Assembly (NCBI RefSeq): GCF_030547245.1
Contig: NZ_JAUOQT010000003.1
Coordinates: forward strand, 496,001-560,000
Direction: 5' to 3'
Source: Oceanihabitans sp. 2_MG-2023
GTDB taxonomy: Bacteria > Bacteroidota > Bacteroidia > Flavobacteriales > Flavobacteriaceae
Length of the DNA stretch: 64,000 bases
The notes below the pieces were generated by a model. It was given only the letters and a program-made list of their open reading frames with translations. It did no database searches and was not told where the DNA came from. Every line of letters starts with the position of its first letter. The first letter of the stretch is position 1. Positions 1 to 64,000 of the stretch are shown here, in pieces. The position numbers and the translations under genes were made by a program.

Positions 1-336
1 TTTATCTGAAGTATAAAAAGTCGAAGCAGACATATTAAAAGCTGCATCACTTAACTTATTAGGTAAAGGTAAAACATTAATAATATCACCATTATTACCA
101 ATTTCTCCTTGATATAAAGTTACTAACGGAGTATCATTAAGCATTTGTTGCTTTCCTCTTTTGTTTAATAAATTAGATGTGAAAACTATTTTATTACCCT
201 CTAAATAAGATACTCCAAAATGAGTATTTTCATCATTAACGTTAAGATTAACAATTTTAATCGTATCCTTTTGCGCATACCCTTTAAAACAAATGCAAAA
301 AAGCATTAAAAAACAAAACCAAAATATATTTTTCAT
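1..336 (-). CDS. Secreted protein, N-terminal fragment (possible PD40/OmpA-family)
   Basis: The ATG is at 336 and the frame stays open to the window edge, giving about 112 residues of a longer protein. The first 22 residues form a signal peptide (basic start, Phe/Leu/Cys-rich core, cleavage near GYAQ). After it comes a beta-rich stretch containing FGVSYLEGNKIVFTS and VTLYQGEIG. This resembles the first blade of the WD40-like (PD40) propellers in Bacteroidota OmpA-family proteins that are often paired with PorP/SprF-type partners. That family call is inference from a short segment; the OmpA domain would lie outside the window. The gene is followed by a same-strand upstream neighbour (GlmU-like) only 21 bp away, so the two may be co-transcribed. 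Confidence 0.6.
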   Translation of the reverse strand, partial: MKNIFWFCFLMLFCICFKGYAQKDTIKIVNLNVNDENTHFGVSYLEGNKIVFTSNLLNKRGKQQMLNDTPLVTLYQGEIGNNGDIINVLPLPNKLSDAAFNMSASTFYTSDK

Positions 337-357
337 AAATTATAAAAAAATCAAAAA

Positions 358-1536
358 CTAATAATTACTTCGCCACTTTTGGGTATCGTTAAAAACATGT
401 TCTAAAATTGCTTCATCCGTTTCGGTAAAATCAATGTTTCTTCTAGACATAACTACTTTAGCAACTTCAAAAGCTTTTTTAGTTAAATATGTTGTAAAAC
501 CACTATTTCCTCCCCAAGAAAAGCTTGGCACAAAATTTCTTGGAAAACCGCTTCCAAAGATATTAGCACAAACTCCAACAACTGTGCCAGTATTAAACAT
601 GGTATTTATACCACATTTACTGTGATCCCCCATCATCAATCCGCAAAACTGCAAACCAGTTTTAGCAAAACCTTCCGTTTCGAAACTCCATAATCGCACT
701 TCTGCATAATTATTTTTCAAATTCGAATTATTGCTATCTGCTCCTAGATTACACCATTCGCCTAGTACCGAATTTCCTAAAAAACCATCATGTCCTTTAT
801 TAGAATAACCAAAAAGGACAGAGTTATTCACTTCACCACCTACTTTACTGTGTGGTCCAACTGTTGTTGGTCCATAGATTTTTGCTCCTAATTTAACGGT
901 AGCATGATTGCATAGCGCAAAAGGACCACGAATAAGGCTTCCTTCCATAATCTCTGCATCTTCTCCAATATAAATTGGACCAGAACTAGCATTTAAAGTT
1001 GCAAATTCTAGTTTTGCGCCTTCTTCAATAAAAATATTTTCTGCAGCAATTATACTATTAGAACTAGGTATTGGCTGCGATTTTCTTCCGTTGGTTAAAA
1101 GCTCAAAATCTTCTTGAATTGCTTCTCCATTTTTAGAAAAAATATCCCAAGTATTTTCAATTTTTAAAACTTCTTGATCATACTCAATTGCTTCGTAAGT
1201 ACTTAAATCTATATCTTCTTGTGCTTCTTTTGTAAAAAAAGCAATAACTTCTTCGCCATTAAAAATGGCTTGGTTTTCTTCTAAGTTTTTAATCAACTCA
1301 ACCAACTCATAATCTGGAAGATAGGATGCATTTATCATTATATTTTTTTCCATTTCTACCATTGGGTATTTTTCAGATAAATAATCTTCAGTAATTGTAG
1401 TAGTGGTAGATCCTAAATGTTTTTCCCATTTTTCTCTAATGGTTAAAATACCTATGCGAATATCGGCAACTGGTCTAGTATAGGTAAATGGCAATAGTTG
1501 GTTTCGAGAAGGGCCATCAAAAAGAATATAATTCAT
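358..1536 (-). CDS. GlmU-family sugar nucleotidyltransferase/acetyltransferase
   Basis: 392 residues. The N-terminus (MNYILFDGP, then LLPFTYTRPVADIRIGIL) is the hallmark of the Bacteroidota GlmU-like family that replaces classical GlmU in UDP-N-acetylglucosamine synthesis; the classical pyrophosphorylase loop is absent. From about residue 170 the protein becomes a left-handed beta-helix with repeated hexapeptides (IYIGEDAEIMEGS, VKLGAKIYGPTTVG), ending with GVCANIFGSG. The expected role is uridylyl and/or acetyl transfer to glucosamine-1-phosphate for peptidoglycan and glycan precursors in the cytoplasm. The substrate is assigned from family knowledge, not visible residues. It is transcribed away from rpmE2 and separated from it by a terminator hairpin. 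Confidence 0.85.
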   Translation of the reverse strand: MNYILFDGPSRNQLLPFTYTRPVADIRIGILTIREKWEKHLGSTTTTITEDYLSEKYPMVEMEKNIMINASYLPDYELVELIKNLEENQAIFNGEEVIAFFTKEAQEDIDLSTYEAIEYDQEVLKIENTWDIFSKNGEAIQEDFELLTNGRKSQPIPSSNSIIAAENIFIEEGAKLEFATLNASSGPIYIGEDAEIMEGSLIRGPFALCNHATVKLGAKIYGPTTVGPHSKVGGEVNNSVLFGYSNKGHDGFLGNSVLGEWCNLGADSNNSNLKNNYAEVRLWSFETEGFAKTGLQFCGLMMGDHSKCGINTMFNTGTVVGVCANIFGSGFPRNFVPSFSWGGNSGFTTYLTKKAFEVAKVVMSRRNIDFTETDEAILEHVFNDTQKWRSNY

Positions 1537-1636
1537 GATAAAACGGAAAGTTAAATGTTAAATGATAAAAGTTCTTTACTCTTATTAAATCTATTTTTTG
1601 ATTAATTCAAAAGTAATCTAAATATTAAAAACAAAA

Positions 1637-1662
1637 AAGCCTTTCAATATTTTGAAAGGCTT
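1637..1662 (-). terminator. Rho-independent terminator after rpmE2
   Basis: A 9-bp perfect stem (GCCTTTCAA at 1639-1647 with TTGAAAGGC at 1652-1660) encloses a 4-base loop and is flanked by A and T runs. It lies 24 bp past the rpmE2 stop codon on the minus strand. Confidence 0.8.
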
Positions 1663-1685
1663 TAATTAAATATTTATAAGCTAAA

Positions 1686-1937
1686 TTATTTTTTAAACTT
1701 AGCATATTTAGTTTTAAACTTATCAATACGACCAGCAGTATCTACTAATTTAGATTTACCAGTATAAAATGGATGAGATGTTCTAGAAATCTCCATTTTT
1801 ATTAATGGATATTCAACACCATCAACTTCTAATGTTTCTGACGTATTTGCTGTAGATTTAGTTAAAAAAACATCTTCATTTGACATGTCTTTAAATGCTA
1901 CTAATCTATAATTTTCTGGATGTATTCCTTTTTTCAT
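1686..1937 (-). CDS. rpmE2: 50S ribosomal protein L31 type B
   Basis: 83 residues starting MKKGIHPENYRLVAF, with the family motifs SRTSHPFYTGK and DTAGRIDKFK. It lacks the CxxC zinc pair of type A L31, so it is the zinc-free type B form; in many bacteria type B L31 replaces the zinc form under zinc limitation, but here it may be the only copy. It is a small basic protein of the large subunit that helps bridge the subunits. It is monocistronic: its own promoter lies at 1975-2004 and its own terminator at 1637-1662. Confidence 0.95.
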   Translation of the reverse strand: MKKGIHPENYRLVAFKDMSNEDVFLTKSTANTSETLEVDGVEYPLIKMEISRTSHPFYTGKSKLVDTAGRIDKFKTKYAKFKK

Positions 1938-1974
1938 CGCTAAATGCTTTATTATCTTAACTATTTTCGAGGTG

Positions 1975-2004
1975 CAAATTTAAGTAAATTTTACTAATGC
2001 ACAA
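1975..2004 (-). promoter_or_regulatory. rpmE2 promoter, Bacteroidota primary sigma type
   Basis: On the minus strand a TTG (2002-2004) is followed by exactly 19 bases and then TAAATTTG (1975-1982), a perfect match to the TTG-N19-TAnnTTTG form of Flavobacterium promoters. Transcription would begin near 1968, about 30 bases before the rpmE2 ATG. Confidence 0.7.
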
Positions 2005-2140
2005 TACTTTTTTTAAAAATTATTTAATTAAAATATTCCATTGTAAAAATAATGGCTGCAACAAAGATACTATTAATACTTTCTTTTGCTTAATTTTATT
2101 AAGATTTTCACTTTCGTGGGAATAAAATGTAACGTTTTGT

Positions 2141-2148
2141 TATATTTG
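2141..2148 (+). promoter_or_regulatory. -7 box upstream of the DUF4199 gene
   Basis: TATATTTG matches TAnnTTTG exactly and lies 41 bp before the DUF4199 start. No clean TTG is found at the usual 19-base spacing, so the -33 element is weak or absent. Confidence 0.5.
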
Positions 2149-2189
2149 TTTACTAACTTTCTATAAACTAAAAAATCAAAAAACATATT

Positions 2190-2705
2190 ATGGAAACACA
2201 AAATGAATCAGTAGGGAGTTTTGCTAAAAATTACGGATTAGTACTAGGGTTAATTTTAATATTAATTGCAGTAATAATGTATGTAACAGGCTTGCAACTG
2301 GAAGGAGTACAATGGCCAATGTACATTTACTACGTTATTTTTCCTGCCATAATTATTTATGCAATTAGTCAATATAAAAAAAGTAACGCTAATATTTTAA
2401 GCTTAGGGCAAGCTATTAAAGTTGGTTTATTAATTGCTGTAATAAGCGCACTAATATTTGCTGTTTACGGACTAATTTTTAACTATTTAATAGATCCAGA
2501 ATTTCAAGGTTTAGCAATGGAAGCAACAAGAGATAAACTTTTAGAAAATCCGAATTTAACGGAAGAACTAGTAGATCAACAAATGGTAATGATTGAAAAA
2601 TTCTCCAACCCTTTATTAGGAAGTGCCTTTTGGATTGCTTTAAGTGCATTTTTTGGCTTAATTTATTCTCTAATTGGTGGGCTAGTAATGAAAAAAGAAG
2701 CATAA
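2190..2705 (+). CDS. DUF4199 domain membrane protein
   Basis: 171 residues with four likely membrane spans: about residues 14-32 (LVLGLILILIAVIMYV), 42-60, 72-95 (IKVGLLIAVISALIFAVYGLIF) and 145-167. Between spans 3 and 4 lies a charged helix rich in Glu/Asp. The span layout, the short hydrophilic start and the loop QYKKSN before LGQAIKVG match the DUF4199 family, which is widespread in Bacteroidota and has no established function. It is the first gene of a tight operon: the next gene begins 3 bp after its stop. The recurrent pairing with a GT2 glycosyltransferase suggests a membrane or lipid-glycan role, which is inference. Confidence 0.8.
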   Translation: METQNESVGSFAKNYGLVLGLILILIAVIMYVTGLQLEGVQWPMYIYYVIFPAIIIYAISQYKKSNANILSLGQAIKVGLLIAVISALIFAVYGLIFNYLIDPEFQGLAMEATRDKLLENPNLTEELVDQQMVMIEKFSNPLLGSAFWIALSAFFGLIYSLIGGLVMKKEA

Positions 2706-2708
2706 TAC

Positions 2709-3665
2709 ATGAACATATCAGTAGTCATACCACTACTTAACGAACAAGAATCTTTAACAGAATTACATGATTGGATTGCAAAAGTTATGCAATCCAATCA
2801 TTTTTCTTATGAAATCATTTTTATAGATGATGGTAGTACAGATGATTCTTGGAAAATTATTTCACAACTATCACAAAAAGATACTAATGTAAAAGGCATT
2901 AGATTCTTGAAAAATTTTGGGAAATCACAAGCATTACATGCTGGTTTTGAAAAAGCAGAAGGTAGCGTTGTTATTACAATGGATGCCGATTTACAGGACA
3001 ATCCTAATGAAATACCAGAACTATATAACATGATAGTTAAAGATGGGTTCGATCTCGTTTCTGGATGGAAAAAGAAGCGTTATGATTCTGTAATTTCTAA
3101 AAATTTACCATCTAAACTATTTAATTGGGCTGCTAGAAAAACTTCAGGAGTTTCTCTTCATGATTTTAATTGTGGTTTAAAAGCATATCATAATAATGTA
3201 GTAAAAAACATTGATGTAAACGGTGAAATGCATCGCTATATCCCGGTACTTTCAAAAAATGCTGGTTTTACAAAAATTGGCGAAAAAATAGTGCAACATC
3301 AAGCTAGAAAATATGGCGAAACCAAATTTGGTATGGATCGATTTATTCATGGTTTTCTAGATTTAATTACTATTTGGTTTTTATCCAGATTTGGAAAAAG
3401 ACCAATGCATCTCTTTGGTGCTTTAGGTTTTTTAATGTTTGCTATTGGATTTGCTTTTGCTATATATTTAGGCATAGACAAACTATATTTAAATCCTACA
3501 GGAAGACTAATCACCGAAAGACCTCAGTTTTACATTTCTTTGGTCACCATGATTATTGGCACACAATTTTTTGTAGCTGGCTTTTTAGGAGAAATTATTT
3601 TAAGAACAAAATCAGATAAAAAAAGATACTTAATTAAAGAGGAAATTAATTTAACGGCTATTTAA
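2709..3665 (+). CDS. Family 2 glycosyltransferase (DPM1/GtrB-like)
   Basis: 318 residues. The N-terminal GT-A domain shows VVIPLLNEQESL, IDDGSTDDSW (around residue 42) and the nucleotide/metal site MDADLQDNP (around residue 98). The C-terminal third carries two membrane spans (about 228-252 and 272-297), the arrangement of polyprenyl-phosphate glycosyltransferases such as GtrB and dolichol-phosphate mannose synthase. The likely reaction is transfer of a sugar from a nucleotide to a polyprenyl phosphate at the inner membrane; the sugar is unknown. It lies 3 bp after the DUF4199 gene and upstream of a phosphosugar mutase and an MsbA-like exporter, which fits a lipid-linked glycan pathway. Confidence 0.9.
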   Translation: MNISVVIPLLNEQESLTELHDWIAKVMQSNHFSYEIIFIDDGSTDDSWKIISQLSQKDTNVKGIRFLKNFGKSQALHAGFEKAEGSVVITMDADLQDNPNEIPELYNMIVKDGFDLVSGWKKKRYDSVISKNLPSKLFNWAARKTSGVSLHDFNCGLKAYHNNVVKNIDVNGEMHRYIPVLSKNAGFTKIGEKIVQHQARKYGETKFGMDRFIHGFLDLITIWFLSRFGKRPMHLFGALGFLMFAIGFAFAIYLGIDKLYLNPTGRLITERPQFYISLVTMIIGTQFFVAGFLGEIILRTKSDKKRYLIKEEINLTAI

Positions 3666-3716
3666 TCTTTAACTTTTAGTATTTCCGTATTTTTACACAA
3701 ACAATTACTTTATAAT

Positions 3717-5447
3717 ATGATACACATAGAACCAGAATTATTAAACAGAGTAAACAAATGGTTAACACCTGCATTTGATGCGGATACTCAAACATATATT
3801 AAAGACTTAATTGCTACCAATCCAAAAGAACTTAAAGAAGCTTTTTATAAAGATTTAGAATTTGGTACAGGAGGAATGCGTGGCATCATGGGGATTGGCA
3901 CCAACAGAATTAACAAATTTACGCTAGGTAGAAATACACAAGGTATAAGTAACTACCTACACCAAGCATTTCCTGGAGAAAAACTTAAAGTTGCAATAGC
4001 CTTCGATTGTAGACACAACAGTAAAACACTTGCAAAAGTCGTAGCGGATGTTTTTTCGGCTAATAATATTGAAGTATTTTTATTTGAAGACTTACGTCCT
4101 ACTCCAGAACTTTCCTTTGCATTAAAACACTTAAATTGTCATAGTGGTATTGTATTAACAGCATCTCATAACCCACCAGAATACAATGGTTATAAAGTAT
4201 ATTGGCAAGATGGAGGACAACTAGTTCCGCCACAAGACTCCGAAATAATTAAAGAAATTAATAATCTAGATTATGCGGAAATTAAATTTAAAGCAAACGA
4301 AGAGCTAATAAAATATATTGGTAAAGAAGTCGATGATGTATTTATTGATGCATCCATTAAAAATGGAAGCTTTGAAACTTCCGCGAAAGCGAAAGACGAT
4401 TTAAACATTGTATTTACATCCTTACACGGTACTTCTATCACACTTTTTCCAGACACATTAGAAAGAGCAGGGTATAAAAACGTTCATGTTGTGGAAGAAC
4501 AACGGGTACCAAATGGTGATTTCCCAACCGTTAAATCTCCAAATCCAGAAGAACCTGAAGCTTTAAAAATGGCTTTAGAATTAGCAGACAAAACAAATGC
4601 CGATATTGTAATTGGTACAGATCCAGACGCAGATAGACTTGGTGTTGCTGTTAGAGATTTAGACGGTAAAATGATTATTCTAAACGGAAATCAAACTATG
4701 GTTTTAATGACCGATTTCCTACTAAAACAATGGAAAGACAGTAACAAATTAAATGGTAAAGAGTTTATTGCTACAACCATCGTTTCTACACCAATGGTTG
4801 CTGCATTAGCAAAATCTTACAATACAGATTGTAAAATTGTTTTAACTGGCTTTAAGTGGATCGCTAAAATGATTAAAGACTTCCCAAACCAAGATTTTAT
4901 TGGTGGTGGTGAAGAAAGCTTTGGCTATATGGTAGGTGATTTTGTTAGAGATAAAGATGCAAATACATCCTCTTTATTGGCTATAGAAATTGCAGCACAA
5001 GCAAAAGCTAATGGAAGCTCATTATACCAAGAATTAATTAAATTATATGTAAAACATGGTATGTATAAAGAACATTTAATCTCTTTAACTAAAAAAGGAA
5101 TAGAAGGTGCGCAAGAAATTAAACAAATGATGATTGATGCGCGCGAAAATCCTTTAAAAGAAGTAAATGGATCTAAAGTTACTAAAATTGAAGATTACCA
5201 ATTATCTACAACTAAAGATGTAATCTCTGGTAAAGAAACAACCATCGACGTTCCTAAATCTAATGTATTAATATATTATACAGAAGATGGAAGTAAAATA
5301 GCATTAAGACCAAGTGGAACTGAGCCTAAAATTAAATTCTATATTAGTGTAAACACTAGCCTAGACAATGTGTCAGCATTTGAGGCTACGGAACAAAAAT
5401 TGAAAAATAAGATAGAAGCAATCATTAAAGATTTGCAACTTAATTAA
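3717..5447 (+). CDS. Phosphoglucomutase/phosphomannomutase (alpha-D-phosphohexomutase)
   Basis: 576 residues, the length of PgcA-type phosphosugar mutases. All four family loops are visible: the phosphoserine loop [13 protein letters not shown] (Ser about 150), the magnesium loop [10 protein letters not shown] (about 300-309), the sugar-binding loop GGGEESFGY (about 396-404) and the phosphate-binding [12 protein letters not shown] (from about 531). It interconverts hexose-1- and hexose-6-phosphates in the cytoplasm, supplying nucleotide sugars. The choice between glucose and mannose cannot be made from sequence alone. Its stop codon overlaps the ATG of the ABC exporter by one base (TAATG), so the two are translationally linked. 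Confidence 0.95.
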
Positions 5448-7273
5448 TGGATTATTTAAAAAAGATCTCTCAATTTATAATTCCGTATAAAAAATACGGT
5501 TACCTCAATATTTTCTTTAATGTACTCTACGCATTATTTAGCACCTTAGCAATGGTGTCTTTAATGCCAATGATAAATGTATTATTTGGGGAAACTAAAA
5601 AATTAAACACCAAACCTGTTTATCAAGGAATTACAGAAATTAAATCCTATGGAGAAGATTATTTAAATTATTTTGTAACAACAACGAACGAAAACGAAGG
5701 ACCTCAACAAACTTTGTTATATATGATTATTTTAATCATAAGTTTGTTTTTACTCAAGAATATCTTCAATTATCTCGCCCTATTTTTTATAACATTTTTA
5801 AGAAATGGTGTTTTAAAAGATTTAAGAGATTCTATTTACAATAAAGTACTAACCTTACCTATTTCTTATTATTCTGAAAAGAAAAAAGGAGATATTATAG
5901 CTCGTATTTCTGGTGATGTTAATGAGGTAAAAAACTCCTTGTTAGCTGTTCTAGAACTAATAGTAAAAGAGCCATTAACCATTGTATTTGCAATTGTAAC
6001 CATGTTTACCATTTCTATGAAACTCACCATTTTTGTGTTTGTTTTTATTCCTGTTGCTGGATTAATAATTTCTAGAATAGGAAAAAGCTTAAAGAAAAAA
6101 TCTGGAAGAGTTCAACAAGAACAGGGTGTGTTTTTATCTACATTAGAAGAGACATTAAGTGGCTTAAAAGTAATAAAAGGTTTTAATGCCGAAGATCGCT
6201 TCAATACTAAATTTCAAGAATCTACGAATAGATTCTATAATTATTCAAATACCTTATTAAACCGACAAAATTTAGCTTCACCTGCAAGTGAATTTTTAGG
6301 TATCGCAACTATTGCTGCATTATTATGGTATGGAGGAAGCATGGTTTTAATAGACAAGAGCCTTTCCGGTGGAGCTTTTATTACCTACATGGCTCTAGCA
6401 TACCAAATTTTAACACCTGCAAAAGCAATTAGCAAAGCTAGTTATAAAGTAAAAGCTGGTAATGCTGCAGCAGATCGTGTATTAGAAATCATTGAAACAC
6501 CTTCCCTTCTTGAAGACAAACCAAAAGCCATTATTAAAACCGATTTCACAAAAGCTATAACTATTAATAATATTTCCTTTAAATATGAAGAAGATTTAGT
6601 GCTTAAAAACTTTACCGTTAACGTACCAAAAGGAAAGACGATTGCTCTTGTTGGACAATCTGGAAGTGGTAAATCGACCATTGCTAATCTTGTTACTCGT
6701 TTTTATGATGTAAACGAAGGAAACATATCTATAGATGGAGAAGACATTAGAAACCTTACCAAAAAATCTTTAAGAAGCTTAATTGGTTTAGTAACGCAAG
6801 ATTCTATCTTATTTAATGAAACCGTAAAAAACAATATATTAATAGGAAACCCAAATGCTTCAGAGGATGAAGTTATTGAAGCTTTAAAAATTGCAAATGC
6901 ATGGGAATTTGTTAAAAACCTACCTAAAGGCATAGAAACCAATATAGGTGATTCTGGCGGAAAACTCTCTGGCGGACAAAAACAACGTTTAAGTATAGCA
7001 CGAGCAGTTTTAAAGAATCCGCCAATTATGATTCTAGATGAAGCAACTTCTGCTTTAGACACAGAAAGCGAACGTTTAGTGCAAGTGGCATTAGAAAACA
7101 TGATGAAAAACAGAACCTCCATTGTAATAGCACATAGACTTTCTACCATTCAAAATGCGGATCAAATTTTAGTGATGCAAAAAGGAGAAATAGCAGAACA
7201 AGGAACACATAAAGAATTAATGAATAAAAACGGCGTTTATAATAAGCTTGTAGAAATGCAAAGCTTTGAGTAG
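5447..7273 (+). CDS. ABC exporter, MsbA-like (fused membrane and ATPase domains)
   Basis: 608 residues, the size of a half-transporter. The N-terminal membrane domain (about 1-340) has spans near 20-45, 90-112, 170-215 and 290-325. The ATPase domain follows: Walker A GQSGSGKST (about 403-411), Q-loop TQDSIL, signature LSGGQKQRLS (from about 507), Walker B IMILDEATSALD (about 526-537) and the switch histidine in IAHRLST. The sequence resembles MsbA-type lipid A or glycolipid flippases, but substrate cannot be read from it. It ends the DUF4199-GT2-mutase operon and is closed by a strong terminator 18 bp later. Confidence 0.92.
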   Translation: MDYLKKISQFIIPYKKYGYLNIFFNVLYALFSTLAMVSLMPMINVLFGETKKLNTKPVYQGITEIKSYGEDYLNYFVTTTNENEGPQQTLLYMIILIISLFLLKNIFNYLALFFITFLRNGVLKDLRDSIYNKVLTLPISYYSEKKKGDIIARISGDVNEVKNSLLAVLELIVKEPLTIVFAIVTMFTISMKLTIFVFVFIPVAGLIISRIGKSLKKKSGRVQQEQGVFLSTLEETLSGLKVIKGFNAEDRFNTKFQESTNRFYNYSNTLLNRQNLASPASEFLGIATIAALLWYGGSMVLIDKSLSGGAFITYMALAYQILTPAKAISKASYKVKAGNAAADRVLEIIETPSLLEDKPKAIIKTDFTKAITINNISFKYEEDLVLKNFTVNVPKGKTIALVGQSGSGKSTIANLVTRFYDVNEGNISIDGEDIRNLTKKSLRSLIGLVTQDSILFNETVKNNILIGNPNASEDEVIEALKIANAWEFVKNLPKGIETNIGDSGGKLSGGQKQRLSIARAVLKNPPIMILDEATSALDTESERLVQVALENMMKNRTSIVIAHRLSTIQNADQILVMQKGEIAEQGTHKELMNKNGVYNKLVEMQSFE

Positions 7274-7290
7274 AATTAAAATATTTAAAT

Positions 7291-7324
7291 AAAAAAAGCT
7301 AGAATTTCTTCTAGCTTTTTTTTT
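7291..7324 (+). terminator. Rho-independent terminator after the ABC exporter
   Basis: An 8-bp perfect stem (AGCTAGAA at 7297-7304 with TTCTAGCT at 7309-7316) has a 4-base loop, an upstream A run and a downstream run of eight T. Confidence 0.85.
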
Positions 7325-7586
7325 GTTTATGTTAGACTTGGGGCGACTAACATTAAGTAGGTTTGATGGTGTAAATATATAGTAAATAAATATACAAACC
7401 AAAAAAAAATGCATTTCAACTTGTAAATCACGCGTTTTATCGATGATTTAAACTGTATCACATTGATTTTCAATAACATGTAAAAATAAAAAAAATCAAG
7501 TATTTTTCAGTTAATTAAAAAATTTGTGTCGATTTTAAACTTTTTGTAAATTAATAAGTCTAATAAATGATAACTAATCTAATGCT
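7325..7586. other. Intergenic region before the first ECF sigma gene
   Basis: No gene is visible here. The region has a short inverted repeat (GTTAG at 7331-7335, CTAAC at 7347-7351) around a G-rich centre, and long A/T tracts just before the sigma gene. No TAnnTTTG box with a proper partner was found, so the sigma module may use a different (for example self-recognised) promoter. Confidence 0.4.
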
Positions 7587-8129
7587 GTGCTAAACGAAAC
7601 CGTTTTTTTACAACAATTAAAATCTAAAACCTCTAAAGAACAAGCTTTTAAAGAGTTGGTTTCGCAATACAAAGAGCGTTTATACTGGCATATTCGTCAT
7701 ATAGTAAAATCTCATGATGATACAGATGACGTACTACAAAATACGTTTATTAAAGTTTTTAAAAATATAGATAATTTTAAAGGAGACAGTAAAATTTACT
7801 CCTGGATGTATAGAATAGCGACTAATGAAGCTATAACACATATAAATAAAAACGCAAAAAGATTACAGATTACTAACGAAGAAACACAAACGCTAGCGAT
7901 TAATAATTTACAGTCAGATGTTTATTTTGAAGGCAATGAAATACAATTAAAATTACAGCAAGCCATTGCAACACTTCCCGAAAAACAAAGACTAGTATTT
8001 AATATGAAATATTTTCAAGATTTAAAATACAGTGAAATGTCCGAAATTTTAGAAACCAGTGAAGGTGCCTTAAAAGCATCCTACCATATCGCTGTTAAAA
8101 AAATTGAAAACTATTTAACTAATAAATAA
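7587..8129 (+). CDS. ECF sigma factor (RNA polymerase sigma-70 family)
   Basis: 180 residues. Region 2 (about 22-90) contains DDVLQNTFIKVFKNIDNFKGDSKIYSWMYRIATN, split here across core-binding and -10 recognition helices. Region 4 (about 120-172) contains LPEKQRLVFNMKYFQDLKYSEMSEILETSEGA, the -35 binding helix-turn-helix. The start is GTG at 7587: a stop lies in frame at 7575 and the nearby ATG at 7582 is out of frame with a stop after three codons. It is followed by a membrane protein with cytoplasmic N-terminus (likely anti-sigma) and a small exported protein, the standard three-gene flavobacterial envelope-sensing unit. The signal is unknown. Confidence 0.92.
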   Translation: MLNETVFLQQLKSKTSKEQAFKELVSQYKERLYWHIRHIVKSHDDTDDVLQNTFIKVFKNIDNFKGDSKIYSWMYRIATNEAITHINKNAKRLQITNEETQTLAINNLQSDVYFEGNEIQLKLQQAIATLPEKQRLVFNMKYFQDLKYSEMSEILETSEGALKASYHIAVKKIENYLTNK

Positions 8130-8173
8130 GTAACAATTAAACCTTTATAAAAAAAAAGAGTCTAAAAATTGTG

Positions 8174-8668
8174 ATGAATAAAGATTTAAAAAGCATACAA
8201 GAATCCGGTTTTAAAGTTCCAAAAAATTATTTGGAAAACTTTGAAGCGTCTATATTAAGTCAAGCGAAGTTGAAAGAGAAAGTTACTAAATCTGGATTCA
8301 CGATACCAAAAGGTTATTTAAAAAATGTAGAAGATACTATTTTAACAAAGGTTCATAAGGAAGAATCTGTAAAAGTAATCCCGTTATTTAGTAAAAGAAA
8401 TATCATATATATATCTAGTATTGCAGCTGTAATTGCACTACTATTTAACCTTTCGAATATAAACACAAAAGCAACTTATGACTCTTTATCTCTTGAAACA
8501 GTAGAGAACTACATACTTAATGAAGATTATAGCACCGATGATTTAGCATCTTTATTTACCAACGTTGACCTTTTAGAAGAAGATTTTAATACTATTAGTT
8601 TTTCTGACGAAGCAATGCAAGAATACCTAAATAACAACCTAGAAATAAACGACTTATATACAGAATAA
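8174..8668 (+). CDS. Likely anti-sigma factor, single-span membrane protein
   Basis: 164 residues from the ATG at 8174; an in-frame GTG directly before it is the alternative. The cytoplasmic part carries two copies of a 20-residue motif, SGF-[KT]-[VI]-P-K-x-Y-L-[EK]-N-x-E-x-[ST]-I-L, at about residues 11-30 and 40-59. One membrane span follows (about 75-92, YISSIAAVIALLFNL), then an acidic periplasmic tail. No zinc anti-sigma motif is present. The position right after a sigma gene and the topology point to an anti-sigma role, which is inference. It is 10 bp upstream of the exported sensor-like protein. Confidence 0.7.
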   Translation: MNKDLKSIQESGFKVPKNYLENFEASILSQAKLKEKVTKSGFTIPKGYLKNVEDTILTKVHKEESVKVIPLFSKRNIIYISSIAAVIALLFNLSNINTKATYDSLSLETVENYILNEDYSTDDLASLFTNVDLLEEDFNTISFSDEAMQEYLNNNLEINDLYTE

Positions 8669-8678
8669 AACAATAGCA

Positions 8679-9122
8679 ATGAAAAAATCAATTATTACAT
8701 TATTTATATTATTTCTTTCTGTTACTACTTTTTCACAAAACGACAGAAAAGAAAGAGAAGATAAAATAAAAGCTTTAAAAGTGGCTTATATTACAGAAAA
8801 CTTAAATTTATCAACCACCGAAGCTGAGAAATTTTGGCCAGTGTATAATACGTACGAAGAGCAAATTCAAAATATAAGAAGTGAATATCACAGTAAGAAA
8901 AGAGATATTAATTTTGAAACTTTATCTGAAAATGAAGCACAGAAGTTATTAGATGAAATGGAAGCATTAAACTTAAAACGAAATAACATTAACGATAAAT
9001 ATAAGTTGGCATTAAGAAAAGTACTTTCTGCAAAAAAAACCTTACTATTAAAAAATACTGAAGATAACTTTAAACGAAAAATGTTTAATGAATACAAAAA
9101 AAGAAACGATTCAAAAAACTAG
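8679..9122 (+). CDS. Exported helical protein, Spy/CpxP-like putative sensor of the ECF system
   Basis: 147 residues with a signal peptide (MKKSIITLFILFLSVTTFSQ, cleaved near FSQ|N). The mature protein is almost wholly helical and charged. It contains LNLSTTEAEKFWPVYNTYE, a form of the L-x-L-[ST]-x-x-[EQ] helix that starts periplasmic Spy/CpxP and heavy-metal-sensor proteins, and ends with a Lys-rich helix. A partner role for the ECF sigma/anti-sigma pair upstream is likely from context; binding activity cannot be seen in the sequence. Confidence 0.72.
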   Translation: MKKSIITLFILFLSVTTFSQNDRKEREDKIKALKVAYITENLNLSTTEAEKFWPVYNTYEEQIQNIRSEYHSKKRDINFETLSENEAQKLLDEMEALNLKRNNINDKYKLALRKVLSAKKTLLLKNTEDNFKRKMFNEYKKRNDSKN

Positions 9123-9145
9123 AACTTTTCTTTTTAATACATTTA

Positions 9146-9180
9146 AACAGCCAATTGCAACATACATTGGCTGTTTTTTT
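9146..9180. terminator. Bidirectional terminator between convergent genes
   Basis: A 10-bp perfect stem (AACAGCCAAT at 9146-9155 with ATTGGCTGTT at 9166-9175) is followed by a T run on the plus strand and preceded by A/T bases on the other side. It serves the ECF module (+) and the BNR-type lipoprotein gene (-). Confidence 0.85.
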
Positions 9181-9188
9181 GTGTACAT

Positions 9189-10262
9189 CTATTCTTTAAA
9201 ACTTAATTTACTAATACGTCCTGCTCCTGCTGCATAGGCAATACTGTCATTTAAAAAACGGAGCGTATAAAAACCTTCATCACTTAAATGTTTCCAAGTA
9301 TTTCCTGCATCGTTACTAATATCGATTCCTTTAAAACCAACTGCTACTAATACTCTAGCACTACTATTTGGCATGTACTGTACACAACTTCTGTACCCCG
9401 GACTTTTATTTGGAGCTACTAACTGCCATGTTTTTCCTCCATCTTGAGTTCTTATTTTATTAGCAGAGCTATCTGCTGCTTTGGTATAATCACCTCCAAT
9501 AGCAAAACCGTTATCTTCATCATAAAAAGCAACAGAATAAATTCCTGTAGTTTCCAAACCTTGTATTATAGGCGTTTCAAAAACTTCCCAAGTCTTTCCT
9601 TTATCTGGTGAGAATAAAATTCTGCTTGCCTTTCCTCCTGTTGCAACCCAAGTTTTGTTTCCAACTATCGCTATGTTTGTATCACTTGCTGCAAAAGCTG
9701 CTTCTCCTACTTTAGCCTTTGGTAAATCGTTACAAGATATTTTACTCCAAGTATTGCCTCCATCACGTGTAATAATAATACTCATACAATCATCTGTAGG
9801 ATCACCAATGGCAATACCTTCTTGGTCGTTCCAGAAATCTAAGGCATCATAAAATACTTTTGGGTGATTTTCTTGATAAACTAACTCTCCTTCATTATAC
9901 AATCTTGCTGGACTTGCTATAGATAATGAGAATGTTTTATCCGCTTGAAAAGCAATAGATCTAAAGTTGTTTTTTATAGAATCCTCTAATTCTGAAAAAT
10001 AATTAGCTTCTTCGAAATTATTCATATCCTCTAAAATACTTCTATAAATTTCTCCATTAGAAGTCGCTGCAACTACATTACCTTCATTAATATCGATAGC
10101 CCTAACATTTAAACTAGCATCTTGCAAAAGAGTTTCCATTTCTACCTTCGAAAAATTTTCAAGTATTGGTTTGGATACAGGTTCGTATTTATTTTTTATA
10201 CCACAACCTCCAATTCCTATTACTAAAATAGTGAATACAATAAAACATATTGCTTTTTTCAT
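9189..10262 (-). CDS. BNR-repeat/YCF48-like outer lipoprotein
   Basis: 357 residues from the ATG at 10262; an upstream TTG at 10271 is less likely because the signal peptide starts at MKKAICF. A lipoprotein signal ends in GIGGC. The body is a beta-propeller with Asp-box (BNR) motifs DGGNTW, DKGKTW, DGGKTW and DAGNTW at intervals, as in YCF48/Hcf136-like and sialidase-like propellers. Bacteroidota members are often annotated oxidoreductase, but no catalytic site is visible, so function remains open. It probably sits on the outer membrane. It is a stand-alone gene with its own terminator region shared with the convergent ECF module. Confidence 0.8.
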   Translation of the reverse strand: MKKAICFIVFTILVIGIGGCGIKNKYEPVSKPILENFSKVEMETLLQDASLNVRAIDINEGNVVAATSNGEIYRSILEDMNNFEEANYFSELEDSIKNNFRSIAFQADKTFSLSIASPARLYNEGELVYQENHPKVFYDALDFWNDQEGIAIGDPTDDCMSIIITRDGGNTWSKISCNDLPKAKVGEAAFAASDTNIAIVGNKTWVATGGKASRILFSPDKGKTWEVFETPIIQGLETTGIYSVAFYDEDNGFAIGGDYTKAADSSANKIRTQDGGKTWQLVAPNKSPGYRSCVQYMPNSSARVLVAVGFKGIDISNDAGNTWKHLSDEGFYTLRFLNDSIAYAAGAGRISKLSFKE

Positions 10263-10279
10263 AAATATCAATTTTCTAT

Positions 10280-10314
10280 AAAAATAGAAAAGCTTTATGA
10301 CATAATCATAAAGC
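10280..10314 (-). terminator. Terminator after the CotH-like gene
   Basis: A perfect 9-bp stem (10292-10300 with 10306-10314) is followed on the minus strand by a T-rich stretch. It lies 60 bp past the CotH-like stop codon. Confidence 0.7.
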
Positions 10315-10375
10315 CTTTCCTGCTATTAATCAAAATATAACATCTATTTTAGGATAAAGACGCTAAGCGGTACTT

Positions 10376-13168
10376 CTAATTTTTCATGATTTTTAAAATA
10401 CTACTATTATTAATATGTATTAAATACATTCCTTTTGAAAAATTAGAAAAGTCTACTACTAGCGTATTCGCATTTACATACTTATTTTCTAGTAATAATT
10501 GACCTTGAATATTATATACTTCAATATTTTCAATAGTATAAGCACCATTAACTATCGTTACTATATTATTTGTAGGATTTGGGTAATACTTTAAATGATT
10601 ACTAAAATCTACTTCATCTATAGATAAAGATTCATTATTAGCGTTGTAAGTTGGTAATTGAATAGCAAAATCACCTGTACCGTTTGGTATTCTTGCATAC
10701 CCCATATCATCGGTTTGCTCACCAAAAGTAATATTCTCTATTATGGTACCATCTGTATACGATAAAATGGCACTTTCGCCTCCAGACGAAAACTTAATAT
10801 CTGCATGTAAACCGTCTTGATCTAAATCTTTATCACACCAAACAATTAAATAACTATCTGGCGCTATTGTTAAACCAGTAGGAAATGCCCAAACCAATAA
10901 ATCATTCGGATCATCTGATAAATACAAATTATCTAAACTTAAGGTTTCTGAGCTATTATTATATAACTCTAACCAATCCTCATATTCCCCATCTTGATCT
11001 GTAACGGTAGTTTCATTAGATGCCATAATCTCATTAATTACTAAATCTCCAGGGGTTAATGTAGGGTAACTGGTATCTACTGTTTCATTATTTGCTGCAT
11101 ACGTTGGTTCTTGAATAATAAATTCTCCTGTTCCGTTTGGTACTCTTGCATAGCCCATATCATCGGTTTGCGATCCAAATGTAATATTCTCTATTACAGT
11201 TCCATCTGCATAAGATAATATAGCACTTTCTCCACCAGATGAAAACTTTAAATCTGCATGTAAACCATCTTGATCATCATCTTTATCACACCAAACAATT
11301 AAGTAACTATCTGGTGCTATTGTTAAACCGGAAGGAAATTGCCACACTAACAAATCCTCTGGATCATCCGATAAATACAGATTGTCTAAGCTTAAGGTTT
11401 CCGAACTATTATTATACAATTCTAACCAATCATCATATTCGCCATCTTGATCTGTAACGGTTGCCACATTAGATGCCATAATTTCATTAATTACTAAATC
11501 TCCAGGTGTTAATGTTAAATAAGTTGCTTCAATAGAGTGAAACTCATATTCGGCTCTTGCTGGTGAAAAAGCTCCAATATTATTATTTTCAGCATATATA
11601 TAATATTGCATGTAATCTGTATCTATTGTTACAGCAACACCATAGTTGTTATCTCCTGAAGCACCATCGTTATGTGCGCCATCATCATACATCAAAACTT
11701 TTGTAAATGGCATCGTTTCATCTGTTCTATAGCCTAAATAAACGGCATCCGTATTTGTATCTGTAACAGAACCCGTAATTGTTATAGTATCTCCTATTAA
11801 AGGTGCAGAATCTGAAGGTATAACACTACTAATAGTAGGTTGTGTATTTGTAAAATCTGTTTCGGTTAATAAATAACTACTTCTTGCTGCCATTAAATTT
11901 GTTAATCCTGGAGCAGTATTTCCGCCTACATTATAATCCGTATTAATATTACCAGTAAATTGTGCATCTGTATAAAACTTATTAGTATCAGCTGCAACTG
12001 CAGTTGCAATAATTGCTTGATAGTCGTTTGCTAATGTTAAGTAGTTCGAATTACTAATGTTCTCTGTTAAAATAGTTTTGTAATGTGCTAAATACATTCT
12101 TTTATATTTTGGCACTTCCATTAGCTTAGAAAACAAAGGAAAGTTAGCATCGTTTTCATGTAATAGATGATCTAATTCTGCTTTCTCTGTGGTAGAATTC
12201 AAAGTTCCTGTCTGTCCTGGTCCTCCCGGTCCACCTGGCCCTCCCGGTCCACTAGATGTTTCCCCTGTCATGCTAAAAACTCCAAAAGACATATTTAAAT
12301 CCCATATTACAGAATTAAATTGTTCATTATCATCTTTGTATAAATAATAGTTCTGTTTAAACTGACCGATATAACTATCTAGGTTTACCAATACATTATC
12401 TAGTGCTAACATCCATAACGCCATATCTACATCTATCACATTTTCAATATTTGTAATATCACTATCTAATATACTTGTTAATTCTATTAAATCATTCCAA
12501 TGTGCTTCTGCTATTGTAGGATCTGTATCATCATCCGACTTAATCTCATATGCATCATCATAACTTGAAGAATTAGTCCCTAAGTATTCTAAGTTAGGTA
12601 AACTTGTAGATTGTGGCCCTGCTCCATCCGGTGGACTACAACTAAAAAAAGCATTGTCTTTAGAACCAAAATGCTTGTCTACAAATGTTTTAGTAATTGC
12701 CTCTGTATTAGTATATAAACCAATCAAGGTACCATTTACATAAACGTTTGCATAATTCGCTTGCGGGGCATCCATATATTGGTTTATAATATTATAAGCC
12801 ACTGTTTCTCTAACAAAAGATGGATCAAAAATCACATTTGCTAACTTAATATCTTTATAGCCTTGGTAATCTTGATCGATATAAGTATCCAATTCGATAT
12901 GGAATGGATTCTTTGTTTGATTGGCACTATAAGAGCTATTCCCTTTATATTTAACACCAACTTGATTAAAAACAGTGCCATTAATAGTAACAGAGGTAGC
13001 TTCTGTGTAATTATTATCTCCTGCCTTTTCTGCATCTAATAAAGCATCCCAATTGCTTTCTGCAAATTCTATTTCTATAGTTTGAATAGTATTTATATCA
13101 TATAAATCTTGCGCAAAAGAAGTCATAGATATTAACAAAAATAATGTGAGAGTAATTATACGTTTCAT
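10376..13168 (-). CDS. Secreted CotH-like protein with two lamin-tail domains and a T9SS sorting domain
   Basis: 930 residues. A signal peptide (1-19) is followed by a CotH-type domain (about 25-430) with KYKGNSSYSANQTKNPFHIELD-type start, LANVIFDPSFVRE, NTEAITKTFVDKHF and the conserved WDLNMSFG. CotH proteins are atypical protein kinases in some organisms; activity here is unproven. A run of Gly-Pro-Gly-Gly repeats (about 306-317) is inserted within it. Residues about 435-540 form an Ig-like segment. Two near-identical lamin-tail domains follow (about 552-695 and 703-846), each with GDLVINEIMASN and DWLELYNNSSETL. The last 70 residues (YPNPTNN, then SKGMYLIHI) are a type A type IX secretion sorting domain. 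The protein is thus exported and probably surface attached or released. Confidence 0.9.
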   Translation of the reverse strand: MKRIITLTLFLLISMTSFAQDLYDINTIQTIEIEFAESNWDALLDAEKAGDNNYTEATSVTINGTVFNQVGVKYKGNSSYSANQTKNPFHIELDTYIDQDYQGYKDIKLANVIFDPSFVRETVAYNIINQYMDAPQANYANVYVNGTLIGLYTNTEAITKTFVDKHFGSKDNAFFSCSPPDGAGPQSTSLPNLEYLGTNSSSYDDAYEIKSDDDTDPTIAEAHWNDLIELTSILDSDITNIENVIDVDMALWMLALDNVLVNLDSYIGQFKQNYYLYKDDNEQFNSVIWDLNMSFGVFSMTGETSSGPGGPGGPGGPGQTGTLNSTTEKAELDHLLHENDANFPLFSKLMEVPKYKRMYLAHYKTILTENISNSNYLTLANDYQAIIATAVAADTNKFYTDAQFTGNINTDYNVGGNTAPGLTNLMAARSSYLLTETDFTNTQPTISSVIPSDSAPLIGDTITITGSVTDTNTDAVYLGYRTDETMPFTKVLMYDDGAHNDGASGDNNYGVAVTIDTDYMQYYIYAENNNIGAFSPARAEYEFHSIEATYLTLTPGDLVINEIMASNVATVTDQDGEYDDWLELYNNSSETLSLDNLYLSDDPEDLLVWQFPSGLTIAPDSYLIVWCDKDDDQDGLHADLKFSSGGESAILSYADGTVIENITFGSQTDDMGYARVPNGTGEFIIQEPTYAANNETVDTSYPTLTPGDLVINEIMASNETTVTDQDGEYEDWLELYNNSSETLSLDNLYLSDDPNDLLVWAFPTGLTIAPDSYLIVWCDKDLDQDGLHADIKFSSGGESAILSYTDGTIIENITFGEQTDDMGYARIPNGTGDFAIQLPTYNANNESLSIDEVDFSNHLKYYPNPTNNIVTIVNGAYTIENIEVYNIQGQLLLENKYVNANTLVVDFSNFSKGMYLIHINNSSILKIMKN
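10631..11515 (-). repeat. Tandem 432-bp duplication encoding lamin-tail domains
   Basis: Unit 1 (11084-11515) and unit 2 (10631-11062) each encode 144 codons and are separated by 21 bp. They are highly similar in DNA as well as protein, with differences scattered and mostly silent or conservative (for example NVATV against NETTV, VPNGTGEF against IPNGTGDF). This indicates a recent duplication or ongoing conversion within the CotH-like gene. Confidence 0.9.
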
Positions 13169-13321
13169 GTATTTAAATTTTAGTTATTTATCTTTAGATG
13201 CGTAAAAGAAAAAAAACTTGCGCTACTTTATTTATTTTTTTGTTTTACATTACCAACTATAAAATGTGAAAATTAATATCTATAAATAATAAAGAAATAA
13301 TTATAATTGTTTCTAAAATCA

Positions 13322-13329
13322 TACCTTTG
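13322..13329 (+). promoter_or_regulatory. -7 box upstream of the RsmB-like gene
   Basis: TACCTTTG matches TAnnTTTG and lies 64 bp before the start codon. The expected TTG at 19-base spacing is not present. Confidence 0.4.
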
Positions 13330-13393
13330 CATGTTCTAAAAGTTTAGCTTATAGATTCCTAAATTTTAAGACTAAACAACTGAATAGATATTT

Positions 13394-14608
13394 ATGAGAT
13401 TACACAGAAATTTATGCTTTGCAACTGTTGATGGTTTATTACTAATTTTTAATGAAGGTAAGTATGCAGATAAAGTAGTACAACAATTACTAAAACGTGA
13501 TAAACGCTGGGGAAGTCGTGACAGAGGTTTTGTTGCTGAAACTACTTACGATATTGTACGATGGAAACGTCTGTACGCTGAAATTGCTGAAGTAAAAGAA
13601 CCTTTTTCTCGTGATGACGTTTGGCGATTAGTTGCTGTTTGGGGAACCTTAAAAGGGATAAAACTACCAGATTGGAAGTATTTTGAAAATACTCCACAAC
13701 GAAAAATAAAAGGTAGATTTGATGAATTTTCAAAAATTAGAAAAATTGCCGCTTCCGTTCCTGATTGGATGGACGAAATTGCTACTAAAGAATTAGGTGA
13801 AAACGTCTGGACTAAAGAAATTACTGCTTTAAACCAACAAGCAGACGTTGTTTTACGTGTTAATACTTTAAAAATTACTAAAGAAAAACTGCAAGAAGAA
13901 CTTTCAGATTTAGATATTGAAACTGATGAAGTTAAAAATCATCCTGATGCTTTAAAACTAAGAGAAAGAGCAAATGTTTTTACAACAGAAGCTTTTAAAA
14001 AAGGTTTTTTTGAAGTGCAAGATGGTTCTTCACAAAAAGTTGCCGAATTTCTAGATGTAAAACCAGGCATGAAAGTTGTAGATACTTGTGCTGGCGCTGG
14101 AGGTAAAACATTACACCTTGCTGCACTTATGGAAAATAAAGGGCAAATTGTTGCAATGGATATTTATGAAAATAAATTAAAAGAATTAAAACGTAGAGCA
14201 AAAAGAGCTGGAGCACACAACATAGAGATGCGTGTAATAGATTCAACCAAACCTATTAAGAAATTATATGATAAAGCAGACAGAGTATTAATAGATGCTC
14301 CTTGCTCTGGTTTAGGGGTACTACGTAGAAATCCAGATGCCAAATGGAAATTGCAACCCGAATTTTTAGAAAAAATTAGAAAAACACAAGCTGAAATTTT
14401 AAGCTCGTATTCAAGAATGGTAAAACCCGGAGGAAAAATAGTTTATGCTACTTGCTCTATATTACCTTCCGAAAACCAAGATCAAGTTAAAGCTTTTTTA
14501 ACATCAGAATCGGGAAAAGATTTTACCTTTGTTAAAGAGAAAAAAATATTATCCTACGAATCTGGGTTTGATGGATTTTACATGGCATTATTAGAAAAGA
14601 AAAAATAA
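13394..14608 (+). CDS. RsmB/NOP2-family RNA (cytosine-5) methyltransferase
   Basis: 404 residues. The C-terminal Rossmann domain has the SAM-binding loop VVDTCAGAGGKTLHLA (around residue 235), the next acidic residue in VAMDIYENK, and the two catalytic cysteine motifs DAPCSGLGVLRRNPD (around residue 303) and YATCSILPSEN (around residue 353). The N-terminal 140 residues form the helical RNA-binding part. The enzyme methylates cytosine in rRNA (16S C967 in Escherichia coli RsmB) or a related RNA; the exact site here is not determinable. The endonuclease I gene begins 6 bp after the stop codon, so the two may share a transcript. Confidence 0.92.
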   Translation: MRLHRNLCFATVDGLLLIFNEGKYADKVVQQLLKRDKRWGSRDRGFVAETTYDIVRWKRLYAEIAEVKEPFSRDDVWRLVAVWGTLKGIKLPDWKYFENTPQRKIKGRFDEFSKIRKIAASVPDWMDEIATKELGENVWTKEITALNQQADVVLRVNTLKITKEKLQEELSDLDIETDEVKNHPDALKLRERANVFTTEAFKKGFFEVQDGSSQKVAEFLDVKPGMKVVDTCAGAGGKTLHLAALMENKGQIVAMDIYENKLKELKRRAKRAGAHNIEMRVIDSTKPIKKLYDKADRVLIDAPCSGLGVLRRNPDAKWKLQPEFLEKIRKTQAEILSSYSRMVKPGGKIVYATCSILPSENQDQVKAFLTSESGKDFTFVKEKKILSYESGFDGFYMALLEKKK

Positions 14609-14614
14609 ATTATA

Positions 14615-15742
14615 ATGAAACAATTTTACACCGTACTATTACTATTATTAACAGTTACCGTTTCTGCGCAAATACCTTCAAATTATTACGACAATGCTAC
14701 CGGAACTGGCTACACTTTAAAAACACAATTAAAAACTATTATTACGAATGGTCATATAGATCATGGTTACTCTAATAGCTTGTATATTGCGTATCAAACA
14801 TCCGATAACGATTCGTATTACGAAAACGATAATACCGTTTTAGATATGTATTCCGAAAATCCTTCTGCTACAGACCCATATAACTTTGCACATGATACAG
14901 ATGGTAGTTCTGCTACAGGACAAGCTTGTGGAAATTATTCTGTTGAAAGTGATTGTTATAATAGAGAACATATTTTTCCTCAAGGTTTTTTTGACTCTAA
15001 AAACCCTATGCGTGGAGATATTCATCATGTAATACCAACAGATGGAAGAGTTAATGGTTTTCGAAATAATTACCCTTTTGGTAAAGTAGGTACAAGTTTA
15101 GTTAGTCAAAGCAACATATCTAACCCAACACAAAACGGATCTAAATTAGGTAATTGTATTTCTCCTGGTTATTCTGGAACCGTTTTTGAACCTATTGATG
15201 AGTTTAAAGGAGATATCGCTAGAATGTTACTATATTTTGCGGTTAGATATGAAGATAACTGGAATGATTCAGGTTGGTCATCCCATACAGTTGCTAACAA
15301 TATGCTTAATGGTACAAGTGATCAGTTTTATGAAACTTGGTATATAAACTTACTATATTCTTGGCACCTTCAAGATGGCGTAAGTCAAAAAGAAATAGAT
15401 AGAAATAATGCTGCATATGCGTATCAAGGCAATGCAAACCCATTTATAAATCATCCAGAATATGTGCAAGCCATTTGGTCAAGTATTCTTTCTGTAGATG
15501 AATTTGAAACTGTAGATACTATTAAAATGTACCCAAATCCTACCAACGGAAACACAGTTACTATACAAACGAACAAAAATATTTCGGTAGAAGTTTACGA
15601 TGTTTTAGGCAAAAAAATAAAACAACAAAACATTACTTCAAGCCAAAACAAATTAAATATTTCAGGGTTATCTAAAGGAGTTTATTTAGTAAGATTTATT
15701 TCTTCTACAGGTAGTACGACAAAAAAATTAGTTAAACAATAA
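14615..15742 (+). CDS. Secreted endonuclease I family nuclease with T9SS sorting domain
   Basis: 375 residues. Signal peptide MKQFYTVLLLLLTVTVSAQ. The nuclease core shows the beta-beta-alpha metal signature of endonuclease I (YNREHIFPQGFF around residues 112-125, then GDIHHVIPTDGRVNGFRNNYPFG), in which the His of NREHIFPQ is the likely general base. The last 75 residues (YPNPTNGNTVTI, then SKGVYLVRF) are a type A type IX secretion signal. It is therefore a secreted, non-specific DNA/RNA nuclease, probably used for nutrient scavenging or DNA clearance. A terminator follows. Confidence 0.92.
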   Translation: MKQFYTVLLLLLTVTVSAQIPSNYYDNATGTGYTLKTQLKTIITNGHIDHGYSNSLYIAYQTSDNDSYYENDNTVLDMYSENPSATDPYNFAHDTDGSSATGQACGNYSVESDCYNREHIFPQGFFDSKNPMRGDIHHVIPTDGRVNGFRNNYPFGKVGTSLVSQSNISNPTQNGSKLGNCISPGYSGTVFEPIDEFKGDIARMLLYFAVRYEDNWNDSGWSSHTVANNMLNGTSDQFYETWYINLLYSWHLQDGVSQKEIDRNNAAYAYQGNANPFINHPEYVQAIWSSILSVDEFETVDTIKMYPNPTNGNTVTIQTNKNISVEVYDVLGKKIKQQNITSSQNKLNISGLSKGVYLVRFISSTGSTTKKLVKQ

Positions 15743-15768
15743 ACATATATTTAACCACAGATTTAAAA

Positions 15769-15803
15769 AAAAACGATTCTAATTTTAGAGTCGTTTTTTT
15801 TTG
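15769..15803 (+). terminator. Terminator after the endonuclease gene
   Basis: A stem of about 9-10 bp (AAACGATTCT with AGAGTCGTTT, one G-T wobble) is flanked by an A run and a run of nine T. Confidence 0.8.
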
Positions 15804-15870
15804 TTCAAAACATAGTGAATAACTAAAAAATTAAGCAATTATTTTAGTCGAAAAATAGAACTAAAAAACT

Positions 15871-15878
15871 TAAATTTG
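15871..15878 (+). promoter_or_regulatory. -7 box upstream of purL
   Basis: TAAATTTG matches TAnnTTTG and lies 33 bp before the purL ATG. No clear TTG partner is seen at 19-base spacing. No purine riboswitch-like structure is recognisable in the short leader. Confidence 0.45.
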
Positions 15879-15911
15879 TCTCTTTAAAAACAACACTCAA
15901 ACCTCTATATA

Positions 15912-18900
15912 ATGATTCATTTCTTCGGAAACCAAAACAGTAAAGTCTTTGCTGTTCAAGCAACAAAAGAATTATCAACCCAAACCATTTCAAAATTGAC
16001 TTGGTTATTTGGCAACCAGCCAAAAATAGAACAAGCATCTTTAGATGCTTTTTTTGTTGGTCCTCGTGCAGCCATGATAACTCCTTGGAGTACCAATGCT
16101 GTCGAAATCACTCAAAATATGGGCATTTCAGATATTATTAGAATTGAAGAATTTAAGGCTGTAGCTGAAGATTTTAAAGACTTCGATCCTATGATTTCTG
16201 AAAAATACAAAAACCTTCACCAAGCATCATTTACCATTAATATTGAACCAGAAACTATTCTTAACATTAAAGATATTGCTGCTTTTAACCAACAAGAAGG
16301 CTTAGCCCTAAATGACGAAGAAGTGGCATATTTAGAAGGTGTATCACAAAAAATAGGAAGACCACTAACCGATTCTGAAGTATTCGGATTTTCACAAGTA
16401 AACTCAGAACATTGTCGTCATAAAATATTTAACGGAACATTCATCATTGATGGCGAAGAAAAACCAACGTCACTATTCAAATTAATTAAAGAAACTTCAA
16501 AACAATTTCCAAACGATATTGTTTCCGCTTATAAAGACAATGTAGCTTTTGTAAAAGGACCAACAGTTGAACAATTTGCTCCTAAAACTGCAGATAAACC
16601 AGATTTTTACACAACGCAAAATTTTAATTCTGTCATTTCGCTTAAAGCAGAAACACACAATTTCCCTACAACCGTAGAGCCTTTTAATGGGGCAGCTACT
16701 GGTTCTGGTGGTGAAATTAGAGATAGACTTGCTGGTGGAAAAGGTTCTTTGCCTTTAGCAGGAACTGCTGTATACATGACTTCGTATTCTAGATTAGAAA
16801 ACGAAAGACCTTGGGAACTAAAAATGGAAGAACGCCCTTGGCTATACCAAACACCAATGGATATTTTAATAAAAGCTTCTAATGGTGCTTCCGATTTTGG
16901 TAATAAATTCGGTCAACCACTTATTTGCGGGTCCGTTTTAACCTTCGAACATGAAGAAGATGCTAGAAAACTTGGTTTCGACAAAGTAATCATGCAAGCT
17001 GGAGGAATTGGTTATGGCAAAGCAGAACAAGCTTTAAAAGACACACCAAAAGTAGGCGATAAAATAGTTATTCTTGGTGGCGAAAATTATAGAATAGGAA
17101 TGGGAGGAGCTGCAGTTTCTAGTGCAGATACCGGAGAATTTGCATCTGGCATCGAACTAAACGCTGTACAACGTTCTAATCCTGAAATGCAAAAACGTGC
17201 TGCAAATGCCGTTCGTGGTATGGTAGAAAGCGAAGATAATTTTATTGTTTCTATTCACGATCACGGTGCTGGAGGACACTTAAATTGCTTATCCGAATTA
17301 GTTGAAGATACCGGTGGAAAAATCGATTTAGATAAATTACCTGTTGGTGATCCAACACTTTCAGCAAAAGAAATTATTGGTAACGAATCTCAAGAAAGAA
17401 TGGGATTAGTTATTGCCGAAAAACATATAGATACATTAAGTAAAATTGCAGAACGAGAACGCTCTCCAATGTATACTGTCGGAGATGTCACAGGTAATAA
17501 CAGATTTACTTTCGAGTCTAAAACTAAAGGAGACAAGCCAATGGATTTAGCACTAGAAGACATGTTTGGTAGTTCGCCAAAAACCATAATGACAGATAAA
17601 ACGGTAAATAGAAACTATGAGGCTGTTACTTATAATTCCGATAATATTTTAAACTATTTAGATCAAGTATTACAACTAGAAGCTGTTGCTTGTAAAGATT
17701 GGCTAACCAACAAAGTAGACCGTTGTGTTGGTGGTAAAGTTGCAAAACAACAATGCGCAGGACCTTTACAATTACCACTTAACAATTGTGGTGTAATGGC
17801 ATTAGATTATAAAGGAAAAGAAGGTATTGCAACCTCGGTTGGACATGCTCCTATTTCTGGATTAATTTCTCCAACAGCAGGAAGTAGAAATGCGATTACA
17901 GAATCGCTTACCAATATAATTTGGGCACCTTTAAAAGATGGACTTCAATCTATCTCATTATCTGCAAACTGGATGTGGCCATGTAAAAATGAAGGGGAAG
18001 ACGCTAGACTTTATGAAGCTGTAGAAGCAATTTCAGAATTTGCTATCGATTTAGGAATCAATGTTCCTACGGGAAAAGATTCGCTTTCTATGAAACAGAA
18101 ATACCCAACAGAAGAAGTTATTTCTCCTGGAACGGTAATTATTTCGGCTGCTGGAAACTGTAACGATATAACTAAAGTTGTAGAACCAGTTTTAAACAAA
18201 AATGCTGGAAATATTTACTACATCAACATTTCACAAGATACTTTTAAACTAGGAGGAAGTTCTTTTGCGCAAGTATTAAACAAAATAGGAAAAGAAACAC
18301 CTACCATTAAAGATGCTGCACAATTAAAAAATACGTTTAACATCATACAACAATTAATTAAAGACGATAAAATTGTTGCAGGACACGATGTTGCCTCTGG
18401 TGGATTAATTACAACTCTATTAGAATTATGTTTTGCAGATACAAATCTTGGTGCAGAATTAGACCTATCTGATTTAGCGGAAAAAGATTCGATTAAACTA
18501 CTTTTTTCTGAAAATGCAGGAATTGTTTTTCAATCTTCGGATGCTTCCGTAGAAAAAATATTATCGGATGCAAACATTGCTTTTTTCAACATAGGAAAAG
18601 TAACAAAAAGCGACACTCTAAGCATTATTAACCATGAAGAGGTTTTCACTTTAACTGTTTCTAGATTAAGAGATGTTTGGTATAAAACCTCTTTCCTACT
18701 CGATCAAAAACAAACCGCGAATGGTTTAGCTGAAGACAGATATAACAATTATAAAAATCAAGCTTTACAATATACATTCCCTAAACATTTCACAGGAAAA
18801 CTAACTGACGTCATTGCGAACAACGGGAAGCAACCTCGTCCTAAAGCAGCAATTATTCGTGAAAAAGGATCAAACTCTGAAAGGGAAATGGCAAATGCTA

Positions 18901-19583
18901 TGTATTTAGCAGGTTTTGATGTAAAAGATGTACACATGACCGATTTAATTTCTGGTCGTGAAACCTTAGAAGATATACAATTTATTGGTGCAGTTGGTGG
19001 CTTCTCAAATAGTGATGTTTTGGGTTCTGCCAAAGGTTGGGCTGGAGCATTTATGTATAACGAAAAAGCAAATACAGCTTTAAAAAACTTCTTTAAAAGA
19101 GAAGACACTTTATCTGTTGGTATTTGTAATGGTTGTCAACTTTGGATGGAATTAGAACTCATTAATCCAGAGCATGATACACATGGTAAAATGACGTATA
19201 ACGATTCGCATAAACATGAAAGCTCCTTTACTTCCGTAAAAATTCAGGAGAATAATTCCGTAATGCTTTCCTCTTTAGCAGGAAGTACTTTAGGGGTTTG
19301 GATTTCGCATGGCGAAGGAAAATTTAATCTTCCGCTTGACGAAAACAAATATCATATTGTAGCTAAATACGGCTATGAAGGTTATCCTAATAATCCGAAT
19401 GGATCCCATTTTAACACAGCAATGCTTTGTGACACAACAGGAAGACATTTAGTAACAATGCCACATATTGAGCGTTCAACATTTCAATGGAATTGGGCTA
19501 ATTACCCAGAAAACAGAAAAGATGAAGTGTCTCCTTGGCTGGAAGCATTTGTTAATGCTAGACAATGGATTGAGAAAAAATAG
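15912..19583 (+). CDS. purL: Phosphoribosylformylglycinamidine synthase, large single-chain form
   Basis: 1223 residues, the long gamma-proteobacterial/eukaryotic form that fuses N-terminal, synthetase and glutaminase parts. Visible motifs include [11 protein letters not shown] (around residue 165), the ATP-site [26 protein letters not shown] region (around 250), [17 protein letters not shown] (around 453) and DVASGGL. The C-terminal class I glutamine amidotransferase has the nucleophile in GICNGCQLW (around 1070), with the His/Glu pair in the final 80 residues. It converts FGAR to FGAM in de novo purine synthesis. It is a stand-alone gene with its own -7 box. Confidence 0.97.
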   Translation: [1223 protein letters not shown]

Positions 19584-19791
19584 CTTATTTATTTTGTAGA
19601 AAAAAAACTATAGTTTCGATATTATACAACAACAACAAATTAAAAATAATTAATTTTGTAAATATTATGCACCTAACATATTTAAAGCGTAATAATATTA
19701 CTATTAACCACTTACCATAAAAATATTTAACCCTAAAAATTAAAATTCCGTTTAAAAATTTAACAACAAAGCTATTTAGAATCCCTCTTAA

Positions 19792-20592
19792 ATGCAATTA
19801 AATTATTTTGAAAACGAGAATACCTCTCCATTAGTGGAAGAGTATTTTGAACTTTTATTTGAAAAATCGATACCATTTCAATCCGCCATTTTACCAAGTG
19901 GAAATACAACTATAACTTATATTTTTGCTACTGGACAAAAAGCTGTTGTAAAAAACAAAGAAATACCATTACATAAATTAACCTTAAGTGGTTTATTTTA
20001 TCAATCTTATAAATTTGTTGTTAACGAAGTTGGCGCTTCTTTTGGTATCTCTTTGCACCCAACTGCATTATATAAACTATTAACGATAGATGTATATAAA
20101 ATTAAAAACAAACATATACCGCTTCATGAAATAAATGCTTCTTTTGCAGAAAAACTAAATAATATATTTCAAAATTACGAAACACCTAAAATAGCAGTTC
20201 AACAGATAGAAAATTTATTACATACAGTTCCTTTAACCATTAATCAAAATACGATACTAATAGATAAAGCTATTGATTTAATAAAAGAAAGTGAAGGATT
20301 AATAAATATAGACCAGATATTATTTAAAATAAAAATTTCTCAAAAAACCTTAGAAACACAGTTCAAGAAAATTGTTGGTATTACACCTGGAAAATACATT
20401 CGATCTTTTAGATTTATTAAGCTTTTAAAAAAATATGAAAATAATGAGATAAACCTTAAAGATCTTATATATATGTATAATTACTACGATTCTTCTCATT
20501 TCAATAAAGATTTTAAACTTTTTATGAATGAATCCCCTACTTCCTTTTTTAAAAAAGACAACGATTTTTTAAAAAAAATATTAAAAAATTAA
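19792..20592 (+). CDS. AraC-family transcriptional regulator
   Basis: 266 residues. The N-terminal 140 residues form a cupin-like/DUF6597-type sensor region (ATGQKAVVKNKEIPLHKLTLSG), with FGISLHPTALYKLL as in flavobacterial relatives. The C-terminal double helix-turn-helix (about 165-255) is recognisable from ISQKTLETQFKKIVGITPGKYIRSFRFIK and YDSSHFNKDFKLFMNESPTSF. The effector and targets are unknown. It stands alone between purL and the acyl-CoA ligase, and its AT-rich C-terminal tail is lysine-heavy. Confidence 0.88.
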   Translation: MQLNYFENENTSPLVEEYFELLFEKSIPFQSAILPSGNTTITYIFATGQKAVVKNKEIPLHKLTLSGLFYQSYKFVVNEVGASFGISLHPTALYKLLTIDVYKIKNKHIPLHEINASFAEKLNNIFQNYETPKIAVQQIENLLHTVPLTINQNTILIDKAIDLIKESEGLINIDQILFKIKISQKTLETQFKKIVGITPGKYIRSFRFIKLLKKYENNEINLKDLIYMYNYYDSSHFNKDFKLFMNESPTSFFKKDNDFLKKILKN

Positions 20593-20750
20593 ACTTTACG
20601 TTAATTTACAATTTAAAACACATCATATATTCTAATTTTACATGGAATAAGCGAATCATTCTAATATTTAGTACTTAGTTAGTTATTTAGGGATAACATA
20701 ATATTTTACTACGAATGATAAAGAATCATCGATTCTGTCGGCCAATTTTT

Positions 20751-20783
20751 AAAGGAACTATAATTTTATAGTTCCTTTTTAAT
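20751..20783 (+). terminator. Terminator between the AraC and acyl-CoA ligase genes
   Basis: A perfect stem of about 12 bp (AAAGGAACTATA with TATAGTTCCTTT) is followed by a T run. It lies some 160 bp past the AraC stop; the sequence between holds only a short palindrome (AGAATC at 20722-20727, GATTCT at 20731-20736). Confidence 0.75.
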
Positions 20784-20791
20784 TTAAGTTA

Positions 20792-20821
20792 TTTGAAAAC
20801 AAGTATTAATTTCATACTTTG
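20792..20821 (+). promoter_or_regulatory. Promoter of the acyl-CoA ligase gene
   Basis: TTTG (20792-20795) is followed by 19 bases and TACTTTG (20815-20821), a near-consensus flavobacterial promoter with one base fewer inside the -7 box. The start codon lies 26 bp downstream. Confidence 0.6.
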
Positions 20822-20846
20822 CAACTCTTCAAACTAAATTTTCCTA

Positions 20847-22619
20847 ATGACAGAAATTACTAGACTTTTTGATTTTCCATATTATCAACTCGAAAAATAT
20901 AACTTAGATGCAGCTTTAGTAACTAAGAAAAACGGCGAGTGGGTTAAAACTTCTACCAAAGAATATTTAGATAAAGCAAACGCTATAAGTCGCGCTTTAT
21001 TAAAAATGGGAATCCAAAAAGACGATAAAATCGCTCTCATTTCTTCAACAAATAGAACAGAATGGAATATCATGGATATTGGAATCCTGCAAACAGGTGC
21101 ACAGAATATCCCTATTTATCCTACTATTTCTGCCGAGGATTATGAATATGTATTAAACCATAGTGAAGCTATTTTCTGTTTTGTTTCAGATAAAGAAGTA
21201 TTAGAAAAAGTACGTAAAGTACAAGCTAATACAAAAGTAAAAGAAGTGTATTCTTTTAATGAAATTGAAGGTTGTAAGCATTATTCCGAATTATTTGAAC
21301 TAGGTAAAGACGAAAGCTCACAAAAAGACGTAGAAGCTAGAAAAAATGCTGTATTACCTTCCGATTTAGCAACCATTATTTACACTTCTGGTACTACAGG
21401 AAAACCAAAAGGTGTAATGCTTTCACATAACAACATTACCAGCAATGCGTTAGATGCTTCGCATCGATTACCTTTTATGGCTAATCAAGAAAATAGAGTA
21501 TTAAGCTTTTTACCAATCTGTCATGTATTTGAACGTGTATTAATATACCTATATCAATATGCAGGAGCTACCATTTACTTTGCTGAAGGAATAGATAAAA
21601 TAGGAGAAAACGCTAAAGAAATAAAACCAAATCTAATGAGTGTTGTACCACGACTATTAGAAAAAGTTTACGATAAAATTATGGCTAAAGCCGAAGATTT
21701 ATCTGGTATAAAAAAAGCCCTTTTTCATTGGGCTGTTAGACTTGGAGAACAATGGGAGCCTTATGGAGCAAATGGATCTTGGTACGAGTTTAAATTAAAA
21801 ATAGCAAACAAACTTATTTTTAGTAAATGGCGTGAAGCACTTGGTGGCGAATTAAACACTATGGTATCCGGTTCTGCTGCTCTACAAGTACGACTATCTA
21901 GAGTTTTCTCTGCTGCAGGAATGCAAGTTATGCAAGGTTATGGACTTACCGAAACCTCACCTGTAGTTTCAGTAGAAATGTATCGAGACCAGTTTTTTAG
22001 ATTAGGAACCGTTGGTAAACCCATTATTAATGTAGAAGTTAAAATTGCTGAGGATGGAGAAATCTTAATTAAAGGTCCAAATGTAATGCTTGGTTACTAT
22101 AAAGATCCTGTAAAAACAGCAGAAGTAATGACTGGTGATTATTTTCACACTGGAGACAAAGGTGAAATAGACCCAGATGGTTTCTTAAAAATTACCGGAA
22201 GAAAAAAAGAAATGTTTAAAACTTCTGGTGGTAAATATGTTATTCCTACACTCTTAGAAAATGAATTAAAACAATCTCGTTTTATTGAACAAATAATGGT
22301 CGTAGGTGAAGGAGAAAAAATGCCAGCAGCTATCATTCAACCAAATTTTGAATATATTAAAGATTGGATTGAAAGAGAACACAAAAAGATTACTACAACT
22401 AATGAAGCTATTGCAACATCTCCCGAAATAATTGATGAAATTCAAAAAGAAATATCAGTCTGTAATAATCATTTTGGTAAATGGGAACAAATTAAACGCT
22501 TTGAGCTAACTCCCGAAGTTTGGACAATAGATTCAGGACACTTAACGCCTACCATGAAAATGAAAAGAACTATAATTAAAAAGATTCATCAAGATCTCTA
22601 CGATAAAATTTACAGATAA
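20847..22619 (+). CDS. Long-chain fatty-acid-CoA ligase (AMP-forming)
   Basis: 590 residues. The P-loop of adenylate-forming enzymes is YTSGTTGKPKGVMLSH (around residue 178). Later motifs are QGYGLTETSP (around 365), GDKGEIDPDGFLKITGRKKEMFKT, split as the Asp/Arg/Lys hinge region (around 435), and the C-terminal catalytic lysine region LTPTMKMKR. This places it in the FadD15/FACS family, which activates long-chain fatty acids with ATP and CoA at the inner membrane. It precedes a MarR-fadN-fadA-acyl-CoA dehydrogenase operon and feeds it, though it has its own promoter and terminator. Confidence 0.94.
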   Translation: MTEITRLFDFPYYQLEKYNLDAALVTKKNGEWVKTSTKEYLDKANAISRALLKMGIQKDDKIALISSTNRTEWNIMDIGILQTGAQNIPIYPTISAEDYEYVLNHSEAIFCFVSDKEVLEKVRKVQANTKVKEVYSFNEIEGCKHYSELFELGKDESSQKDVEARKNAVLPSDLATIIYTSGTTGKPKGVMLSHNNITSNALDASHRLPFMANQENRVLSFLPICHVFERVLIYLYQYAGATIYFAEGIDKIGENAKEIKPNLMSVVPRLLEKVYDKIMAKAEDLSGIKKALFHWAVRLGEQWEPYGANGSWYEFKLKIANKLIFSKWREALGGELNTMVSGSAALQVRLSRVFSAAGMQVMQGYGLTETSPVVSVEMYRDQFFRLGTVGKPIINVEVKIAEDGEILIKGPNVMLGYYKDPVKTAEVMTGDYFHTGDKGEIDPDGFLKITGRKKEMFKTSGGKYVIPTLLENELKQSRFIEQIMVVGEGEKMPAAIIQPNFEYIKDWIEREHKKITTTNEAIATSPEIIDEIQKEISVCNNHFGKWEQIKRFELTPEVWTIDSGHLTPTMKMKRTIIKKIHQDLYDKIYR

Positions 22620-22624
22620 ATAAT

Positions 22625-22652
22625 AAAAGCTCCTAATTACAGGAGCTTTTTA
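22625..22652 (+). terminator. Terminator after the acyl-CoA ligase gene
   Basis: A perfect 10-bp stem (AAAAGCTCCT at 22625-22634 with AGGAGCTTTT at 22641-22650) with a 6-base loop lies just 5 bp past the stop. Confidence 0.85.
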
Positions 22653-22703
22653 CATTATACACAATATTTTCATAATTTATTATGCACGCATAGTATATTT
22701 TTG

Positions 22704-22711
22704 TATATTTG
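22704..22711 (+). promoter_or_regulatory. -7 box of the MarR/beta-oxidation operon
   Basis: TATATTTG matches TAnnTTTG exactly, 18 bp before the MarR ATG. The -33 element is not clear. Repression by the MarR protein itself is plausible but no operator palindrome stands out. Confidence 0.45.
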
Positions 22712-22729
22712 GAAATCAAAAATTTCTAA

Positions 22730-23185
22730 ATGAAAGATGCAACAATAGATTATATACTAAGAACTACCTGGTTAGCTGTAACTAAAATGTATAATGAAGA
22801 AGCTGCAAAGTTTGAAAGTACAATGGCAACTGGTTTTGCATTATTAAGTATAGATCCTGAAAATGGTACTCCATCTACCTCTTTAGGTCCAAAAATGGGA
22901 ATGGAAGCTACTAGCCTATCGCGTACTTTAAAAAACATGGAAGAAAGAGGTTTAATAGAACGTAAACCAAACCCTGAAGATGGTCGTGGTGTGCTAATTT
23001 TTTTAACCGAATTTGGAAGAAAAAAAAGAAGTTACTCCAAAGAAAAAGTACTAACTTTTAATGACACCATTAAAGCCAATGTAGCTCCAGCAGAACTAGA
23101 AAGTTTTTACAAAGTCGCAGAAGTCATTAATAATATGATATCTAACAAAAAAATATACAACAAAAAAGAACATACCTTAAAATAA
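22730..23185 (+). CDS. MarR-family transcriptional regulator of the beta-oxidation operon
   Basis: 151 residues. The winged helix lies at about 40-110: the recognition helix region is GMEATSLSRTLKNMEERGLIERKP and the wing is NPEDGRGVLIFLTEFG (D-x-R typical of MarR). Flanking helices (1-35, 115-145) would form the dimer. It is the first gene of the operon and ends 1 bp before fadN, so it is translated with the enzymes it probably controls. The inducer is likely an acyl-CoA, by analogy with FadR-type control in other bacteria; this is inference. Confidence 0.9.
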   Translation: MKDATIDYILRTTWLAVTKMYNEEAAKFESTMATGFALLSIDPENGTPSTSLGPKMGMEATSLSRTLKNMEERGLIERKPNPEDGRGVLIFLTEFGRKKRSYSKEKVLTFNDTIKANVAPAELESFYKVAEVINNMISNKKIYNKKEHTLK

Positions 23186-23186
23186 A

Positions 23187-25595
23187 ATGAGCAAACGTAG
23201 AATTAAAAAAGTTGCGATTATTGGTTCCGGAATTATGGGAAGCGGTATCGCTTGTCACTTCGCCAATATTGGTGTAGATGTATTATTATTAGACATTGTT
23301 CCTAGAGAACTAAACGACAAAGAAAAAGCGAAAGGCTTAACTCTAGAAGACAAAGCTGTAAGAAACAGATTAGTAAACGATGCCCTAACCGCATCTTTAA
23401 AATCAAAACCTTCTCCTATTTATAATCAGGCTTTTGCTAGTCGTATCACTACAGGAAACTTAGAAGACGACATTGCTAAAGTTGCAGATGTAGATTGGAT
23501 TATGGAAGTTGTAGTAGAAAGATTAGACATTAAGAAAATGGTGTTCGAAAACTTAGAAAAACACAGAACTCCAGGAACCTTAATTACATCTAATACTTCA
23601 GGAATTCCTATTAAATTCATGAACGAAGGGCGTAGCGAAGATTTTAAAAAGCATTTCTGTGGTACACATTTTTTTAACCCAGCACGTTACTTAAAATTAT
23701 TCGAAATCATTCCTGGACCAGATACAGATGCTTCTGTATTAGAGTTTTTAAATGAATATGGTGAAAAATTCTTAGGAAAAACTTCTGTTGTCGCTAAAGA
23801 CACTCCTGCTTTTATTGGTAATAGAGTTGGTATTTTCAGCATACAAAGTTTATTTCATGCTGTTAAAGATTTAGATTTAACAATTGAAGAAGTAGATAAA
23901 TTATCAGGACCAGTAATTGGTCGTCCTAAATCGGCAACTTTTAGAACTGTTGATGTTGTTGGTTTAGATACTCTAGTTCATGTAGCCAACGGAATTAGAG
24001 AAAACTGCCCAAAAGACGAACGTTTAGAGTTATTTGAATTACCAGATTTCATCAATACCATGATGGAAAACAAATGGTTAGGAAGCAAAACCGGTCAAGG
24101 TTTTTATAAAAAAAGTGTTTCTGCAGAAGGGAAAAAAGAAATTCTTTCTCTAGATTTAAATACCTTAGAATATCGTCAAGCTAAGCGTGCAAAATTTGCA
24201 ACTTTAGAATTAACAAAAACGATAGACAAAGTCGTAGATCGTTTTAAAGTATTAGTTAAAGGAAAAGATAAAGCTGGCGAATTTTATAGAAAAAGCTTTA
24301 CAGCATTATTTGCTTATGTGTCTAATCGTATTCCAGAAATTTCAGACGATGTTTACAAAATTGATGACGCAATGAAAGCTGGTTTTGGTTGGGAACATGG
24401 TCCTTTCCAAATTTGGGATGCTATTGGTGTAGAAAAAGGAATCGAATTAATGAAAGCCGAAGGTTTAGAGCCTGCTGCTTGGGTAAATGAGATGCTTGCT
24501 GCAGGTAGTACTTCCTTTTATACAGTAAAAGAAGGCGCTTCTTATTATTATGATATTCCTTCTAAAAAACAAACAAAAATACCTGGTCAAGATAGTTTCA
24601 TCATCTTAGATAATATTCGAAAAACAAACGAGGTATTTAAAAATTCTGGTGTTGTTATTGAAGATATTGGAGACGGAATCTTAAATGTAGAATTCCAATC
24701 TAAAATGAATACCATTGGTGGAGACGTTCTTGCAGGATTAAATAAAGGTATTGATTTAGCCGAAAAAGATTTCGCTGGTTTAGTAGTTGGTAATCAAGCG
24801 GCAAACTTTTCAGTTGGTGCAAACATTGGAATGATTTTCATGATGGCTGCAGAACAAGAGTATGATGAGCTTAACATGGCTATCAAATATTTCCAAGACA
24901 CAATGATGCGTATGCGCTACTCTTCTATCCCAACTATCTCTGCGCCTCACGGAATGGCTTTAGGTGGTGGATGTGAATTATCACTACATGCAGACAAAGT
25001 AGTCGCTGCCGCAGAAACTTACATGGGACTTGTAGAGTTTGGTGTTGGTGTGATTCCTGGTGGTGGTGGTTCTAAAGAAATGGCTTTAAGAGCACAAGAC
25101 CTTTTTCAAAAAGGTGATGTTCAATTAAACGTTTTACAAGAACATTTCTTAACTATTGGTATGGCAAAAGTATCCACTTCTGCATATGAAGCTTTCGACT
25201 TAAACTTACTTCAAAAAGGAAAAGATGTGGTTGTAGTTAATAAAGATCGTCAGATAGCAGTTGCAAAACAACACGCTATGTTAATGGCTAATTCTGGTTA
25301 TACACAACCTGTAAAGCGTACAGATGTAAAAGTATTAGGTAAACAAGCATTGGGAATGTTCTTAGTAGGAACAGATTCTATGCAAGACTCTAATTACATA
25401 TCTGAACACGATATGAAAATTGCAAACAAATTAGCTTACGTTATGGCTGGTGGAGATTTATCGGAACCAACTTTAGTTAGCGAGCAGTATTTATTGGATT
25501 TAGAGCGTGAAGCATTCTTAAGTTTATGTACAGAACGTAAAACTTTAGAACGTATTCAACACATGTTAACCAAAGGAAAACCTTTAAGAAACTAA
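23187..25595 (+). CDS. fadN: Bifunctional 3-hydroxyacyl-CoA dehydrogenase/enoyl-CoA hydratase
   Basis: 802 residues with the FadN (YusL) domain order, reversed compared with FadB: NAD-binding Rossmann (VAIIGSGIMGSGIACHFANIG, residues about 8-28), dehydrogenase catalytic part with FCGTHFFNPARYLKLFE and the GRPKSATFRTVDVVGLD C-terminal domain, then a C-terminal crotonase domain with the oxyanion-hole segments around VVGNQAANFSVGANIG and ISAPHGMALGGGCEL. It performs hydration and oxidation in the beta-oxidation spiral in the cytoplasm. It is 1 bp after the MarR gene and 6 bp before fadA. Confidence 0.95.
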   Translation: MSKRRIKKVAIIGSGIMGSGIACHFANIGVDVLLLDIVPRELNDKEKAKGLTLEDKAVRNRLVNDALTASLKSKPSPIYNQAFASRITTGNLEDDIAKVADVDWIMEVVVERLDIKKMVFENLEKHRTPGTLITSNTSGIPIKFMNEGRSEDFKKHFCGTHFFNPARYLKLFEIIPGPDTDASVLEFLNEYGEKFLGKTSVVAKDTPAFIGNRVGIFSIQSLFHAVKDLDLTIEEVDKLSGPVIGRPKSATFRTVDVVGLDTLVHVANGIRENCPKDERLELFELPDFINTMMENKWLGSKTGQGFYKKSVSAEGKKEILSLDLNTLEYRQAKRAKFATLELTKTIDKVVDRFKVLVKGKDKAGEFYRKSFTALFAYVSNRIPEISDDVYKIDDAMKAGFGWEHGPFQIWDAIGVEKGIELMKAEGLEPAAWVNEMLAAGSTSFYTVKEGASYYYDIPSKKQTKIPGQDSFIILDNIRKTNEVFKNSGVVIEDIGDGILNVEFQSKMNTIGGDVLAGLNKGIDLAEKDFAGLVVGNQAANFSVGANIGMIFMMAAEQEYDELNMAIKYFQDTMMRMRYSSIPTISAPHGMALGGGCELSLHADKVVAAAETYMGLVEFGVGVIPGGGGSKEMALRAQDLFQKGDVQLNVLQEHFLTIGMAKVSTSAYEAFDLNLLQKGKDVVVVNKDRQIAVAKQHAMLMANSGYTQPVKRTDVKVLGKQALGMFLVGTDSMQDSNYISEHDMKIANKLAYVMAGGDLSEPTLVSEQYLLDLEREAFLSLCTERKTLERIQHMLTKGKPLRN

Positions 25596-25601
25596 GAAAA
25601 A

Positions 25602-26792
25602 ATGAAAACAGCATACATAGTAAAAGCATATAGAACAGCAGTTGGTAAAGCACCAAAAGGCGTGTTCCGTTTTAAAAGAACAGATGAATTGGCAGCAGAA
25701 ACCATCAAATTTATGATGAAAGAATTGCCAAATTTAGACCCAAAGCGTATTGACGATGTTATTGTTGGTAATGCAATGCCAGAAGGTTCTCAAGGTTTAA
25801 ACATGGCACGTTTAATCTCTTTAATGGGATTAGATATTGTAGATGTTCCTGGTGTAACTGTAAACCGTTTTTGCTCTTCAGGAGTTGAAACTATTGGTAT
25901 GGCAACAGCAAAAATACAAGCAGGAATGGCAGATTGTATTATTGCTGGTGGAGCAGAAAGTATGAGTAGTGTACCAATGACAGGTTTTAAACCAGAATTA
26001 AACTACGACATAGTAAAAGCGGGTCACGAAGATTATTATTGGGGAATGGGAAATACTGCCGAAGCTGTTGCAAAACAATTCAACGTATCTCGTGAAGACC
26101 AAGATGAATTTGCTTACAATTCACATATGAAAGCGCTAAGAGCTCAAGCTGAAAATCGTTTTCAAGATCAAATAGTACCAATAGAAGTGGAACAAACTTA
26201 TATTGATGCTAACGGAAAAAAAGCTACAAAATCATATACAGTAACTAAAGATGAAGGTCCTAGAAAAGGAACCAACAAAGAAGCTTTAGCAAAATTAAGA
26301 GCAGTATTTGCTGCCGGAGGTAGTGTTACAGCGGGTAACTCGTCTCAAATGAGTGATGGTGCAGCTTTTGTAATGGTTATGAGTGAAGACATGGTTAAAG
26401 AACTAGGTTTAGAACCAATTGCAAGAATGGTAAACTATGCTGCTGCAGGTGTAGAGCCTCGTATTATGGGAATTGGACCTGTTGCTGCAATTCCAAAAGC
26501 ATTAAAACAAGCTGGTTTAAAGCAAAATGATTTAAGTTTAATAGAATTAAACGAAGCATTTGCATCACAATCTTTAGCAGTAATTAGAGAATTAAACTTA
26601 AATCCAGATATCATTAACGTAAATGGTGGTGCCATTGCACTTGGTCATCCATTAGGATGTACAGGAGCAAAACTATCAGTACAACTTTTTGATGAAATGC
26701 GTAAGCAAGACATGAAAGGTAAATATGGTGCAGTAACCATGTGTGTTGGTACAGGGCAAGGTGCTTGTGGAATATTCGAATTTTTAAACTAA
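25602..26792 (+). CDS. fadA: Acetyl-CoA C-acyltransferase (beta-ketothiolase)
   Basis: 396 residues, standard thiolase length. The nucleophilic Cys is in NRFCSSGVETIGMA (about residue 91), the active-site His in GGAIALGHPLGCTGAK (about residue 350) and the second Cys in CVGTGQG (about residue 380). ELNEAFASQ is also conserved. It cleaves 3-ketoacyl-CoA to acetyl-CoA and a shortened acyl-CoA, ending each turn of beta-oxidation together with FadN upstream. Confidence 0.95.
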   Translation: MKTAYIVKAYRTAVGKAPKGVFRFKRTDELAAETIKFMMKELPNLDPKRIDDVIVGNAMPEGSQGLNMARLISLMGLDIVDVPGVTVNRFCSSGVETIGMATAKIQAGMADCIIAGGAESMSSVPMTGFKPELNYDIVKAGHEDYYWGMGNTAEAVAKQFNVSREDQDEFAYNSHMKALRAQAENRFQDQIVPIEVEQTYIDANGKKATKSYTVTKDEGPRKGTNKEALAKLRAVFAAGGSVTAGNSSQMSDGAAFVMVMSEDMVKELGLEPIARMVNYAAAGVEPRIMGIGPVAAIPKALKQAGLKQNDLSLIELNEAFASQSLAVIRELNLNPDIINVNGGAIALGHPLGCTGAKLSVQLFDEMRKQDMKGKYGAVTMCVGTGQGACGIFEFLN

Positions 26793-26818
26793 TAAAAGAA
26801 CTTAATACAAAATATAAA

Positions 26819-28627
26819 ATGGCAGATATAGAAAAAGATATCCTTCGTGGTGGTCAATTTTTAGTGAAAGAAACAAAATGTGAAGATGTTTTTACTCCTG
26901 AAGATTTTTCAGAAGAACAAACTATGATGAAGGAAGCTGTAATGGAATTCAACGAACGTGAAATCATTGCACACAAAGCTAGATTTGAAGCTAAAGATTA
27001 TGCTTTAACAGAAGAAGTTATGCGTAAAGCTGGCGAATTAGGGTTTTTAGGTGTGGCTGTTCCCGAAGCATATGATGGCCTAGGAATGGGATTTGTTTCT
27101 ACAGTATTAACTTGCGATTATATTTCTTCTGGTACTGGTTCTTTTAGTACTGCTTTTGGCGCACATACTGGAATTGGTACCATGCCAATTACTTTATATG
27201 GTACAGAAGAACAAAAAAAGAAATACGTTCCTAAATTAGCTACTGGTGAGTGGTTTGGTGCTTACTGTTTAACAGAACCTGGTGCTGGATCGGATGCCAA
27301 TTCTGGAAAAACTACAGCAGAACTTTCTGCAGATGGTAAATCGTATAAAATTAACGGGCAAAAAATGTGGATCTCTAATGCAGGTTTCTGTAGCTTGATG
27401 ATCGTTTTTGCGCGTATTGAAGACGATAAAAATATTACTGGTTTTATTGTAGAATATGATGGAGAAAACCCAAACGGAATTACTTTAGGTGAAGAAGAGC
27501 ATAAATTAGGTATTCGTGCCTCTTCTACTCGTCAAGTATTCTTTAATGATACAGTTGTTCCTGTAGAAAACATGCTAGCTGGTCGTGGCGAAGGTTTTAA
27601 AATCGCAATGAATGCATTAAATGTTGGTCGTATTAAATTAGCTGCTGCTTGTTTAGATTCCCAACGTCGTGTATTATCCACTGCTGTTAACTATGCGAAT
27701 GAGCGTAAACAATTTAAAACACCTATTGCTGAGTTTGGTGCTATAAAAACAAAATTAGCAGAAATGTCTGCTAGTGCTTATGCTGGAGAATCTGCTACCT
27801 ATAGAGCAGCAAAAAATATTGAGGACAGAATCTCTTTAAGAGTTGCTAGTGGAAATACACACCAAGAAGCGGAGCTTAAAGGTGTTGAAGAATATGCCAT
27901 TGAATGTTCTATCTTAAAAGTTGCTGTATCCGAAGATGTACAAAATTGTGCAGATGAAGGTATTCAAATTTTTGGTGGAATGGGATTCTCTGAAGAAACT
28001 CCTATGGAAGCTGCTTGGAGAGATGCTAGAATTGCTCGTATTTACGAAGGTACTAACGAAATCAATAGAATGTTAACTGTTGGAATGCTTGTTAAAAAAG
28101 CAATGAAAGGACATTTAGATTTATTAGGACCAGCATCTAAAGTACAAGAAGAATTAATGGGAATTCCTTCTTTTGACACACCAGATTATTCTGTTTTATT
28201 TTCAGAAGAAAAAGAAATGATTAAGAAACTGAAAAAGACTTTCTTAATGGTTGCTGGTGGAGCGGTTCAAAAATATGGCCAAAATCTAGAAGATCATCAA
28301 CAGTTACTAATTGCTGCTGCAGATATATTAATTGAAATCTATATGGCAGAATCTGCAATTTTAAGAACAGAGAAAAATGTTAAACGCACTAGCGAAAAAG
28401 AACAGTCTGCTCAAATTGCAATGGCGAAACTATATTTATATCACGCAGTAGATATCGTTGAAGAAAAAGGAAAAGAAAGTATTATTTCTTTTGCTGAAGG
28501 AGACGAACAACGCATGATGCTAATGGGGCTTAAACGTTTTACCAAATATGCAAACTATCCAGATATCGTAGATTTACGTATCGAAATTGCAGAAAAAGTA
28601 AAAGCAGAGAACAAATACTGCTTCTAA
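26819..28627 (+). CDS. Acyl-CoA dehydrogenase, large (about 600-residue) type
   Basis: 602 residues from the ATG at 26819; the frame runs open upstream into fadA but MADIEKDILRGGQFL is the conserved start. Family signatures are CLTEPGAGSDANSGKT (FAD/substrate region), KMWISNAGF, the arginine/FAD segment ERKQFKTPIAEF, and the catalytic glutamate region IYEGTNEINRML. A C-terminal helical extension of about 180 residues puts it with the FadE/VLCAD-like long form found with FadN in Firmicutes and Bacteroidota. It makes the first oxidation of acyl-CoA, passing electrons to ETF. It completes the operon. Confidence 0.93.
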   Translation: MADIEKDILRGGQFLVKETKCEDVFTPEDFSEEQTMMKEAVMEFNEREIIAHKARFEAKDYALTEEVMRKAGELGFLGVAVPEAYDGLGMGFVSTVLTCDYISSGTGSFSTAFGAHTGIGTMPITLYGTEEQKKKYVPKLATGEWFGAYCLTEPGAGSDANSGKTTAELSADGKSYKINGQKMWISNAGFCSLMIVFARIEDDKNITGFIVEYDGENPNGITLGEEEHKLGIRASSTRQVFFNDTVVPVENMLAGRGEGFKIAMNALNVGRIKLAAACLDSQRRVLSTAVNYANERKQFKTPIAEFGAIKTKLAEMSASAYAGESATYRAAKNIEDRISLRVASGNTHQEAELKGVEEYAIECSILKVAVSEDVQNCADEGIQIFGGMGFSEETPMEAAWRDARIARIYEGTNEINRMLTVGMLVKKAMKGHLDLLGPASKVQEELMGIPSFDTPDYSVLFSEEKEMIKKLKKTFLMVAGGAVQKYGQNLEDHQQLLIAAADILIEIYMAESAILRTEKNVKRTSEKEQSAQIAMAKLYLYHAVDIVEEKGKESIISFAEGDEQRMMLMGLKRFTKYANYPDIVDLRIEIAEKVKAENKYCF

Positions 28628-28647
28628 TTATTTAAGACTAATTAGAT

Positions 28648-28680
28648 AAAAGCCACTTCCATTGGAAGTGGCTTTTTTAT
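28648..28680 (+). terminator. Terminator of the beta-oxidation operon
   Basis: A perfect stem of about 13 bp (AAAGCCACTTCCA with TGGAAGTGGCTTT) and a T run, 20 bp past the acyl-CoA dehydrogenase stop. Confidence 0.9.
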
Positions 28681-28706
28681 TTTTATTACTTTAGTAAATA
28701 AAATAC

Positions 28707-29447
28707 ATGAAAAAACACCTATTATTCCTAGTTACTATTATAGTATTTTTAGCCTGTAAACAAGAAATAAATGTAAAACCAGATAATAAAACCACAATAG
28801 TAAAAAAAACTTTAGCGCCCATAATTATAGATGGTAAGACTACAGAAACTATTTGGCAAGAGGTAAATTGGCATAAAATAAACCAAAACTGGCTAGGAGA
28901 TAATTATACAGAAGAAGACTTTAAAGGGCAATACAAATTAACTTGGGATGAAAAAGCACTTTACGCATTAGTTGAAATTCAAGACGATATACTTTACGAC
29001 CAATACAAAGATCCTTTAAAATTATGGTGGGATGATGATTGTGTTGAAGTTTTTATAGATGAAGATAATAGTGGTGGCGAACACCAATACAATCACAATG
29101 CATTTGCATATCATGTTGCTTTAGATGGTAATGTGGTAGATATTGCTCCCGGAGAAATACCAACATTATACAATAATCATGTACAATCCAAAAGAATTAC
29201 AAACGGAAAATCATCTATTTGGGAGCTTAAAATTAATATACACACAGCTGATTTTGTCGATGGAGCACAAAACACTCCAATTACATTACACACGAACAAA
29301 AAGCTTGGTTTTGCTATTGCATATTGCGATAATGATGCTAGCTTAGAACGTGAAAACTTTATAGGATCGGAAATTGTTGAAGGAAAAGATAAAAATAGAG
29401 GCTGGATAGATGCTTCTATTTTTGGAACCTTACTTTTAAAAGGATAA
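28707..29447 (+). CDS. CBM9-like carbohydrate-binding lipoprotein
   Basis: 246 residues. A lipoprotein signal ends at IVFLAC (Cys about 17). The mature part has the CBM9/DOMON-like layout: APIIIDGKTTETIWQEVNW, then YKLTWDEKALYALVEIQDD, then DDDCVEVFIDEDNSGG, and a closing INIHTADF/GWIDASIFGTLLL. In this family the domain binds sugars or heme; no enzyme site is visible. It is 19 bp upstream of an M1 peptidase gene and probably co-transcribed with it, so both may act at the cell envelope. Confidence 0.82.
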   Translation: MKKHLLFLVTIIVFLACKQEINVKPDNKTTIVKKTLAPIIIDGKTTETIWQEVNWHKINQNWLGDNYTEEDFKGQYKLTWDEKALYALVEIQDDILYDQYKDPLKLWWDDDCVEVFIDEDNSGGEHQYNHNAFAYHVALDGNVVDIAPGEIPTLYNNHVQSKRITNGKSSIWELKINIHTADFVDGAQNTPITLHTNKKLGFAIAYCDNDASLERENFIGSEIVEGKDKNRGWIDASIFGTLLLKG

Positions 29448-29466
29448 TTTTAAAAAAATTAAATTC

Positions 29467-31110
29467 ATGAAAAATCTAATTATTATAATTACTTGTTTTA
29501 TAGCTACTTCTTGTTTATCTCAAAAAAAAGAGGGCTTATTTCAATCAGAAAATAACTTCACAAAACAAGATACTTTAAGAGGAAGTATTACTCCAGAACG
29601 TGAATGGTGGGATTTAACTTATTATCATTTAGATATTAAAGTAAATCCAGAAGAAAAAACGATAAGTGGTAAAAACACCATTCAGTATAAAGTTCTAAAA
29701 CAAAACAACAAATTACAAGTAGATTTACAAACTCCTTTACAGATTACCAAAGTAACGCAAAACAATAAAGAATTAGAGATAGAACATGTTGGAAATGCGC
29801 ATTTTATAACTTTAAAAAAAACTCAGAATATTGGCGATGTAAATAGTATTGATGTGTTTTATGAAGGTACACCTAAAGAAGCAGTTCGAGCTCCTTGGGA
29901 TGGTGGTTTTTCATGGAAAAAAGATAATAATGGTAAACATTTTATTGCAACTTCTTGTCAAGGCTTAGGTGCAAGTGTATGGTGGCCAAATAAAGACCAC
30001 ATGTATGACGAAGTAGATAGTATGGATATTAGCGTTACTATTCCTAAAGATTTAATGAATGTTTCAAATGGAAGACTGCAAAGCATTGTTGCTAATAAAG
30101 ATGAAACTATTACTACACATTGGCATGTAGCAAATCCCATTAATAATTATGGTGTAAATGTAAACATTGGTGATTATGTGAATTTTTCGGAAGTATACAA
30201 AGGTGAAAATGGTGACTTAGATATGAATTATTATGTACTTCGTGATAATCTTGAAATAGCAAAAGAACATTTTAAAGATGCTCCAAAAATGATGAAAGCC
30301 TTCGAGCATTGGTTTGGACCATATCCGTTTTACGAAGATAGCTTCAAATTAGTAGAAGTGCCTTATCTTGGGATGGAACACCAAAGTTCTGTTACCTATG
30401 GAAATAAGTATAAAAAAGGCTATTTAGGTAGAGATTTATCTGGAACTGGAGAAGGTTTAAAATTTGATTTTATCATCATTCATGAAGCTGGTCACGAGTG
30501 GTTTGCAAATAACATTACTAATGTAGACATTGCAGATATGTGGATTCATGAAAGCTTTACGAACTATTCGGAAAACTTATTTTTAGATTATTATTATGGT
30601 AAAGAATCTTCAGCTAAATATGTTATAGGAACTAGAAAAGGCATTAGAAATGATAAACCTATTATTGGTGAATACAACGTAAATCATGAAGGTTCTGGAG
30701 ACATGTATAATAAAGGAGGGAATATGCTTCATACTTTACGTCAGCTTATAGAAGATGATGAAAAATGGAGACAAATTCTTCGCGGTTTAAACAAAACCTT
30801 TTATCACCAAACTGTTACCACACAACAAATTGAAAATTATATTAGCAAGCAATCTGGAATAGATTTAACTGCATTTTTCAACCAATATTTAAGAGATATA
30901 CGAATTCCTACGTTAGAATATGAAATTAAAAACAACCAGCTTAAATATAGATGGACCAATATTGTTACAGATTTCGATATGCCTATTCAAGTTACTATAG
31001 AAGATAAAGAACAATGGATTTTTCCAAATAATGAATGGAAAGAAATGACTATTAAAAGTAAAAACATTCAAATAGACGAAGATTTTTACATAGAAACAGT
31101 TAAGCTTTAA
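29467..31110 (+). CDS. M1-family zinc metallopeptidase, lipoprotein
   Basis: 547 residues. Lipoprotein signal ending ATSC. The N-terminal beta-domain includes YYHLDIKVNPEEKTISGKNTIQY. The substrate-recognition motif is GMEHQSS (in place of the usual GAMEN form). The zinc site is HEAGHEWF (His339, Glu340, His343) with the third ligand Glu362 in WIHESFTNYSE, the usual HExxH-x18-E spacing. It is shorter than aminopeptidase N because the C-terminal helical domain is reduced. It should trim peptides at the envelope. It lies in one run with the CBM9-like and YdeI-family genes. Confidence 0.92.
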   Translation: MKNLIIIITCFIATSCLSQKKEGLFQSENNFTKQDTLRGSITPEREWWDLTYYHLDIKVNPEEKTISGKNTIQYKVLKQNNKLQVDLQTPLQITKVTQNNKELEIEHVGNAHFITLKKTQNIGDVNSIDVFYEGTPKEAVRAPWDGGFSWKKDNNGKHFIATSCQGLGASVWWPNKDHMYDEVDSMDISVTIPKDLMNVSNGRLQSIVANKDETITTHWHVANPINNYGVNVNIGDYVNFSEVYKGENGDLDMNYYVLRDNLEIAKEHFKDAPKMMKAFEHWFGPYPFYEDSFKLVEVPYLGMEHQSSVTYGNKYKKGYLGRDLSGTGEGLKFDFIIIHEAGHEWFANNITNVDIADMWIHESFTNYSENLFLDYYYGKESSAKYVIGTRKGIRNDKPIIGEYNVNHEGSGDMYNKGGNMLHTLRQLIEDDEKWRQILRGLNKTFYHQTVTTQQIENYISKQSGIDLTAFFNQYLRDIRIPTLEYEIKNNQLKYRWTNIVTDFDMPIQVTIEDKEQWIFPNNEWKEMTIKSKNIQIDEDFYIETVKL

Positions 31111-31115
31111 CACCA

Positions 31116-31688
31116 ATGGAATTAGAAGAATTATACTTTAAATCTGATACAGAATGGCGAGAATGGCTACACATAAATCACAATAGTGATAAAGGTATCT
31201 ACCTCATCTTTTACAAAGTAGATCATAAAAACGAAAGTATGCGATGGGAAGAAGCCGTTAGAGTTGCTTTATGTTATGGTTGGATTGATTCTACTGTAAA
31301 AAGTTTAGGTAACGGAAAACGAAGACAATACTTCTGCAAAAGAAATCCTAAAAGTATTTGGAGCGCATTAAACAAAAGGCACATTAAAGAGTTAATAGCT
31401 AAAGATTTAATGCATCCAAAGGGTATAGAAATTATTGAAGTAGGTAAGAAAAACGGAAGTTGGACTGCTTTAGATGCTGTAGAAAAAGGCATTATTCCGG
31501 ATGCATTGCAACTTGCTTTTAATAAAAACCCTAAAGCTTTTGAAAACTACAACAACTTTGCGCCTTCCTACAGGAAAAGCTATTTATATTGGCTACAACA
31601 AGCAAAACGTGAAGCGACTAAACAGAAAAGAATTATAGAGATTATTAAACTCTGCGAAGCGAATATTAAATCTAGAAATACTCGCTAA
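31116..31688 (+). CDS. YdeI/OmpD-associated family protein
   Basis: 190 residues starting 5 bp after the M1 peptidase stop. Conserved segments include EWREWLHINHNSDKGIYL, the WEEAVRVALCYGWIDS block, the RKNPKSIWSALNK-like block and FNNFAPSYRKSYLYWLQQAKR with its C-terminal basic helix. This family covers YdeI of Escherichia coli and Bacillus and flavobacterial bacteriocin-resistance annotated proteins; biochemical function is not settled. It is cytoplasmic by composition. Confidence 0.85.
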   Translation: MELEELYFKSDTEWREWLHINHNSDKGIYLIFYKVDHKNESMRWEEAVRVALCYGWIDSTVKSLGNGKRRQYFCKRNPKSIWSALNKRHIKELIAKDLMHPKGIEIIEVGKKNGSWTALDAVEKGIIPDALQLAFNKNPKAFENYNNFAPSYRKSYLYWLQQAKREATKQKRIIEIIKLCEANIKSRNTR

Positions 31689-31746
31689 TAATCTTATTAT
31701 TTGAAAGGCTTCTTATTTTTTTCGACTGAATAGAAAATTGTTTAAA

Positions 31747-32958
31747 ATGAATATTCAAAAAGTCAATTTCACAAACGCAGAAGGTCAAAAATTAATTGGT
31801 AGATTAGAACTTCCGGTAAACCAGCATCCGCATAACTTTGCCATATTTGCACATTGTTTTACTTGTAATAAAAATCTATCTGCAGTAAAAAATATTACGC
31901 GAGAGTTAACTGCTAACGGATTTGGAGTATTACGTTTTGATTTTACTGGATTAGGAGAGAGTGAAGGTGATTTTGAAAATACTAATTTTTCAGGTAATGT
32001 AGAAGATTTAATTAATGCTTCAAATTATTTAAAAGAAAATCATACTGCTCCTACTCTATTAATAGGGCATTCTTTAGGTGGAGCTGCTGTTATTTTTGCG
32101 GCATCTAAAATAGAATCTGTAAAAGCGGTTGCAACAATTGGCGCCCCTTCTAACCCAAAACACGTGCAACATTTAATTCAAAATAGTGTAGAAGAAATTA
32201 AAACTACAGGTAAAGCACATGTAAATATTGGAGGAAGAGCATTCACCATAAAAAAACAATTTTTAGACGATATTGAAACAAAATCATTACCAGATGTAGC
32301 ACAAAATTTACGTAAAGCATTATTGGTAATGCATTCACCTCAAGATGCAACCGTTGGTATTGCTAATGCAGAAGAAATCTATGTAGCAGCTAGACATCCA
32401 AAAAGTTTTGTGACACTAGATGGAGCAGATCATTTATTAATGAAAAAAGAAGATTCTATTTACGTTGGAAGCGTAATTGCTACTTGGGCAAAACGTTATA
32501 TTTCACTACCAAAAAAGGAAACGCTTTCCACTTCTCATCAAGCAGTTGCTAGTTTAGATGCAGATGAAGGTTTTACCACACAAATGACAGTGGGAAATCA
32601 CACTATGCTAGCAGACGAGCCAACAAGTTATGGCGGAAACGACTTTGGTCCATCTCCTTACGAATTTGTTTCGGCAGGATTATCGGCTTGTACAGCAATG
32701 ACTGTTCAAATGTACACCAAAAGAAAAGGTTGGGATTTACAAAATATTAAAGTTCATACTTCACATACAAAAGCAACAAAGCAAATTGTTGAAAATGGTG
32801 AAAACAAAGAAATTAAAGTAGACACTTTTAATAGAGAGATTAAACTAGAAGGAAATTTAGACGAAAAGCAAATACAACGTATGCTTCAAATTGCAGATAA
32901 ATGTCCTGTACATAAAACATTGCATAGTGATATAGAAGTGGTTACTAAGCTTGTATAA
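31747..32958 (+). CDS. Alpha/beta hydrolase fused to an OsmC-like peroxiredoxin domain
   Basis: 403 residues from the ATG at 31747 (an upstream TTG at 31738 is in frame but unlikely). The N-terminal hydrolase (about 1-255) has FAHCFTCNKN, the nucleophile elbow GHSLGGAA and the late His in DGADHLL. The C-terminal OsmC/Ohr domain (about 265-403) has the two reactive cysteines in AGLSACTAMTVQMY and DKCPVHKTL. OsmC domains reduce organic hydroperoxides using these cysteines. The fusion is a known family but the joint substrate is unknown; hydrolysis of an oxidised ester followed by peroxide reduction would be one reading. Confidence 0.92.
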   Translation: MNIQKVNFTNAEGQKLIGRLELPVNQHPHNFAIFAHCFTCNKNLSAVKNITRELTANGFGVLRFDFTGLGESEGDFENTNFSGNVEDLINASNYLKENHTAPTLLIGHSLGGAAVIFAASKIESVKAVATIGAPSNPKHVQHLIQNSVEEIKTTGKAHVNIGGRAFTIKKQFLDDIETKSLPDVAQNLRKALLVMHSPQDATVGIANAEEIYVAARHPKSFVTLDGADHLLMKKEDSIYVGSVIATWAKRYISLPKKETLSTSHQAVASLDADEGFTTQMTVGNHTMLADEPTSYGGNDFGPSPYEFVSAGLSACTAMTVQMYTKRKGWDLQNIKVHTSHTKATKQIVENGENKEIKVDTFNREIKLEGNLDEKQIQRMLQIADKCPVHKTLHSDIEVVTKLV

Positions 32959-32965
32959 ATAAAAA

Positions 32966-33000
32966 ACGCATCCATAGTATTGGAAGCGCTTATTATTTAT
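32966..33000. terminator. Imperfect hairpin between convergent genes
   Basis: CGCATCCA and TGGAAGCG form an 8-bp stem with one mismatch and a short loop, with AAAA before and T-rich sequence after. It sits between the OsmC-fusion gene (+) and the MoxR gene (-). Confidence 0.5.
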
Positions 33001-33014
33001 AATTTACTGGATGG

Positions 33015-34481
33015 TTATAATCCACTAATATAACTTCCGTAAGGGTCTTTAAACTGGATGCCTTCAGTAAATCTATATTTACTCAACAGCTTATATTCTA
33101 CCAAAGCCCAAAGCACAAATTCTTTTACAAAATAACTTTCCTCTTTAGATAATTTTGGTTGATGTTCTGCTAATAGATCATCTAAAGGTGAAACAGCATC
33201 TAACAAACTCTTATACTCCTTATCTCGCAAACCATCTAATAATTCAAAACCTTCTGAAGCATTAAAAAACCAAGATACAATAGCATCATAAGGACTTTCC
33301 TCTTCTTGTTTTTTCAACTTTTCTATCTTCGGAAAAAACTCAGGAAACAAGCTTTTAACTGCTTCCCCAATTAAGTTATATGCTACTTGAGCTGCCCCTT
33401 CTTGTTCTCCTTCATATACCAATTCTACTTTACCTGTTATTGCAGGAATAATTCCTAAAAAGTCTGATAGGCGAATGGTTGTTTTAGCATCATCAGACTT
33501 TAAAGCACGCAATTCTGCAGCACTCAATAAATTTTCAAAAGCAGTAATACTAAGACGTGCACTTACACCACTTTTCTCGTCTATAAAGTCGCTATCACGA
33601 GCTTCAAAAACAATTTGCTCTAATAAATCTTTAGCTAATTCTGGTACGTGAATACTTTCTTTTTGACGACCATCCGACTTTGCTTCTTGTTGTGTAATGG
33701 TTTTTGCGGTTTCAATATCTGTAGGATAATGCGTTAATATTTGCGATCCAATTCTATCTTTTAAAGGCGTAACAATACTTCCTCTATTGGTATAATCTTC
33801 TGGATTTGCAGTAAATATAAACTGCATATCTAAAGGTAAACGTAATTTAAACCCACGAATTTGAATATCTCCTTCTTGCAAAATATTAAACAAAGCCACT
33901 TGAATTCTAGCCTGTAAATCTGGTAATTCATTAATTACAAAAATACAACGGTTTGCACGAGGAATCATTCCATAATGAATAACACGATCGTCTGCATAAC
34001 TTAGTTTTAAATTCGCAGCTTTTATAGGATCTACATCTCCAATAATATCTGCAACGGTAACATCTGGTGTGGCTAATTTTTCGGCAAAACGTTCGCTTCT
34101 ATGCATCCAGATAATTGGTGTGTCGTCCCCTTTTTCTGCAATTAATTCTGTTGCAAAACGAGATATTGGCTGTAACGGATCGTCATTAATTTCTGAACCT
34201 TCTATTACTGGAATATATTCATCTAACAAATTAAGCATCAAACGTGCTAAACGTGTTTTTGCTTGTCCGCGTAATCCTAAAAAATTAATATTATGTCTCG
34301 ACAAAATAGCGCGTTCTAATTCTGGAATTACAGTATTTTCATAACCATGAACACCTTCAAAAACAGTTGTTTTATTCTTTATTTTTTCAATTAAATTATC
34401 TCTTAATTCGTCTTTTATAGATTTACTTTTATATTCCGCTTTTTTTAATTCGCTTAAAGTTTTTATATTTTTTATTTCCAT
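33015..34481 (-). CDS. MoxR/ChlI-like AAA ATPase
   Basis: 488 residues from the ATG at 34481; an open in-frame upstream start at 34526 (MKRLNHF) is less likely. The Walker A is GLRGQAKT. The Walker B position reads IFVINELPDL, with Asn-Glu in place of Asp-Glu. LQARIQVALFNILQEGDIQIRG and the sensor-1 FTANPEDYTNRG are typical of the MoxR and magnesium-chelatase I clade. A helical lid and a C-terminal domain of about 150 residues follow. It is next to a VWA protein gene 73 bp downstream on the same strand, the usual chaperone-like AAA+VWA pair that remodels or inserts metals into a target complex. The target is unknown. Confidence 0.88.
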   Translation of the reverse strand: MEIKNIKTLSELKKAEYKSKSIKDELRDNLIEKIKNKTTVFEGVHGYENTVIPELERAILSRHNINFLGLRGQAKTRLARLMLNLLDEYIPVIEGSEINDDPLQPISRFATELIAEKGDDTPIIWMHRSERFAEKLATPDVTVADIIGDVDPIKAANLKLSYADDRVIHYGMIPRANRCIFVINELPDLQARIQVALFNILQEGDIQIRGFKLRLPLDMQFIFTANPEDYTNRGSIVTPLKDRIGSQILTHYPTDIETAKTITQQEAKSDGRQKESIHVPELAKDLLEQIVFEARDSDFIDEKSGVSARLSITAFENLLSAAELRALKSDDAKTTIRLSDFLGIIPAITGKVELVYEGEQEGAAQVAYNLIGEAVKSLFPEFFPKIEKLKKQEEESPYDAIVSWFFNASEGFELLDGLRDKEYKSLLDAVSPLDDLLAEHQPKLSKEESYFVKEFVLWALVEYKLLSKYRFTEGIQFKDPYGSYISGL

Positions 34482-34553
34482 AGTTTTTTTAAAATCTTTT
34501 TCATTGAAGTGATTCAACCTTTTCACTTATAGCTTTACACTTTTAACTTATTT

Positions 34554-35681
34554 CTATCCTTTAATTCTTTTTTTTCTGTTTGTTTCGTAATCTTCAAAAA
34601 TCATTTCACCTAAACCTTTTAATCCTGTATAAAATGCTTTTCCTTGGTTTGCCTTAGTAAACTCTTCAACAAATTGCATTAAATAAGGATCTTGTGCAAT
34701 CATGAAAGTAGTAATAGGAATGTGTAATTTTCTAGCCTGTTGTGCTTGGGCATAACATTTATTGGTGATATACGGATTTAAACCATTACTGTCTTTATAA
34801 TAAGTTCCGTCCGGCAAGCGCAAACAACTTGGTTTCCCATCGGTTATCATAAAAATTTGTTTGTTGGTGTTTCGTTTACGTCGTAATAAATCCATAGCCA
34901 ACTTTAATCCTGCAACAGTATTTGTATGATAAGGGCCAACATTTAGATATGGTAAATCTTTAATTTTAATTGGCCAAGCATCGTTACCAAAAACTAAAAT
35001 ATCTAATGTGTCTTTTGGGTAGCGTGTGGTAATTAATTCGGCTAAAGCCATCGCAACTTTTTTGGCAGGTGTAATTCTATCCTCTCCATAGAGAATCATA
35101 CTGTGGCTAATATCTATCATCAACACCGTGCTCATTTGTGATTTGTGTGTAGTTTCTTCAACCACTAGATCATCTTCGGTAAGATTAAAATTGCCTATTC
35201 CATGATTTATTTGGGCATTTCTTAGGCTTTCGGTTATAGAGACTTTATCCAAACTATCTCCAAATTGATAATTTCTAAAATCGCCTGTATGTTCATCTCC
35301 TATTCCTGTCCCCTTACTTTTATGATTCCCTGCACCACTTCGTTTTATGTTACCAAAAATTTGATCTAATGCAGACTGCCTAATGGCACGTTCCGTTTTT
35401 GCAGTAATGGCATTGCCTTTTTTTCCATCTGGTTTCATCTCTTCTCGAATATAACCTTTTGCTTTAAGGTCTTCAATAAAGTCATCAATGGTATATTCTG
35501 GAGTCGTTAACTCATATTCTTTATCTAAGTCACGAAGCCAACTTATAGCTTCATCAAAATCACCAGAAGTATGTGTAATTAACTCTTTAAATATATCGAA
35601 AAGCTTTTCGAAAGGAGATTGTGAAGGAGCTTCGTAAGTTTTAAACACGAAGCCTTTTTTGTGTATACTTTCTTTTTTCAT
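34554..35681 (-). CDS. VWA-domain protein, partner of the MoxR ATPase
   Basis: 375 residues from the ATG at 35681; an upstream ATG (35699) adds six residues. The C-terminal von Willebrand A domain (about 185-370) has a full MIDAS: DISHSM, a threonine in the YHTNTVAGLKLA segment, and MITDGKPS. The N-terminal 180 residues are charged and helical, with an arginine/lysine and glycine-rich link (GNHKSKGTGIGDEHTGDF). It should bind a metal-coordinated ligand and be driven by the adjacent ATPase. It precedes the ATPase in transcription order and lies 37 bp after the Fnr-family gene's stop, so the three may be co-transcribed. Confidence 0.88.
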   Translation of the reverse strand: MKKESIHKKGFVFKTYEAPSQSPFEKLFDIFKELITHTSGDFDEAISWLRDLDKEYELTTPEYTIDDFIEDLKAKGYIREEMKPDGKKGNAITAKTERAIRQSALDQIFGNIKRSGAGNHKSKGTGIGDEHTGDFRNYQFGDSLDKVSITESLRNAQINHGIGNFNLTEDDLVVEETTHKSQMSTVLMIDISHSMILYGEDRITPAKKVAMALAELITTRYPKDTLDILVFGNDAWPIKIKDLPYLNVGPYHTNTVAGLKLAMDLLRRKRNTNKQIFMITDGKPSCLRLPDGTYYKDSNGLNPYITNKCYAQAQQARKLHIPITTFMIAQDPYLMQFVEEFTKANQGKAFYTGLKGLGEMIFEDYETNRKKRIKG

Positions 35682-35735
35682 AGCTGTATAAAAATACAAC
35701 TAATTCCATTTAATTTTTATAAAATTTTTATAAAA

Positions 35736-36413
35736 CTATTCTACTTTTTTTAAAGCTTCCATATCTACAATTTTAATATGTTTACCTTCAGTAGCTATAA
35801 GTCCATCTTTTTTAAATTGGGATAGAATTCGTATTGCAGACTCTGTTGCTGTACCAACCAAATTAGCATAGTCATCTCTAGAAAAATGAATAGATAAAAA
35901 GCCCTTTTCATTTTCTCCAAAGTTTTCAAACATGTAAATTAGAATTTCGGCTATTCTGTTTTTAACAGATTTTTGCGCCATATTTACTATAATGTTGTCT
36001 GAATCCCTTAAATCATTAGCCATTTGCTCTAACATAGAATGACAAAAATCTGGGTTCTTACTTAAATCATCTACAACTTCTCGTTTAGGAATGAAACAAA
36101 CTTCCATATCATTAAGTGCAACTGCACTTAAATTTGCAGATTCATTACCTATTAAAGAACGCTGTCCTAATAAGTCTCCTTTTACAACCAATTTTACAAT
36201 TTGATCTCTTCCGTTTGGGCTTAATTTAGATAACTTACAAATACCTTCTTTAATACAGTAAATTCCATTTATCATTTCACCTTCTTCAAAAATAGTTTCT
36301 CCCTTTTTTATCGTTTTAGAAGTTTTACAGTTAGAAACTCTAACTAATTCTTCTTTAGATAAACTTTTTAAAGCATTAAACTGCCTAACAATACACTGAT
36401 CGCAACTACTCAT
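35736..36413 (-). CDS. Crp/Fnr-family regulator, likely controller of the respiration island
   Basis: 225 residues. The N-terminus is MSSCDQCIVRQF, a CxxC start like Fnr, followed by a cyclic-nucleotide-type barrel (about 20-130) and a dimer helix. The C-terminal helix-turn-helix (about 165-215) has the recognition helix GTATESAIRILSQF. Cys at 4, 7, 29, 53, 59 and 110 could hold an iron-sulfur cluster, but spacing differs from Escherichia coli Fnr (20, 23, 29, 122): the third early Cys is missing. In the recognition helix the Glu and Arg that read TGA are kept while the Ser that specifies TTGA in Fnr is replaced. Divergent from ccoI, 38 bp from the shared site at 36452-36463. It is the obvious candidate for the six sites below. 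Confidence 0.85.
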   Translation of the reverse strand: MSSCDQCIVRQFNALKSLSKEELVRVSNCKTSKTIKKGETIFEEGEMINGIYCIKEGICKLSKLSPNGRDQIVKLVVKGDLLGQRSLIGNESANLSAVALNDMEVCFIPKREVVDDLSKNPDFCHSMLEQMANDLRDSDNIIVNMAQKSVKNRIAEILIYMFENFGENEKGFLSIHFSRDDYANLVGTATESAIRILSQFKKDGLIATEGKHIKIVDMEALKKVE

Positions 36414-36451
36414 AGTATAATATAAATTGTTTTGTAAAATTAATTAAAACA

Positions 36452-36494
36452 TGACAAATATCATATTATAATTGCACTTGTTTTGTGACTTTTG
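36452..36494 (+). promoter_or_regulatory. Fnr-type site and promoter of ccoI (site 1)
   Basis: TGACAAATATCA (36452-36463) is followed by TATTAT and, starting 29.5 bp from the site centre, GACTTTTG (36487-36494), one base off TAnnTTTG. The ccoI ATG is 25 bp further. The divergent Fnr-family gene starts 38 bp to the left, but I see no -7 box for that direction. Confidence 0.7.
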
Positions 36495-36519
36495 TTACAG
36501 GTATAAAAGAGCAAATATT

Positions 36520-38898
36520 ATGGACAAATCCACTTGTTTTCATTGTGGTGATGATTGTGATTCTACAATTATAAAATTCGACGAAAAGTCTTTTTGTTGT
36601 ACTGGTTGTAAAACGGTTTATGAAATTTTTTCAGAAAACGATTTAACCTGTTATTATGATATGCAAGCTTCCCCTGGAGCAATACCGAAAGAGATTCAAG
36701 GTAAATACGATTTTCTTTCTAAAGAAAACATCATAGAAAAACTAACCGAATTTAACGATGGCACCACACAAATTGCTACACTCTACATACCGCATATTCA
36801 CTGTAGTTCTTGTATTTGGATTCTAGAAAACGGGAACAAATTAAACCCTGGAATAACAGCTTCTCAAGTTAATTTTGGTAAGAAAACGGTTCGTGTTACT
36901 TACCATACCGAAAAAACATCGCTTAAAGAAGTGGTATTACTTTTAAGTAGTATTGGTTATGAACCTTATATTTCTTTAGACGATTTTAAAACAGGCAAAG
37001 AACACATAAACAGAACCCTTATGTATAAATTAGGTATTGCTGGTTTTGCATTTGGAAATGTTATGTTCCTCTCGTTTCCTGAGTATTTTGAAGTTGGTGA
37101 ATTCTGGTTAGAAAAATACAAACATTTATTTCGTTGGTTAATGTTTGCCTTTTCACTTCCTGTAGTATTTTATGCTGCACAAGATTATTTTATTTCTGCT
37201 TATAAAGGGCTACGAGCAAAGATTTTAAATATAGATGTTCCTATTGCCCTTGGTATTGCTGTACTTTTTATTCGAAGTACAATGGAAATCATCTTCGATT
37301 TAGGCTCTGGATTTTTCGATAGTTTAACCGGTTTAGTTTTCTTTTTATTACTAGGAAAATTCTTTCAACAAAAAACCTATTCCTTCCTATCGTTTGAGCG
37401 CGATTACAAATCGTATTTCCCAATTGCGGTAACTAAAATTTCTTCGGAAAAAGAGGAAACTCCAATTCAGGTGTACGAAATTAAAAAAGGAGATAGACTA
37501 CTTATTAGAAACGAAGAATTAATTCCTGTTGATGGAATACTTATTAACGGAAAAGCCAGAATTGATTATAGTTTTGTTACTGGAGAATCGGAAGCAGTAA
37601 GTAAAAAATCTGGAGACAAATTATTTGCTGGTGGAAAACAAACTGCTGGAGTTCTAGAAATGGAAGCTCTAAAATCGGTAGAGCAAAGTTACCTCACACA
37701 ATTATGGAGTAACGATGTATTTAGTAAAAATAAAGAAGACGGTTTTACGACCTTAACCAATAGTATAAGCAAACGTTTTACCATTGCAGTTTTGAGTATA
37801 TCAATATTAGCAACACTATTTTGGTTATTTAAAGATGCTAGTAAAGCCATGAATGTATTTACAGCAGTACTTATAATTGCTTGTCCTTGTGCCATTGCCC
37901 TCTCTGCTCCTTTTACCTTCGGAAATTTGCTTCGCATCTTTGGAAAGCAAAAATTTTATGTAAAGAATGCTTCGGTTATCGAACAATTAGCAGCTATTAA
38001 TACGATCATTTTTGACAAAACGGGAACTATCACTTCTAATAAAAAAAGTACGGCAACCTATGAAGGTGAAACGCTTTCTACTTCCGAAGAAACTCTACTA
38101 AAAAATACGCTTCGTGGTTCTAACCATCCGTTAAGTAGGACACTTTATGATATTTTAGACGAAAACAATATCATTACATTAAATCATTTTGAAGAGCATT
38201 TAGGAAAAGGTATTGAAGCTTCTCATAACAACGAAAACATAAAAATTGGTTCTGCTAGCTTTGTGGGTTCTTCAGAAGCTTCGGTTTTAAATACTGCGGT
38301 ACATATTAGTACAAATAATATATATAGAGGAAAATATACTTTTTATAATAGCTATAGAAAAGGGTTGTCTAAACTATTCAATAAACTAAAAAAACAATAT
38401 GATTTAGTAATTCTTTCTGGAGATAATGAAGGAGAATTAGAAAATCTAAAAAAAATACTTCCAAGTAAAACGAAATTAATTTTCAATCAAAAACCAGATG
38501 ATAAGCTAGAATACATAAAATACCACCAAACCGAAGGCGCCAAAGTACTTATGATAGGAGACGGTTTAAATGATGCTGGTGCCTTAGCACAAAGCAATGT
38601 TGGTATTGCACTTTCTGAAAATGTAAATGTCTTCTCTCCTGCATGTGATGCCATTTTAGATGCTTCAAAATTTAATCAGTTAAACAAATATATTAAAGCC
38701 TCTAAAAGTGCTATAAAAATTATTAAATGGAGTTTTGTATTGTCATTTATATATAACATTATCGGTCTCTATTTTGCGGTAACCGGACAATTAGCCCCAG
38801 TTGTAGCAGCAATTCTAATGCCTTTAAGTTCTATTAGTATTGTAGTATTTACAACTATTGCAACCAATATTTTAGGTAAAAAACTGGCAAGAAATTAG
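36520..38898 (+). CDS. ccoI: Copper-translocating P-type ATPase for cbb3 oxidase assembly
   Basis: 792 residues from the ATG at 36520; an in-frame TTG at 36472 is too early relative to the promoter. The N-terminus has a cysteine-rich metal site (CFHCGDDC, then CCTGC), a heavy-metal-associated domain with HCSSCIW, and eight membrane spans. Transport motifs are IIACPCAIALSAPF (the CPC ion site), FDKTGTITS (phosphorylated Asp) and GDGLNDAGAL. CcoI exports copper to cbb3 oxidase maturation at the periplasmic side. It is immediately upstream of ccoS and the oxidase genes. Confidence 0.94.
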   Translation: MDKSTCFHCGDDCDSTIIKFDEKSFCCTGCKTVYEIFSENDLTCYYDMQASPGAIPKEIQGKYDFLSKENIIEKLTEFNDGTTQIATLYIPHIHCSSCIWILENGNKLNPGITASQVNFGKKTVRVTYHTEKTSLKEVVLLLSSIGYEPYISLDDFKTGKEHINRTLMYKLGIAGFAFGNVMFLSFPEYFEVGEFWLEKYKHLFRWLMFAFSLPVVFYAAQDYFISAYKGLRAKILNIDVPIALGIAVLFIRSTMEIIFDLGSGFFDSLTGLVFFLLLGKFFQQKTYSFLSFERDYKSYFPIAVTKISSEKEETPIQVYEIKKGDRLLIRNEELIPVDGILINGKARIDYSFVTGESEAVSKKSGDKLFAGGKQTAGVLEMEALKSVEQSYLTQLWSNDVFSKNKEDGFTTLTNSISKRFTIAVLSISILATLFWLFKDASKAMNVFTAVLIIACPCAIALSAPFTFGNLLRIFGKQKFYVKNASVIEQLAAINTIIFDKTGTITSNKKSTATYEGETLSTSEETLLKNTLRGSNHPLSRTLYDILDENNIITLNHFEEHLGKGIEASHNNENIKIGSASFVGSSEASVLNTAVHISTNNIYRGKYTFYNSYRKGLSKLFNKLKKQYDLVILSGDNEGELENLKKILPSKTKLIFNQKPDDKLEYIKYHQTEGAKVLMIGDGLNDAGALAQSNVGIALSENVNVFSPACDAILDASKFNQLNKYIKASKSAIKIIKWSFVLSFIYNIIGLYFAVTGQLAPVVAAILMPLSSISIVVFTTIATNILGKKLARN

Positions 38899-38920
38899 AA
38901 TGATTAAAAATAACCAAACA

Positions 38921-38963
38921 TGATAAAAATCATGTTTTAAGAATGCTATCCAATGTAATTTTG
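38921..38963 (+). promoter_or_regulatory. Fnr-type site and promoter of the ccoS-NO-Q-P operon (site 2)
   Basis: TGATAAAAATCA (38921-38932), part of a longer inverted repeat AACATGAT...ATCATGTT, is followed by TAATTTTG (38956-38963), an exact TAnnTTTG. The box begins 29.5 bp from the site centre and 28 bp before the ccoS ATG. Confidence 0.8.
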
Positions 38964-38983
38964 AACCATAACTTCTAATAGGT

Positions 38984-39172
38984 ATGAGTGTTATATATAT
39001 ATTATTAACTATCAGTATTTTAGTTGCAATTGTTTTTTTTGCAGCTTTTATATATGCATTAAAAAAAGGACAATTTGATGATAACTATACACCATCTGTT
39101 AGAATGCTTTTTGAAGACGAACTGGTAAAAGATCAAACTAAATCAACTATAAAAACTAAAAAGACGAATTAA
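38984..39172 (+). CDS. ccoS: cbb3-type cytochrome oxidase assembly protein CcoS
   Basis: 62 residues: one membrane span (about 4-26, VIYILLTISILVAIVFFAAFIYALKKGQ with GQFDD after it), then a short acidic tail with charged end. This is the invariant CcoS shape. The protein is needed for correct cofactor insertion into the oxidase. It ends 5 bp before ccoNO. Its own Fnr-type promoter directly precedes it. Confidence 0.92.
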   Translation: MSVIYILLTISILVAIVFFAAFIYALKKGQFDDNYTPSVRMLFEDELVKDQTKSTIKTKKTN

Positions 39173-39177
39173 TTATT

Positions 39178-41355
39178 ATGGAAGTACAACAATTTTATTA
39201 CGATAACAAAATCGTTAAAAATTTCCTTTACGCAACCATACTCTGGGGAGTAGTAGGTATGTCAGTAGGTTTACTGCTTGCGTTCATGTTTTTATTCCCA
39301 AACTTAACCGACGGAATATCCTGGTTAAGCTTTGGCCGTTTAAGACCATTACACACCAATGCGGTAATCTTTGCCTTTGTTGGTAATGCTATTTTTGCTG
39401 GTGTTTATTACTCAACACAACGGTTACTTAAAGCAAGAATGTATAGTGACTTATTAAGCAAAATAAACTTTTGGGGTTGGCAACTTATTATAGTAGGTGC
39501 TGCTATTACATTACCTTTAGGTTATACATCAACAAAAGAGTATGCCGAATTAGAATGGCCGTTTGATATTGCCATTGCTGTTATTTGGGTCGCTTTTGGT
39601 ATTAACCTTATTGGTACTATGCTTAAACGAAGACAACGTCATTTGTATGTAGCTATTTGGTTTTATATAGCAACTTTTGTTACAGTTGCTGTACTTCATA
39701 TATTTAATAGTTTAGAACTACCAGTAAGTGCAATGAAAAGTTATTCTGTATACGCAGGCGTTCAAGATGCTTTAGTACAATGGTGGTATGGACATAATGC
39801 AGTTGCTTTCTTTTTAACGACACCATTTTTAGGATTGATGTACTATTTTGTACCTAAAGCTGCAAATAGACCTGTATACTCTTATAGATTATCAATTGTT
39901 CACTTTTGGTCCTTAATATTTATATATATTTGGGCTGGACCACACCATTTATTATATACCGCTTTACCAGAATGGGCGCAAAGTCTAGGTACTGCATTTT
40001 CAATTATGTTATTAATGCCTTCTTGGGGAGGAATGATAAACGGACTATTAACACTTCGTGGCGCTTGGGATAAAGTAAGAACAGATCCTGTTTTAAAATT
40101 TATGGTTGTAGCAATTACTGGTTATGGTATGGCTACTTTTGAAGGTCCAATGCTTTCTCTTAAGAATGTAAATGCTATTGGTCACTTTACCGATTGGATT
40201 ATTGCACACGTTCACGTTGGTGCTTTAGCATGGAATGGTTTCTTAACCTTTGGTATGATTTATTACCTAGTTCCTAAATTATTTAAAACAAAGTTATTCT
40301 CTACAGGCTTAGCTAATCTACATTTCTGGGTTGGTACATTAGGTATTATAATGTACACTTTACCAATGTATGTTGCTGGGTTTACGCAAGCTAGTATGTG
40401 GAAACAATTTAATCCTGATGGAACTTTAGTTTATGGTAACTTCTTAGAAACAGTTACCGAAATTATGCCTATGTACTGGATGCGTGCTATTGGAGGAACG
40501 CTATATATAACAGGAATGTTAATTCTTGTTTATAATGTAGTTGTTACCATAAAAAGCGGTAGTAAAGTAGAAGATGAATTAGCAGAAGCTCCTGCATTAC
40601 AACATGTGTCTAAAAAACGTACTTCTGGAGAAGGATGGCACACTTGGTTAGAACGTAAACCAATTAAATTAACTATTGGAGCAACAATTGCTATTTTAAT
40701 TGGTGGTATTGTACAAATAGTTCCTACCATAATGGTTAAATCAAATATACCAACTATTGCTAGTGTAAAACCATATACTCCTCTAGAATTAGAAGGTCGA
40801 GATATATACATTCGTGAAGGTTGTGTTGGTTGTCACTCACAAATGGTAAGACCTTTTAGAAGTGAGGTAGAACGTTATGGTGAATACTCTAAAGCTGGAG
40901 AATTTGTTTACGATCATCCATTCCTTTGGGGAAGTAAACGAACTGGACCTGATTTACATCGTATTGGTGGAAAATACTCAGATAACTGGCATTTAAATCA
41001 TATGTATGACCCACAAAGTACTTCTTCTGGTTCTATCATGCCATCTTATAAATGGATTGTTAAAAATGAATTAGACAAATCGATGACCGAAGCTAAAATG
41101 GAAGTCATGGTTAAATTAGGGGTTCCTTACACAGATGAAGAAATAGCAAATGCACAACAAGCAATGCTAGATCAAGGTACCAAAATTGAAAAAAACCTAT
41201 ATGCAGATCCAGATTTTGCAGAAACCTATGAAGCAGATAAAACTGCTGGAGGTCCAGAATTTATTGAAATGCGCAATCGTGAAATAGTAGCACTTATTGC
41301 TTACTTACAACGTTTAGGTACAGATATAAAAGTAAAAGATTTAGAAACCAATTAA
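39178..41355 (+). CDS. ccoNO: cbb3 oxidase subunits I and II fused (CcoN-CcoO)
   Basis: 725 residues. The first 480 form the heme-copper oxidase core: HTNAVIFAFVGNAIFAGVYY, WWYGHNAVAFFLTTPFLGLMYYFVPK (copper-B histidine region), WAGPHHLLYTALPEWAQSLG and HVHVGALAWNGFL (heme b/b3 ligands). A linker follows, then a membrane anchor near 495-520 and the mono-heme CcoO domain with C549-VGCH. The CcoN-CcoO fusion is known in Bacteroidota. It is the high-affinity proton-pumping terminal oxidase, in the inner membrane. Confidence 0.95.
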   Translation: MEVQQFYYDNKIVKNFLYATILWGVVGMSVGLLLAFMFLFPNLTDGISWLSFGRLRPLHTNAVIFAFVGNAIFAGVYYSTQRLLKARMYSDLLSKINFWGWQLIIVGAAITLPLGYTSTKEYAELEWPFDIAIAVIWVAFGINLIGTMLKRRQRHLYVAIWFYIATFVTVAVLHIFNSLELPVSAMKSYSVYAGVQDALVQWWYGHNAVAFFLTTPFLGLMYYFVPKAANRPVYSYRLSIVHFWSLIFIYIWAGPHHLLYTALPEWAQSLGTAFSIMLLMPSWGGMINGLLTLRGAWDKVRTDPVLKFMVVAITGYGMATFEGPMLSLKNVNAIGHFTDWIIAHVHVGALAWNGFLTFGMIYYLVPKLFKTKLFSTGLANLHFWVGTLGIIMYTLPMYVAGFTQASMWKQFNPDGTLVYGNFLETVTEIMPMYWMRAIGGTLYITGMLILVYNVVVTIKSGSKVEDELAEAPALQHVSKKRTSGEGWHTWLERKPIKLTIGATIAILIGGIVQIVPTIMVKSNIPTIASVKPYTPLELEGRDIYIREGCVGCHSQMVRPFRSEVERYGEYSKAGEFVYDHPFLWGSKRTGPDLHRIGGKYSDNWHLNHMYDPQSTSSGSIMPSYKWIVKNELDKSMTEAKMEVMVKLGVPYTDEEIANAQQAMLDQGTKIEKNLYADPDFAETYEADKTAGGPEFIEMRNREIVALIAYLQRLGTDIKVKDLETN

Positions 41356-41365
41356 AACTAGAATT

Positions 41366-41557
41366 ATGCTAAAATTTGTAAAAAATTATATGGATAGTAT
41401 TTCTGGAATTGAAGTATATCCAATTATATCCTTATTAATTTTCTTTGGCTTTTTTGTAGTTCTTTTTTTATGGGTTTACACAGCAAAAAAAGAATATATA
41501 CAAACAGTAAGTAACATTCCATTAGAAAACGAAAACCAAAACCAAACAGAAAAATGA
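41366..41557 (+). CDS. ccoQ: cbb3 oxidase subunit CcoQ
   Basis: 63 residues with a single membrane span (about 19-40, VYPIISLLIFFGFFVVLFLWVY) and a basic then polar Asn/Gln-rich tail. It is a small stabilising subunit. Its stop overlaps the ccoP ATG (ATGA), so translation is coupled. The position 10 bp after ccoNO confirms the call. Confidence 0.88.
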   Translation: MLKFVKNYMDSISGIEVYPIISLLIFFGFFVVLFLWVYTAKKEYIQTVSNIPLENENQNQTEK

Positions 41558-42441
41558 AAAATTTTATACCATCTTGGGTAAGAGTACCTGTTATATTCTT
41601 TATCATATTCGGTCTAGTAGAGTATTTTGTAGACTCTGGTAGTAAACCTGCATTTATTGAACAACCTATAATTATGCTATTCTTATTATTAGTATTAGTT
41701 ATACTTATTGCTACAGAAGCTATTGTAGGTTCTATGGATAATATACTTTATCAAAGTTTAGATGAAGAAGGAAAAGCAAGGTATGCCGCTTCTAAAGAAG
41801 TTAAAACACCTAAATCTATTAAATGGTTGCAAGAAACTTACACCAAGTTACTAGGAGCAAAACCAATACAAGAAGAACACGAAATAATTTTAGACCATAA
41901 TTATGATGGTATTAAAGAACTAGATAATAACTTACCACCATGGTGGGTATATAGTTTCTATATTTCTATAGTTTTCGGCGTTGTTTATTTACTTAAATTC
42001 CATGTCTTTAATGGTGAAAATCAATATCAAGAATTAGAAATGGAATATGCACAAGCTAAAATAGATATTGAAGAGTACAAAAAAACAGCCAAAGACTTAG
42101 TTGATTTTAATACGGTAGAAATCTTAACCGATGCTGCTGATTTAGGAAATGGAAAGAAAATTTTTGAAACCAACTGTGTTGCTTGTCATAAAGCAGATGG
42201 TGGTGGTGGAATTGGTCCTAACCTAACAGATAAGCACTGGATTTTAGGTGGTGGAATTAAAAATGTTTTTAAAACAATTACAGAAGGTGGTCGAGATGGT
42301 AAAGGAATGATAGCTTGGAAACAAAGTTTAAAACCATCAGAAATTAATCAAGTAGCTAGTTACGTATTACAATTTCAAGGTACAACTCCTGCAGAACCAA
42401 AAGCAGCAGAAGGTGACATTTGGGAAGAAACTCAAGAATAA
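41554..42441 (+). CDS. ccoP: cbb3 oxidase subunit CcoP, mono-heme form
   Basis: 295 residues. An N-terminal membrane span pair (about 8-30 and 40-62) and a third near 130-150 (PPWWVYSFYISIVFGVVYL) precede one cytochrome c domain with C208-VACH and GGGIGPNLTDKHWILGGG, with Met in GKGMIAW as a possible sixth ligand. Canonical CcoP carries two hemes; I find only one CxxCH. It delivers electrons to the oxidase core. The acidic end (AEGDIWEETQE) is typical of Bacteroidota forms. Confidence 0.93.
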   Translation: MKNFIPSWVRVPVIFFIIFGLVEYFVDSGSKPAFIEQPIIMLFLLLVLVILIATEAIVGSMDNILYQSLDEEGKARYAASKEVKTPKSIKWLQETYTKLLGAKPIQEEHEIILDHNYDGIKELDNNLPPWWVYSFYISIVFGVVYLLKFHVFNGENQYQELEMEYAQAKIDIEEYKKTAKDLVDFNTVEILTDAADLGNGKKIFETNCVACHKADGGGGIGPNLTDKHWILGGGIKNVFKTITEGGRDGKGMIAWKQSLKPSEINQVASYVLQFQGTTPAEPKAAEGDIWEETQE

Positions 42442-42461
42442 GAACCTAAAGAACAAACATT

Positions 42462-43886
42462 TTGGAAACTCCAGAAAACGAAACATTTAGAGACAGTATT
42501 GGAACGATAAATGAAGAAGGCAAACGCGCTTGGGTATACCCAAAAAAACCAAGCGGGAAATTTTATGAAAAGCGTAAAATAGTAAGTTATATCTTATTAG
42601 CTTTTCTTATTGCTGCACCATTCATTAAAATTAATGGGAACCAGTTCTTAATGTTTAATATTTTAGAACGTCGTTTTAATATTTTTGGATTTCCTTTTTG
42701 GCCACAAGATTTTCATCTATTTGTAATCTCGATGATTATAGGGGTTATTTTTATAGCACTATTTACCGTGGGATTCGGACGTATTTTTTGCGGATGGATT
42801 TGTCCGCAAACCATTTTTTTAGAAATGGTTTTTCGTAGAGTTGAATACTGGATTGATGGAGACAGAAATAAACAACGCAAACTAGACAATCAAAAATGGG
42901 ATGCAGAAAAAATAAAAAAACGCCTGTTAAAATGGTTTATATTTTTAGTCATTTCATTTATTATTGCGAATGTTTTTTTAGCTTATTTAATAGGTAGTGA
43001 TAAACTATTACAGTATATAACAGATGGCCCTTCTAATCATTTAGGAACCCTTTTCCCTCTATTAATATTTACTGCAGTTTTCTATTTTGTATTTGCTTGG
43101 TTTAGAGAACAGGTTTGTATTATTGCGTGTCCTTACGGAAGATTACAAGGTGTACTTTTAGATAATAAATCGATTATAGTTGCTTACGATCATGTAAGAG
43201 GTGAAGGAGAAAATGGACGTAAAAAATTCAGAAAAAACGAAGATCGACAAGAACTTGGTCATGGAGATTGTATTGATTGTTTACAATGTGTACATGTATG
43301 TCCTACAGGAATAGATATTCGAAATGGTACACAATTAGAATGTGTAAACTGTACAGCTTGTATCGATGAATGCGATCATATAATGGAAAGTATTAACCTT
43401 CCTAAAGGCTTAATTAGATATGCTAGTGAAGATGAAATAGAAAAAGGTGAAAAGTTCAAACTTTCTGCTAGAATGAAAGGATATATTGCTGTATTAATTA
43501 TTCTTATGGGTGTACTTAGTGGTATGTTATTATTAAGAAACGATGTTGAAGCTAGAATATTAAGACTTCCAGGACAGCTGTATGAGCACAAAGGAGAAAC
43601 CGTTATTAGCAACGTTTTTACTTATAAATTAGTTAATAAAACAACTCAAGAAATAGAGAACGTAAACTTTAAACTTAGAAAGTATAAAGGAACAATAAAA
43701 CTGGTATCCACATCAGACAATTTTATAGTTCCCGCACAAGGATTAGCAGAAGGCACACTGTTTATTGAAATAGATAAAAGTCAACTAAAAGGAGACAAAA
43801 ACAAACTCATGATTGACGTGTATAGTGGAGACAAATTGATTGAAAATACAAGTGTGAACTTTTTAGGACCAAGAAGTTATAATTAA
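42462..43886 (+). CDS. ccoG: cbb3 oxidase accessory protein CcoG (FixG/RdxA)
   Basis: 474 residues. Start codon TTG at 42462 (METPENETFRDSIGT); no ATG is in frame nearby. Membrane spans lie near 40-60, 85-110, 160-180, 195-215 and 340-360. Two ferredoxin-type [4Fe-4S] clusters are marked by CIDCLQCVHVCPTGIDI and CVNCTACIDECDHIM. GFGRIFCGWICPQTIF and ACPYGRLQGVL are also conserved. The C-terminal 100 residues are an Ig-like periplasmic domain. CcoG reduces copper for insertion into the oxidase. Confidence 0.93.
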   Translation: METPENETFRDSIGTINEEGKRAWVYPKKPSGKFYEKRKIVSYILLAFLIAAPFIKINGNQFLMFNILERRFNIFGFPFWPQDFHLFVISMIIGVIFIALFTVGFGRIFCGWICPQTIFLEMVFRRVEYWIDGDRNKQRKLDNQKWDAEKIKKRLLKWFIFLVISFIIANVFLAYLIGSDKLLQYITDGPSNHLGTLFPLLIFTAVFYFVFAWFREQVCIIACPYGRLQGVLLDNKSIIVAYDHVRGEGENGRKKFRKNEDRQELGHGDCIDCLQCVHVCPTGIDIRNGTQLECVNCTACIDECDHIMESINLPKGLIRYASEDEIEKGEKFKLSARMKGYIAVLIILMGVLSGMLLLRNDVEARILRLPGQLYEHKGETVISNVFTYKLVNKTTQEIENVNFKLRKYKGTIKLVSTSDNFIVPAQGLAEGTLFIEIDKSQLKGDKNKLMIDVYSGDKLIENTSVNFLGPRSYN

Positions 43887-43895
43887 AAAAAAATG

Positions 43896-44005
43896 TTTGT
43901 ATGCTAAAGCGCATTAAGGATTGAGCAATTTGTTTGAGCTCCTTGAAAAGAGCGAGTTGTGAAAGCCTGACCTGAAGTACAACGAAAGGTAATGCCCAAA
44001 AACAA
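43896..44005. other. Structured GC-richer element between ccoG and fixH
   Basis: This stretch has no gene on the plus strand. It is about 44% G+C by hand count, well above the flanks. A closing stem GCATTA (43911-43916)/TAATGC (43990-43995), an inner AAGGA/TCCTT pair (43916-43920, 43940-43944) and ACCT/AGGT (43970-43973, 43987-43990), plus TTTGT/ACAAA at the ends, suggest a multi-branched RNA or a dispersed repeat unit. I know flavobacterial genomes carry such intergenic families, but cannot name this one from sequence alone. Confidence 0.5.
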
Positions 44006-44059
44006 ATGAACTAAAATATGTTTAATTAAAAAACTCCTGTTTTGACAGGTAATACTACT

Positions 44060-44506
44060 ATGAAATTTAATTGGGGAACAGGAATAATTATAGCGTTTAT
44101 AGGATTTATAAGCTTTATCATGTACTTTATTATTACCATGATGACAGACAGTACATACGATCATGATCTGGTAACCGAAAATTACTATAAACAAGAATTA
44201 GAGTTTCAAAACGATATTAATAAGGAAACGAATGCTAAAAGTTTAACAAGCAATATTACTTGGAAAAAAACAGAAGAAGGCATACAAATTATATTTCCTG
44301 AAGATCTTTCGATTAATAGCATATCCGGGAAAGTGTTCCTATATAGACCATCTAATAAACAATTTGATTTTGAAACGCCTATTTCATTATCAAACCACAA
44401 TTTGCTCATACCTGACAAACGTTTGTTAGATGGTCGTTGGAACATTATAGTAGATTGGCAATATAACGGAAAAAACTATCTATACAAAAAAGAAATTGTC
44501 TATTAA
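44060..44506 (+). CDS. fixH: FixH/CcoH family protein
   Basis: 148 residues from the ATG at 44060; an in-frame TTG at 44042 would overlap the upstream element. One membrane span (about 8-30, IIIAFIGFISFIMYFIITMM) is followed by TDSTYDHDLVTENYYKQELEFQ, the typical FixH/CcoH juxtamembrane segment, and a periplasmic beta-domain ending ...RWNIIVDWQYNGKNY. It stabilises the oxidase during assembly. It abuts the next gene with no spacer. Confidence 0.85.
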   Translation: MKFNWGTGIIIAFIGFISFIMYFIITMMTDSTYDHDLVTENYYKQELEFQNDINKETNAKSLTSNITWKKTEEGIQIIFPEDLSINSISGKVFLYRPSNKQFDFETPISLSNHNLLIPDKRLLDGRWNIIVDWQYNGKNYLYKKEIVY

Positions 44507-45208
44507 ATGCTTTGGTCTGCACTCATATTTGGTCTATTAGGAAGTTTTCACTGCGTTGGTATGTGTGGTCCTATTGCTTTTATGTTACCAGTAGACAGAA
44601 GTAATTCTTTAAAAAAAGTAACACAAATATTTACCTATCATTTTGGCAGGCTATTAGCTTACGCAATAATTGGTTTGTTTTTTGGTTTGATAGGAAAAAG
44701 CCTTTACATCTTTGGAATTCAACAACAGCTATCTATTTTTTTAGGGATTATTATGATAGTTGTTGTTGTAATTCCGTCAAGAATTTTCAATAAATACAAT
44801 TTCTCAAAACCTATTTACAAATTAATATCTAAAGTTAAATCTTCGTTAGGCAAAGCGTTAAAAAAGAAAACTGCAGACACTTTTTTAACTATAGGTTTTC
44901 TTAATGGTTTTTTACCATGTGGTTTAGTTTATATGGCCGTTTTTGCTTCTTTAGCAATGCAAAATGCATGGCAAGGAAGTTTATACATGGTATTGTTTGG
45001 ATTGGGTACTATTCCATTAATGACTTCTGCTATTTATTTAGGTAAATTTTTAAATACCAAAATGAAGCAACGTATTCAAAAAGGGATTCCTATTTTTGTA
45101 GTCATTATAGGATTATTATTTATTCTTCGTGGTTTAGGTCTAGGTATTCCTTACCTCTCTCCTGCTCCAATTGTAGATATTGCGTCTAGTGCAATAGAAT
45201 GTCACTAA
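44507..45208 (+). CDS. DsbD/SafE-like membrane protein of the cbb3 operon
   Basis: 233 residues with six likely membrane spans. Two cysteine-bearing motifs, GSFHCVGMCGP (about residue 11) and GFLPCGLVY (about residue 141), are as in the DsbD_2 type cytochrome-c-biogenesis membrane domain, often annotated TauE/SafE sulfite exporter. In cco operons this family is linked to copper or thiol supply for the oxidase rather than sulfite export. It begins immediately after the fixH stop codon, so it is co-translated with the assembly genes. Confidence 0.85.
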   Translation: MLWSALIFGLLGSFHCVGMCGPIAFMLPVDRSNSLKKVTQIFTYHFGRLLAYAIIGLFFGLIGKSLYIFGIQQQLSIFLGIIMIVVVVIPSRIFNKYNFSKPIYKLISKVKSSLGKALKKKTADTFLTIGFLNGFLPCGLVYMAVFASLAMQNAWQGSLYMVLFGLGTIPLMTSAIYLGKFLNTKMKQRIQKGIPIFVVIIGLLFILRGLGLGIPYLSPAPIVDIASSAIECH

Positions 45209-45266
45209 ATAAGTGGTTTTTTATAAATAGTACACCTATTCATTAAAAAAACAAAAAAAGCCCTTA

Positions 45267-46694
45267 ATGAACAATTCGCATAAACTGCAATTAACTAAAG
45301 AAGAAATGAAACAATATGGTTATCAAGTAATTGATACAATTGTAGCACATTTTGATACCGAAAACACAAAGAAACCTGTTGCATCTGCTTCTAGAGAAGA
45401 AATGGATCTACTGTTTAAAACCGAAGCGCCACAAGAAGCAACAAACTATAAAGATGTATTAGACTTTGTAACCGAAAAAGTATTACCCAACAGTAATATT
45501 GTAACACATCCAAAGTCTTATTCTTTTGTACCAGGACCAAGTAATTTTGTTAGTGTTATGGCAGATACTTTAGCTACTGGATTCAATATTTTCTCTGGCG
45601 GTTGGGCAGCTTCTCCTGCTGCTGCAGAATTAGAAATTGTAACCATGAACTGGTTATTAAAACTATTTAAATTTCCAACAAAAAAAGGTGGAGGGATTTT
45701 TACAAGTGGTGGCTCCATGGCGAATCTAACTGCTTTGGTAACAGCAAGAAGACAACGTTGTGGCGACGATTTTGCAAAAGCTATTATTTATCTTTCCGAT
45801 CAAGCACATTCTTCTAATATTAAAGCAATTCGTGTTTTAGGATTTAAAAAAGAACAAATTCGAATTATCCCTACAGATATTGAGTTTAAAATGGCTATTA
45901 ATAAACTTAAAAATGCGATTGCAAAAGATAGATTAGAAGGCTTGCAGCCCTTTTGTATTATCGCTTCCGCTGGAACAACAAATACAGGAACCGTAGACCC
46001 TTTAAACGAAATTGCTAAAATATGTAAAGTCGAAAAACTTTGGTTTCATATTGATGGTGCTTATGGTGCTGCTGCAATTTTATCTAAAAAAGGAAGCCAA
46101 GAATTAAAAGGAATTGAAAAAGCAGATTCGTTAGCTATAGATCCGCATAAATGGTTATACCAACCGTATGAAATGGGCTGTTTATTAGTAAGAAATCATA
46201 AATGGTTAAGTCAAACTTTTACAGAGAAGCCAGAATATTTAAGAGATATTGAAGGGAATACTTCCGAAATTAATTTTTACGACCACGGAATTCAATTAAC
46301 GCGTCGCTTTAGAGCTTTAAAATTTTATATGTCGATGAAAACTTTCGGGCTTAACGCTTTTAAAAAAGCAGTTTCTTATTCTATCGATTTAGCCGAAGAA
46401 GTAGAAGCACATTTAAGAAAAAGCCCTAATTGGGAAGTCGTATCTCCTGCTACCCTTGCTGTAATTAATTTTAGATATAATCCTATTGGAAAAAATTATT
46501 CAGAAAAAAGGCTCGATGCCATAAATCAAGAAATCTCTAAAAAAGTAGTAAGCTCTAGAGAAGCACTATTGGTTACCACCATTTTACAAAAGCAAATCGT
46601 TTTACGCATGTGTTTAATTAATCCTAGAACCACAATTCTAGATGTAAAAGACACTATAAAAACTTGCGAGAATTTTGCTAAAGAAATTGTTTAA
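45267..46694 (+). CDS. PLP-dependent group II decarboxylase (aromatic amino acid/glutamate type)
   Basis: 475 residues. The cofactor lysine is Lys295 in IDPHKWLYQPYEMG. Other family motifs are FTSGGSMANLTAL, the IIASAGTTNTGTVDPL and the WFHIDGAYGAAAIL segment (pyridine-ring Asp). This is the group II decarboxylase family (aromatic-L-amino-acid, tyrosine, glutamate decarboxylases). The substrate cannot be settled from the visible pocket. It lies 58 bp after the oxidase-assembly operon with no obvious terminator between, so read-through is possible. It removes protons while making an amine, which could suit low-oxygen pH control (inference). Confidence 0.88.
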   Translation: MNNSHKLQLTKEEMKQYGYQVIDTIVAHFDTENTKKPVASASREEMDLLFKTEAPQEATNYKDVLDFVTEKVLPNSNIVTHPKSYSFVPGPSNFVSVMADTLATGFNIFSGGWAASPAAAELEIVTMNWLLKLFKFPTKKGGGIFTSGGSMANLTALVTARRQRCGDDFAKAIIYLSDQAHSSNIKAIRVLGFKKEQIRIIPTDIEFKMAINKLKNAIAKDRLEGLQPFCIIASAGTTNTGTVDPLNEIAKICKVEKLWFHIDGAYGAAAILSKKGSQELKGIEKADSLAIDPHKWLYQPYEMGCLLVRNHKWLSQTFTEKPEYLRDIEGNTSEINFYDHGIQLTRRFRALKFYMSMKTFGLNAFKKAVSYSIDLAEEVEAHLRKSPNWEVVSPATLAVINFRYNPIGKNYSEKRLDAINQEISKKVVSSREALLVTTILQKQIVLRMCLINPRTTILDVKDTIKTCENFAKEIV

Positions 46695-46722
46695 CTTTAT
46701 TTAAAAATAAAGCCTTTAAGCT

Positions 46723-46764
46723 GACTTTTGTCATATTTATTTTTTGGGTTTTAAACTATCTTTA
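46723..46764 (+). promoter_or_regulatory. Fnr-type site and promoter of the CBS gene (site 3)
   Basis: TGACTTTTGTCA (46723-46734), a perfect palindrome around TTTT, is followed by TATTTA and TATCTTTA (46757-46764), a TAnnTTTR-like box that begins 28.5 bp from the site centre. The CBS-gene ATG is 25 bp further. Confidence 0.7.
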
Positions 46765-46789
46765 ATATAGAATTTAAAACCAAAACATT

Positions 46790-47209
46790 ATGAGAAAAAG
46801 AATACCAGTTTCGACAATTATGACAAGAGATGTAATTACTCTTAATCATTCCGACGATTTAGATGTAGCTGAAAAATTATTCAAAAAAAATAATATTCGT
46901 CATATTCCAGTGGTAAGTGGAGATAAAATAATTGGTATGTTAAGTTATACCGATTTATTACGAATTAGTTTTGCTGATGCCATTGATGAAAACGAAAGTG
47001 ATGTGGATACAGTAGTATATAATATGTTTAGTATAGAACAAGTAATGGCTAAGAATTTAACAAGCATTACTTCAAATACAACGATTAAAGAAGTTGCAGA
47101 AATATTAGCAGAAAAAGAATTTCATGCATTACCAATAGTAGATAATGATAAGTTAATTGGAATTGTAACTACCACAGATTTAATAAACTATTTAATAGAA
47201 CAGTTTTAA
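46790..47209 (+). CDS. CBS-domain pair protein
   Basis: 139 residues consisting only of two CBS domains (about 8-60 and 78-135): IPVSTIMTRDVITL ... IRHIPVVSGDKIIGMLSYTDLLR and EQVMAKNLTSITS ... FHALPIVDNDKLIGIVTTTDLINYL. A Bateman module of this type senses adenylates (AMP/ATP) or related ligands. The protein has no output domain, so it must act on a partner. It is preceded by an Fnr-type site and followed by a terminator-like hairpin, so it is a single-gene unit in the respiration island. Confidence 0.92.
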   Translation: MRKRIPVSTIMTRDVITLNHSDDLDVAEKLFKKNNIRHIPVVSGDKIIGMLSYTDLLRISFADAIDENESDVDTVVYNMFSIEQVMAKNLTSITSNTTIKEVAEILAEKEFHALPIVDNDKLIGIVTTTDLINYLIEQF

Positions 47210-47242
47210 TATTCTTGCTATTAAATAATAGCTTTAATTAGT

Positions 47243-47290
47243 AAATCCTAGAGCATTTTTTAGAAAATGGTCTAGGATTTCTTCATTTAT
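47243..47290 (+). terminator. Terminator after the CBS gene
   Basis: A long hairpin: AAATCCTAGA (47243-47252) with TCTAGGATTT (47271-47280), one G-G mismatch, then CATTTT with AAAATG inside. T-rich sequence follows. Confidence 0.65.
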
Positions 47291-47322
47291 AACAAATACT
47301 ACAAACGATTTATGTAGCGAAC

Positions 47323-47364
47323 TGATTTTAATCATATTTTTTTGAAAGCATATTTTATAACTTG
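47323..47364 (+). promoter_or_regulatory. Fnr-type site and promoter of uspA (site 4)
   Basis: TGATTTTAATCA (47323-47334) is followed by TATTTT and TAACTTG (47358-47364), a -7 box one base short of TAnnTTTG that begins 29.5 bp from the site centre. The uspA ATG is 23 bp further. Confidence 0.75.
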
Positions 47365-47387
47365 ATGTATAACAAACAATTAAAATT

Positions 47388-48209
47388 ATGCAAAACATAT
47401 TACTTCTCACCGATTTTTCTAATAATGCAAAAAATGCAATACACTATGCGTTACATTTATTTAAAAATGAAAAATGTACTTTTCACTTAATGCATGTTTA
47501 CAAAATAGGCAGTTATATTTCTGATGATTTAATGTACGCTTCAAAAGAAAGTGTTTTTGAATCCTTAACTAAAGAGCCAAAAGAAAAATTAGAAGCACTT
47601 GTTGAAGAGTTAAAAAACAAATTTAATAATGAAAATTATGCATTTGAAACTATTATTGATTTTGATGTTTTTATAGATGCCATTAATCAAGCTATTAGGT
47701 CCAAACAAATAGATTTTGTTGTTATGGGAACCAATGGAGCTACAAGTGCAAAAGAAGTTCTCTTTGGTAGCAATACGGTGCAAGTAGCTCGAAAGATTAA
47801 TTGTAAAACATTAATCATTCCAGAAGCCTATTCATTTACTCCTATTAAGGAACTCTTATTACCTCTAGACCCTTTCGATGCTATAGATGGAAAACAGTTT
47901 GCAAGTTTATTAGAATTTATAGAAAACAACAAATTACGAATGCATGTTTTACGGGTAAATCCAAACAATGAAAATAGGGATATTGAAGATAAAGATGTCG
48001 CAAATTTATACCGTTATAATTGTAAATATTACATTGTTAATGATGTCCCTATGGATTCTGCTATCTCAAGTTATATGCAAACTAACAATATAGACTTCCT
48101 ATCTTTATTTATTAAAAACGAGGGCTTTTTAGAAAACTTCTTTTCTAAAAAGAATACTAAAATAACTATTGCTAAAATAAATAAACCTATACTTGTTTTA
48201 CATCCTTAA
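47388..48209 (+). CDS. Universal stress protein, tandem-domain
   Basis: 273 residues with two Usp domains. The first (about 1-145) begins NILLLTDFSNNAKNAIHYAL and has the nucleotide-binding signature VVMGTNGATSAKEVLFGSNTVQVARK. The second (about 150-273) is weaker, ending KINKPILVLHP, and lacks a clear G-x2-G-x9-G loop. Tandem Usp proteins are common in low-oxygen regulons. It is driven by an Fnr-type site. A degenerate copy of this gene follows the next gene downstream. A second Usp gene is at 56690-57523. Confidence 0.9.
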   Translation: MQNILLLTDFSNNAKNAIHYALHLFKNEKCTFHLMHVYKIGSYISDDLMYASKESVFESLTKEPKEKLEALVEELKNKFNNENYAFETIIDFDVFIDAINQAIRSKQIDFVVMGTNGATSAKEVLFGSNTVQVARKINCKTLIIPEAYSFTPIKELLLPLDPFDAIDGKQFASLLEFIENNKLRMHVLRVNPNNENRDIEDKDVANLYRYNCKYYIVNDVPMDSAISSYMQTNNIDFLSLFIKNEGFLENFFSKKNTKITIAKINKPILVLHP

Positions 48210-48223
48210 TTAAAATATTGTGT

Positions 48224-48231
48224 TAAATTTG
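48224..48231 (+). promoter_or_regulatory. -7 box upstream of the Rrf2 gene
   Basis: TAAATTTG matches TAnnTTTG and lies 20 bp before the Rrf2 ATG. No TTG at the right spacing and no Fnr-type site are visible here. Confidence 0.45.
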
Positions 48232-48251
48232 CATCAGCATTTAAAAAAGAT

Positions 48252-48686
48252 ATGTTTTCGAAAGCTTGTGAATATGGAATAAGAGCATCTATTTTTATTG
48301 CGAAAAACTCGCAAGAAGGAAATCGTGTATCTCCTAAAGAAATTTCTGAAGAAATAAATTCGCCTAAAGCCTTTACAGCAAAAATTTTACAAGCATTAGT
48401 AAAACATAACATTGTTAAATCAATTCGTGGTGCTCATGGTGGATTTGAGATTAATAAAGATAAAATTGTTACAATAAAACTTTCGCAAATAGTACTAGCT
48501 ATAGATGGCAACTCTGTTTATAGTGGTTGCGGATTAGGATTAAAAACTTGTGATGAAAACCATCCTTGTCCAGTACATGATAAGTTTGAAAGTATTAGGA
48601 ATGAATTAAAGTACATGTTAGAAACTACCAATTTGGAAGAATTAGCCCAAGGCATAAAATCTGGCACTTCCTTTTTAAAGGTTTAA
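48252..48686 (+). CDS. Rrf2-family transcriptional regulator
   Basis: 144 residues. The winged helix (about 1-65) begins FSKACEYGIRASIFIA and includes SPKEISEEINSPKAFTAKILQAL and RGAHGGFEI. Three cysteines at 93, 100 and 106 (GCGLGLKTCDENHPCPVH) lie where IscR, NsrR and RsrR bind an iron-sulfur cluster. NsrR-type members sense nitric oxide and IscR-type ones sense cluster status; which applies here is unclear. It stands between the Usp gene and the nos cluster, a common place for NO-responsive regulators. Confidence 0.88.
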   Translation: MFSKACEYGIRASIFIAKNSQEGNRVSPKEISEEINSPKAFTAKILQALVKHNIVKSIRGAHGGFEINKDKIVTIKLSQIVLAIDGNSVYSGCGLGLKTCDENHPCPVHDKFESIRNELKYMLETTNLEELAQGIKSGTSFLKV

Positions 48687-48769
48687 AAAATTTGAATACA
48701 AATAGGTTAAATTTATCCTAAATAAAAACAACCTTACTTCAATAAGTAATCAAAAAAAACATATACATT

Positions 48770-49007
48770 ATGCAATGCACTTGTTGAAAATTAAAAAAAA
48801 AATTAATAATGTGAATTATCGTTTTGAAACGATTTTTATTGATTCAATAACTCAGGCTATCACAAACCATTATATAGATTTTTTTATCTTTATTTGATAA
48901 AAATGAGAGTTTTTAGAACATTTATTTTCTAAAGTAAAACGAATATTAACCTTTCAAAAATAAGCAAAGCGGCTTTGGTATTACATCCTAAAAAAGAAAT
49001 GAATTAG
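48770..49007 (+). pseudogene. Degenerate, internally deleted copy of the neighbouring uspA
   Basis: After an ATGCAA start like that of uspA (48770), 48777-48886 aligns with uspA codons around 69-110 (shared GCACTTGTTGAA, then AATTATCGTTTTGAAAC-like sequence and CAAATAGATTTT-like end). From about 48885 to 48992 it aligns with the uspA end, including TATCTTTATTT and TTACATCCT, which encodes the shared LVLHP tail. About 380 bp between these blocks is missing and several in-frame stops and shifts are present. It overlaps the last bases of the convergent lipoprotein gene. Confidence 0.8.
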
Positions 49008-49456
49008 ATTTTAAAATAAAGAAAGAAATCATTAATTAATGCTTCTAGTTTTTCCAAATAAACAGCTCCTTCTGTAATATTTTTAGCTTCTTTTAAATTT
49101 GAAATTACATCTAGCATAGGAACCAAAACTACATGCAATTGATCATGAGATTCACCAACCATACTGCAGTTTTTAATAATGTATCCTACTTGTGTAGATA
49201 ATTTTTTACCTAAGCCATTATAGTCTTTACTATTCTCTGCTTTAAACTTTTGGATAATGGCATCCATTTTTACAACTCCACCTTGTGTTTCTAAATTTAC
49301 AATCCATTTTTTACCATGATTCAACTTTAACTGTAAAGTATCTAATAATGCAACCGCTTCGGTTTCATTTACTTTTATTACTCCTTTTTGATTTTCGGTT
49401 TTACAACCAAAAATAAAAACTAAAAACAGTATTAACATTGTTGGTTTTGCTTTCAT
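49004..49456 (-). CDS. Lipoprotein of unknown function at the end of the nos operon
   Basis: 150 residues from the ATG at 49456 (ATG at 49465 is the alternative). Lipobox at VFIFGC. The mature part is helical and contains NCSMVGESHDQLHVVLVPML, a short Cys/Met/His-rich segment in the middle of a probable four-helix bundle. No family function is known to me. It starts 3-12 bp after nosY, so it is the last gene of the nos operon, and a role in copper or heme handling for NosZ is possible (inference). Confidence 0.72.
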   Translation of the reverse strand: MKAKPTMLILFLVFIFGCKTENQKGVIKVNETEAVALLDTLQLKLNHGKKWIVNLETQGGVVKMDAIIQKFKAENSKDYNGLGKKLSTQVGYIIKNCSMVGESHDQLHVVLVPMLDVISNLKEAKNITEGAVYLEKLEALINDFFLYFKI

Positions 49457-49468
49457 AAAGTACATTTT

Positions 49469-50251
49469 TTAAAAGTCTTTTTTCTTCGATTTATTTATTA
49501 TTCGACCAACTGGTAAAATCACCCAAACAGTTAACATAAAGAAAGACACGATAAGCCCGAAACTGGTCCCAAAAAATTGTTTAAAAACAGCTCCTGTATA
49601 CCCAAGTAATGCCGAAATATCTAGTTTTAATAAAATTAAAGTTCTAGATAAATCTATAGGATTTAGCATCGTCCCAAATAATGATAATTTATCTAATGGA
49701 TAATCTTCAAATAGAATTAGTGTCATTAAAAATAATCCGTCATAAATGACAGCAAGAAATAGCCAAAGTAAGATAGCATAGCCAAAGCCTTTGATTTTAT
49801 TTTCGTTAGAAAGAGCAATATTAAATGCTAATGCAGTAAAAATCAAGGTTAAAAATACTCCTGTAATTAGAAGAAGAGAAAAATCCCAAACAGCACTACT
49901 TTCAAACAAACCATAAAACACAAACGGGATTCCTAAACCTAGAATTAAGCTCATAGATAGCGATAATGCTACTCCTAAATATTGTCCTAAAAAGATAGAA
50001 GCACGTTTAATTGGTTGTGCTAAAAGTAATTCGGTAAATTCTTGTGAATTATAATAATACATGACACCAAAAATGGTACCTATTAAAGGTACTAAAACAA
50101 TAATAACATTCATTAAAGTAATAACTGCTTTAGATAAATCATTGTTTAAAAATAGCAAAATAACACCTAGTAATAAATAGAACGCAAAATAGACGTAACT
50201 CCAACGACTACGCATCAAATCGAAAAAACTATATCTTAATATTTTAAGCAT
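49469..50251 (-). CDS. nosY: ABC transporter permease NosY
   Basis: 260 residues with six membrane spans (about 18-40, 50-70, 95-120, 132-155, 165-190 and 230-250). YYYNSQEFTELLLAQPIKR is the conserved cytoplasmic segment after span 2. With NosF it forms a transporter that, together with NosD, supplies a sulfur or copper species for the CuZ centre of NosZ. The gene overlaps nosF by 8 bp. Confidence 0.92.
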   Translation of the reverse strand: MLKILRYSFFDLMRSRWSYVYFAFYLLLGVILLFLNNDLSKAVITLMNVIIVLVPLIGTIFGVMYYYNSQEFTELLLAQPIKRASIFLGQYLGVALSLSMSLILGLGIPFVFYGLFESSAVWDFSLLLITGVFLTLIFTALAFNIALSNENKIKGFGYAILLWLFLAVIYDGLFLMTLILFEDYPLDKLSLFGTMLNPIDLSRTLILLKLDISALLGYTGAVFKQFFGTSFGLIVSFFMLTVWVILPVGRIINKSKKKDF

Positions 50252-50951
50252 GATTATTAGTTAATATAGACGCAATTGCATGTTCAAAATCTTGCTGATT
50301 GGTCTTGGTTTTTAATTCTTGAATGGAGCCTTTAAAGTAAATTTTACCTTCTAAAATAAATACAATTTCATCAGATATTTCTTCTACAAAACTCATAATA
50401 TGTGAAGTAATTAGTATTGTTTTCCCTTTTGCTTTCGCTACTTTTATTAGTTCTTTCAAGCGTATTAGAGAAATTGGATCTAAGCCAGTTGTTGGTTCAT
50501 CCAAAATAATTAAAGGACTATTAAACATAAAGGTTAATACCAGATTTACTTTTTGTTTTGTTCCACCAGAAAGGTTTCCCAATTTTTTATCTAAAAAAGG
50601 TTCTAAGCGAAGTAATTCTATTAAACGTTGATCTTCGTCTGTAGGTTTGCGTAAATCCTTAATCATTTTAATTAATTCTTTTACCTTCAAATTACTTGGG
50701 AAATTGGCTATTTGTGGCAAGTAATCAATTTTATGTCTGTAATCTGAATTTTTCTTAATTTCTTCACCTAATACAGTGATTTCTCCTTTATCAGGAATAA
50801 CCATTCCTAAAACTGCTTTAATCAATGTTGTCTTTCCAGATCCATTTGGACCAAGAATGGCAAAAATACCGCCTTCATTAATTGTTAAATTTAAACCACT
50901 TAAGACTTGATTCCTTCCGAATTTTTTATGTAAATTTTGAATCGTTACCAT
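50244..50951 (-). CDS. nosF: ABC transporter ATPase NosF
   Basis: 235 residues. Walker A GPNGSGKTTL (about 34-43), signature LSGGTKQKVN (about 129-138), Walker B LIILDEPTTGLDP (about 147-159) and switch His in ITSHIMS. It powers NosY. Its start overlaps the nosD stop and its end overlaps nosY, so nosD-F-Y are translationally coupled. Confidence 0.94.
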   Translation of the reverse strand: MVTIQNLHKKFGRNQVLSGLNLTINEGGIFAILGPNGSGKTTLIKAVLGMVIPDKGEITVLGEEIKKNSDYRHKIDYLPQIANFPSNLKVKELIKMIKDLRKPTDEDQRLIELLRLEPFLDKKLGNLSGGTKQKVNLVLTFMFNSPLIILDEPTTGLDPISLIRLKELIKVAKAKGKTILITSHIMSFVEEISDEIVFILEGKIYFKGSIQELKTKTNQQDFEHAIASILTNNHA

Positions 50952-52180
50952 GTTATTCTTTTAATTTGTGGGTTCTTGTCTAATAAATTATCTGGTGTAA
51001 AAACTGGGGATACTTTTTCAGAAAAATCAATAATATCTATAAACATACTACGTAGTAAAATGATAGTTTCTGGTGTACGGTTTACTATATATGAAAACAA
51101 TTTCACTGGTCTGTAAGGCACATCTCCTATACCATTTTTATCGAGATCATATCCTGTATAATTGCTCCAATAATTCTTATCAAAAACATTATCGTTTACA
51201 TTGCTATTGTACGCGATATCAAAAGAGTTATATAAGAAGTTGTTTTCTGTAAAATTATTTGCGTAACACGCTCCTTTTACCTTAATAGCCCATCCGTTAT
51301 TAGAAAAACTATTGTGTCTATAATTAATACGATTAGAGCCTTCTATGTTAATTCCAATGGTATTATCTTCAAAAATATTGCCTATAATTTCAGCATCATT
51401 AATCTCTTTTAATAGCATTCCGTAGGAAGCTGTTCCCCAATTTTCTTTAAAAAGATTGTTATACATTTTTATGCGTTTAGAAAACATAACTGCTACTCCA
51501 GCACCATTGTTTTCAAACGTATTATCTTGATATGTATCATCATTAGAAAACATAAAGTGTAAGCCGTAACGCACATTTAGAGTACTAATATTATTTTTAA
51601 TTAAGCAGTCGTCAGAGAACTCTAAGTAAATACCATCTCTTACATGTTCTACGTAATTATGTTCAATTTCTACATTTTTACTATACCATAATTGAATGCC
51701 ATTACCAGAGTTGTATTCTTCCACAGCATCTCCAATTATTTTGTTATGATACACTTTTCCATTTCTAGATTTTTCGATATAAATACCAAAGAAAAGTTTT
51801 TCTAATACTAAATTCTGAATGACAAAATTTTTGCTGTTTTTAACTCTAATCGCAGCATAATCTTCAGTGTAACTTGTGCCAACATTTATAATAAACAAGC
51901 CATCAACGGTAACATTATCTGCTGTTATAGTAATAATTTCACCTTTTTTTTCACCATCAATTACTGGGTAATTTTTACCAATAATTGTTAGTGGTTTGTC
52001 TACTACAATTGCATGCTCTTTGTAAGAACCTTTTTCAACTATTATGGTATCAAAATCTTTTGATTGTGTTATAGCCTCTTTTAAAGTTGAAACAGGACAA
52101 GTGCTACAAACCTCAATAGTTTGAGCAATACTTATGTTAGCTATGAAAATAGCTATAAAGAAAACCGTTATACTTTTCAT
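50945..52180 (-). CDS. nosD: NosD, periplasmic copper-site assembly protein
   Basis: 411 residues. Signal peptide (1-19, cleaved near SIAQ). The right-handed beta-helix (CASH) fold shows as many short repeats with Asn ladders, e.g. NGIQLWYSKNVEIEHNYVEH and GLHFMFSNDDTYQDNTFENN. CSTCPVSTLKEAI at the mature N-terminus and the ending PVFTPDNLLDKNPQIKRI are typical of Bacteroidota NosD. It delivers copper/sulfide to apo-NosZ in the periplasm. Confidence 0.93.
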   Translation of the reverse strand: MKSITVFFIAIFIANISIAQTIEVCSTCPVSTLKEAITQSKDFDTIIVEKGSYKEHAIVVDKPLTIIGKNYPVIDGEKKGEIITITADNVTVDGLFIINVGTSYTEDYAAIRVKNSKNFVIQNLVLEKLFFGIYIEKSRNGKVYHNKIIGDAVEEYNSGNGIQLWYSKNVEIEHNYVEHVRDGIYLEFSDDCLIKNNISTLNVRYGLHFMFSNDDTYQDNTFENNGAGVAVMFSKRIKMYNNLFKENWGTASYGMLLKEINDAEIIGNIFEDNTIGINIEGSNRINYRHNSFSNNGWAIKVKGACYANNFTENNFLYNSFDIAYNSNVNDNVFDKNYWSNYTGYDLDKNGIGDVPYRPVKLFSYIVNRTPETIILLRSMFIDIIDFSEKVSPVFTPDNLLDKNPQIKRITW

Positions 52181-52184
52181 GTTA

Positions 52185-52622
52185 CTAGTCTTTTAGGTGA
52201 GCTAGTAATTCTGGCCAAGAGTATAGTTTTCCGCCTTTTTCTGTTTGTACTTTTTCTGCTTCAGATTTATTTTCAAATGCTGTTAAAAATGCTCCCATTG
52301 GGCTTGGCATGTTTTTACTGATTAAAAACGTTGCTTTTGTTGCATCCGTGAAAGCTTCTGGTTTAGAAAAATAATTAGTGAAGTATAATTCTATTTCGGA
52401 CGTATCAAATTCATCGAAATAATGAATCATACATTCTGTTGCATCAAATTTATAAACTTTTCCTTTTTTTGTTACAAACTCTGCTGCATGTACTTTATCT
52501 ACAATGGTCATTTTACAAAAGTGACAACCATCACTTCCATATTCTATGGATTTTGGTGATACATTACAACTTGAAAAAATTAGAAGTAATATAAGAGCTG
52601 AATAGTGTTTTAGTATTTTCAT
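52185..52622 (-). CDS. nosL: NosL copper chaperone lipoprotein
   Basis: 145 residues from the ATG at 52622; the longer frame beginning at 52691 overlaps the previous gene and lacks a signal peptide. Lipobox at LIFSSC. The copper site is DGCHFCKMTIVD (Cys-x2-Cys-x-Met), followed by DATECMIHYF and the LISKNMPSPMGAFLTAF segment. NosL binds Cu(I) for NosZ maturation. It is 4 bp before nosD. Confidence 0.93.
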   Translation of the reverse strand: MKILKHYSALILLLIFSSCNVSPKSIEYGSDGCHFCKMTIVDKVHAAEFVTKKGKVYKFDATECMIHYFDEFDTSEIELYFTNYFSKPEAFTDATKATFLISKNMPSPMGAFLTAFENKSEAEKVQTEKGGKLYSWPELLAHLKD

Positions 52623-52648
52623 TTTTTTAGTGTTTTGAAAATGTAAAA

Positions 52649-53269
52649 TTAGGATGTTGTTTTCTTCAAACTTATTTTTCGGCCTAGCCAAAAAGCAACA
52701 AGTGTTAAAGACATTCCTATAAACATTAAGTAACCTCCTGTATTTGGTAAAGAAGTAACATCAAAATTTAATAGTTTTTTAAACCCAATTAATGGCGGTT
52801 TGTATGACATTGGTGTACCATCTGGATTTGTTACTTTTATAATAGCGTGTGGGTCTAAATTGCCACCATAATCCGCTAACCAATTATTAAAATCGTACAT
52901 GCCTAAGATGCCTAAAATAGACATTAAAACAAACCAGCCTAAGAAATATTTATAACTCACTTTGTTAAGATATCCCAATGAGCCAATAATTACACCTAAT
53001 AAAGCCATACCTAATATTACTTTAGGAAATACTGAGAATTCCCACATTTCTTCTGCTTTTGGTATGGTTTTCATACCTATGTAGTGATTTAAACCGTCAA
53101 TATTTTGTAAATCAAATTCAGATACACCTTTTATACCATCGATATAAATATTCATACCTAAAGGGTCTGGATATTGAGGTGCTCCAAGCATAATGTTCCA
53201 TAACGGGAATTTAAAAAGTCCTAATAACAGTAATGAACCAATTATCATTATAATGCTAGCCTTTTTCAT
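52649..53269 (-). CDS. Membrane protein of the nos cluster, function unknown
   Basis: 206 residues. Four membrane segments are likely: about 4-22, 85-103, 110-125 and 178-197. The periplasmic loop after span 1 carries GAPQYPDPLGMNIYIDGIKGVSEFDLQNIDGLNHYIGMKTIPKAEEM, split here by a conserved-looking NHYIGM motif. A second extracytoplasmic segment is GGNLDPHAIIKV. I recognise it as a recurrent nos-cluster neighbour in Bacteroidota but know no function. It lies between nosZ and nosL. It could be an electron-input or assembly protein replacing NosR, which is absent here; this is inference. Confidence 0.65.
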   Translation of the reverse strand: MKKASIIMIIGSLLLLGLFKFPLWNIMLGAPQYPDPLGMNIYIDGIKGVSEFDLQNIDGLNHYIGMKTIPKAEEMWEFSVFPKVILGMALLGVIIGSLGYLNKVSYKYFLGWFVLMSILGILGMYDFNNWLADYGGNLDPHAIIKVTNPDGTPMSYKPPLIGFKKLLNFDVTSLPNTGGYLMFIGMSLTLVAFWLGRKISLKKTTS

Positions 53270-53330
53270 GATGTGTAATATTTAGTATTCTTTTCAGTGA
53301 GGTTTCTGTGTTAACAGAATAAAGTGTTTT

Positions 53331-53369
53331 AAAAAAGAAAGGCGAGAGCGAAAACTCAACTCTCGCCTT
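53331..53369 (-). terminator. Strong hairpin inside the nos operon, after nosZ
   Basis: AGGCGAGAG (53340-53348) and CTCTCGCCT (53360-53368) form a perfect 9-bp GC-rich stem followed, on the minus strand, by TTCTTTTTT. It would stop much of the transcription after nosZ and lower expression of the assembly genes downstream. It could also protect the nosZ 3' end. Confidence 0.75.
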
Positions 53370-53420
53370 AATTAGAGAAATAAACACTAAAACAAAATTT
53401 CTCTAATTCTTCAAATTAAT

Positions 53421-55391
53421 TTACTCAATATCTTCTCCTAGAGACCATTTAATTGGCACATCTGAATCTGCAGCAGAAACTCTGATATAACCTTGCATTT
53501 CTTGGTGCAATGCAGAACAGAAATCTGTACAATAGAAAGGCCATACACCAACTTGTTTAGGTTCCCAAACAGATGATTTTGTTTGTCCTGGCATTATCAA
53601 TAATTCTGAATTGTTTTGACCAAGTACAGCAAATCCATGAGGTACATCAAAATCTTGCTCTAAATTAGTAACGTGGAAAAAGACTTTGTCTCCTACTTTT
53701 ACACCTTCAATATTATCTGGTGAGAAGTGACTCCTAATAGTGGTCATATAAATATGAACTTCGTTTCCGTCTCTTACTACTTTAGTTTCAGCATCAGATT
53801 TTGCAGCATATGGGTGTTTGTTATCTGCTAACTTATAGATTTTTTGAGATTGCTCTTTAATAAGACTTGCTTCCATTGCTGCTGCGTAATGTGGCTCACC
53901 ATGTGTTGGAAAATCTAATAATAATTCCATTTTTTCTCCCGAAATATCATACAACTGGGCAGAATGCTCCATTTCTGGACCCGTTGGTAAATAACGATCT
54001 TTTGTTATTTTGTTCATTGCAAACATGTATTTACCTTGAGGTTTCCCTGAGTTTCCTCCAGGAATTGTTAAGTGACCAACAGAGTAATATGTAGGTTTTC
54101 TGTCGATAACTTCCCAAGTTCCTATTTTCCATTTTACAACTTCAGAAGAAATAAAGAATGTAGTATATGCATTTCCTTGGCCATCAAACTCTGTGTGTAA
54201 TGGTCCTAATCCTGGTTGCTCTACAACGCCAGCTAAAACATCTTCGAAATTTAAAATAGGAATGCCGTAAGCTTCACCTGCAAATTTCTCTTTTTCAATA
54301 GCATCTAACATTTTTGTAAATGAATGCACGGTTAAATTAGCAGATAATTTTCCGTTACCAACTATGTATTCACCAGAAGGGTCAACATCACAACCATGTG
54401 GTGATTTTGGTGTTGGTATGAAATAAACAGCTCCAGGAACATCAATTGGGTTTACAACACGAACCTCTTTATTCATAGTAGATTTTGCTGTATGTGTATG
54501 CTCATCATATACATTATGTGTATAATTAGCTGGCATCATTTTTCCACCACCATTATTTACATATTCTTCAATTTTTTTCCAGTTTATAGCTGCAATAAAA
54601 TCTTTATCGTTTTGAGATGCATTCACCTCTAAAAGCGTACTAGCTTCTTCTGTATTATATGTTGTAAAGAAGAACCAACCGTGAGATTTCCCACGTCCTG
54701 GATGTGATAAATCGTAGTTAAAACCTGGCATTAAAACTTGAAATTTAATATCCATGTTTCCTGTTTCTGGTGCTACGCTAATAAAAGATAAGGCTCCTTG
54801 AAAGTTTCCTTTGTAATCTTTAATTGGCATATCTCGTTGCGGGATTGGCACAGAAAAACGTGTTCCTGCAACTACATATTCTGTGTTTTCGGTTACAAAA
54901 GAAGAACTGTGGTTGCCAGCACTATTTGGAACCTCAATAATTTCTTCTGTTTCAAATGTGGTAAGGCTAATTCTTGCAATACGCGGTGTATTATTTTCAT
55001 TTATAAAAACCCAACGACCATCAATTTCTCCTTTAGATTGCGAAATATCTGGATGGTGAGAATCCCCCCAAGGAATAAATCCGTGAGAAGTATTTAACAT
55101 AGGTTTAGTCTCTTCAGAATAACCATAACCAGATGTTGGAAACTGTGAAAACACAGGAATCTCTTTAAACATTCTCCCAGAAGGTAAACCATAAACGGTT
55201 AAATTACCACTATATCCACCAGATATAAAAGCGTAATGTGAGTCATACTCTCCAGGAGCTATATAAACTTTCTCTGCAATATTATTTGCAAGGGCTCCAG
55301 ATTTAGAGTTGGATTTGTTCCCGTTATTACAACTTGTAAACCCTAAAAGGATAATAAGCGTTGCAATGCTTGATGTTAGTATTCTTTTCAT
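53421..55391 (-). CDS. nosZ: Nitrous oxide reductase, clade II
   Basis: 656 residues. It has a Sec/lipoprotein-type signal (LGFTSC) and no twin-arginine motif, marking the clade II form. The N-terminal beta-propeller carries CuZ histidines (DSHHPD around residue 111, and later DEHTHTAKST and SPHGCDVDPSGE). The C-terminal cupredoxin domain has the CuA site Cys621-TDF-Cys625-SAL-His629 with Met in HQEMQ. It reduces N2O to N2 in the periplasm. The lipobox suggests it is membrane anchored. It is in an operon behind a cytochrome c and a fasciclin protein and has its own downstream hairpin. Confidence 0.97.
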   Translation of the reverse strand: MKRILTSSIATLIILLGFTSCNNGNKSNSKSGALANNIAEKVYIAPGEYDSHYAFISGGYSGNLTVYGLPSGRMFKEIPVFSQFPTSGYGYSEETKPMLNTSHGFIPWGDSHHPDISQSKGEIDGRWVFINENNTPRIARISLTTFETEEIIEVPNSAGNHSSSFVTENTEYVVAGTRFSVPIPQRDMPIKDYKGNFQGALSFISVAPETGNMDIKFQVLMPGFNYDLSHPGRGKSHGWFFFTTYNTEEASTLLEVNASQNDKDFIAAINWKKIEEYVNNGGGKMMPANYTHNVYDEHTHTAKSTMNKEVRVVNPIDVPGAVYFIPTPKSPHGCDVDPSGEYIVGNGKLSANLTVHSFTKMLDAIEKEKFAGEAYGIPILNFEDVLAGVVEQPGLGPLHTEFDGQGNAYTTFFISSEVVKWKIGTWEVIDRKPTYYSVGHLTIPGGNSGKPQGKYMFAMNKITKDRYLPTGPEMEHSAQLYDISGEKMELLLDFPTHGEPHYAAAMEASLIKEQSQKIYKLADNKHPYAAKSDAETKVVRDGNEVHIYMTTIRSHFSPDNIEGVKVGDKVFFHVTNLEQDFDVPHGFAVLGQNNSELLIMPGQTKSSVWEPKQVGVWPFYCTDFCSALHQEMQGYIRVSAADSDVPIKWSLGEDIE

Positions 55392-55419
55392 TATTTTAAT
55401 ATTTTATTTAGTGTTTCAA

Positions 55420-55989
55420 TTATTCAGTTGGTGGCATTAACACTTTGTCTATTATGTGTACAATACCATTACCGGCAGGCATGCTAGCAAGAATTTTTGC
55501 TCCTCCAATCATTGGCTCACCATCTACTACCTCTACTTTTACATAGCCATTATTTGCTTGACCTAGTTTTTTAAATTTCTTTAAAAAGTCTTTAGAATAG
55601 TTGCCTGGTGTTACATGATACTTTAAAATATTTGCTAAAGCATCTTTGTTTTCTGGTTTTAATAAATTTTCAACTGTACCTTCTGGTAATGCTGCAAAGG
55701 CTTCATTAGTTGGTGCAAAAACCATTAATGGTCCTGCGTTTACTAAAACATTTTCTAATGCTGCTGCTTGTACTGCGGCTACTAACGTAGTATGATCTTT
55801 AGAACCAATTGCAATACTTAAAACGGTGGTACTTCCATCATCTTCAATAAATGCTTGTCCAGTTTTTTGTGTTGTAGCTTGTGTTTCTACTTCTGTGCTT
55901 GTGTTTGCATTTTCTGTATTACTGTCTTTGCAAGCACTTAATAAAGTCATTGCAGCAAAAACAAAAAGCATATTCTTAATTCGTTTCAT
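55420..55989 (-). CDS. Fasciclin (FAS1) domain lipoprotein
   Basis: 189 residues. Lipobox at LLSAC. The FAS1 domain runs about 55-185: SIAIGSKDHTTLVAAVQAA, the H1 motif VFAPTNEAFAALPEGTVENLL, and the H2 region ILKYHVTPGNYS and GNGIVHIIDKVLMPP. FAS1 domains mediate adhesion or protein contacts. Its position between the cytochrome c gene and nosZ, in the same operon, is unexplained; anchoring NosZ or the cytochrome is one possibility (inference). Confidence 0.9.
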   Translation of the reverse strand: MKRIKNMLFVFAAMTLLSACKDSNTENANTSTEVETQATTQKTGQAFIEDDGSTTVLSIAIGSKDHTTLVAAVQAAALENVLVNAGPLMVFAPTNEAFAALPEGTVENLLKPENKDALANILKYHVTPGNYSKDFLKKFKKLGQANNGYVKVEVVDGEPMIGGAKILASMPAGNGIVHIIDKVLMPPTE

Positions 55990-55995
55990 AACGAT

Positions 55996-56499
55996 TTATT
56001 TAAGAGTTCTAAAATATTCTAAAACAGCTCTTGCTTCTTTTTCAGTAAGGTGTTGGTTTGCCATTGGTGCACCATTAAACTCGATTAGTAACTCTTTTGC
56101 TAATGGATCTTCTTTTACCATTTGCTCTGGATTTAAAATCATGTTCATTACCCATTCTGGAGTTCTTCTTTCTAGAATACCTTTTGGAGCTGGGCCAATA
56201 AATTTTTTGTCTGCTCTATGGCAAGCTGTACACATTTTCTTATAAACATCTTCCCCGTGTGTTGCCATTGCTTGATCTATTTCAGCACCAAGTGTAATAG
56301 ATTTTATTGGGCCAACACCTTTATTGTCTAAATTTACTTTTTTAGAAGCAGAAACCTTTTCTGCTTTTGGAGTTGCAGCTTTTTCTGTTGTTGCCTTTTT
56401 TTGATAAGAGAATCCTTCTTTTTTCTTTTCTTCTTTGCCTCCACAACTTACTAGAAGTGTTACAAATAATACCATCAATAATTTTAGTGTTGTTTTCAT
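55996..56499 (-). CDS. Class I cytochrome c lipoprotein, likely electron donor to NosZ
   Basis: 167 residues. Lipobox at LLVSC (Cys19), a Lys/Glu-rich tether to about residue 60, then one heme c site Cys90-TACH94 with KFIGPAP after it. The Met of NGAPMANQHLT is the likely axial ligand, and the C-terminal helix ends EARAVLEYFRTLK. As the first gene of the nos operon, with a lipid anchor, it is the probable electron donor to NosZ. Its promoter is the Fnr-type site 5. Confidence 0.9.
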   Translation of the reverse strand: MKTTLKLLMVLFVTLLVSCGGKEEKKKEGFSYQKKATTEKAATPKAEKVSASKKVNLDNKGVGPIKSITLGAEIDQAMATHGEDVYKKMCTACHRADKKFIGPAPKGILERRTPEWVMNMILNPEQMVKEDPLAKELLIEFNGAPMANQHLTEKEARAVLEYFRTLK

Positions 56500-56529
56500 C
56501 TGTTTTAGTTATTGGTTATTTTAATACTG

Positions 56530-56572
56530 TAAATTTACTTTGAAAACTTATTTTAAAACATGACATTTATCA
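56530..56572 (-). promoter_or_regulatory. Fnr-type site and promoter of the nos operon (site 5)
   Basis: On the plus strand TGACATTTATCA lies at 56561-56572; read on the minus strand it is TGATAAATGTCA followed by TGTTTT. TAAATTTA (56530-56537, minus) is a TAnnTTTR-like box beginning 29.5 bp from the site centre. The cytochrome c ATG is about 30 bp further. Confidence 0.75.
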
Positions 56573-56612
56573 TATTTAGGACAAAATTGTCTTAATTAAA
56601 AATCATGTATAA

Positions 56613-56637
56613 AAAAGCCGAACATTGTTCGGCTTTT
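56613..56637 (-). terminator. Terminator of the hemN-usp operon
   Basis: AAAAGCCGAAC and GTTCGGCTTTT form a perfect 11-bp stem with a 3-base loop, followed on the minus strand by a run of T. It lies about 50 bp past the usp stop codon. Confidence 0.85.
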
Positions 56638-56689
56638 CACTCACTTTAAATTTAATTAATTAACTACTAAGACCTCTTTTAAAGTGAAA

Positions 56690-57523
56690 CTAAATTTTAA
56701 ATGTCATCACTGGCAAAGTAGAATGATTTGCTATATCTTCAGAAATACTACCTTCAAAGAAATGCGCTAAACCTTTTCTACCATGTGTTGCAACTGCAAC
56801 TAAATCTGCACCAACAATATTAGAATAATTTAACACTCCTTGTTCAATAGTATAATCATTAACATAAGCAACATTTTTCATCTTGTCTAGATTTCCATCT
56901 GCTTTTTTCAAAAAAGTTGCCACACGTTTTTCTATTTCGGTAGAGCTTCTAAAGCGATTATCTGGCAGGTTTACATAGACTAAATGCACTTTCGTATTTA
57001 AAGCTTCAAACAACTTACTAGCGTTTAGATATGGAGCTACTGCTTCATCAGAAAAATCGGAAGCAAAAATCACATTTTCAAAATCGGTTAAAATAGGATT
57101 TTGCTTTATAACTAATACAGGAATATTAGAATGTCTTACTACTTTTTCTGTGTTAGAACCAACAAGTACTTCTTTTAATCCACTTGCACCATGCGAGCCC
57201 ATTATTATTAAATCTACATCATGCTCTTTAGCTACTTCACTAACTTCGCTAAACACTTTAAAGTGTTTTACTAAAGGAGTCACATTTACGTCTTGTAAAT
57301 AGTCTTTATTTAAAAATTCTTGAAACTTTTGCTCTGCTAATTTTAAATAAAAAACGGTTTCTTCTTGTTGCAAGTTTTCTGCACTAGAGATTAAAGCATT
57401 CGATAATTCTAGCATGTGTAATGCTAATATTTCTGCATTATATTTTTTTGCTAAAACAGCAGCTGTTTCTAATGCGTATTCTGAGTGTTCCGAAAAATCT
57501 ATTGGTACAATAATTTTTTTCAT
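56690..57523 (-). CDS. Universal stress protein, tandem-domain
   Basis: 277 residues with two Usp domains. Domain 1 (1-150): KKIIVPIDFSEHSEYALETAAVLAKKY and LIIMGSHGASGLKEVLVGSNTEKVVRHSNIPVLVIK. Domain 2 (155-277): NVIFASDFSDEAVAPYL and LVAVATHGRKGLAHFFEGSISEDIANHSTLPVMTF. Both have the G-x2-G-x9-G-type nucleotide loop, unlike the Usp at 47388. It lies 21 bp after hemN and is probably co-expressed with it under the Fnr-type site 6. Confidence 0.92.
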   Translation of the reverse strand: MKKIIVPIDFSEHSEYALETAAVLAKKYNAEILALHMLELSNALISSAENLQQEETVFYLKLAEQKFQEFLNKDYLQDVNVTPLVKHFKVFSEVSEVAKEHDVDLIIMGSHGASGLKEVLVGSNTEKVVRHSNIPVLVIKQNPILTDFENVIFASDFSDEAVAPYLNASKLFEALNTKVHLVYVNLPDNRFRSSTEIEKRVATFLKKADGNLDKMKNVAYVNDYTIEQGVLNYSNIVGADLVAVATHGRKGLAHFFEGSISEDIANHSTLPVMTFKI

Positions 57524-57544
57524 GGTTTTTATCGTTTTATGGTT

Positions 57545-58909
57545 TTAAATGGTCATTGAAAATAGTTGGGCTTCTGGCTTACTACGTTGAAGAAGTAAAT
57601 CGAAAGCCATACAAATATTTCGAACAAAGGGTTTTCCTTTATCGGTAATTATTATTTTATTGGAAAAGATTTCAATTAGTTCATCTTGTTCCATTTCTTT
57701 AAGTTTTATTAAGGTATCTGGTAATTCTGCAAAATAATTTTCTGTTGCTGTCCAAGAAGTTTCAAATTGACACATTAGATTTAAAATATGTTTTCTAATA
57801 ATTAAATCTTCATCTAATAAAATATGTCCTCGATACACAGGAATTATTCCTTCATCTACCAAATGGTAATACGCTTCAATTCCTTTAACATTTTGAGCAA
57901 AACCATACCAACTATCGCTAATTGAAGAAACACCTAGACCAATCATTGCCTTTGTTTTTGAGGCTGTATACCCCATAAAATTTCTATGCAATTCTTTCTT
58001 TATAGTTGCTTTATATAAGGTATCTGTTGGTAATGCAAAGTGATCCATCCCTATTTCTACATAATCTGCTTGAAAAAGCATTTCTTTACCCAATTCGTAT
58101 TGCTTACGTTTACTTTCTGCTGTTGGCAAATCGTTATCTTTATACCCACGTTGCCCGTTACCTTTAATCCATGGTACATGCGCATAGCTATAAAAAGCAA
58201 TTCTATCTGGTTTTAATAATTTGGTTTTATTAATGGTTTCTTGAACATGTGCTTCGGTTTGAAATGGCAAGCCAAAAATAATATCATGACTTATAGAGGT
58301 ATAGCCAATTTCTCGTGCAGTTTCTGTTACACGTTTTACGTTTTCAAAAGGTTGTATTCTATGTATAGCTTTTTGAACCGTTTCATTATAGTCTTGTACA
58401 CCAAAACTTACACGTTTAAAACCTAAATTATATAAGGCTTGTAAATGTTCTTTTGTGGTGTTATTTGGATGACCTTCAAAACTAAACGCATAATTTTCAG
58501 CAAGGGTTGCTTTTCTTAAAATTCCAGCAATTAAATATTCTAAGTTTTCTGGTGTAAAAAAAGTAGGTGTTCCACCTCCTAAATGTAATTCTTTAATATT
58601 GGGTTTCTTTTCTAATAAGTCACAGTAAAGTTTCCATTCTTTTAAAACAGCTGTAATATAAGGAGTCTCTACTTCATGTCTTTTCGTAATACGTTTATTA
58701 CAGCCACAAAAGGTGCATAAGCTTTCACAAAAAGGCAAATGGATATAAAGGCTAATACCTTCGGAGTCATTACTTTCTTGAAAAGATTCTATTAAAGAAG
58801 CTTTCCATTTTTTTAATGAGAATGTATTGTTATTCCAATACGGAACTGTAGGATAACTCGTATAACGAGGACCTGCTATATTATATTTATTAACTAGTAA
58901 ATTTGCCAT
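57545..58909 (-). CDS. hemN: Oxygen-independent coproporphyrinogen III oxidase
   Basis: 454 residues from the ATG at 58909; the frame runs open to 58963 but that start would sit inside the regulatory site. The radical-SAM cluster is C61-x3-C65-x2-C68 with Cys70 (PFCESLCTFCGCNK). YTSYPTVP at the start, the SAM-site GGGTPTFF and ISYSH-like segments match HemN proper rather than HemW. It makes protoporphyrinogen IX without oxygen, which keeps heme supply for the cbb3 oxidase and cytochromes at low oxygen. It is preceded by the Fnr-type site 6. Confidence 0.94.
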   Translation of the reverse strand: MANLLVNKYNIAGPRYTSYPTVPYWNNNTFSLKKWKASLIESFQESNDSEGISLYIHLPFCESLCTFCGCNKRITKRHEVETPYITAVLKEWKLYCDLLEKKPNIKELHLGGGTPTFFTPENLEYLIAGILRKATLAENYAFSFEGHPNNTTKEHLQALYNLGFKRVSFGVQDYNETVQKAIHRIQPFENVKRVTETAREIGYTSISHDIIFGLPFQTEAHVQETINKTKLLKPDRIAFYSYAHVPWIKGNGQRGYKDNDLPTAESKRKQYELGKEMLFQADYVEIGMDHFALPTDTLYKATIKKELHRNFMGYTASKTKAMIGLGVSSISDSWYGFAQNVKGIEAYYHLVDEGIIPVYRGHILLDEDLIIRKHILNLMCQFETSWTATENYFAELPDTLIKLKEMEQDELIEIFSNKIIITDKGKPFVRNICMAFDLLLQRSKPEAQLFSMTI

Positions 58910-58926
58910 ACCTAAAAATTCTACAC

Positions 58927-58969
58927 CAAAATTACACCGCTTATACCTAAAAAAATATGACATATATCA
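58927..58969 (-). promoter_or_regulatory. Fnr-type site and promoter of hemN (site 6)
   Basis: TGACATATATCA on the plus strand (58958-58969), read on the minus as TGATATATGTCA followed by TATTTT. TAATTTTG (58927-58934, minus) is an exact TAnnTTTG beginning 29.5 bp from the site centre; the hemN ATG is 17 bp further. In the other direction, towards yceI, no -7 box of the same form is seen at this distance. Confidence 0.8.
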
Positions 58970-59062
58970 TATTAAAAATAATTGCTGTTACTAAGAATTT
59001 AATATGTACTTGCAGAAACCCTTTTATCTACTTAACTTTACTGAAACATTTAAAATTTAATC

Positions 59063-59692
59063 ATGAAAATCACAAAACTCCTTACAATATTAGCTGTAAT
59101 TTCTTTACTATTTACTTCTTGTAAAAGTGAAAAAAAAGACAAGGAAATACAAAATATAGAAAACGCTGAAACAACAAATCTATTTGTTATAAAGCCAGAG
59201 GCAACTGCCGTAAAATGGACTGCATTTAAAACAACCGATAAAGTACCTGTTGGAGGAGAATTTGCAACATTAAATTTTGAAAACAAATCTGGAGCTACTC
59301 CTGAAGAAGCTTTAAACAATTTAAATTTTTCAATTCCGGTAAGTAGTTTATTTACCAAAGATGATACTAGAGATGCTAAATTAAAAGCATCTTTCTTTGG
59401 AGCGATGTTAGATACTGATTTAATAAAAGGAATTATTAAGTATTCTAATGGGAAATATTTAGCCTCTATAACAATGAATGGAGTCACTGAAGATTTACCA
59501 TTAGAAGTAAGTATTACTGAGGAAAGACGAGTTGCGATGAAAGCGACAATGGATCTTAAAAAATGGAATGCTTTAAGTGCTTTAGAAACATTAAACAAAG
59601 TATGTTTTGACTTACATAAAGGTGCAGATGGCGTAAGTAAAACTTGGGAAGATGTTAATATAGAAATCAGTACGTTTTTAAGAGATAAATAA
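59063..59692 (+). CDS. YceI-family lipoprotein
   Basis: 209 residues. Lipobox at LLFTSC. The YceI beta-barrel covers about 38-205: VKWTAFKTTDKVPVGGEF at the start and the ending WEDVNIEISTFLRDK. The family binds polyisoprenoids or other amphiphiles in a barrel; some members protect against stress. It is divergent from hemN, sharing a 150-bp intergenic region with it, and 85 bp upstream of the superoxide dismutase. Confidence 0.88.
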   Translation: MKITKLLTILAVISLLFTSCKSEKKDKEIQNIENAETTNLFVIKPEATAVKWTAFKTTDKVPVGGEFATLNFENKSGATPEEALNNLNFSIPVSSLFTKDDTRDAKLKASFFGAMLDTDLIKGIIKYSNGKYLASITMNGVTEDLPLEVSITEERRVAMKATMDLKKWNALSALETLNKVCFDLHKGADGVSKTWEDVNIEISTFLRDK

Positions 59693-59777
59693 AAAAGTAA
59701 AAAACCATCCTATTACTAATTTGTTATTAGACATAATATATGCTAACTTTAGTATTTCATATAAAACCCATTTAACA

Positions 59778-60329
59778 ATGAAAAGAAGTTCAATTTTTAT
59801 TTTAGCATTAAGTATCATTTTTGCTGTTAGCTGTAAAAAAGAAGTAAAACAGGAAACAGGAACCACAGAAGCAATGAAAGCTAAAAAAGTAAAAATGAAA
59901 CTAGAGCCTAAAAGCGACAGTAAAGTAAAAGGTAATATTGCTTTTACGGAAGAAGATGGAAAAATTAGAATGGTTGCTATGGTTGAAGGATTAGAGGCAG
60001 GAACACATGCAATACATATACATGAAAAAGCAGATTGTTCGTCTGCAGACGGCACTTCTTCTGGAGGACATTGGAATCCAACGGCACAACCACATGGAAA
60101 ATGGGGAGATACTGCAGGATACCACAAAGGGGATATTGGTAATCTAACCGCAAATGAAGATGGACGCGCTTTTTTAGAATTTTCAACGAATGAGTGGTGT
60201 ATAGGCTGTGGAGACAAAAACAAGGATATATTAGGAAAAGCAGTTATTGTTCATGCAGGTGCAGATGATTATGGACAACCTACGGGAAATGCAGGAGGCC
60301 GTATTAGCTGTGGCGGTATTATTGAATAA
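59778..60329 (+). CDS. sodC: Cu/Zn superoxide dismutase, lipoprotein
   Basis: 183 residues from the ATG at 59778, chosen because the lipoprotein signal (IIFAVSC) follows directly. Metal-binding segments are GTHAIHIHEKADC (copper His), GGHWNPTAQPHGKWG (bridging and zinc His), AGYHKGDIGNL and KAVIVHAGADDYGQPTGNAGGRISCG (second copper His, disulfide Cys). It removes superoxide in the periplasm or outer-membrane lumen. A terminator follows. Confidence 0.95.
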   Translation: MKRSSIFILALSIIFAVSCKKEVKQETGTTEAMKAKKVKMKLEPKSDSKVKGNIAFTEEDGKIRMVAMVEGLEAGTHAIHIHEKADCSSADGTSSGGHWNPTAQPHGKWGDTAGYHKGDIGNLTANEDGRAFLEFSTNEWCIGCGDKNKDILGKAVIVHAGADDYGQPTGNAGGRISCGGIIE

Positions 60330-60346
60330 CAACAACATAATTTATA

Positions 60347-60378
60347 TTAAAAAAAGGCACAAAATTGTGCCTTTTTTT
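60347..60378 (+). terminator. Terminator after sodC
   Basis: AAAAAAGGCACA and TGTGCCTTTTTT form a perfect 12-bp stem around AAAT, followed by more T. Confidence 0.9.
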
Positions 60379-60437
60379 ATATTTATAATACCTATATTGT
60401 TCCATAATTTATTGTTAAAACAAATTATTAATATTAC

Positions 60438-60968
60438 ATGCAATTAGAACTTCTCGTTTCTAAATTTCAAGAAAAAGACGAAAAAGCTTTCGAAACACTT
60501 TACAATATGTATAGTGAAAGTATGCATGGGGTAATTTTTAATATTGTAAGGGACCCTGACATTGCTCAAGAAATTATGCAAGATGTTTTTATAAAAGCAT
60601 GGCATAAAGCAGATTCCTACTCTGCTAAAAAAGGTCGTTTTTTTACTTGGATCTTAAACATAGCACGCAATGCAGCCATAGATAAAACACGTTCTAAAAA
60701 TTTTAAGAACACAAAACAAAACCTTAACTCCGATTTTTTCGTAGATATCATTGAAAGCAACGAAAGTTTAGACGATCAAACAGATGCCATTGGTATTAAA
60801 AAGTTTGTTTCTAAACTGGCAGATAAATGTAAACAAGTAATTGAACTGTTATATTTTAAAGGATATACACAAAAAGAAGCTTCGGAAACATTAGAAATGC
60901 CAATTGGTACAATAAAAACTAGAAATAGAAAATGCATAAGCGAATTACGTAATATGCTAGATGTTTAA
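60438..60968 (+). CDS. ECF sigma factor
   Basis: 176 residues. Region 2 (about 15-85): DIAQEIMQDVFIKAWHKADSYSAKKGRFFTWILNIARNAAID; region 4 (about 115-172): LADKCKQVIELLYFKGYTQKEASETLEMPIGTIKTRNRKCI. The TaqDE-like -10 segments resemble the SigK/ECF19-like group that partners with membrane anti-sigma factors of the RskA type. Its stop overlaps the start of the anti-sigma gene, so the pair is coupled. Confidence 0.93.
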   Translation: MQLELLVSKFQEKDEKAFETLYNMYSESMHGVIFNIVRDPDIAQEIMQDVFIKAWHKADSYSAKKGRFFTWILNIARNAAIDKTRSKNFKNTKQNLNSDFFVDIIESNESLDDQTDAIGIKKFVSKLADKCKQVIELLYFKGYTQKEASETLEMPIGTIKTRNRKCISELRNMLDV

Positions 60969-61776
60969 TATGAATACAAAGGAATACATAGAATCTGGAA
61001 TCTTGGAACTTTACGTTGCAGGAACCCTTTCTGAAAAAGAAAGTCAAGAAGTCTATGCGCTTACTTTAAAACACCCTGAACTTCTCGATGAAGTTTTAAA
61101 AATTGAAGCTGCCATAATTAAACTCACAGCTGCAGTTTCACCAAGGGATAGTAAATTATTTTACACTTCTATTAAAGATAAAATAACGAATAATAACGAC
61201 ACTAAAGTTATTCCTCTAGATAACAAACCTAATAAACAATGGTTTACTTATGTTAGTTGGGCAGCTTCTATTGTATTTGCCGCAGGAATGTTATGGTTTG
61301 CTAACCAAAACAACCAACTTAAAGAGCAAATACGAATTGCAGATGTGGATAAAGAATTATTAGAAGTACAAATAGAAAAAGGGAATACCAGCTTAACAGA
61401 AGCAAAAAAACTTATTTCTGTATTAAGAGACAAAGACATTATTCCTGTACCTCTTGCTGGACAAGCAGTATATCCAGAAGCATATGCTAAAGTATATTGG
61501 GATAAAAAGAGTAATAGTATCGTATTAGATGCACAAGGTTTACCAGAACCTCCTAAAGGAAAAGTATATCAAGTATGGTCTTTAAAACTAAATCCGTTAA
61601 CTCCAACAAGTTTAGGTGTTATTGCTGATTTTAATAGTGACGAAAACAAACTATTTACTATAGAAAATGCCAATGCATCTGAAGCGTTTGGTATTACTTT
61701 AGAACCAGAAGGAGGAAGTGAATCTCCTACTCTAGAGCAACTATACACACTTGGTGCTGTTGCCTCTGCACCTTAG
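60961..61776 (+). CDS. Anti-sigma factor, RskA-like
   Basis: 271 residues (start at 60961 or the ATG three codons on). The N-terminal 85 residues are a helical sigma-binding domain with YIESGILELYVAGTLSEKE, as in RskA/anti-sigma-K. One membrane span lies near 100-120 (YVSWAASIVFAAGMLWFA). Then a coiled coil (120-150) and the periplasmic RskA C-terminal domain (about 165-271) with KVYWDKKSNSIVLDAQGLPEPPKGKVYQVWSLKL. It should hold the preceding sigma factor until a periplasmic signal arrives. No regulated-proteolysis site is evident. Confidence 0.92.
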   Translation: MFNMNTKEYIESGILELYVAGTLSEKESQEVYALTLKHPELLDEVLKIEAAIIKLTAAVSPRDSKLFYTSIKDKITNNNDTKVIPLDNKPNKQWFTYVSWAASIVFAAGMLWFANQNNQLKEQIRIADVDKELLEVQIEKGNTSLTEAKKLISVLRDKDIIPVPLAGQAVYPEAYAKVYWDKKSNSIVLDAQGLPEPPKGKVYQVWSLKLNPLTPTSLGVIADFNSDENKLFTIENANASEAFGITLEPEGGSESPTLEQLYTLGAVASAP

Positions 61777-61802
61777 GAAGAATTCAAAATGCGTTCTTTA
61801 TT

Positions 61803-63173
61803 ATGCATAAATGCGTTACATACTTTATAAAACAAATAGCACTATTTCTATTTATTTTAATTCATCTCGCTTTTCAATCAAAAAATAATTTAGATAATCT
61901 TTTTGAGAATTGCCTAATCTCGGATACCGAAAACAATATTTCTAGAAGCAATCCTATTAGAATTATTGCAGTAGACCATGAAAATAATCGTATTAAAACG
62001 AATTATATAGCACTGGAAAACTTATTAAATAAAGCGACCGAAAATCAGTCTTGGTTTATCACACAAGGAGAAGAGGCTTCTAATATGGTTGAAATAATTA
62101 AAGTAGATGTACACTCTGGTTGGATTACCCTTGGTAAAACATATGCTGGTGTTTTTAATATGGAGGAGGAAGAAACTTTAGAATTTTTTAATCCGTTTGT
62201 AAATTATAAAATAATTAAAAACAAACCATTATTTGAAAACTATCCAACCTATATAAAAGACGAATACATTAACTACATTCAGGCTGGTGGTATTATAAAA
62301 AGGGCAGATAATGATTTTGTATTACTAACACCTGTTGTTTTTGGTGCACATAATAAACGATCTATATTTTACGCCACAAGTTCGGACATAGAAAATTGGG
62401 AGTTTCAAGAAAAAAAAATACTTAGTACTGATCAAATTTCATTTGCAAAAAAAAACGGAAATGTATTTAGCTCTGGAAATCCTTTAAAATTAGAAAACGA
62501 CACCTTTCTTGTTTTACTTGGTGTAGAACAACCAAACGGAAACTATACTTCTGCGTATATGATTCTTAACAAACGATTAGAAATAGTACAATCTCCTAAA
62601 GAAATAAAAATTCCAGAATGGCATGGAATAGAACAAAATAGTTTTCCTTTAGCAATTACAAAACATAAAGATGTATTTAGAGTATTGTTTCACCGAAGAA
62701 GCTCGAAGTTTATAGACACAGAGGTTCATGAAATTACTACCAAAACTATTTTTAAAGTGTTTGATGAAAACCTAGGTATTCTTTCGTCTAAGGTTATTCA
62801 AAAAGCAAAAAACTCCTCTGGTTATTTACACGGAAAGGCAGATGATGCTTCTTATATTACATATAATTCGGAATTATATATATTACTTGGTAGCGAAGAA
62901 TTACCTTCAGAATATCTCACTTCCTTCAATCGAGAATATGGCTTAATGAAGTTACAAAACGAAAAATGGATACACGATACTCGTAGCCCTTTAATTGTTA
63001 ACCCTATTAACATTAACAACAAATACCCAGAATACGACTGGACTTCAGACCATTTGGGTGGTTTTATCTCTCCAATATTTTATAAGGACTACTTATACAT
63101 ATTTTTAAGCTTTGGAACAGATAATCCTGATTATATACTTTCGGGGATTAAAATAAAGACAGTCCAAGAATAA
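61803..63173 (+). CDS. Exported hypothetical protein, possible glycosidase-like propeller
   Basis: 456 residues. A hydrophobic start (residues 7-24, YFIKQIALFLFILIHLAF) may be a signal peptide or anchor. The mature protein is beta-rich, with GNPLKLENDTFLVLLGVEQ, RSIFYATSSDIENWEFQ and GGFISPIFYKDYLYIFLSFG. These echo the five-bladed propellers of GH32/43/130-type enzymes (the ...SSDIENWE... start of a blade is common there), but I cannot place catalytic residues. It follows the ECF pair with 26 bp spacing and may belong to that unit. I do not recognise a family with confidence. Confidence 0.55.
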   Translation: MHKCVTYFIKQIALFLFILIHLAFQSKNNLDNLFENCLISDTENNISRSNPIRIIAVDHENNRIKTNYIALENLLNKATENQSWFITQGEEASNMVEIIKVDVHSGWITLGKTYAGVFNMEEEETLEFFNPFVNYKIIKNKPLFENYPTYIKDEYINYIQAGGIIKRADNDFVLLTPVVFGAHNKRSIFYATSSDIENWEFQEKKILSTDQISFAKKNGNVFSSGNPLKLENDTFLVLLGVEQPNGNYTSAYMILNKRLEIVQSPKEIKIPEWHGIEQNSFPLAITKHKDVFRVLFHRRSSKFIDTEVHEITTKTIFKVFDENLGILSSKVIQKAKNSSGYLHGKADDASYITYNSELYILLGSEELPSEYLTSFNREYGLMKLQNEKWIHDTRSPLIVNPININNKYPEYDWTSDHLGGFISPIFYKDYLYIFLSFGTDNPDYILSGIKIKTVQE

Positions 63174-63430
63174 ATAACTATGGCTTAATAAATTATAGAT
63201 AGCTTATTAAAAAACATAGATTTGAGCTCCTTTTGTTTAAGAAAAGGAAAGCTAGTATATAAAAATGTATGCTTCAAAAGGCACATCAAAATTTATTATA
63301 TAAAGAAAACGCCAGCTTATTTCTAAACGTGACGTTTTCTAACCAACAAAAAACTTCTTCAAAAAAACTCCCTTAAAATTTTTCTAGATTATATAGCAAA
63401 TATTATTTCTGTTGGTATTTTTATACATTC
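63174..63430. other. Intergenic region with two inverted repeats
   Basis: No gene is visible. One hairpin (CCTTTT with AAAAGG, flanked by AGCT/AGCT, about 63228-63256) and one (AGAAAACG at 63304-63311 with CGTTTTCT at 63333-63340) lie between the hypothetical gene (+) and the TonB-dependent receptor gene (-). Either could act as a weak terminator; no long T tract follows. Confidence 0.4.
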
Positions 63431-64000
63431 TTAAAATGTATAACTAATACTTCCCTTTATAAAAAATGGTGTTCCTGGAGTAAAGTGAATTTCTTCCACC
63501 GATTGCACTTCATTTTGTAATCTAGATTCTGTTGCAAATTGTGTTTCATTCCAATCTACATCAAATAGATTTTCTATAACCATACCTAATGTAATTTTGT
63601 TAAAAGTGTAGTTTACGTTAAAATCGGTTACAAAATATCCTTCTGCTACAATAGAATTATCTTCGTTTGCTGGTCTATCATCTATAAAGCGATATCTAAT
63701 TCCTCCAGAAAAACCTTTTAAATCTTTAACAGACAGACCTCCAGCCATAGTAAAATCTGGTGCTAAGGGAATATAATTCTCTCCTTCTGGATCCTCTACA
63801 CTTCTTGCATGTGTTATTGTTGCATCTGTATCAAAATACAACCAATCATTTAGTTGGTATCGCAATCCTAAATCCAATCCGTAACGTTCACTTTTTCCGC
63901 TTGGTTCTACAATTCCTGCATCTCCAACATATACAAATTCTTGTTCTGAAAACAAATACCATAAAGCAGAATTAAAAACTACTTTTGAAAATGGTTTCCA
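63431..64000 (-). CDS. TonB-dependent receptor, C-terminal part
   Basis: The frame is open to the window edge; about 190 residues are seen (an in-frame TTG at 63955 is not the start). Typical beta-barrel strands alternate: YGLDLGLRYQLNDWLYFDTDATITHARS, FSGGIRYRFIDDRPANEDNS, VTDFNVNYTFNKITLGMVIENLFDVDWNETQFATESR, and the C-terminal aromatic signature GSISYTF for outer-membrane insertion. The N-terminal plug and the start lie outside the window. It takes up an unknown ligand, e.g. siderophore or metal. The position near the ECF pair may be coincidence. Confidence 0.88.
   Translation of the reverse strand, partial: WKPFSKVVFNSALWYLFSEQEFVYVGDAGIVEPSGKSERYGLDLGLRYQLNDWLYFDTDATITHARSVEDPEGENYIPLAPDFTMAGGLSVKDLKGFSGGIRYRFIDDRPANEDNSIVAEGYFVTDFNVNYTFNKITLGMVIENLFDVDWNETQFATESRLQNEVQSVEEIHFTPGTPFFIKGSISYTF

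Follow-up and report, generated by a model that had tools for sequence, protein, structure and literature searches.

Genes and operators of the locus

The window, i.e., the whole 64-kb stretch of DNA that was analysed, carries on its minus strand a gene for a Fnr-like regulator of 225 aa (35736..36413). This protein combines a cNMP-type sensor domain with a Crp-like helix-turn-helix (cNMP_binding and HTH_Crp_2 in Pfam), the domain pair of FNR, and its recognition helix reads GTATESAIRILS. In the intergenic region between this gene and ccoI, a scan with the 12-mer TGAY-N4-RTCA located an operator, TGACAAATATCA (36452..36463), followed on the plus strand by a -7 box, GACTTTTG (36487..36494), that lacks its first T, as it does in most relatives, and then by a gene for a ccoI-type P-type ATPase (36520..38898, plus strand; Pfam). 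In the ORF list, ccoI begins at an upstream TTG at 36472, as against the ATG at 36520.

The scan found five further operators, each with a -7 box at a gap of 23. Operator TGATAAAAATCA (38921..38932) and box TAATTTTG (38956..38963, plus strand) stand upstream of ccoS-ccoNO-ccoP-ccoG-fixH, where NCBIfam and Pfam identify a ccoN/ccoO fusion of the cbb3 oxidase (39178..41355, plus strand) followed by ccoP (41554-42441), ccoG (42462-43886) and fixH (44042-44506). Operator TGACTTTTGTCA (46722..46733) and box TATCTTTA (46757..46764, plus strand) precede a gene for a protein with two CBS domains (46790..47209, plus strand; Pfam), while TGATTTTAATCA (47323..47334) and a weak box, TAACTTGA (47358..47365, plus strand), precede a universal stress protein (Usp) gene (47388..48209, plus strand; Pfam). 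Read on the minus strand, TGATAAATGTCA (56561..56572) and box TAAATTTA (56530..56537) lie upstream of a nos gene run (49004..56499, minus strand) encoding a cytochrome c, a fasciclin-domain protein, a Sec-type NosZ, an ORF, NosL, NosD, an ABC ATPase, a weakly ABC2-like membrane protein, and another ORF. Finally, TGATATATGTCA (58958..58969), also read on the minus strand, and a second copy of box TAATTTTG (58927..58934, minus strand) lie upstream of hemN and a Usp gene (56690..58909, minus strand), the probable hemN start being the ATG at 58909, within a 472-aa ORF.

Promoter geometry within the window

An earlier note on this DNA had listed six of these sites, and all are present, with the coordinate 46723 corrected to 46722. 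The number of sites alone is weak evidence, since the eight matches in the window compare with 3.5 expected, and 4 of 100 shuffles also gave at least eight; the remaining two (51528 and 52522) fall within nos ORFs, and neither is accompanied by a box at gap 23. The spacing is far more telling. Read with transcription, all six boxes start 29.5 bp from the centre of their site, slightly tighter than the 28.5-29.5 bp first described, and four of the six boxes are perfect TANNTTTR sequences; the register of the other two (36452, without its first T, and the weak box at 47323) was set by the best match in the corresponding position. The probability of at least four perfect boxes out of six at one gap is about 5e-10 from the window's box frequency, or 5e-9 from the local frequency, both values being uncorrected for some 60 possible gaps, which bears out the view that so fixed a geometry is unlikely by chance. 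In site order from 36452 to 58958, an ATG follows the box by 25, 20, 25, 22, 30 and 17 nt, within the 17-30 bp originally claimed, and the bases said to continue the motif past RTCA include a flanking T in six of six sites.

In Flavobacterium psychrophilum, the -7 box is reported to lie at -12 to -5 (PMC9723704). Together with the gap of 23, this therefore puts the site centres at -41.5 relative to the predicted starts, the class II position that had been proposed.

The ccoI operator has a second relationship. Its centre, at -41.5 for ccoI, lies at about -27.5 for the regulator's own promoter, whose predicted -7 box, TAATTTTA (36435..36442, minus strand), is separated from it by a gap of 9. 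A TAnnTTTR box occurs on the regulator side of the ccoI site in 68 of 71 loci; 40 boxes have a gap of 9 and a further 10 a gap of 10. By position, this would be a repressing site, and because it covers the regulator's own promoter, we propose that it limits synthesis of the regulator.

Candidate readers of the operator

The host genome encodes a second possible reader, a 351-aa protein with receiver, cNMP and HTH_Crp_2 domains in one chain (Pfam), paired with a FixL-like PAS kinase. Its recognition helix, ATESLIRTLS, is nearly identical to the ATESAIRILS of the window's regulator; two further Crp-type proteins in this genome have different helices and were set aside on that ground. In the kinase, a PAS domain with the heme-ligand histidine precedes HisKA/HATPase (Pfam), as in FixL, and heme is predicted. 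PAS matches in the PDB at E up to 1e-8 comprised 13 distinct sequences, all FixL or DosP, with no gaps in the four alignments shown, and His64 was invariant across the 10 kinases with an aligned PAS, the host's included.

It is conceivable that the sites are read mainly by the receiver-Crp protein, once phosphorylated by the kinase, with the window's regulator playing a minor or specialised part. The near-identity of the helices would fit, as would the gap-23 sites near the receiver-Crp gene, of which three head adjoining Usp-like genes and one lies beyond the kinase gene. Moreover, the cco site is retained in G051 and G084, two genomes in which the window's regulator has no close counterpart, G084 having a weaker homologue (5.5e-36) with a different helix, and the three genomes with the receiver-Crp protein and no such regulator average 1.67 perfect site-plus-box matches per Mb. 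However, the receiver-Crp gene occurs in 12 of 119 genomes, and the 41 genomes with the first regulator only have 1.34 matches per Mb, as compared with 2.21 where both are present and 0.31 in the 63 genomes with neither (18 of which have at least one match, 25 in total). A ccoI match also lies on the opposite strand beside a window-type regulator in 78 of 80 loci, although these loci were chosen by the regulator. We thus regard a leading role for the receiver-Crp protein as unlikely. The preferred reading is that the window's regulator acts at these sites and that, in the host and some relatives, the heme kinase and receiver-Crp protein probably feed the same sites. Of the earlier claim that the product of 35736-36413 controls all of these genes, the regulon, its class II geometry and the Fnr-like link stood up to tests outside the window; sole control is less certain, given the near-identical helix of the receiver-Crp protein and the spaced sites in genomes that lack the regulator.

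Predicted oxygen sensing and candidate cluster ligands

The Fnr label needs care, as the regulator has neither the third cysteine ligand of canonical FNR nor its recognition-helix serine. FNR reads a TTGAT half-site with a helix of the form E-x2-S-R. In the window's regulator the helix runs E191-S-A-I194-R195, with E, I and R invariant, and I194 stands in place of the FNR serine, S212. The outer T of TTGAT is likewise absent, this base being A or C, never T, in 131 of 131 aligned promoters. The "ccoI" group of that alignment (79) was formed by taking, in each locus, whichever spaced site is closest to the far end, and it includes at least two ccoN sites (L085 and L130). The curated Fnr model gives 104.8 bits, below its cut-off of 228.

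Alignments of 26 and 66 sequences picked out C4, C7, C53 and C106 in the regulator, and no cysteine lies past residue 124 of the translation. In a PDB profile alignment with Aliivibrio fischeri FNR, C4, C7 and C106 align with ligands C20, C23 and C122, whereas the third N-terminal ligand, C29, corresponds to N13 here and to N or S in most orthologues, so that the full ligand set is absent. Conversely, C53 is invariant among the aligned orthologues and is alanine in FNR.

A sensor of NO or of redox state in the manner of DNR, NnrR or HcpR, acting through a cluster or disulphides, is an alternative that we consider somewhat less likely again. The nos genes are among the targets, and the TGAC half-sites resemble those of HcpR and DNR. 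In addition, the Fe-S protein FnrP is reported to respond to NO as well (PMC4771820). Against this stand the three cysteines that align with FNR ligands, a set of targets centred on a high-affinity oxidase and the oxygen-independent HemN, and the report, in the F. psychrophilum study, that cbb3 oxidase and heme synthesis genes of this relative are upregulated under oxygen limitation (PMC9723704). Oxygen therefore remains the preferred signal.

All four cysteines occur in 39 of 84 homologues, these being the ones in fetched loci and a subset of all homologue matches, and C53 never occurs without C4, C7 and C106. Homologues with the CxxC pair and C106 but without C53 have an extra N-terminal cysteine in 14 of 14 cases, versus 8 of 39 with C53 (Fisher 1.3e-7, for sequences that are related and not independent). 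Such a pattern suggests a relocated cluster ligand, the third N-terminal ligand of FNR having moved to C53. Outside the order, 7 of 15 further homologues have all four cysteines. On the tree, ligand types change 7 times compared with a shuffled mean of 35.9; since deep nodes and long branches are unsure, no number of ligand swaps is claimed. The AlphaFold model of the regulator has pLDDT below 50 at residues 1-5.

About as improbable as NO or redox sensing is a fourth ligand at C29/C32 of the regulator family in place of C53. A cysteine at 27-35 occurs in 31 of the 39 C53-type proteins, but the other 8 lack one there, whereas all 39 retain C53. Of the 7 homologues outside the order that have all four cysteines, 5 likewise carry none in this region; C29/C32 as a necessary ligand is thereby disfavoured, and C53 is preferred.

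Conservation of the spaced element

The proposed scan of the host and related genomes for the motif with a spaced box showed the same spacing to recur. Within the host genome, 16 of 53 matches lie at gap 23, versus 37 across 30 other gaps (Poisson P 4e-13), and 12 of the 16 are outside the window. Three of the 16 fit less well: one (C28:131044) lies within a long opposite ORF, another (C1:251510) is separated from its ORF by 147 bp, and a third (C25:316826) has no downstream ORF of at least 60 aa. Among 80 named loci, TAnnTTTG occurs at gap 23 in 66 and at gap 24 in two, with none at gaps 19-22 or 25-29. In a separate tally that covered the 800 bp upstream of the regulator, 71 of the 80 had a ccoI-type site, the nine without one including some cut by contig ends. 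For hemN, 25 of 30 loci, the host's own included, have the spaced site in the conserved position, and five do not have it there; the count leaves out L199, whose site is about 290 bp further upstream. With 316 fixed-gap matches in 119 genomes of the order versus 5 for the backwards-read pattern, and a sharp single-gap peak in both the host and the named loci, chance pairing in AT-rich intergenic DNA can safely be dismissed, even with a number of 12-mers only weakly above expectation.

In other families of the order, 4 of 9 examined ccoN loci have the spaced site. One family, f5, has it in none of 19 examined (from its 26 ccoN matches), which rules out a simple continuation of the cco regulon there. 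Its Fnr-like protein has lost all four cysteines and retained the helix, so this family may have given up or exchanged the sensing function and still read the same DNA code.

A proposed regulon

In the Flavobacteriaceae, whose members are marine and soil bacteria, low-oxygen genes thus appear to be switched by one precisely spaced DNA element. We are fairly confident of a class II, Fnr-like low-oxygen regulon with a C4/C7/C53/C106 cluster, self-limitation through the ccoI site and a probable second heme sensor. At low oxygen, a [4Fe-4S] cluster on these four cysteines, with C53, in a beta strand, substituting for the third ligand that E. coli FNR has in its N-terminal part, would hold the dimer together. 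The dimer would bind (A/C)TGAY-N4-RTCAT centred at -41.5, adjoining the phylum's own -7 TAnnTTTG promoter, and recruit polymerase to the cbb3 oxidase, copper-loading, heme, N2O-reductase and stress genes, while its overlap with the regulator's own promoter could hold its synthesis in check. In the host and some relatives, the FixL-like heme kinase and receiver-Crp regulator probably provide a second input. The broader picture, to which we would give roughly even chances, is of two chemically different oxygen sensors converging on one operator, namely an Fnr whose third cluster ligand has shifted out of the N-terminal loop into the beta-roll (C53) and a heme-PAS kinase with receiver-Crp partner, with sensing lost or replaced in f5.

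New relative to the earlier note are the missing third N-terminal cysteine and C53 pattern, the receiver-Crp and heme-PAS pathway, and the repressing position of the ccoI site. A search of titles and abstract beginnings in the open literature, with most subscription papers outside its reach, found no description of this regulon or ligand set. The sequence rule would make the low-oxygen genes of an abundant family readable from genomes, a Sec-type N2O reductase operon included, and the predicted ligands would mean that an oxygen-sensing cluster can be bound in an FNR-type protein in a novel manner. Moreover, the range from a retained to a relocated or lost cluster, combined or not with a second heme sensor, forms a natural series that is useful for asking how oxygen regulons swap sensors yet keep operators.

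Comparison with known systems

E. coli FNR represses its own gene. The autorepression geometry is one feature that the window's regulator shares with the FNR of E. coli and A. fischeri (5E44, 9QLT series), along with the Crp/Fnr fold, the C20/C23/C122 equivalents, the class II position and the presumed control of low-oxygen respiration. Fnr of Bacillus subtilis and B. cereus is an oxygen sensor of the Fnr type that likewise departs from the canonical ligand set, as predicted here; its cluster is described as held by three C-terminal cysteines and Asp141 (PMC3520743), whereas the window's regulator has no C-terminal cysteines.

The rhizobial FixL-FixJ-FixK cascade similarly couples a PAS kinase, with a heme-ligand histidine that aligns with the host's, to a Crp-type regulator. 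FixJ is a receiver with LuxR-type output and FixK a separate Crp-type protein; the host, in contrast, has receiver and Crp-type DNA-binding domains in one protein, with a helix nearly the same as that of its Fnr-like regulator.

By both sequence profile and fold, the best solved-structure match to the regulator is CrpPg of Porphyromonas gingivalis (2GAU), which differs in its helix. The alignment starts at residue 33, so that the N-terminal cysteines fall outside it, and within it CrpPg has no cysteine at 53 or 106. CrpPg has been studied as a regulator that acts independently of cAMP and binds the mfa promoter (PMC12040651). Finally, MalR-like CRP/FNR homologues from Flavobacteriales metagenome bins can be likened to the regulator at the level of order and superfamily; the study that describes them predicts carbon sensing and, in the text cited here, applies a four-cysteine criterion to Nitrosomonas, Rhodocyclaceae and a Xanthomonadales bin (PMC8510549).

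Spaced operators in the window

The operator motif TGAY-N4-RTCA occurs eight times in the window against 3.5 expected, a count reached in 4 of 100 shuffles. Six of these 12-mers lie where an earlier note had placed them, in front of ccoI (36452), ccoS-NOQP (38921), the CBS gene (46722, corrected from 46723), a Usp gene (47323), the nos operon (56561) and hemN (58958). The fixed promoter geometry claimed in that note also holds: at all six sites a -7 box (TAnnTTTR) begins 29.5 bp from the site centre, or 23 nt past the 12-mer, narrowing the 28.5–29.5 bp originally proposed, and the next ATG follows 17–30 nt past the box. The CBS, Usp and first nos ORFs begin at these ATGs, and in the longer ORFs of ccoI (36520) and hemN (58909) the ATGs give sensible internal starts. 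The box is imperfect at two of the six sites, those of ccoI (GACTTTTG) and of the Usp gene (TAACTTGA). The other two 12-mers of the window are inside nos genes and have no -7 box at the shared spacing.

Spacing beyond the window

When the gap between 12-mer and box was left free (10–40) in a scan of the 3.69-Mb host genome (30 contigs), 53 matches were obtained, 16 at gap 23 and 37 across 30 other gaps, so that about 1.2 would be expected per gap. Twelve of the 16 gap-23 matches lie outside the window. The genes behind these sites include Usp-like genes (three sites, two genes) and those for a ribosome-hibernation-type S30AE protein, OmpW, a citrate-type transporter, a thioredoxin-like protein, two proteins without a Pfam family and, 147 bp off, a pyridine nucleotide-disulphide oxidoreductase. 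Three of the twelve overlap only the extended front of a same-strand ORF, with a later ATG past the box, and one (C28:131044, on contig C28) sits within a long opposite-strand ORF; no downstream ORF of at least 60 aa follows the site at C25:316826.

Across 119 genomes of the order Flavobacteriales, the fixed-gap pattern gave 316 matches, versus 5 for the pattern read backwards. In 80 named loci of Flavobacteriaceae, taken around the regulator gene, perfect TAnnTTTG boxes numbered 66 at gap 23, none at 19–22, two at 24 and none at 25–29. In 71 of these loci the regulator has a ccoI-type site no more than 800 bp upstream, and 53 have a second spaced site 2.2–2.8 kb beyond it, at ccoN. The hemN gene, searched independently of the regulator, has an orthologue in 30 of the family's 41 genomes; a spaced site stands at the same place in 25 of the 30 loci (the host's own included) and about 290 bp upstream in one more, with none in the other four.

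Operator and promoter anatomy

Within the named loci, all 131 aligned promoters have A or C just before TGAY, and 130 of the 131 have T just after RTCA, leading into a run of T. The operator in Flavobacteriaceae is thus (A/C)TGAY-N4-RTCAT, in contrast to the TTGAT-N4-ATCAA of E. coli FNR, and its flanking T run occupies the expected position of the -33 element. Class II activation by FNR-type proteins is textbook knowledge. Passages of PMC9723704 report start mapping in Flavobacterium psychrophilum in which the -7 box spans -12 to -5, which would put the site centre at -41.5. They also describe a strong rise in the cbb3 oxidase and heme-synthesis enzymes of this species under oxygen limitation; the terms "fnr" and "crp" are absent from the paper's main text.

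The ccoI box (36487–36494) lacks its first T, reading [GCA]AnnTTTG, in 73 of 79 promoters of its group (loci L081–L160), which was defined by the spaced site nearest the far locus end and includes at least two sites (L085, L130) that really belong to ccoN. The ccoN box starts with TA in 52 of 52 promoters. The ccoI promoter is a conserved weak one adjoining a strong ccoN promoter.

The ccoI operator (36452–36463) would be shared with the regulator gene (35736–36413, minus strand). On the regulator-facing side, a TAnnTTTR box is present at 68 of 71 sites, the boxes numbering 40, 10 and 11 at gaps 9, 10 and 23, respectively. Gap 9 would centre the site at about -27.5 of the regulator promoter, between its elements, so that one predicted operator would serve as an activating site for ccoI and as a repressing site for the regulator.

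The regulator and its cysteines

The regulator (225 aa) carries Crp/Fnr domains and scored 104.8 bits against the Fnr model, under the cut-off of 228. When aligned to A. fischeri FNR, its C4, C7 and C106 match C20, C23 and C122 (E. coli numbering), the C29 position is not a cysteine, and C53 faces alanine. Two alignments, one of 26 sequences and one of 66, have C4, C7, C53 and C106 in every sequence. Among 84 distinct homologues, being those in the fetched loci rather than every match, 39 have all four cysteines, 27 have none, 14 lack C53 but carry CxxC and C106, and 4 show stray single cysteines that fit no set; C53 was never seen without C4, C7 and C106. An extra N-terminal cysteine occurs in 14 of 14 homologues without C53 versus 8 of 39 with it (Fisher 1.3e-7, on related sequences), and a cysteine at 27–35 is absent in 8 of the 39 four-cysteine proteins. 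Outside the order, 7 of 15 homologues have all four, two lack C53 but carry C106 and N-terminal cysteines, and six have none of the four, five of these being receiver-type. An AlphaFold model (pLDDT 83) places C53 and C106 mid-strand, in two strands. From the alignments, C4, C7, C53 and C106 are read as one putative ligand set, with C53 as a relocated fourth ligand. A related family, f5, is nested within the C53 group on the tree and has lost all four cysteines; the recognition helix is kept in the eight f5 proteins seen (L203–L206, L231–L234).

Judged by sequence, the regulator may well work like FNR, but it departs from FNR in those canonical features of the ligands and the helix that were tested. 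Bacillus Fnr has a differing ligand set, according to passages of PMC3520743, and parts of PMC8510549 predict carbon sensing for Flavobacteriales CRP/FNR homologues. Among the papers that searches of an open library brought up, none describes the regulon, its operator or the ligand set in its title or abstract opening.

A probable second input

The host genome encodes four Crp-type proteins. One of them, 351 aa long and built of receiver, cNMP and HTH domains, is encoded behind a histidine kinase gene in a Usp-like cluster with four spaced operators (G000:C12:80331-86923 in the host genome; L039:6332-12924 in the fetched locus), which comprises four Usp-like genes (one by Pfam), this receiver-Crp regulator, the FixL-like kinase and a 138-aa gene. 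The recognition helices are nearly equal, ATESLIRTLS versus ATESAIRILS in the window's regulator. The kinase PAS domain matches 13 distinct PDB sequences at E ≤1e-8, every one of them from a heme sensor, FixL or DosP. The four alignments inspected are free of gaps and show conservation of the histidine that ligates heme (FixL H200, DosP H77). All 10 kinases with an aligned PAS (the host's own included) have this histidine, the PAS being uncovered in two loci.

The receiver-Crp protein was found in 12 of 119 genomes (E ≤1e-60). Three of these have no close copy of the window's regulator (E ≤1e-40) and still hold 18 spaced matches in 10.8 Mb. In two of the three (G051 and G084) ccoN is preceded by a perfect spaced site, and the third (G114) gave no ccoN match. 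G084 also has a weaker homologue of the window's regulator, which belongs to the extra-N-terminal-cysteine type and has a different helix.

Reach of the circuit

Three genomes with only a weak regulator homologue had no spaced matches, and 18 of 63 genomes with neither regulator still hold matches, 25 in total. Family f5 still has spaced sites in most genomes, and a cco site was found at none of the 19 ccoN loci examined there (of 26 matches); in other families of the order it was present at 4 of 9 loci examined. Among 99 genomes of the phylum, the 23 with a regulator match at 1e-25, a set that includes receiver-type relatives, hold 95 pattern matches and the other 76 hold 40, so the link between regulator and site is statistical rather than absolute. 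The circuit looks restricted to part of the phylum.

Neighbouring genes

The region 29467–32958 encodes an M1 peptidase, an OmdA-type protein and an alpha/beta-hydrolase-OsmC fusion, unrelated to the present findings. Behind the regulator gene, in its orientation, lie VWA-domain and AAA genes (33015–35699), which weakly match chelatase-type AAA/VWA subunits and recur in 17 and 15 of the 80 named loci, respectively, always on the regulator's strand. Directly behind the regulon's Usp gene is an Rrf2-family regulator gene (48252–48686), a possible third input for Fe-S or NO. A gene pair for an ECF sigma factor and an RskA-type anti-sigma factor (60438–61776) adjoins the regulon.
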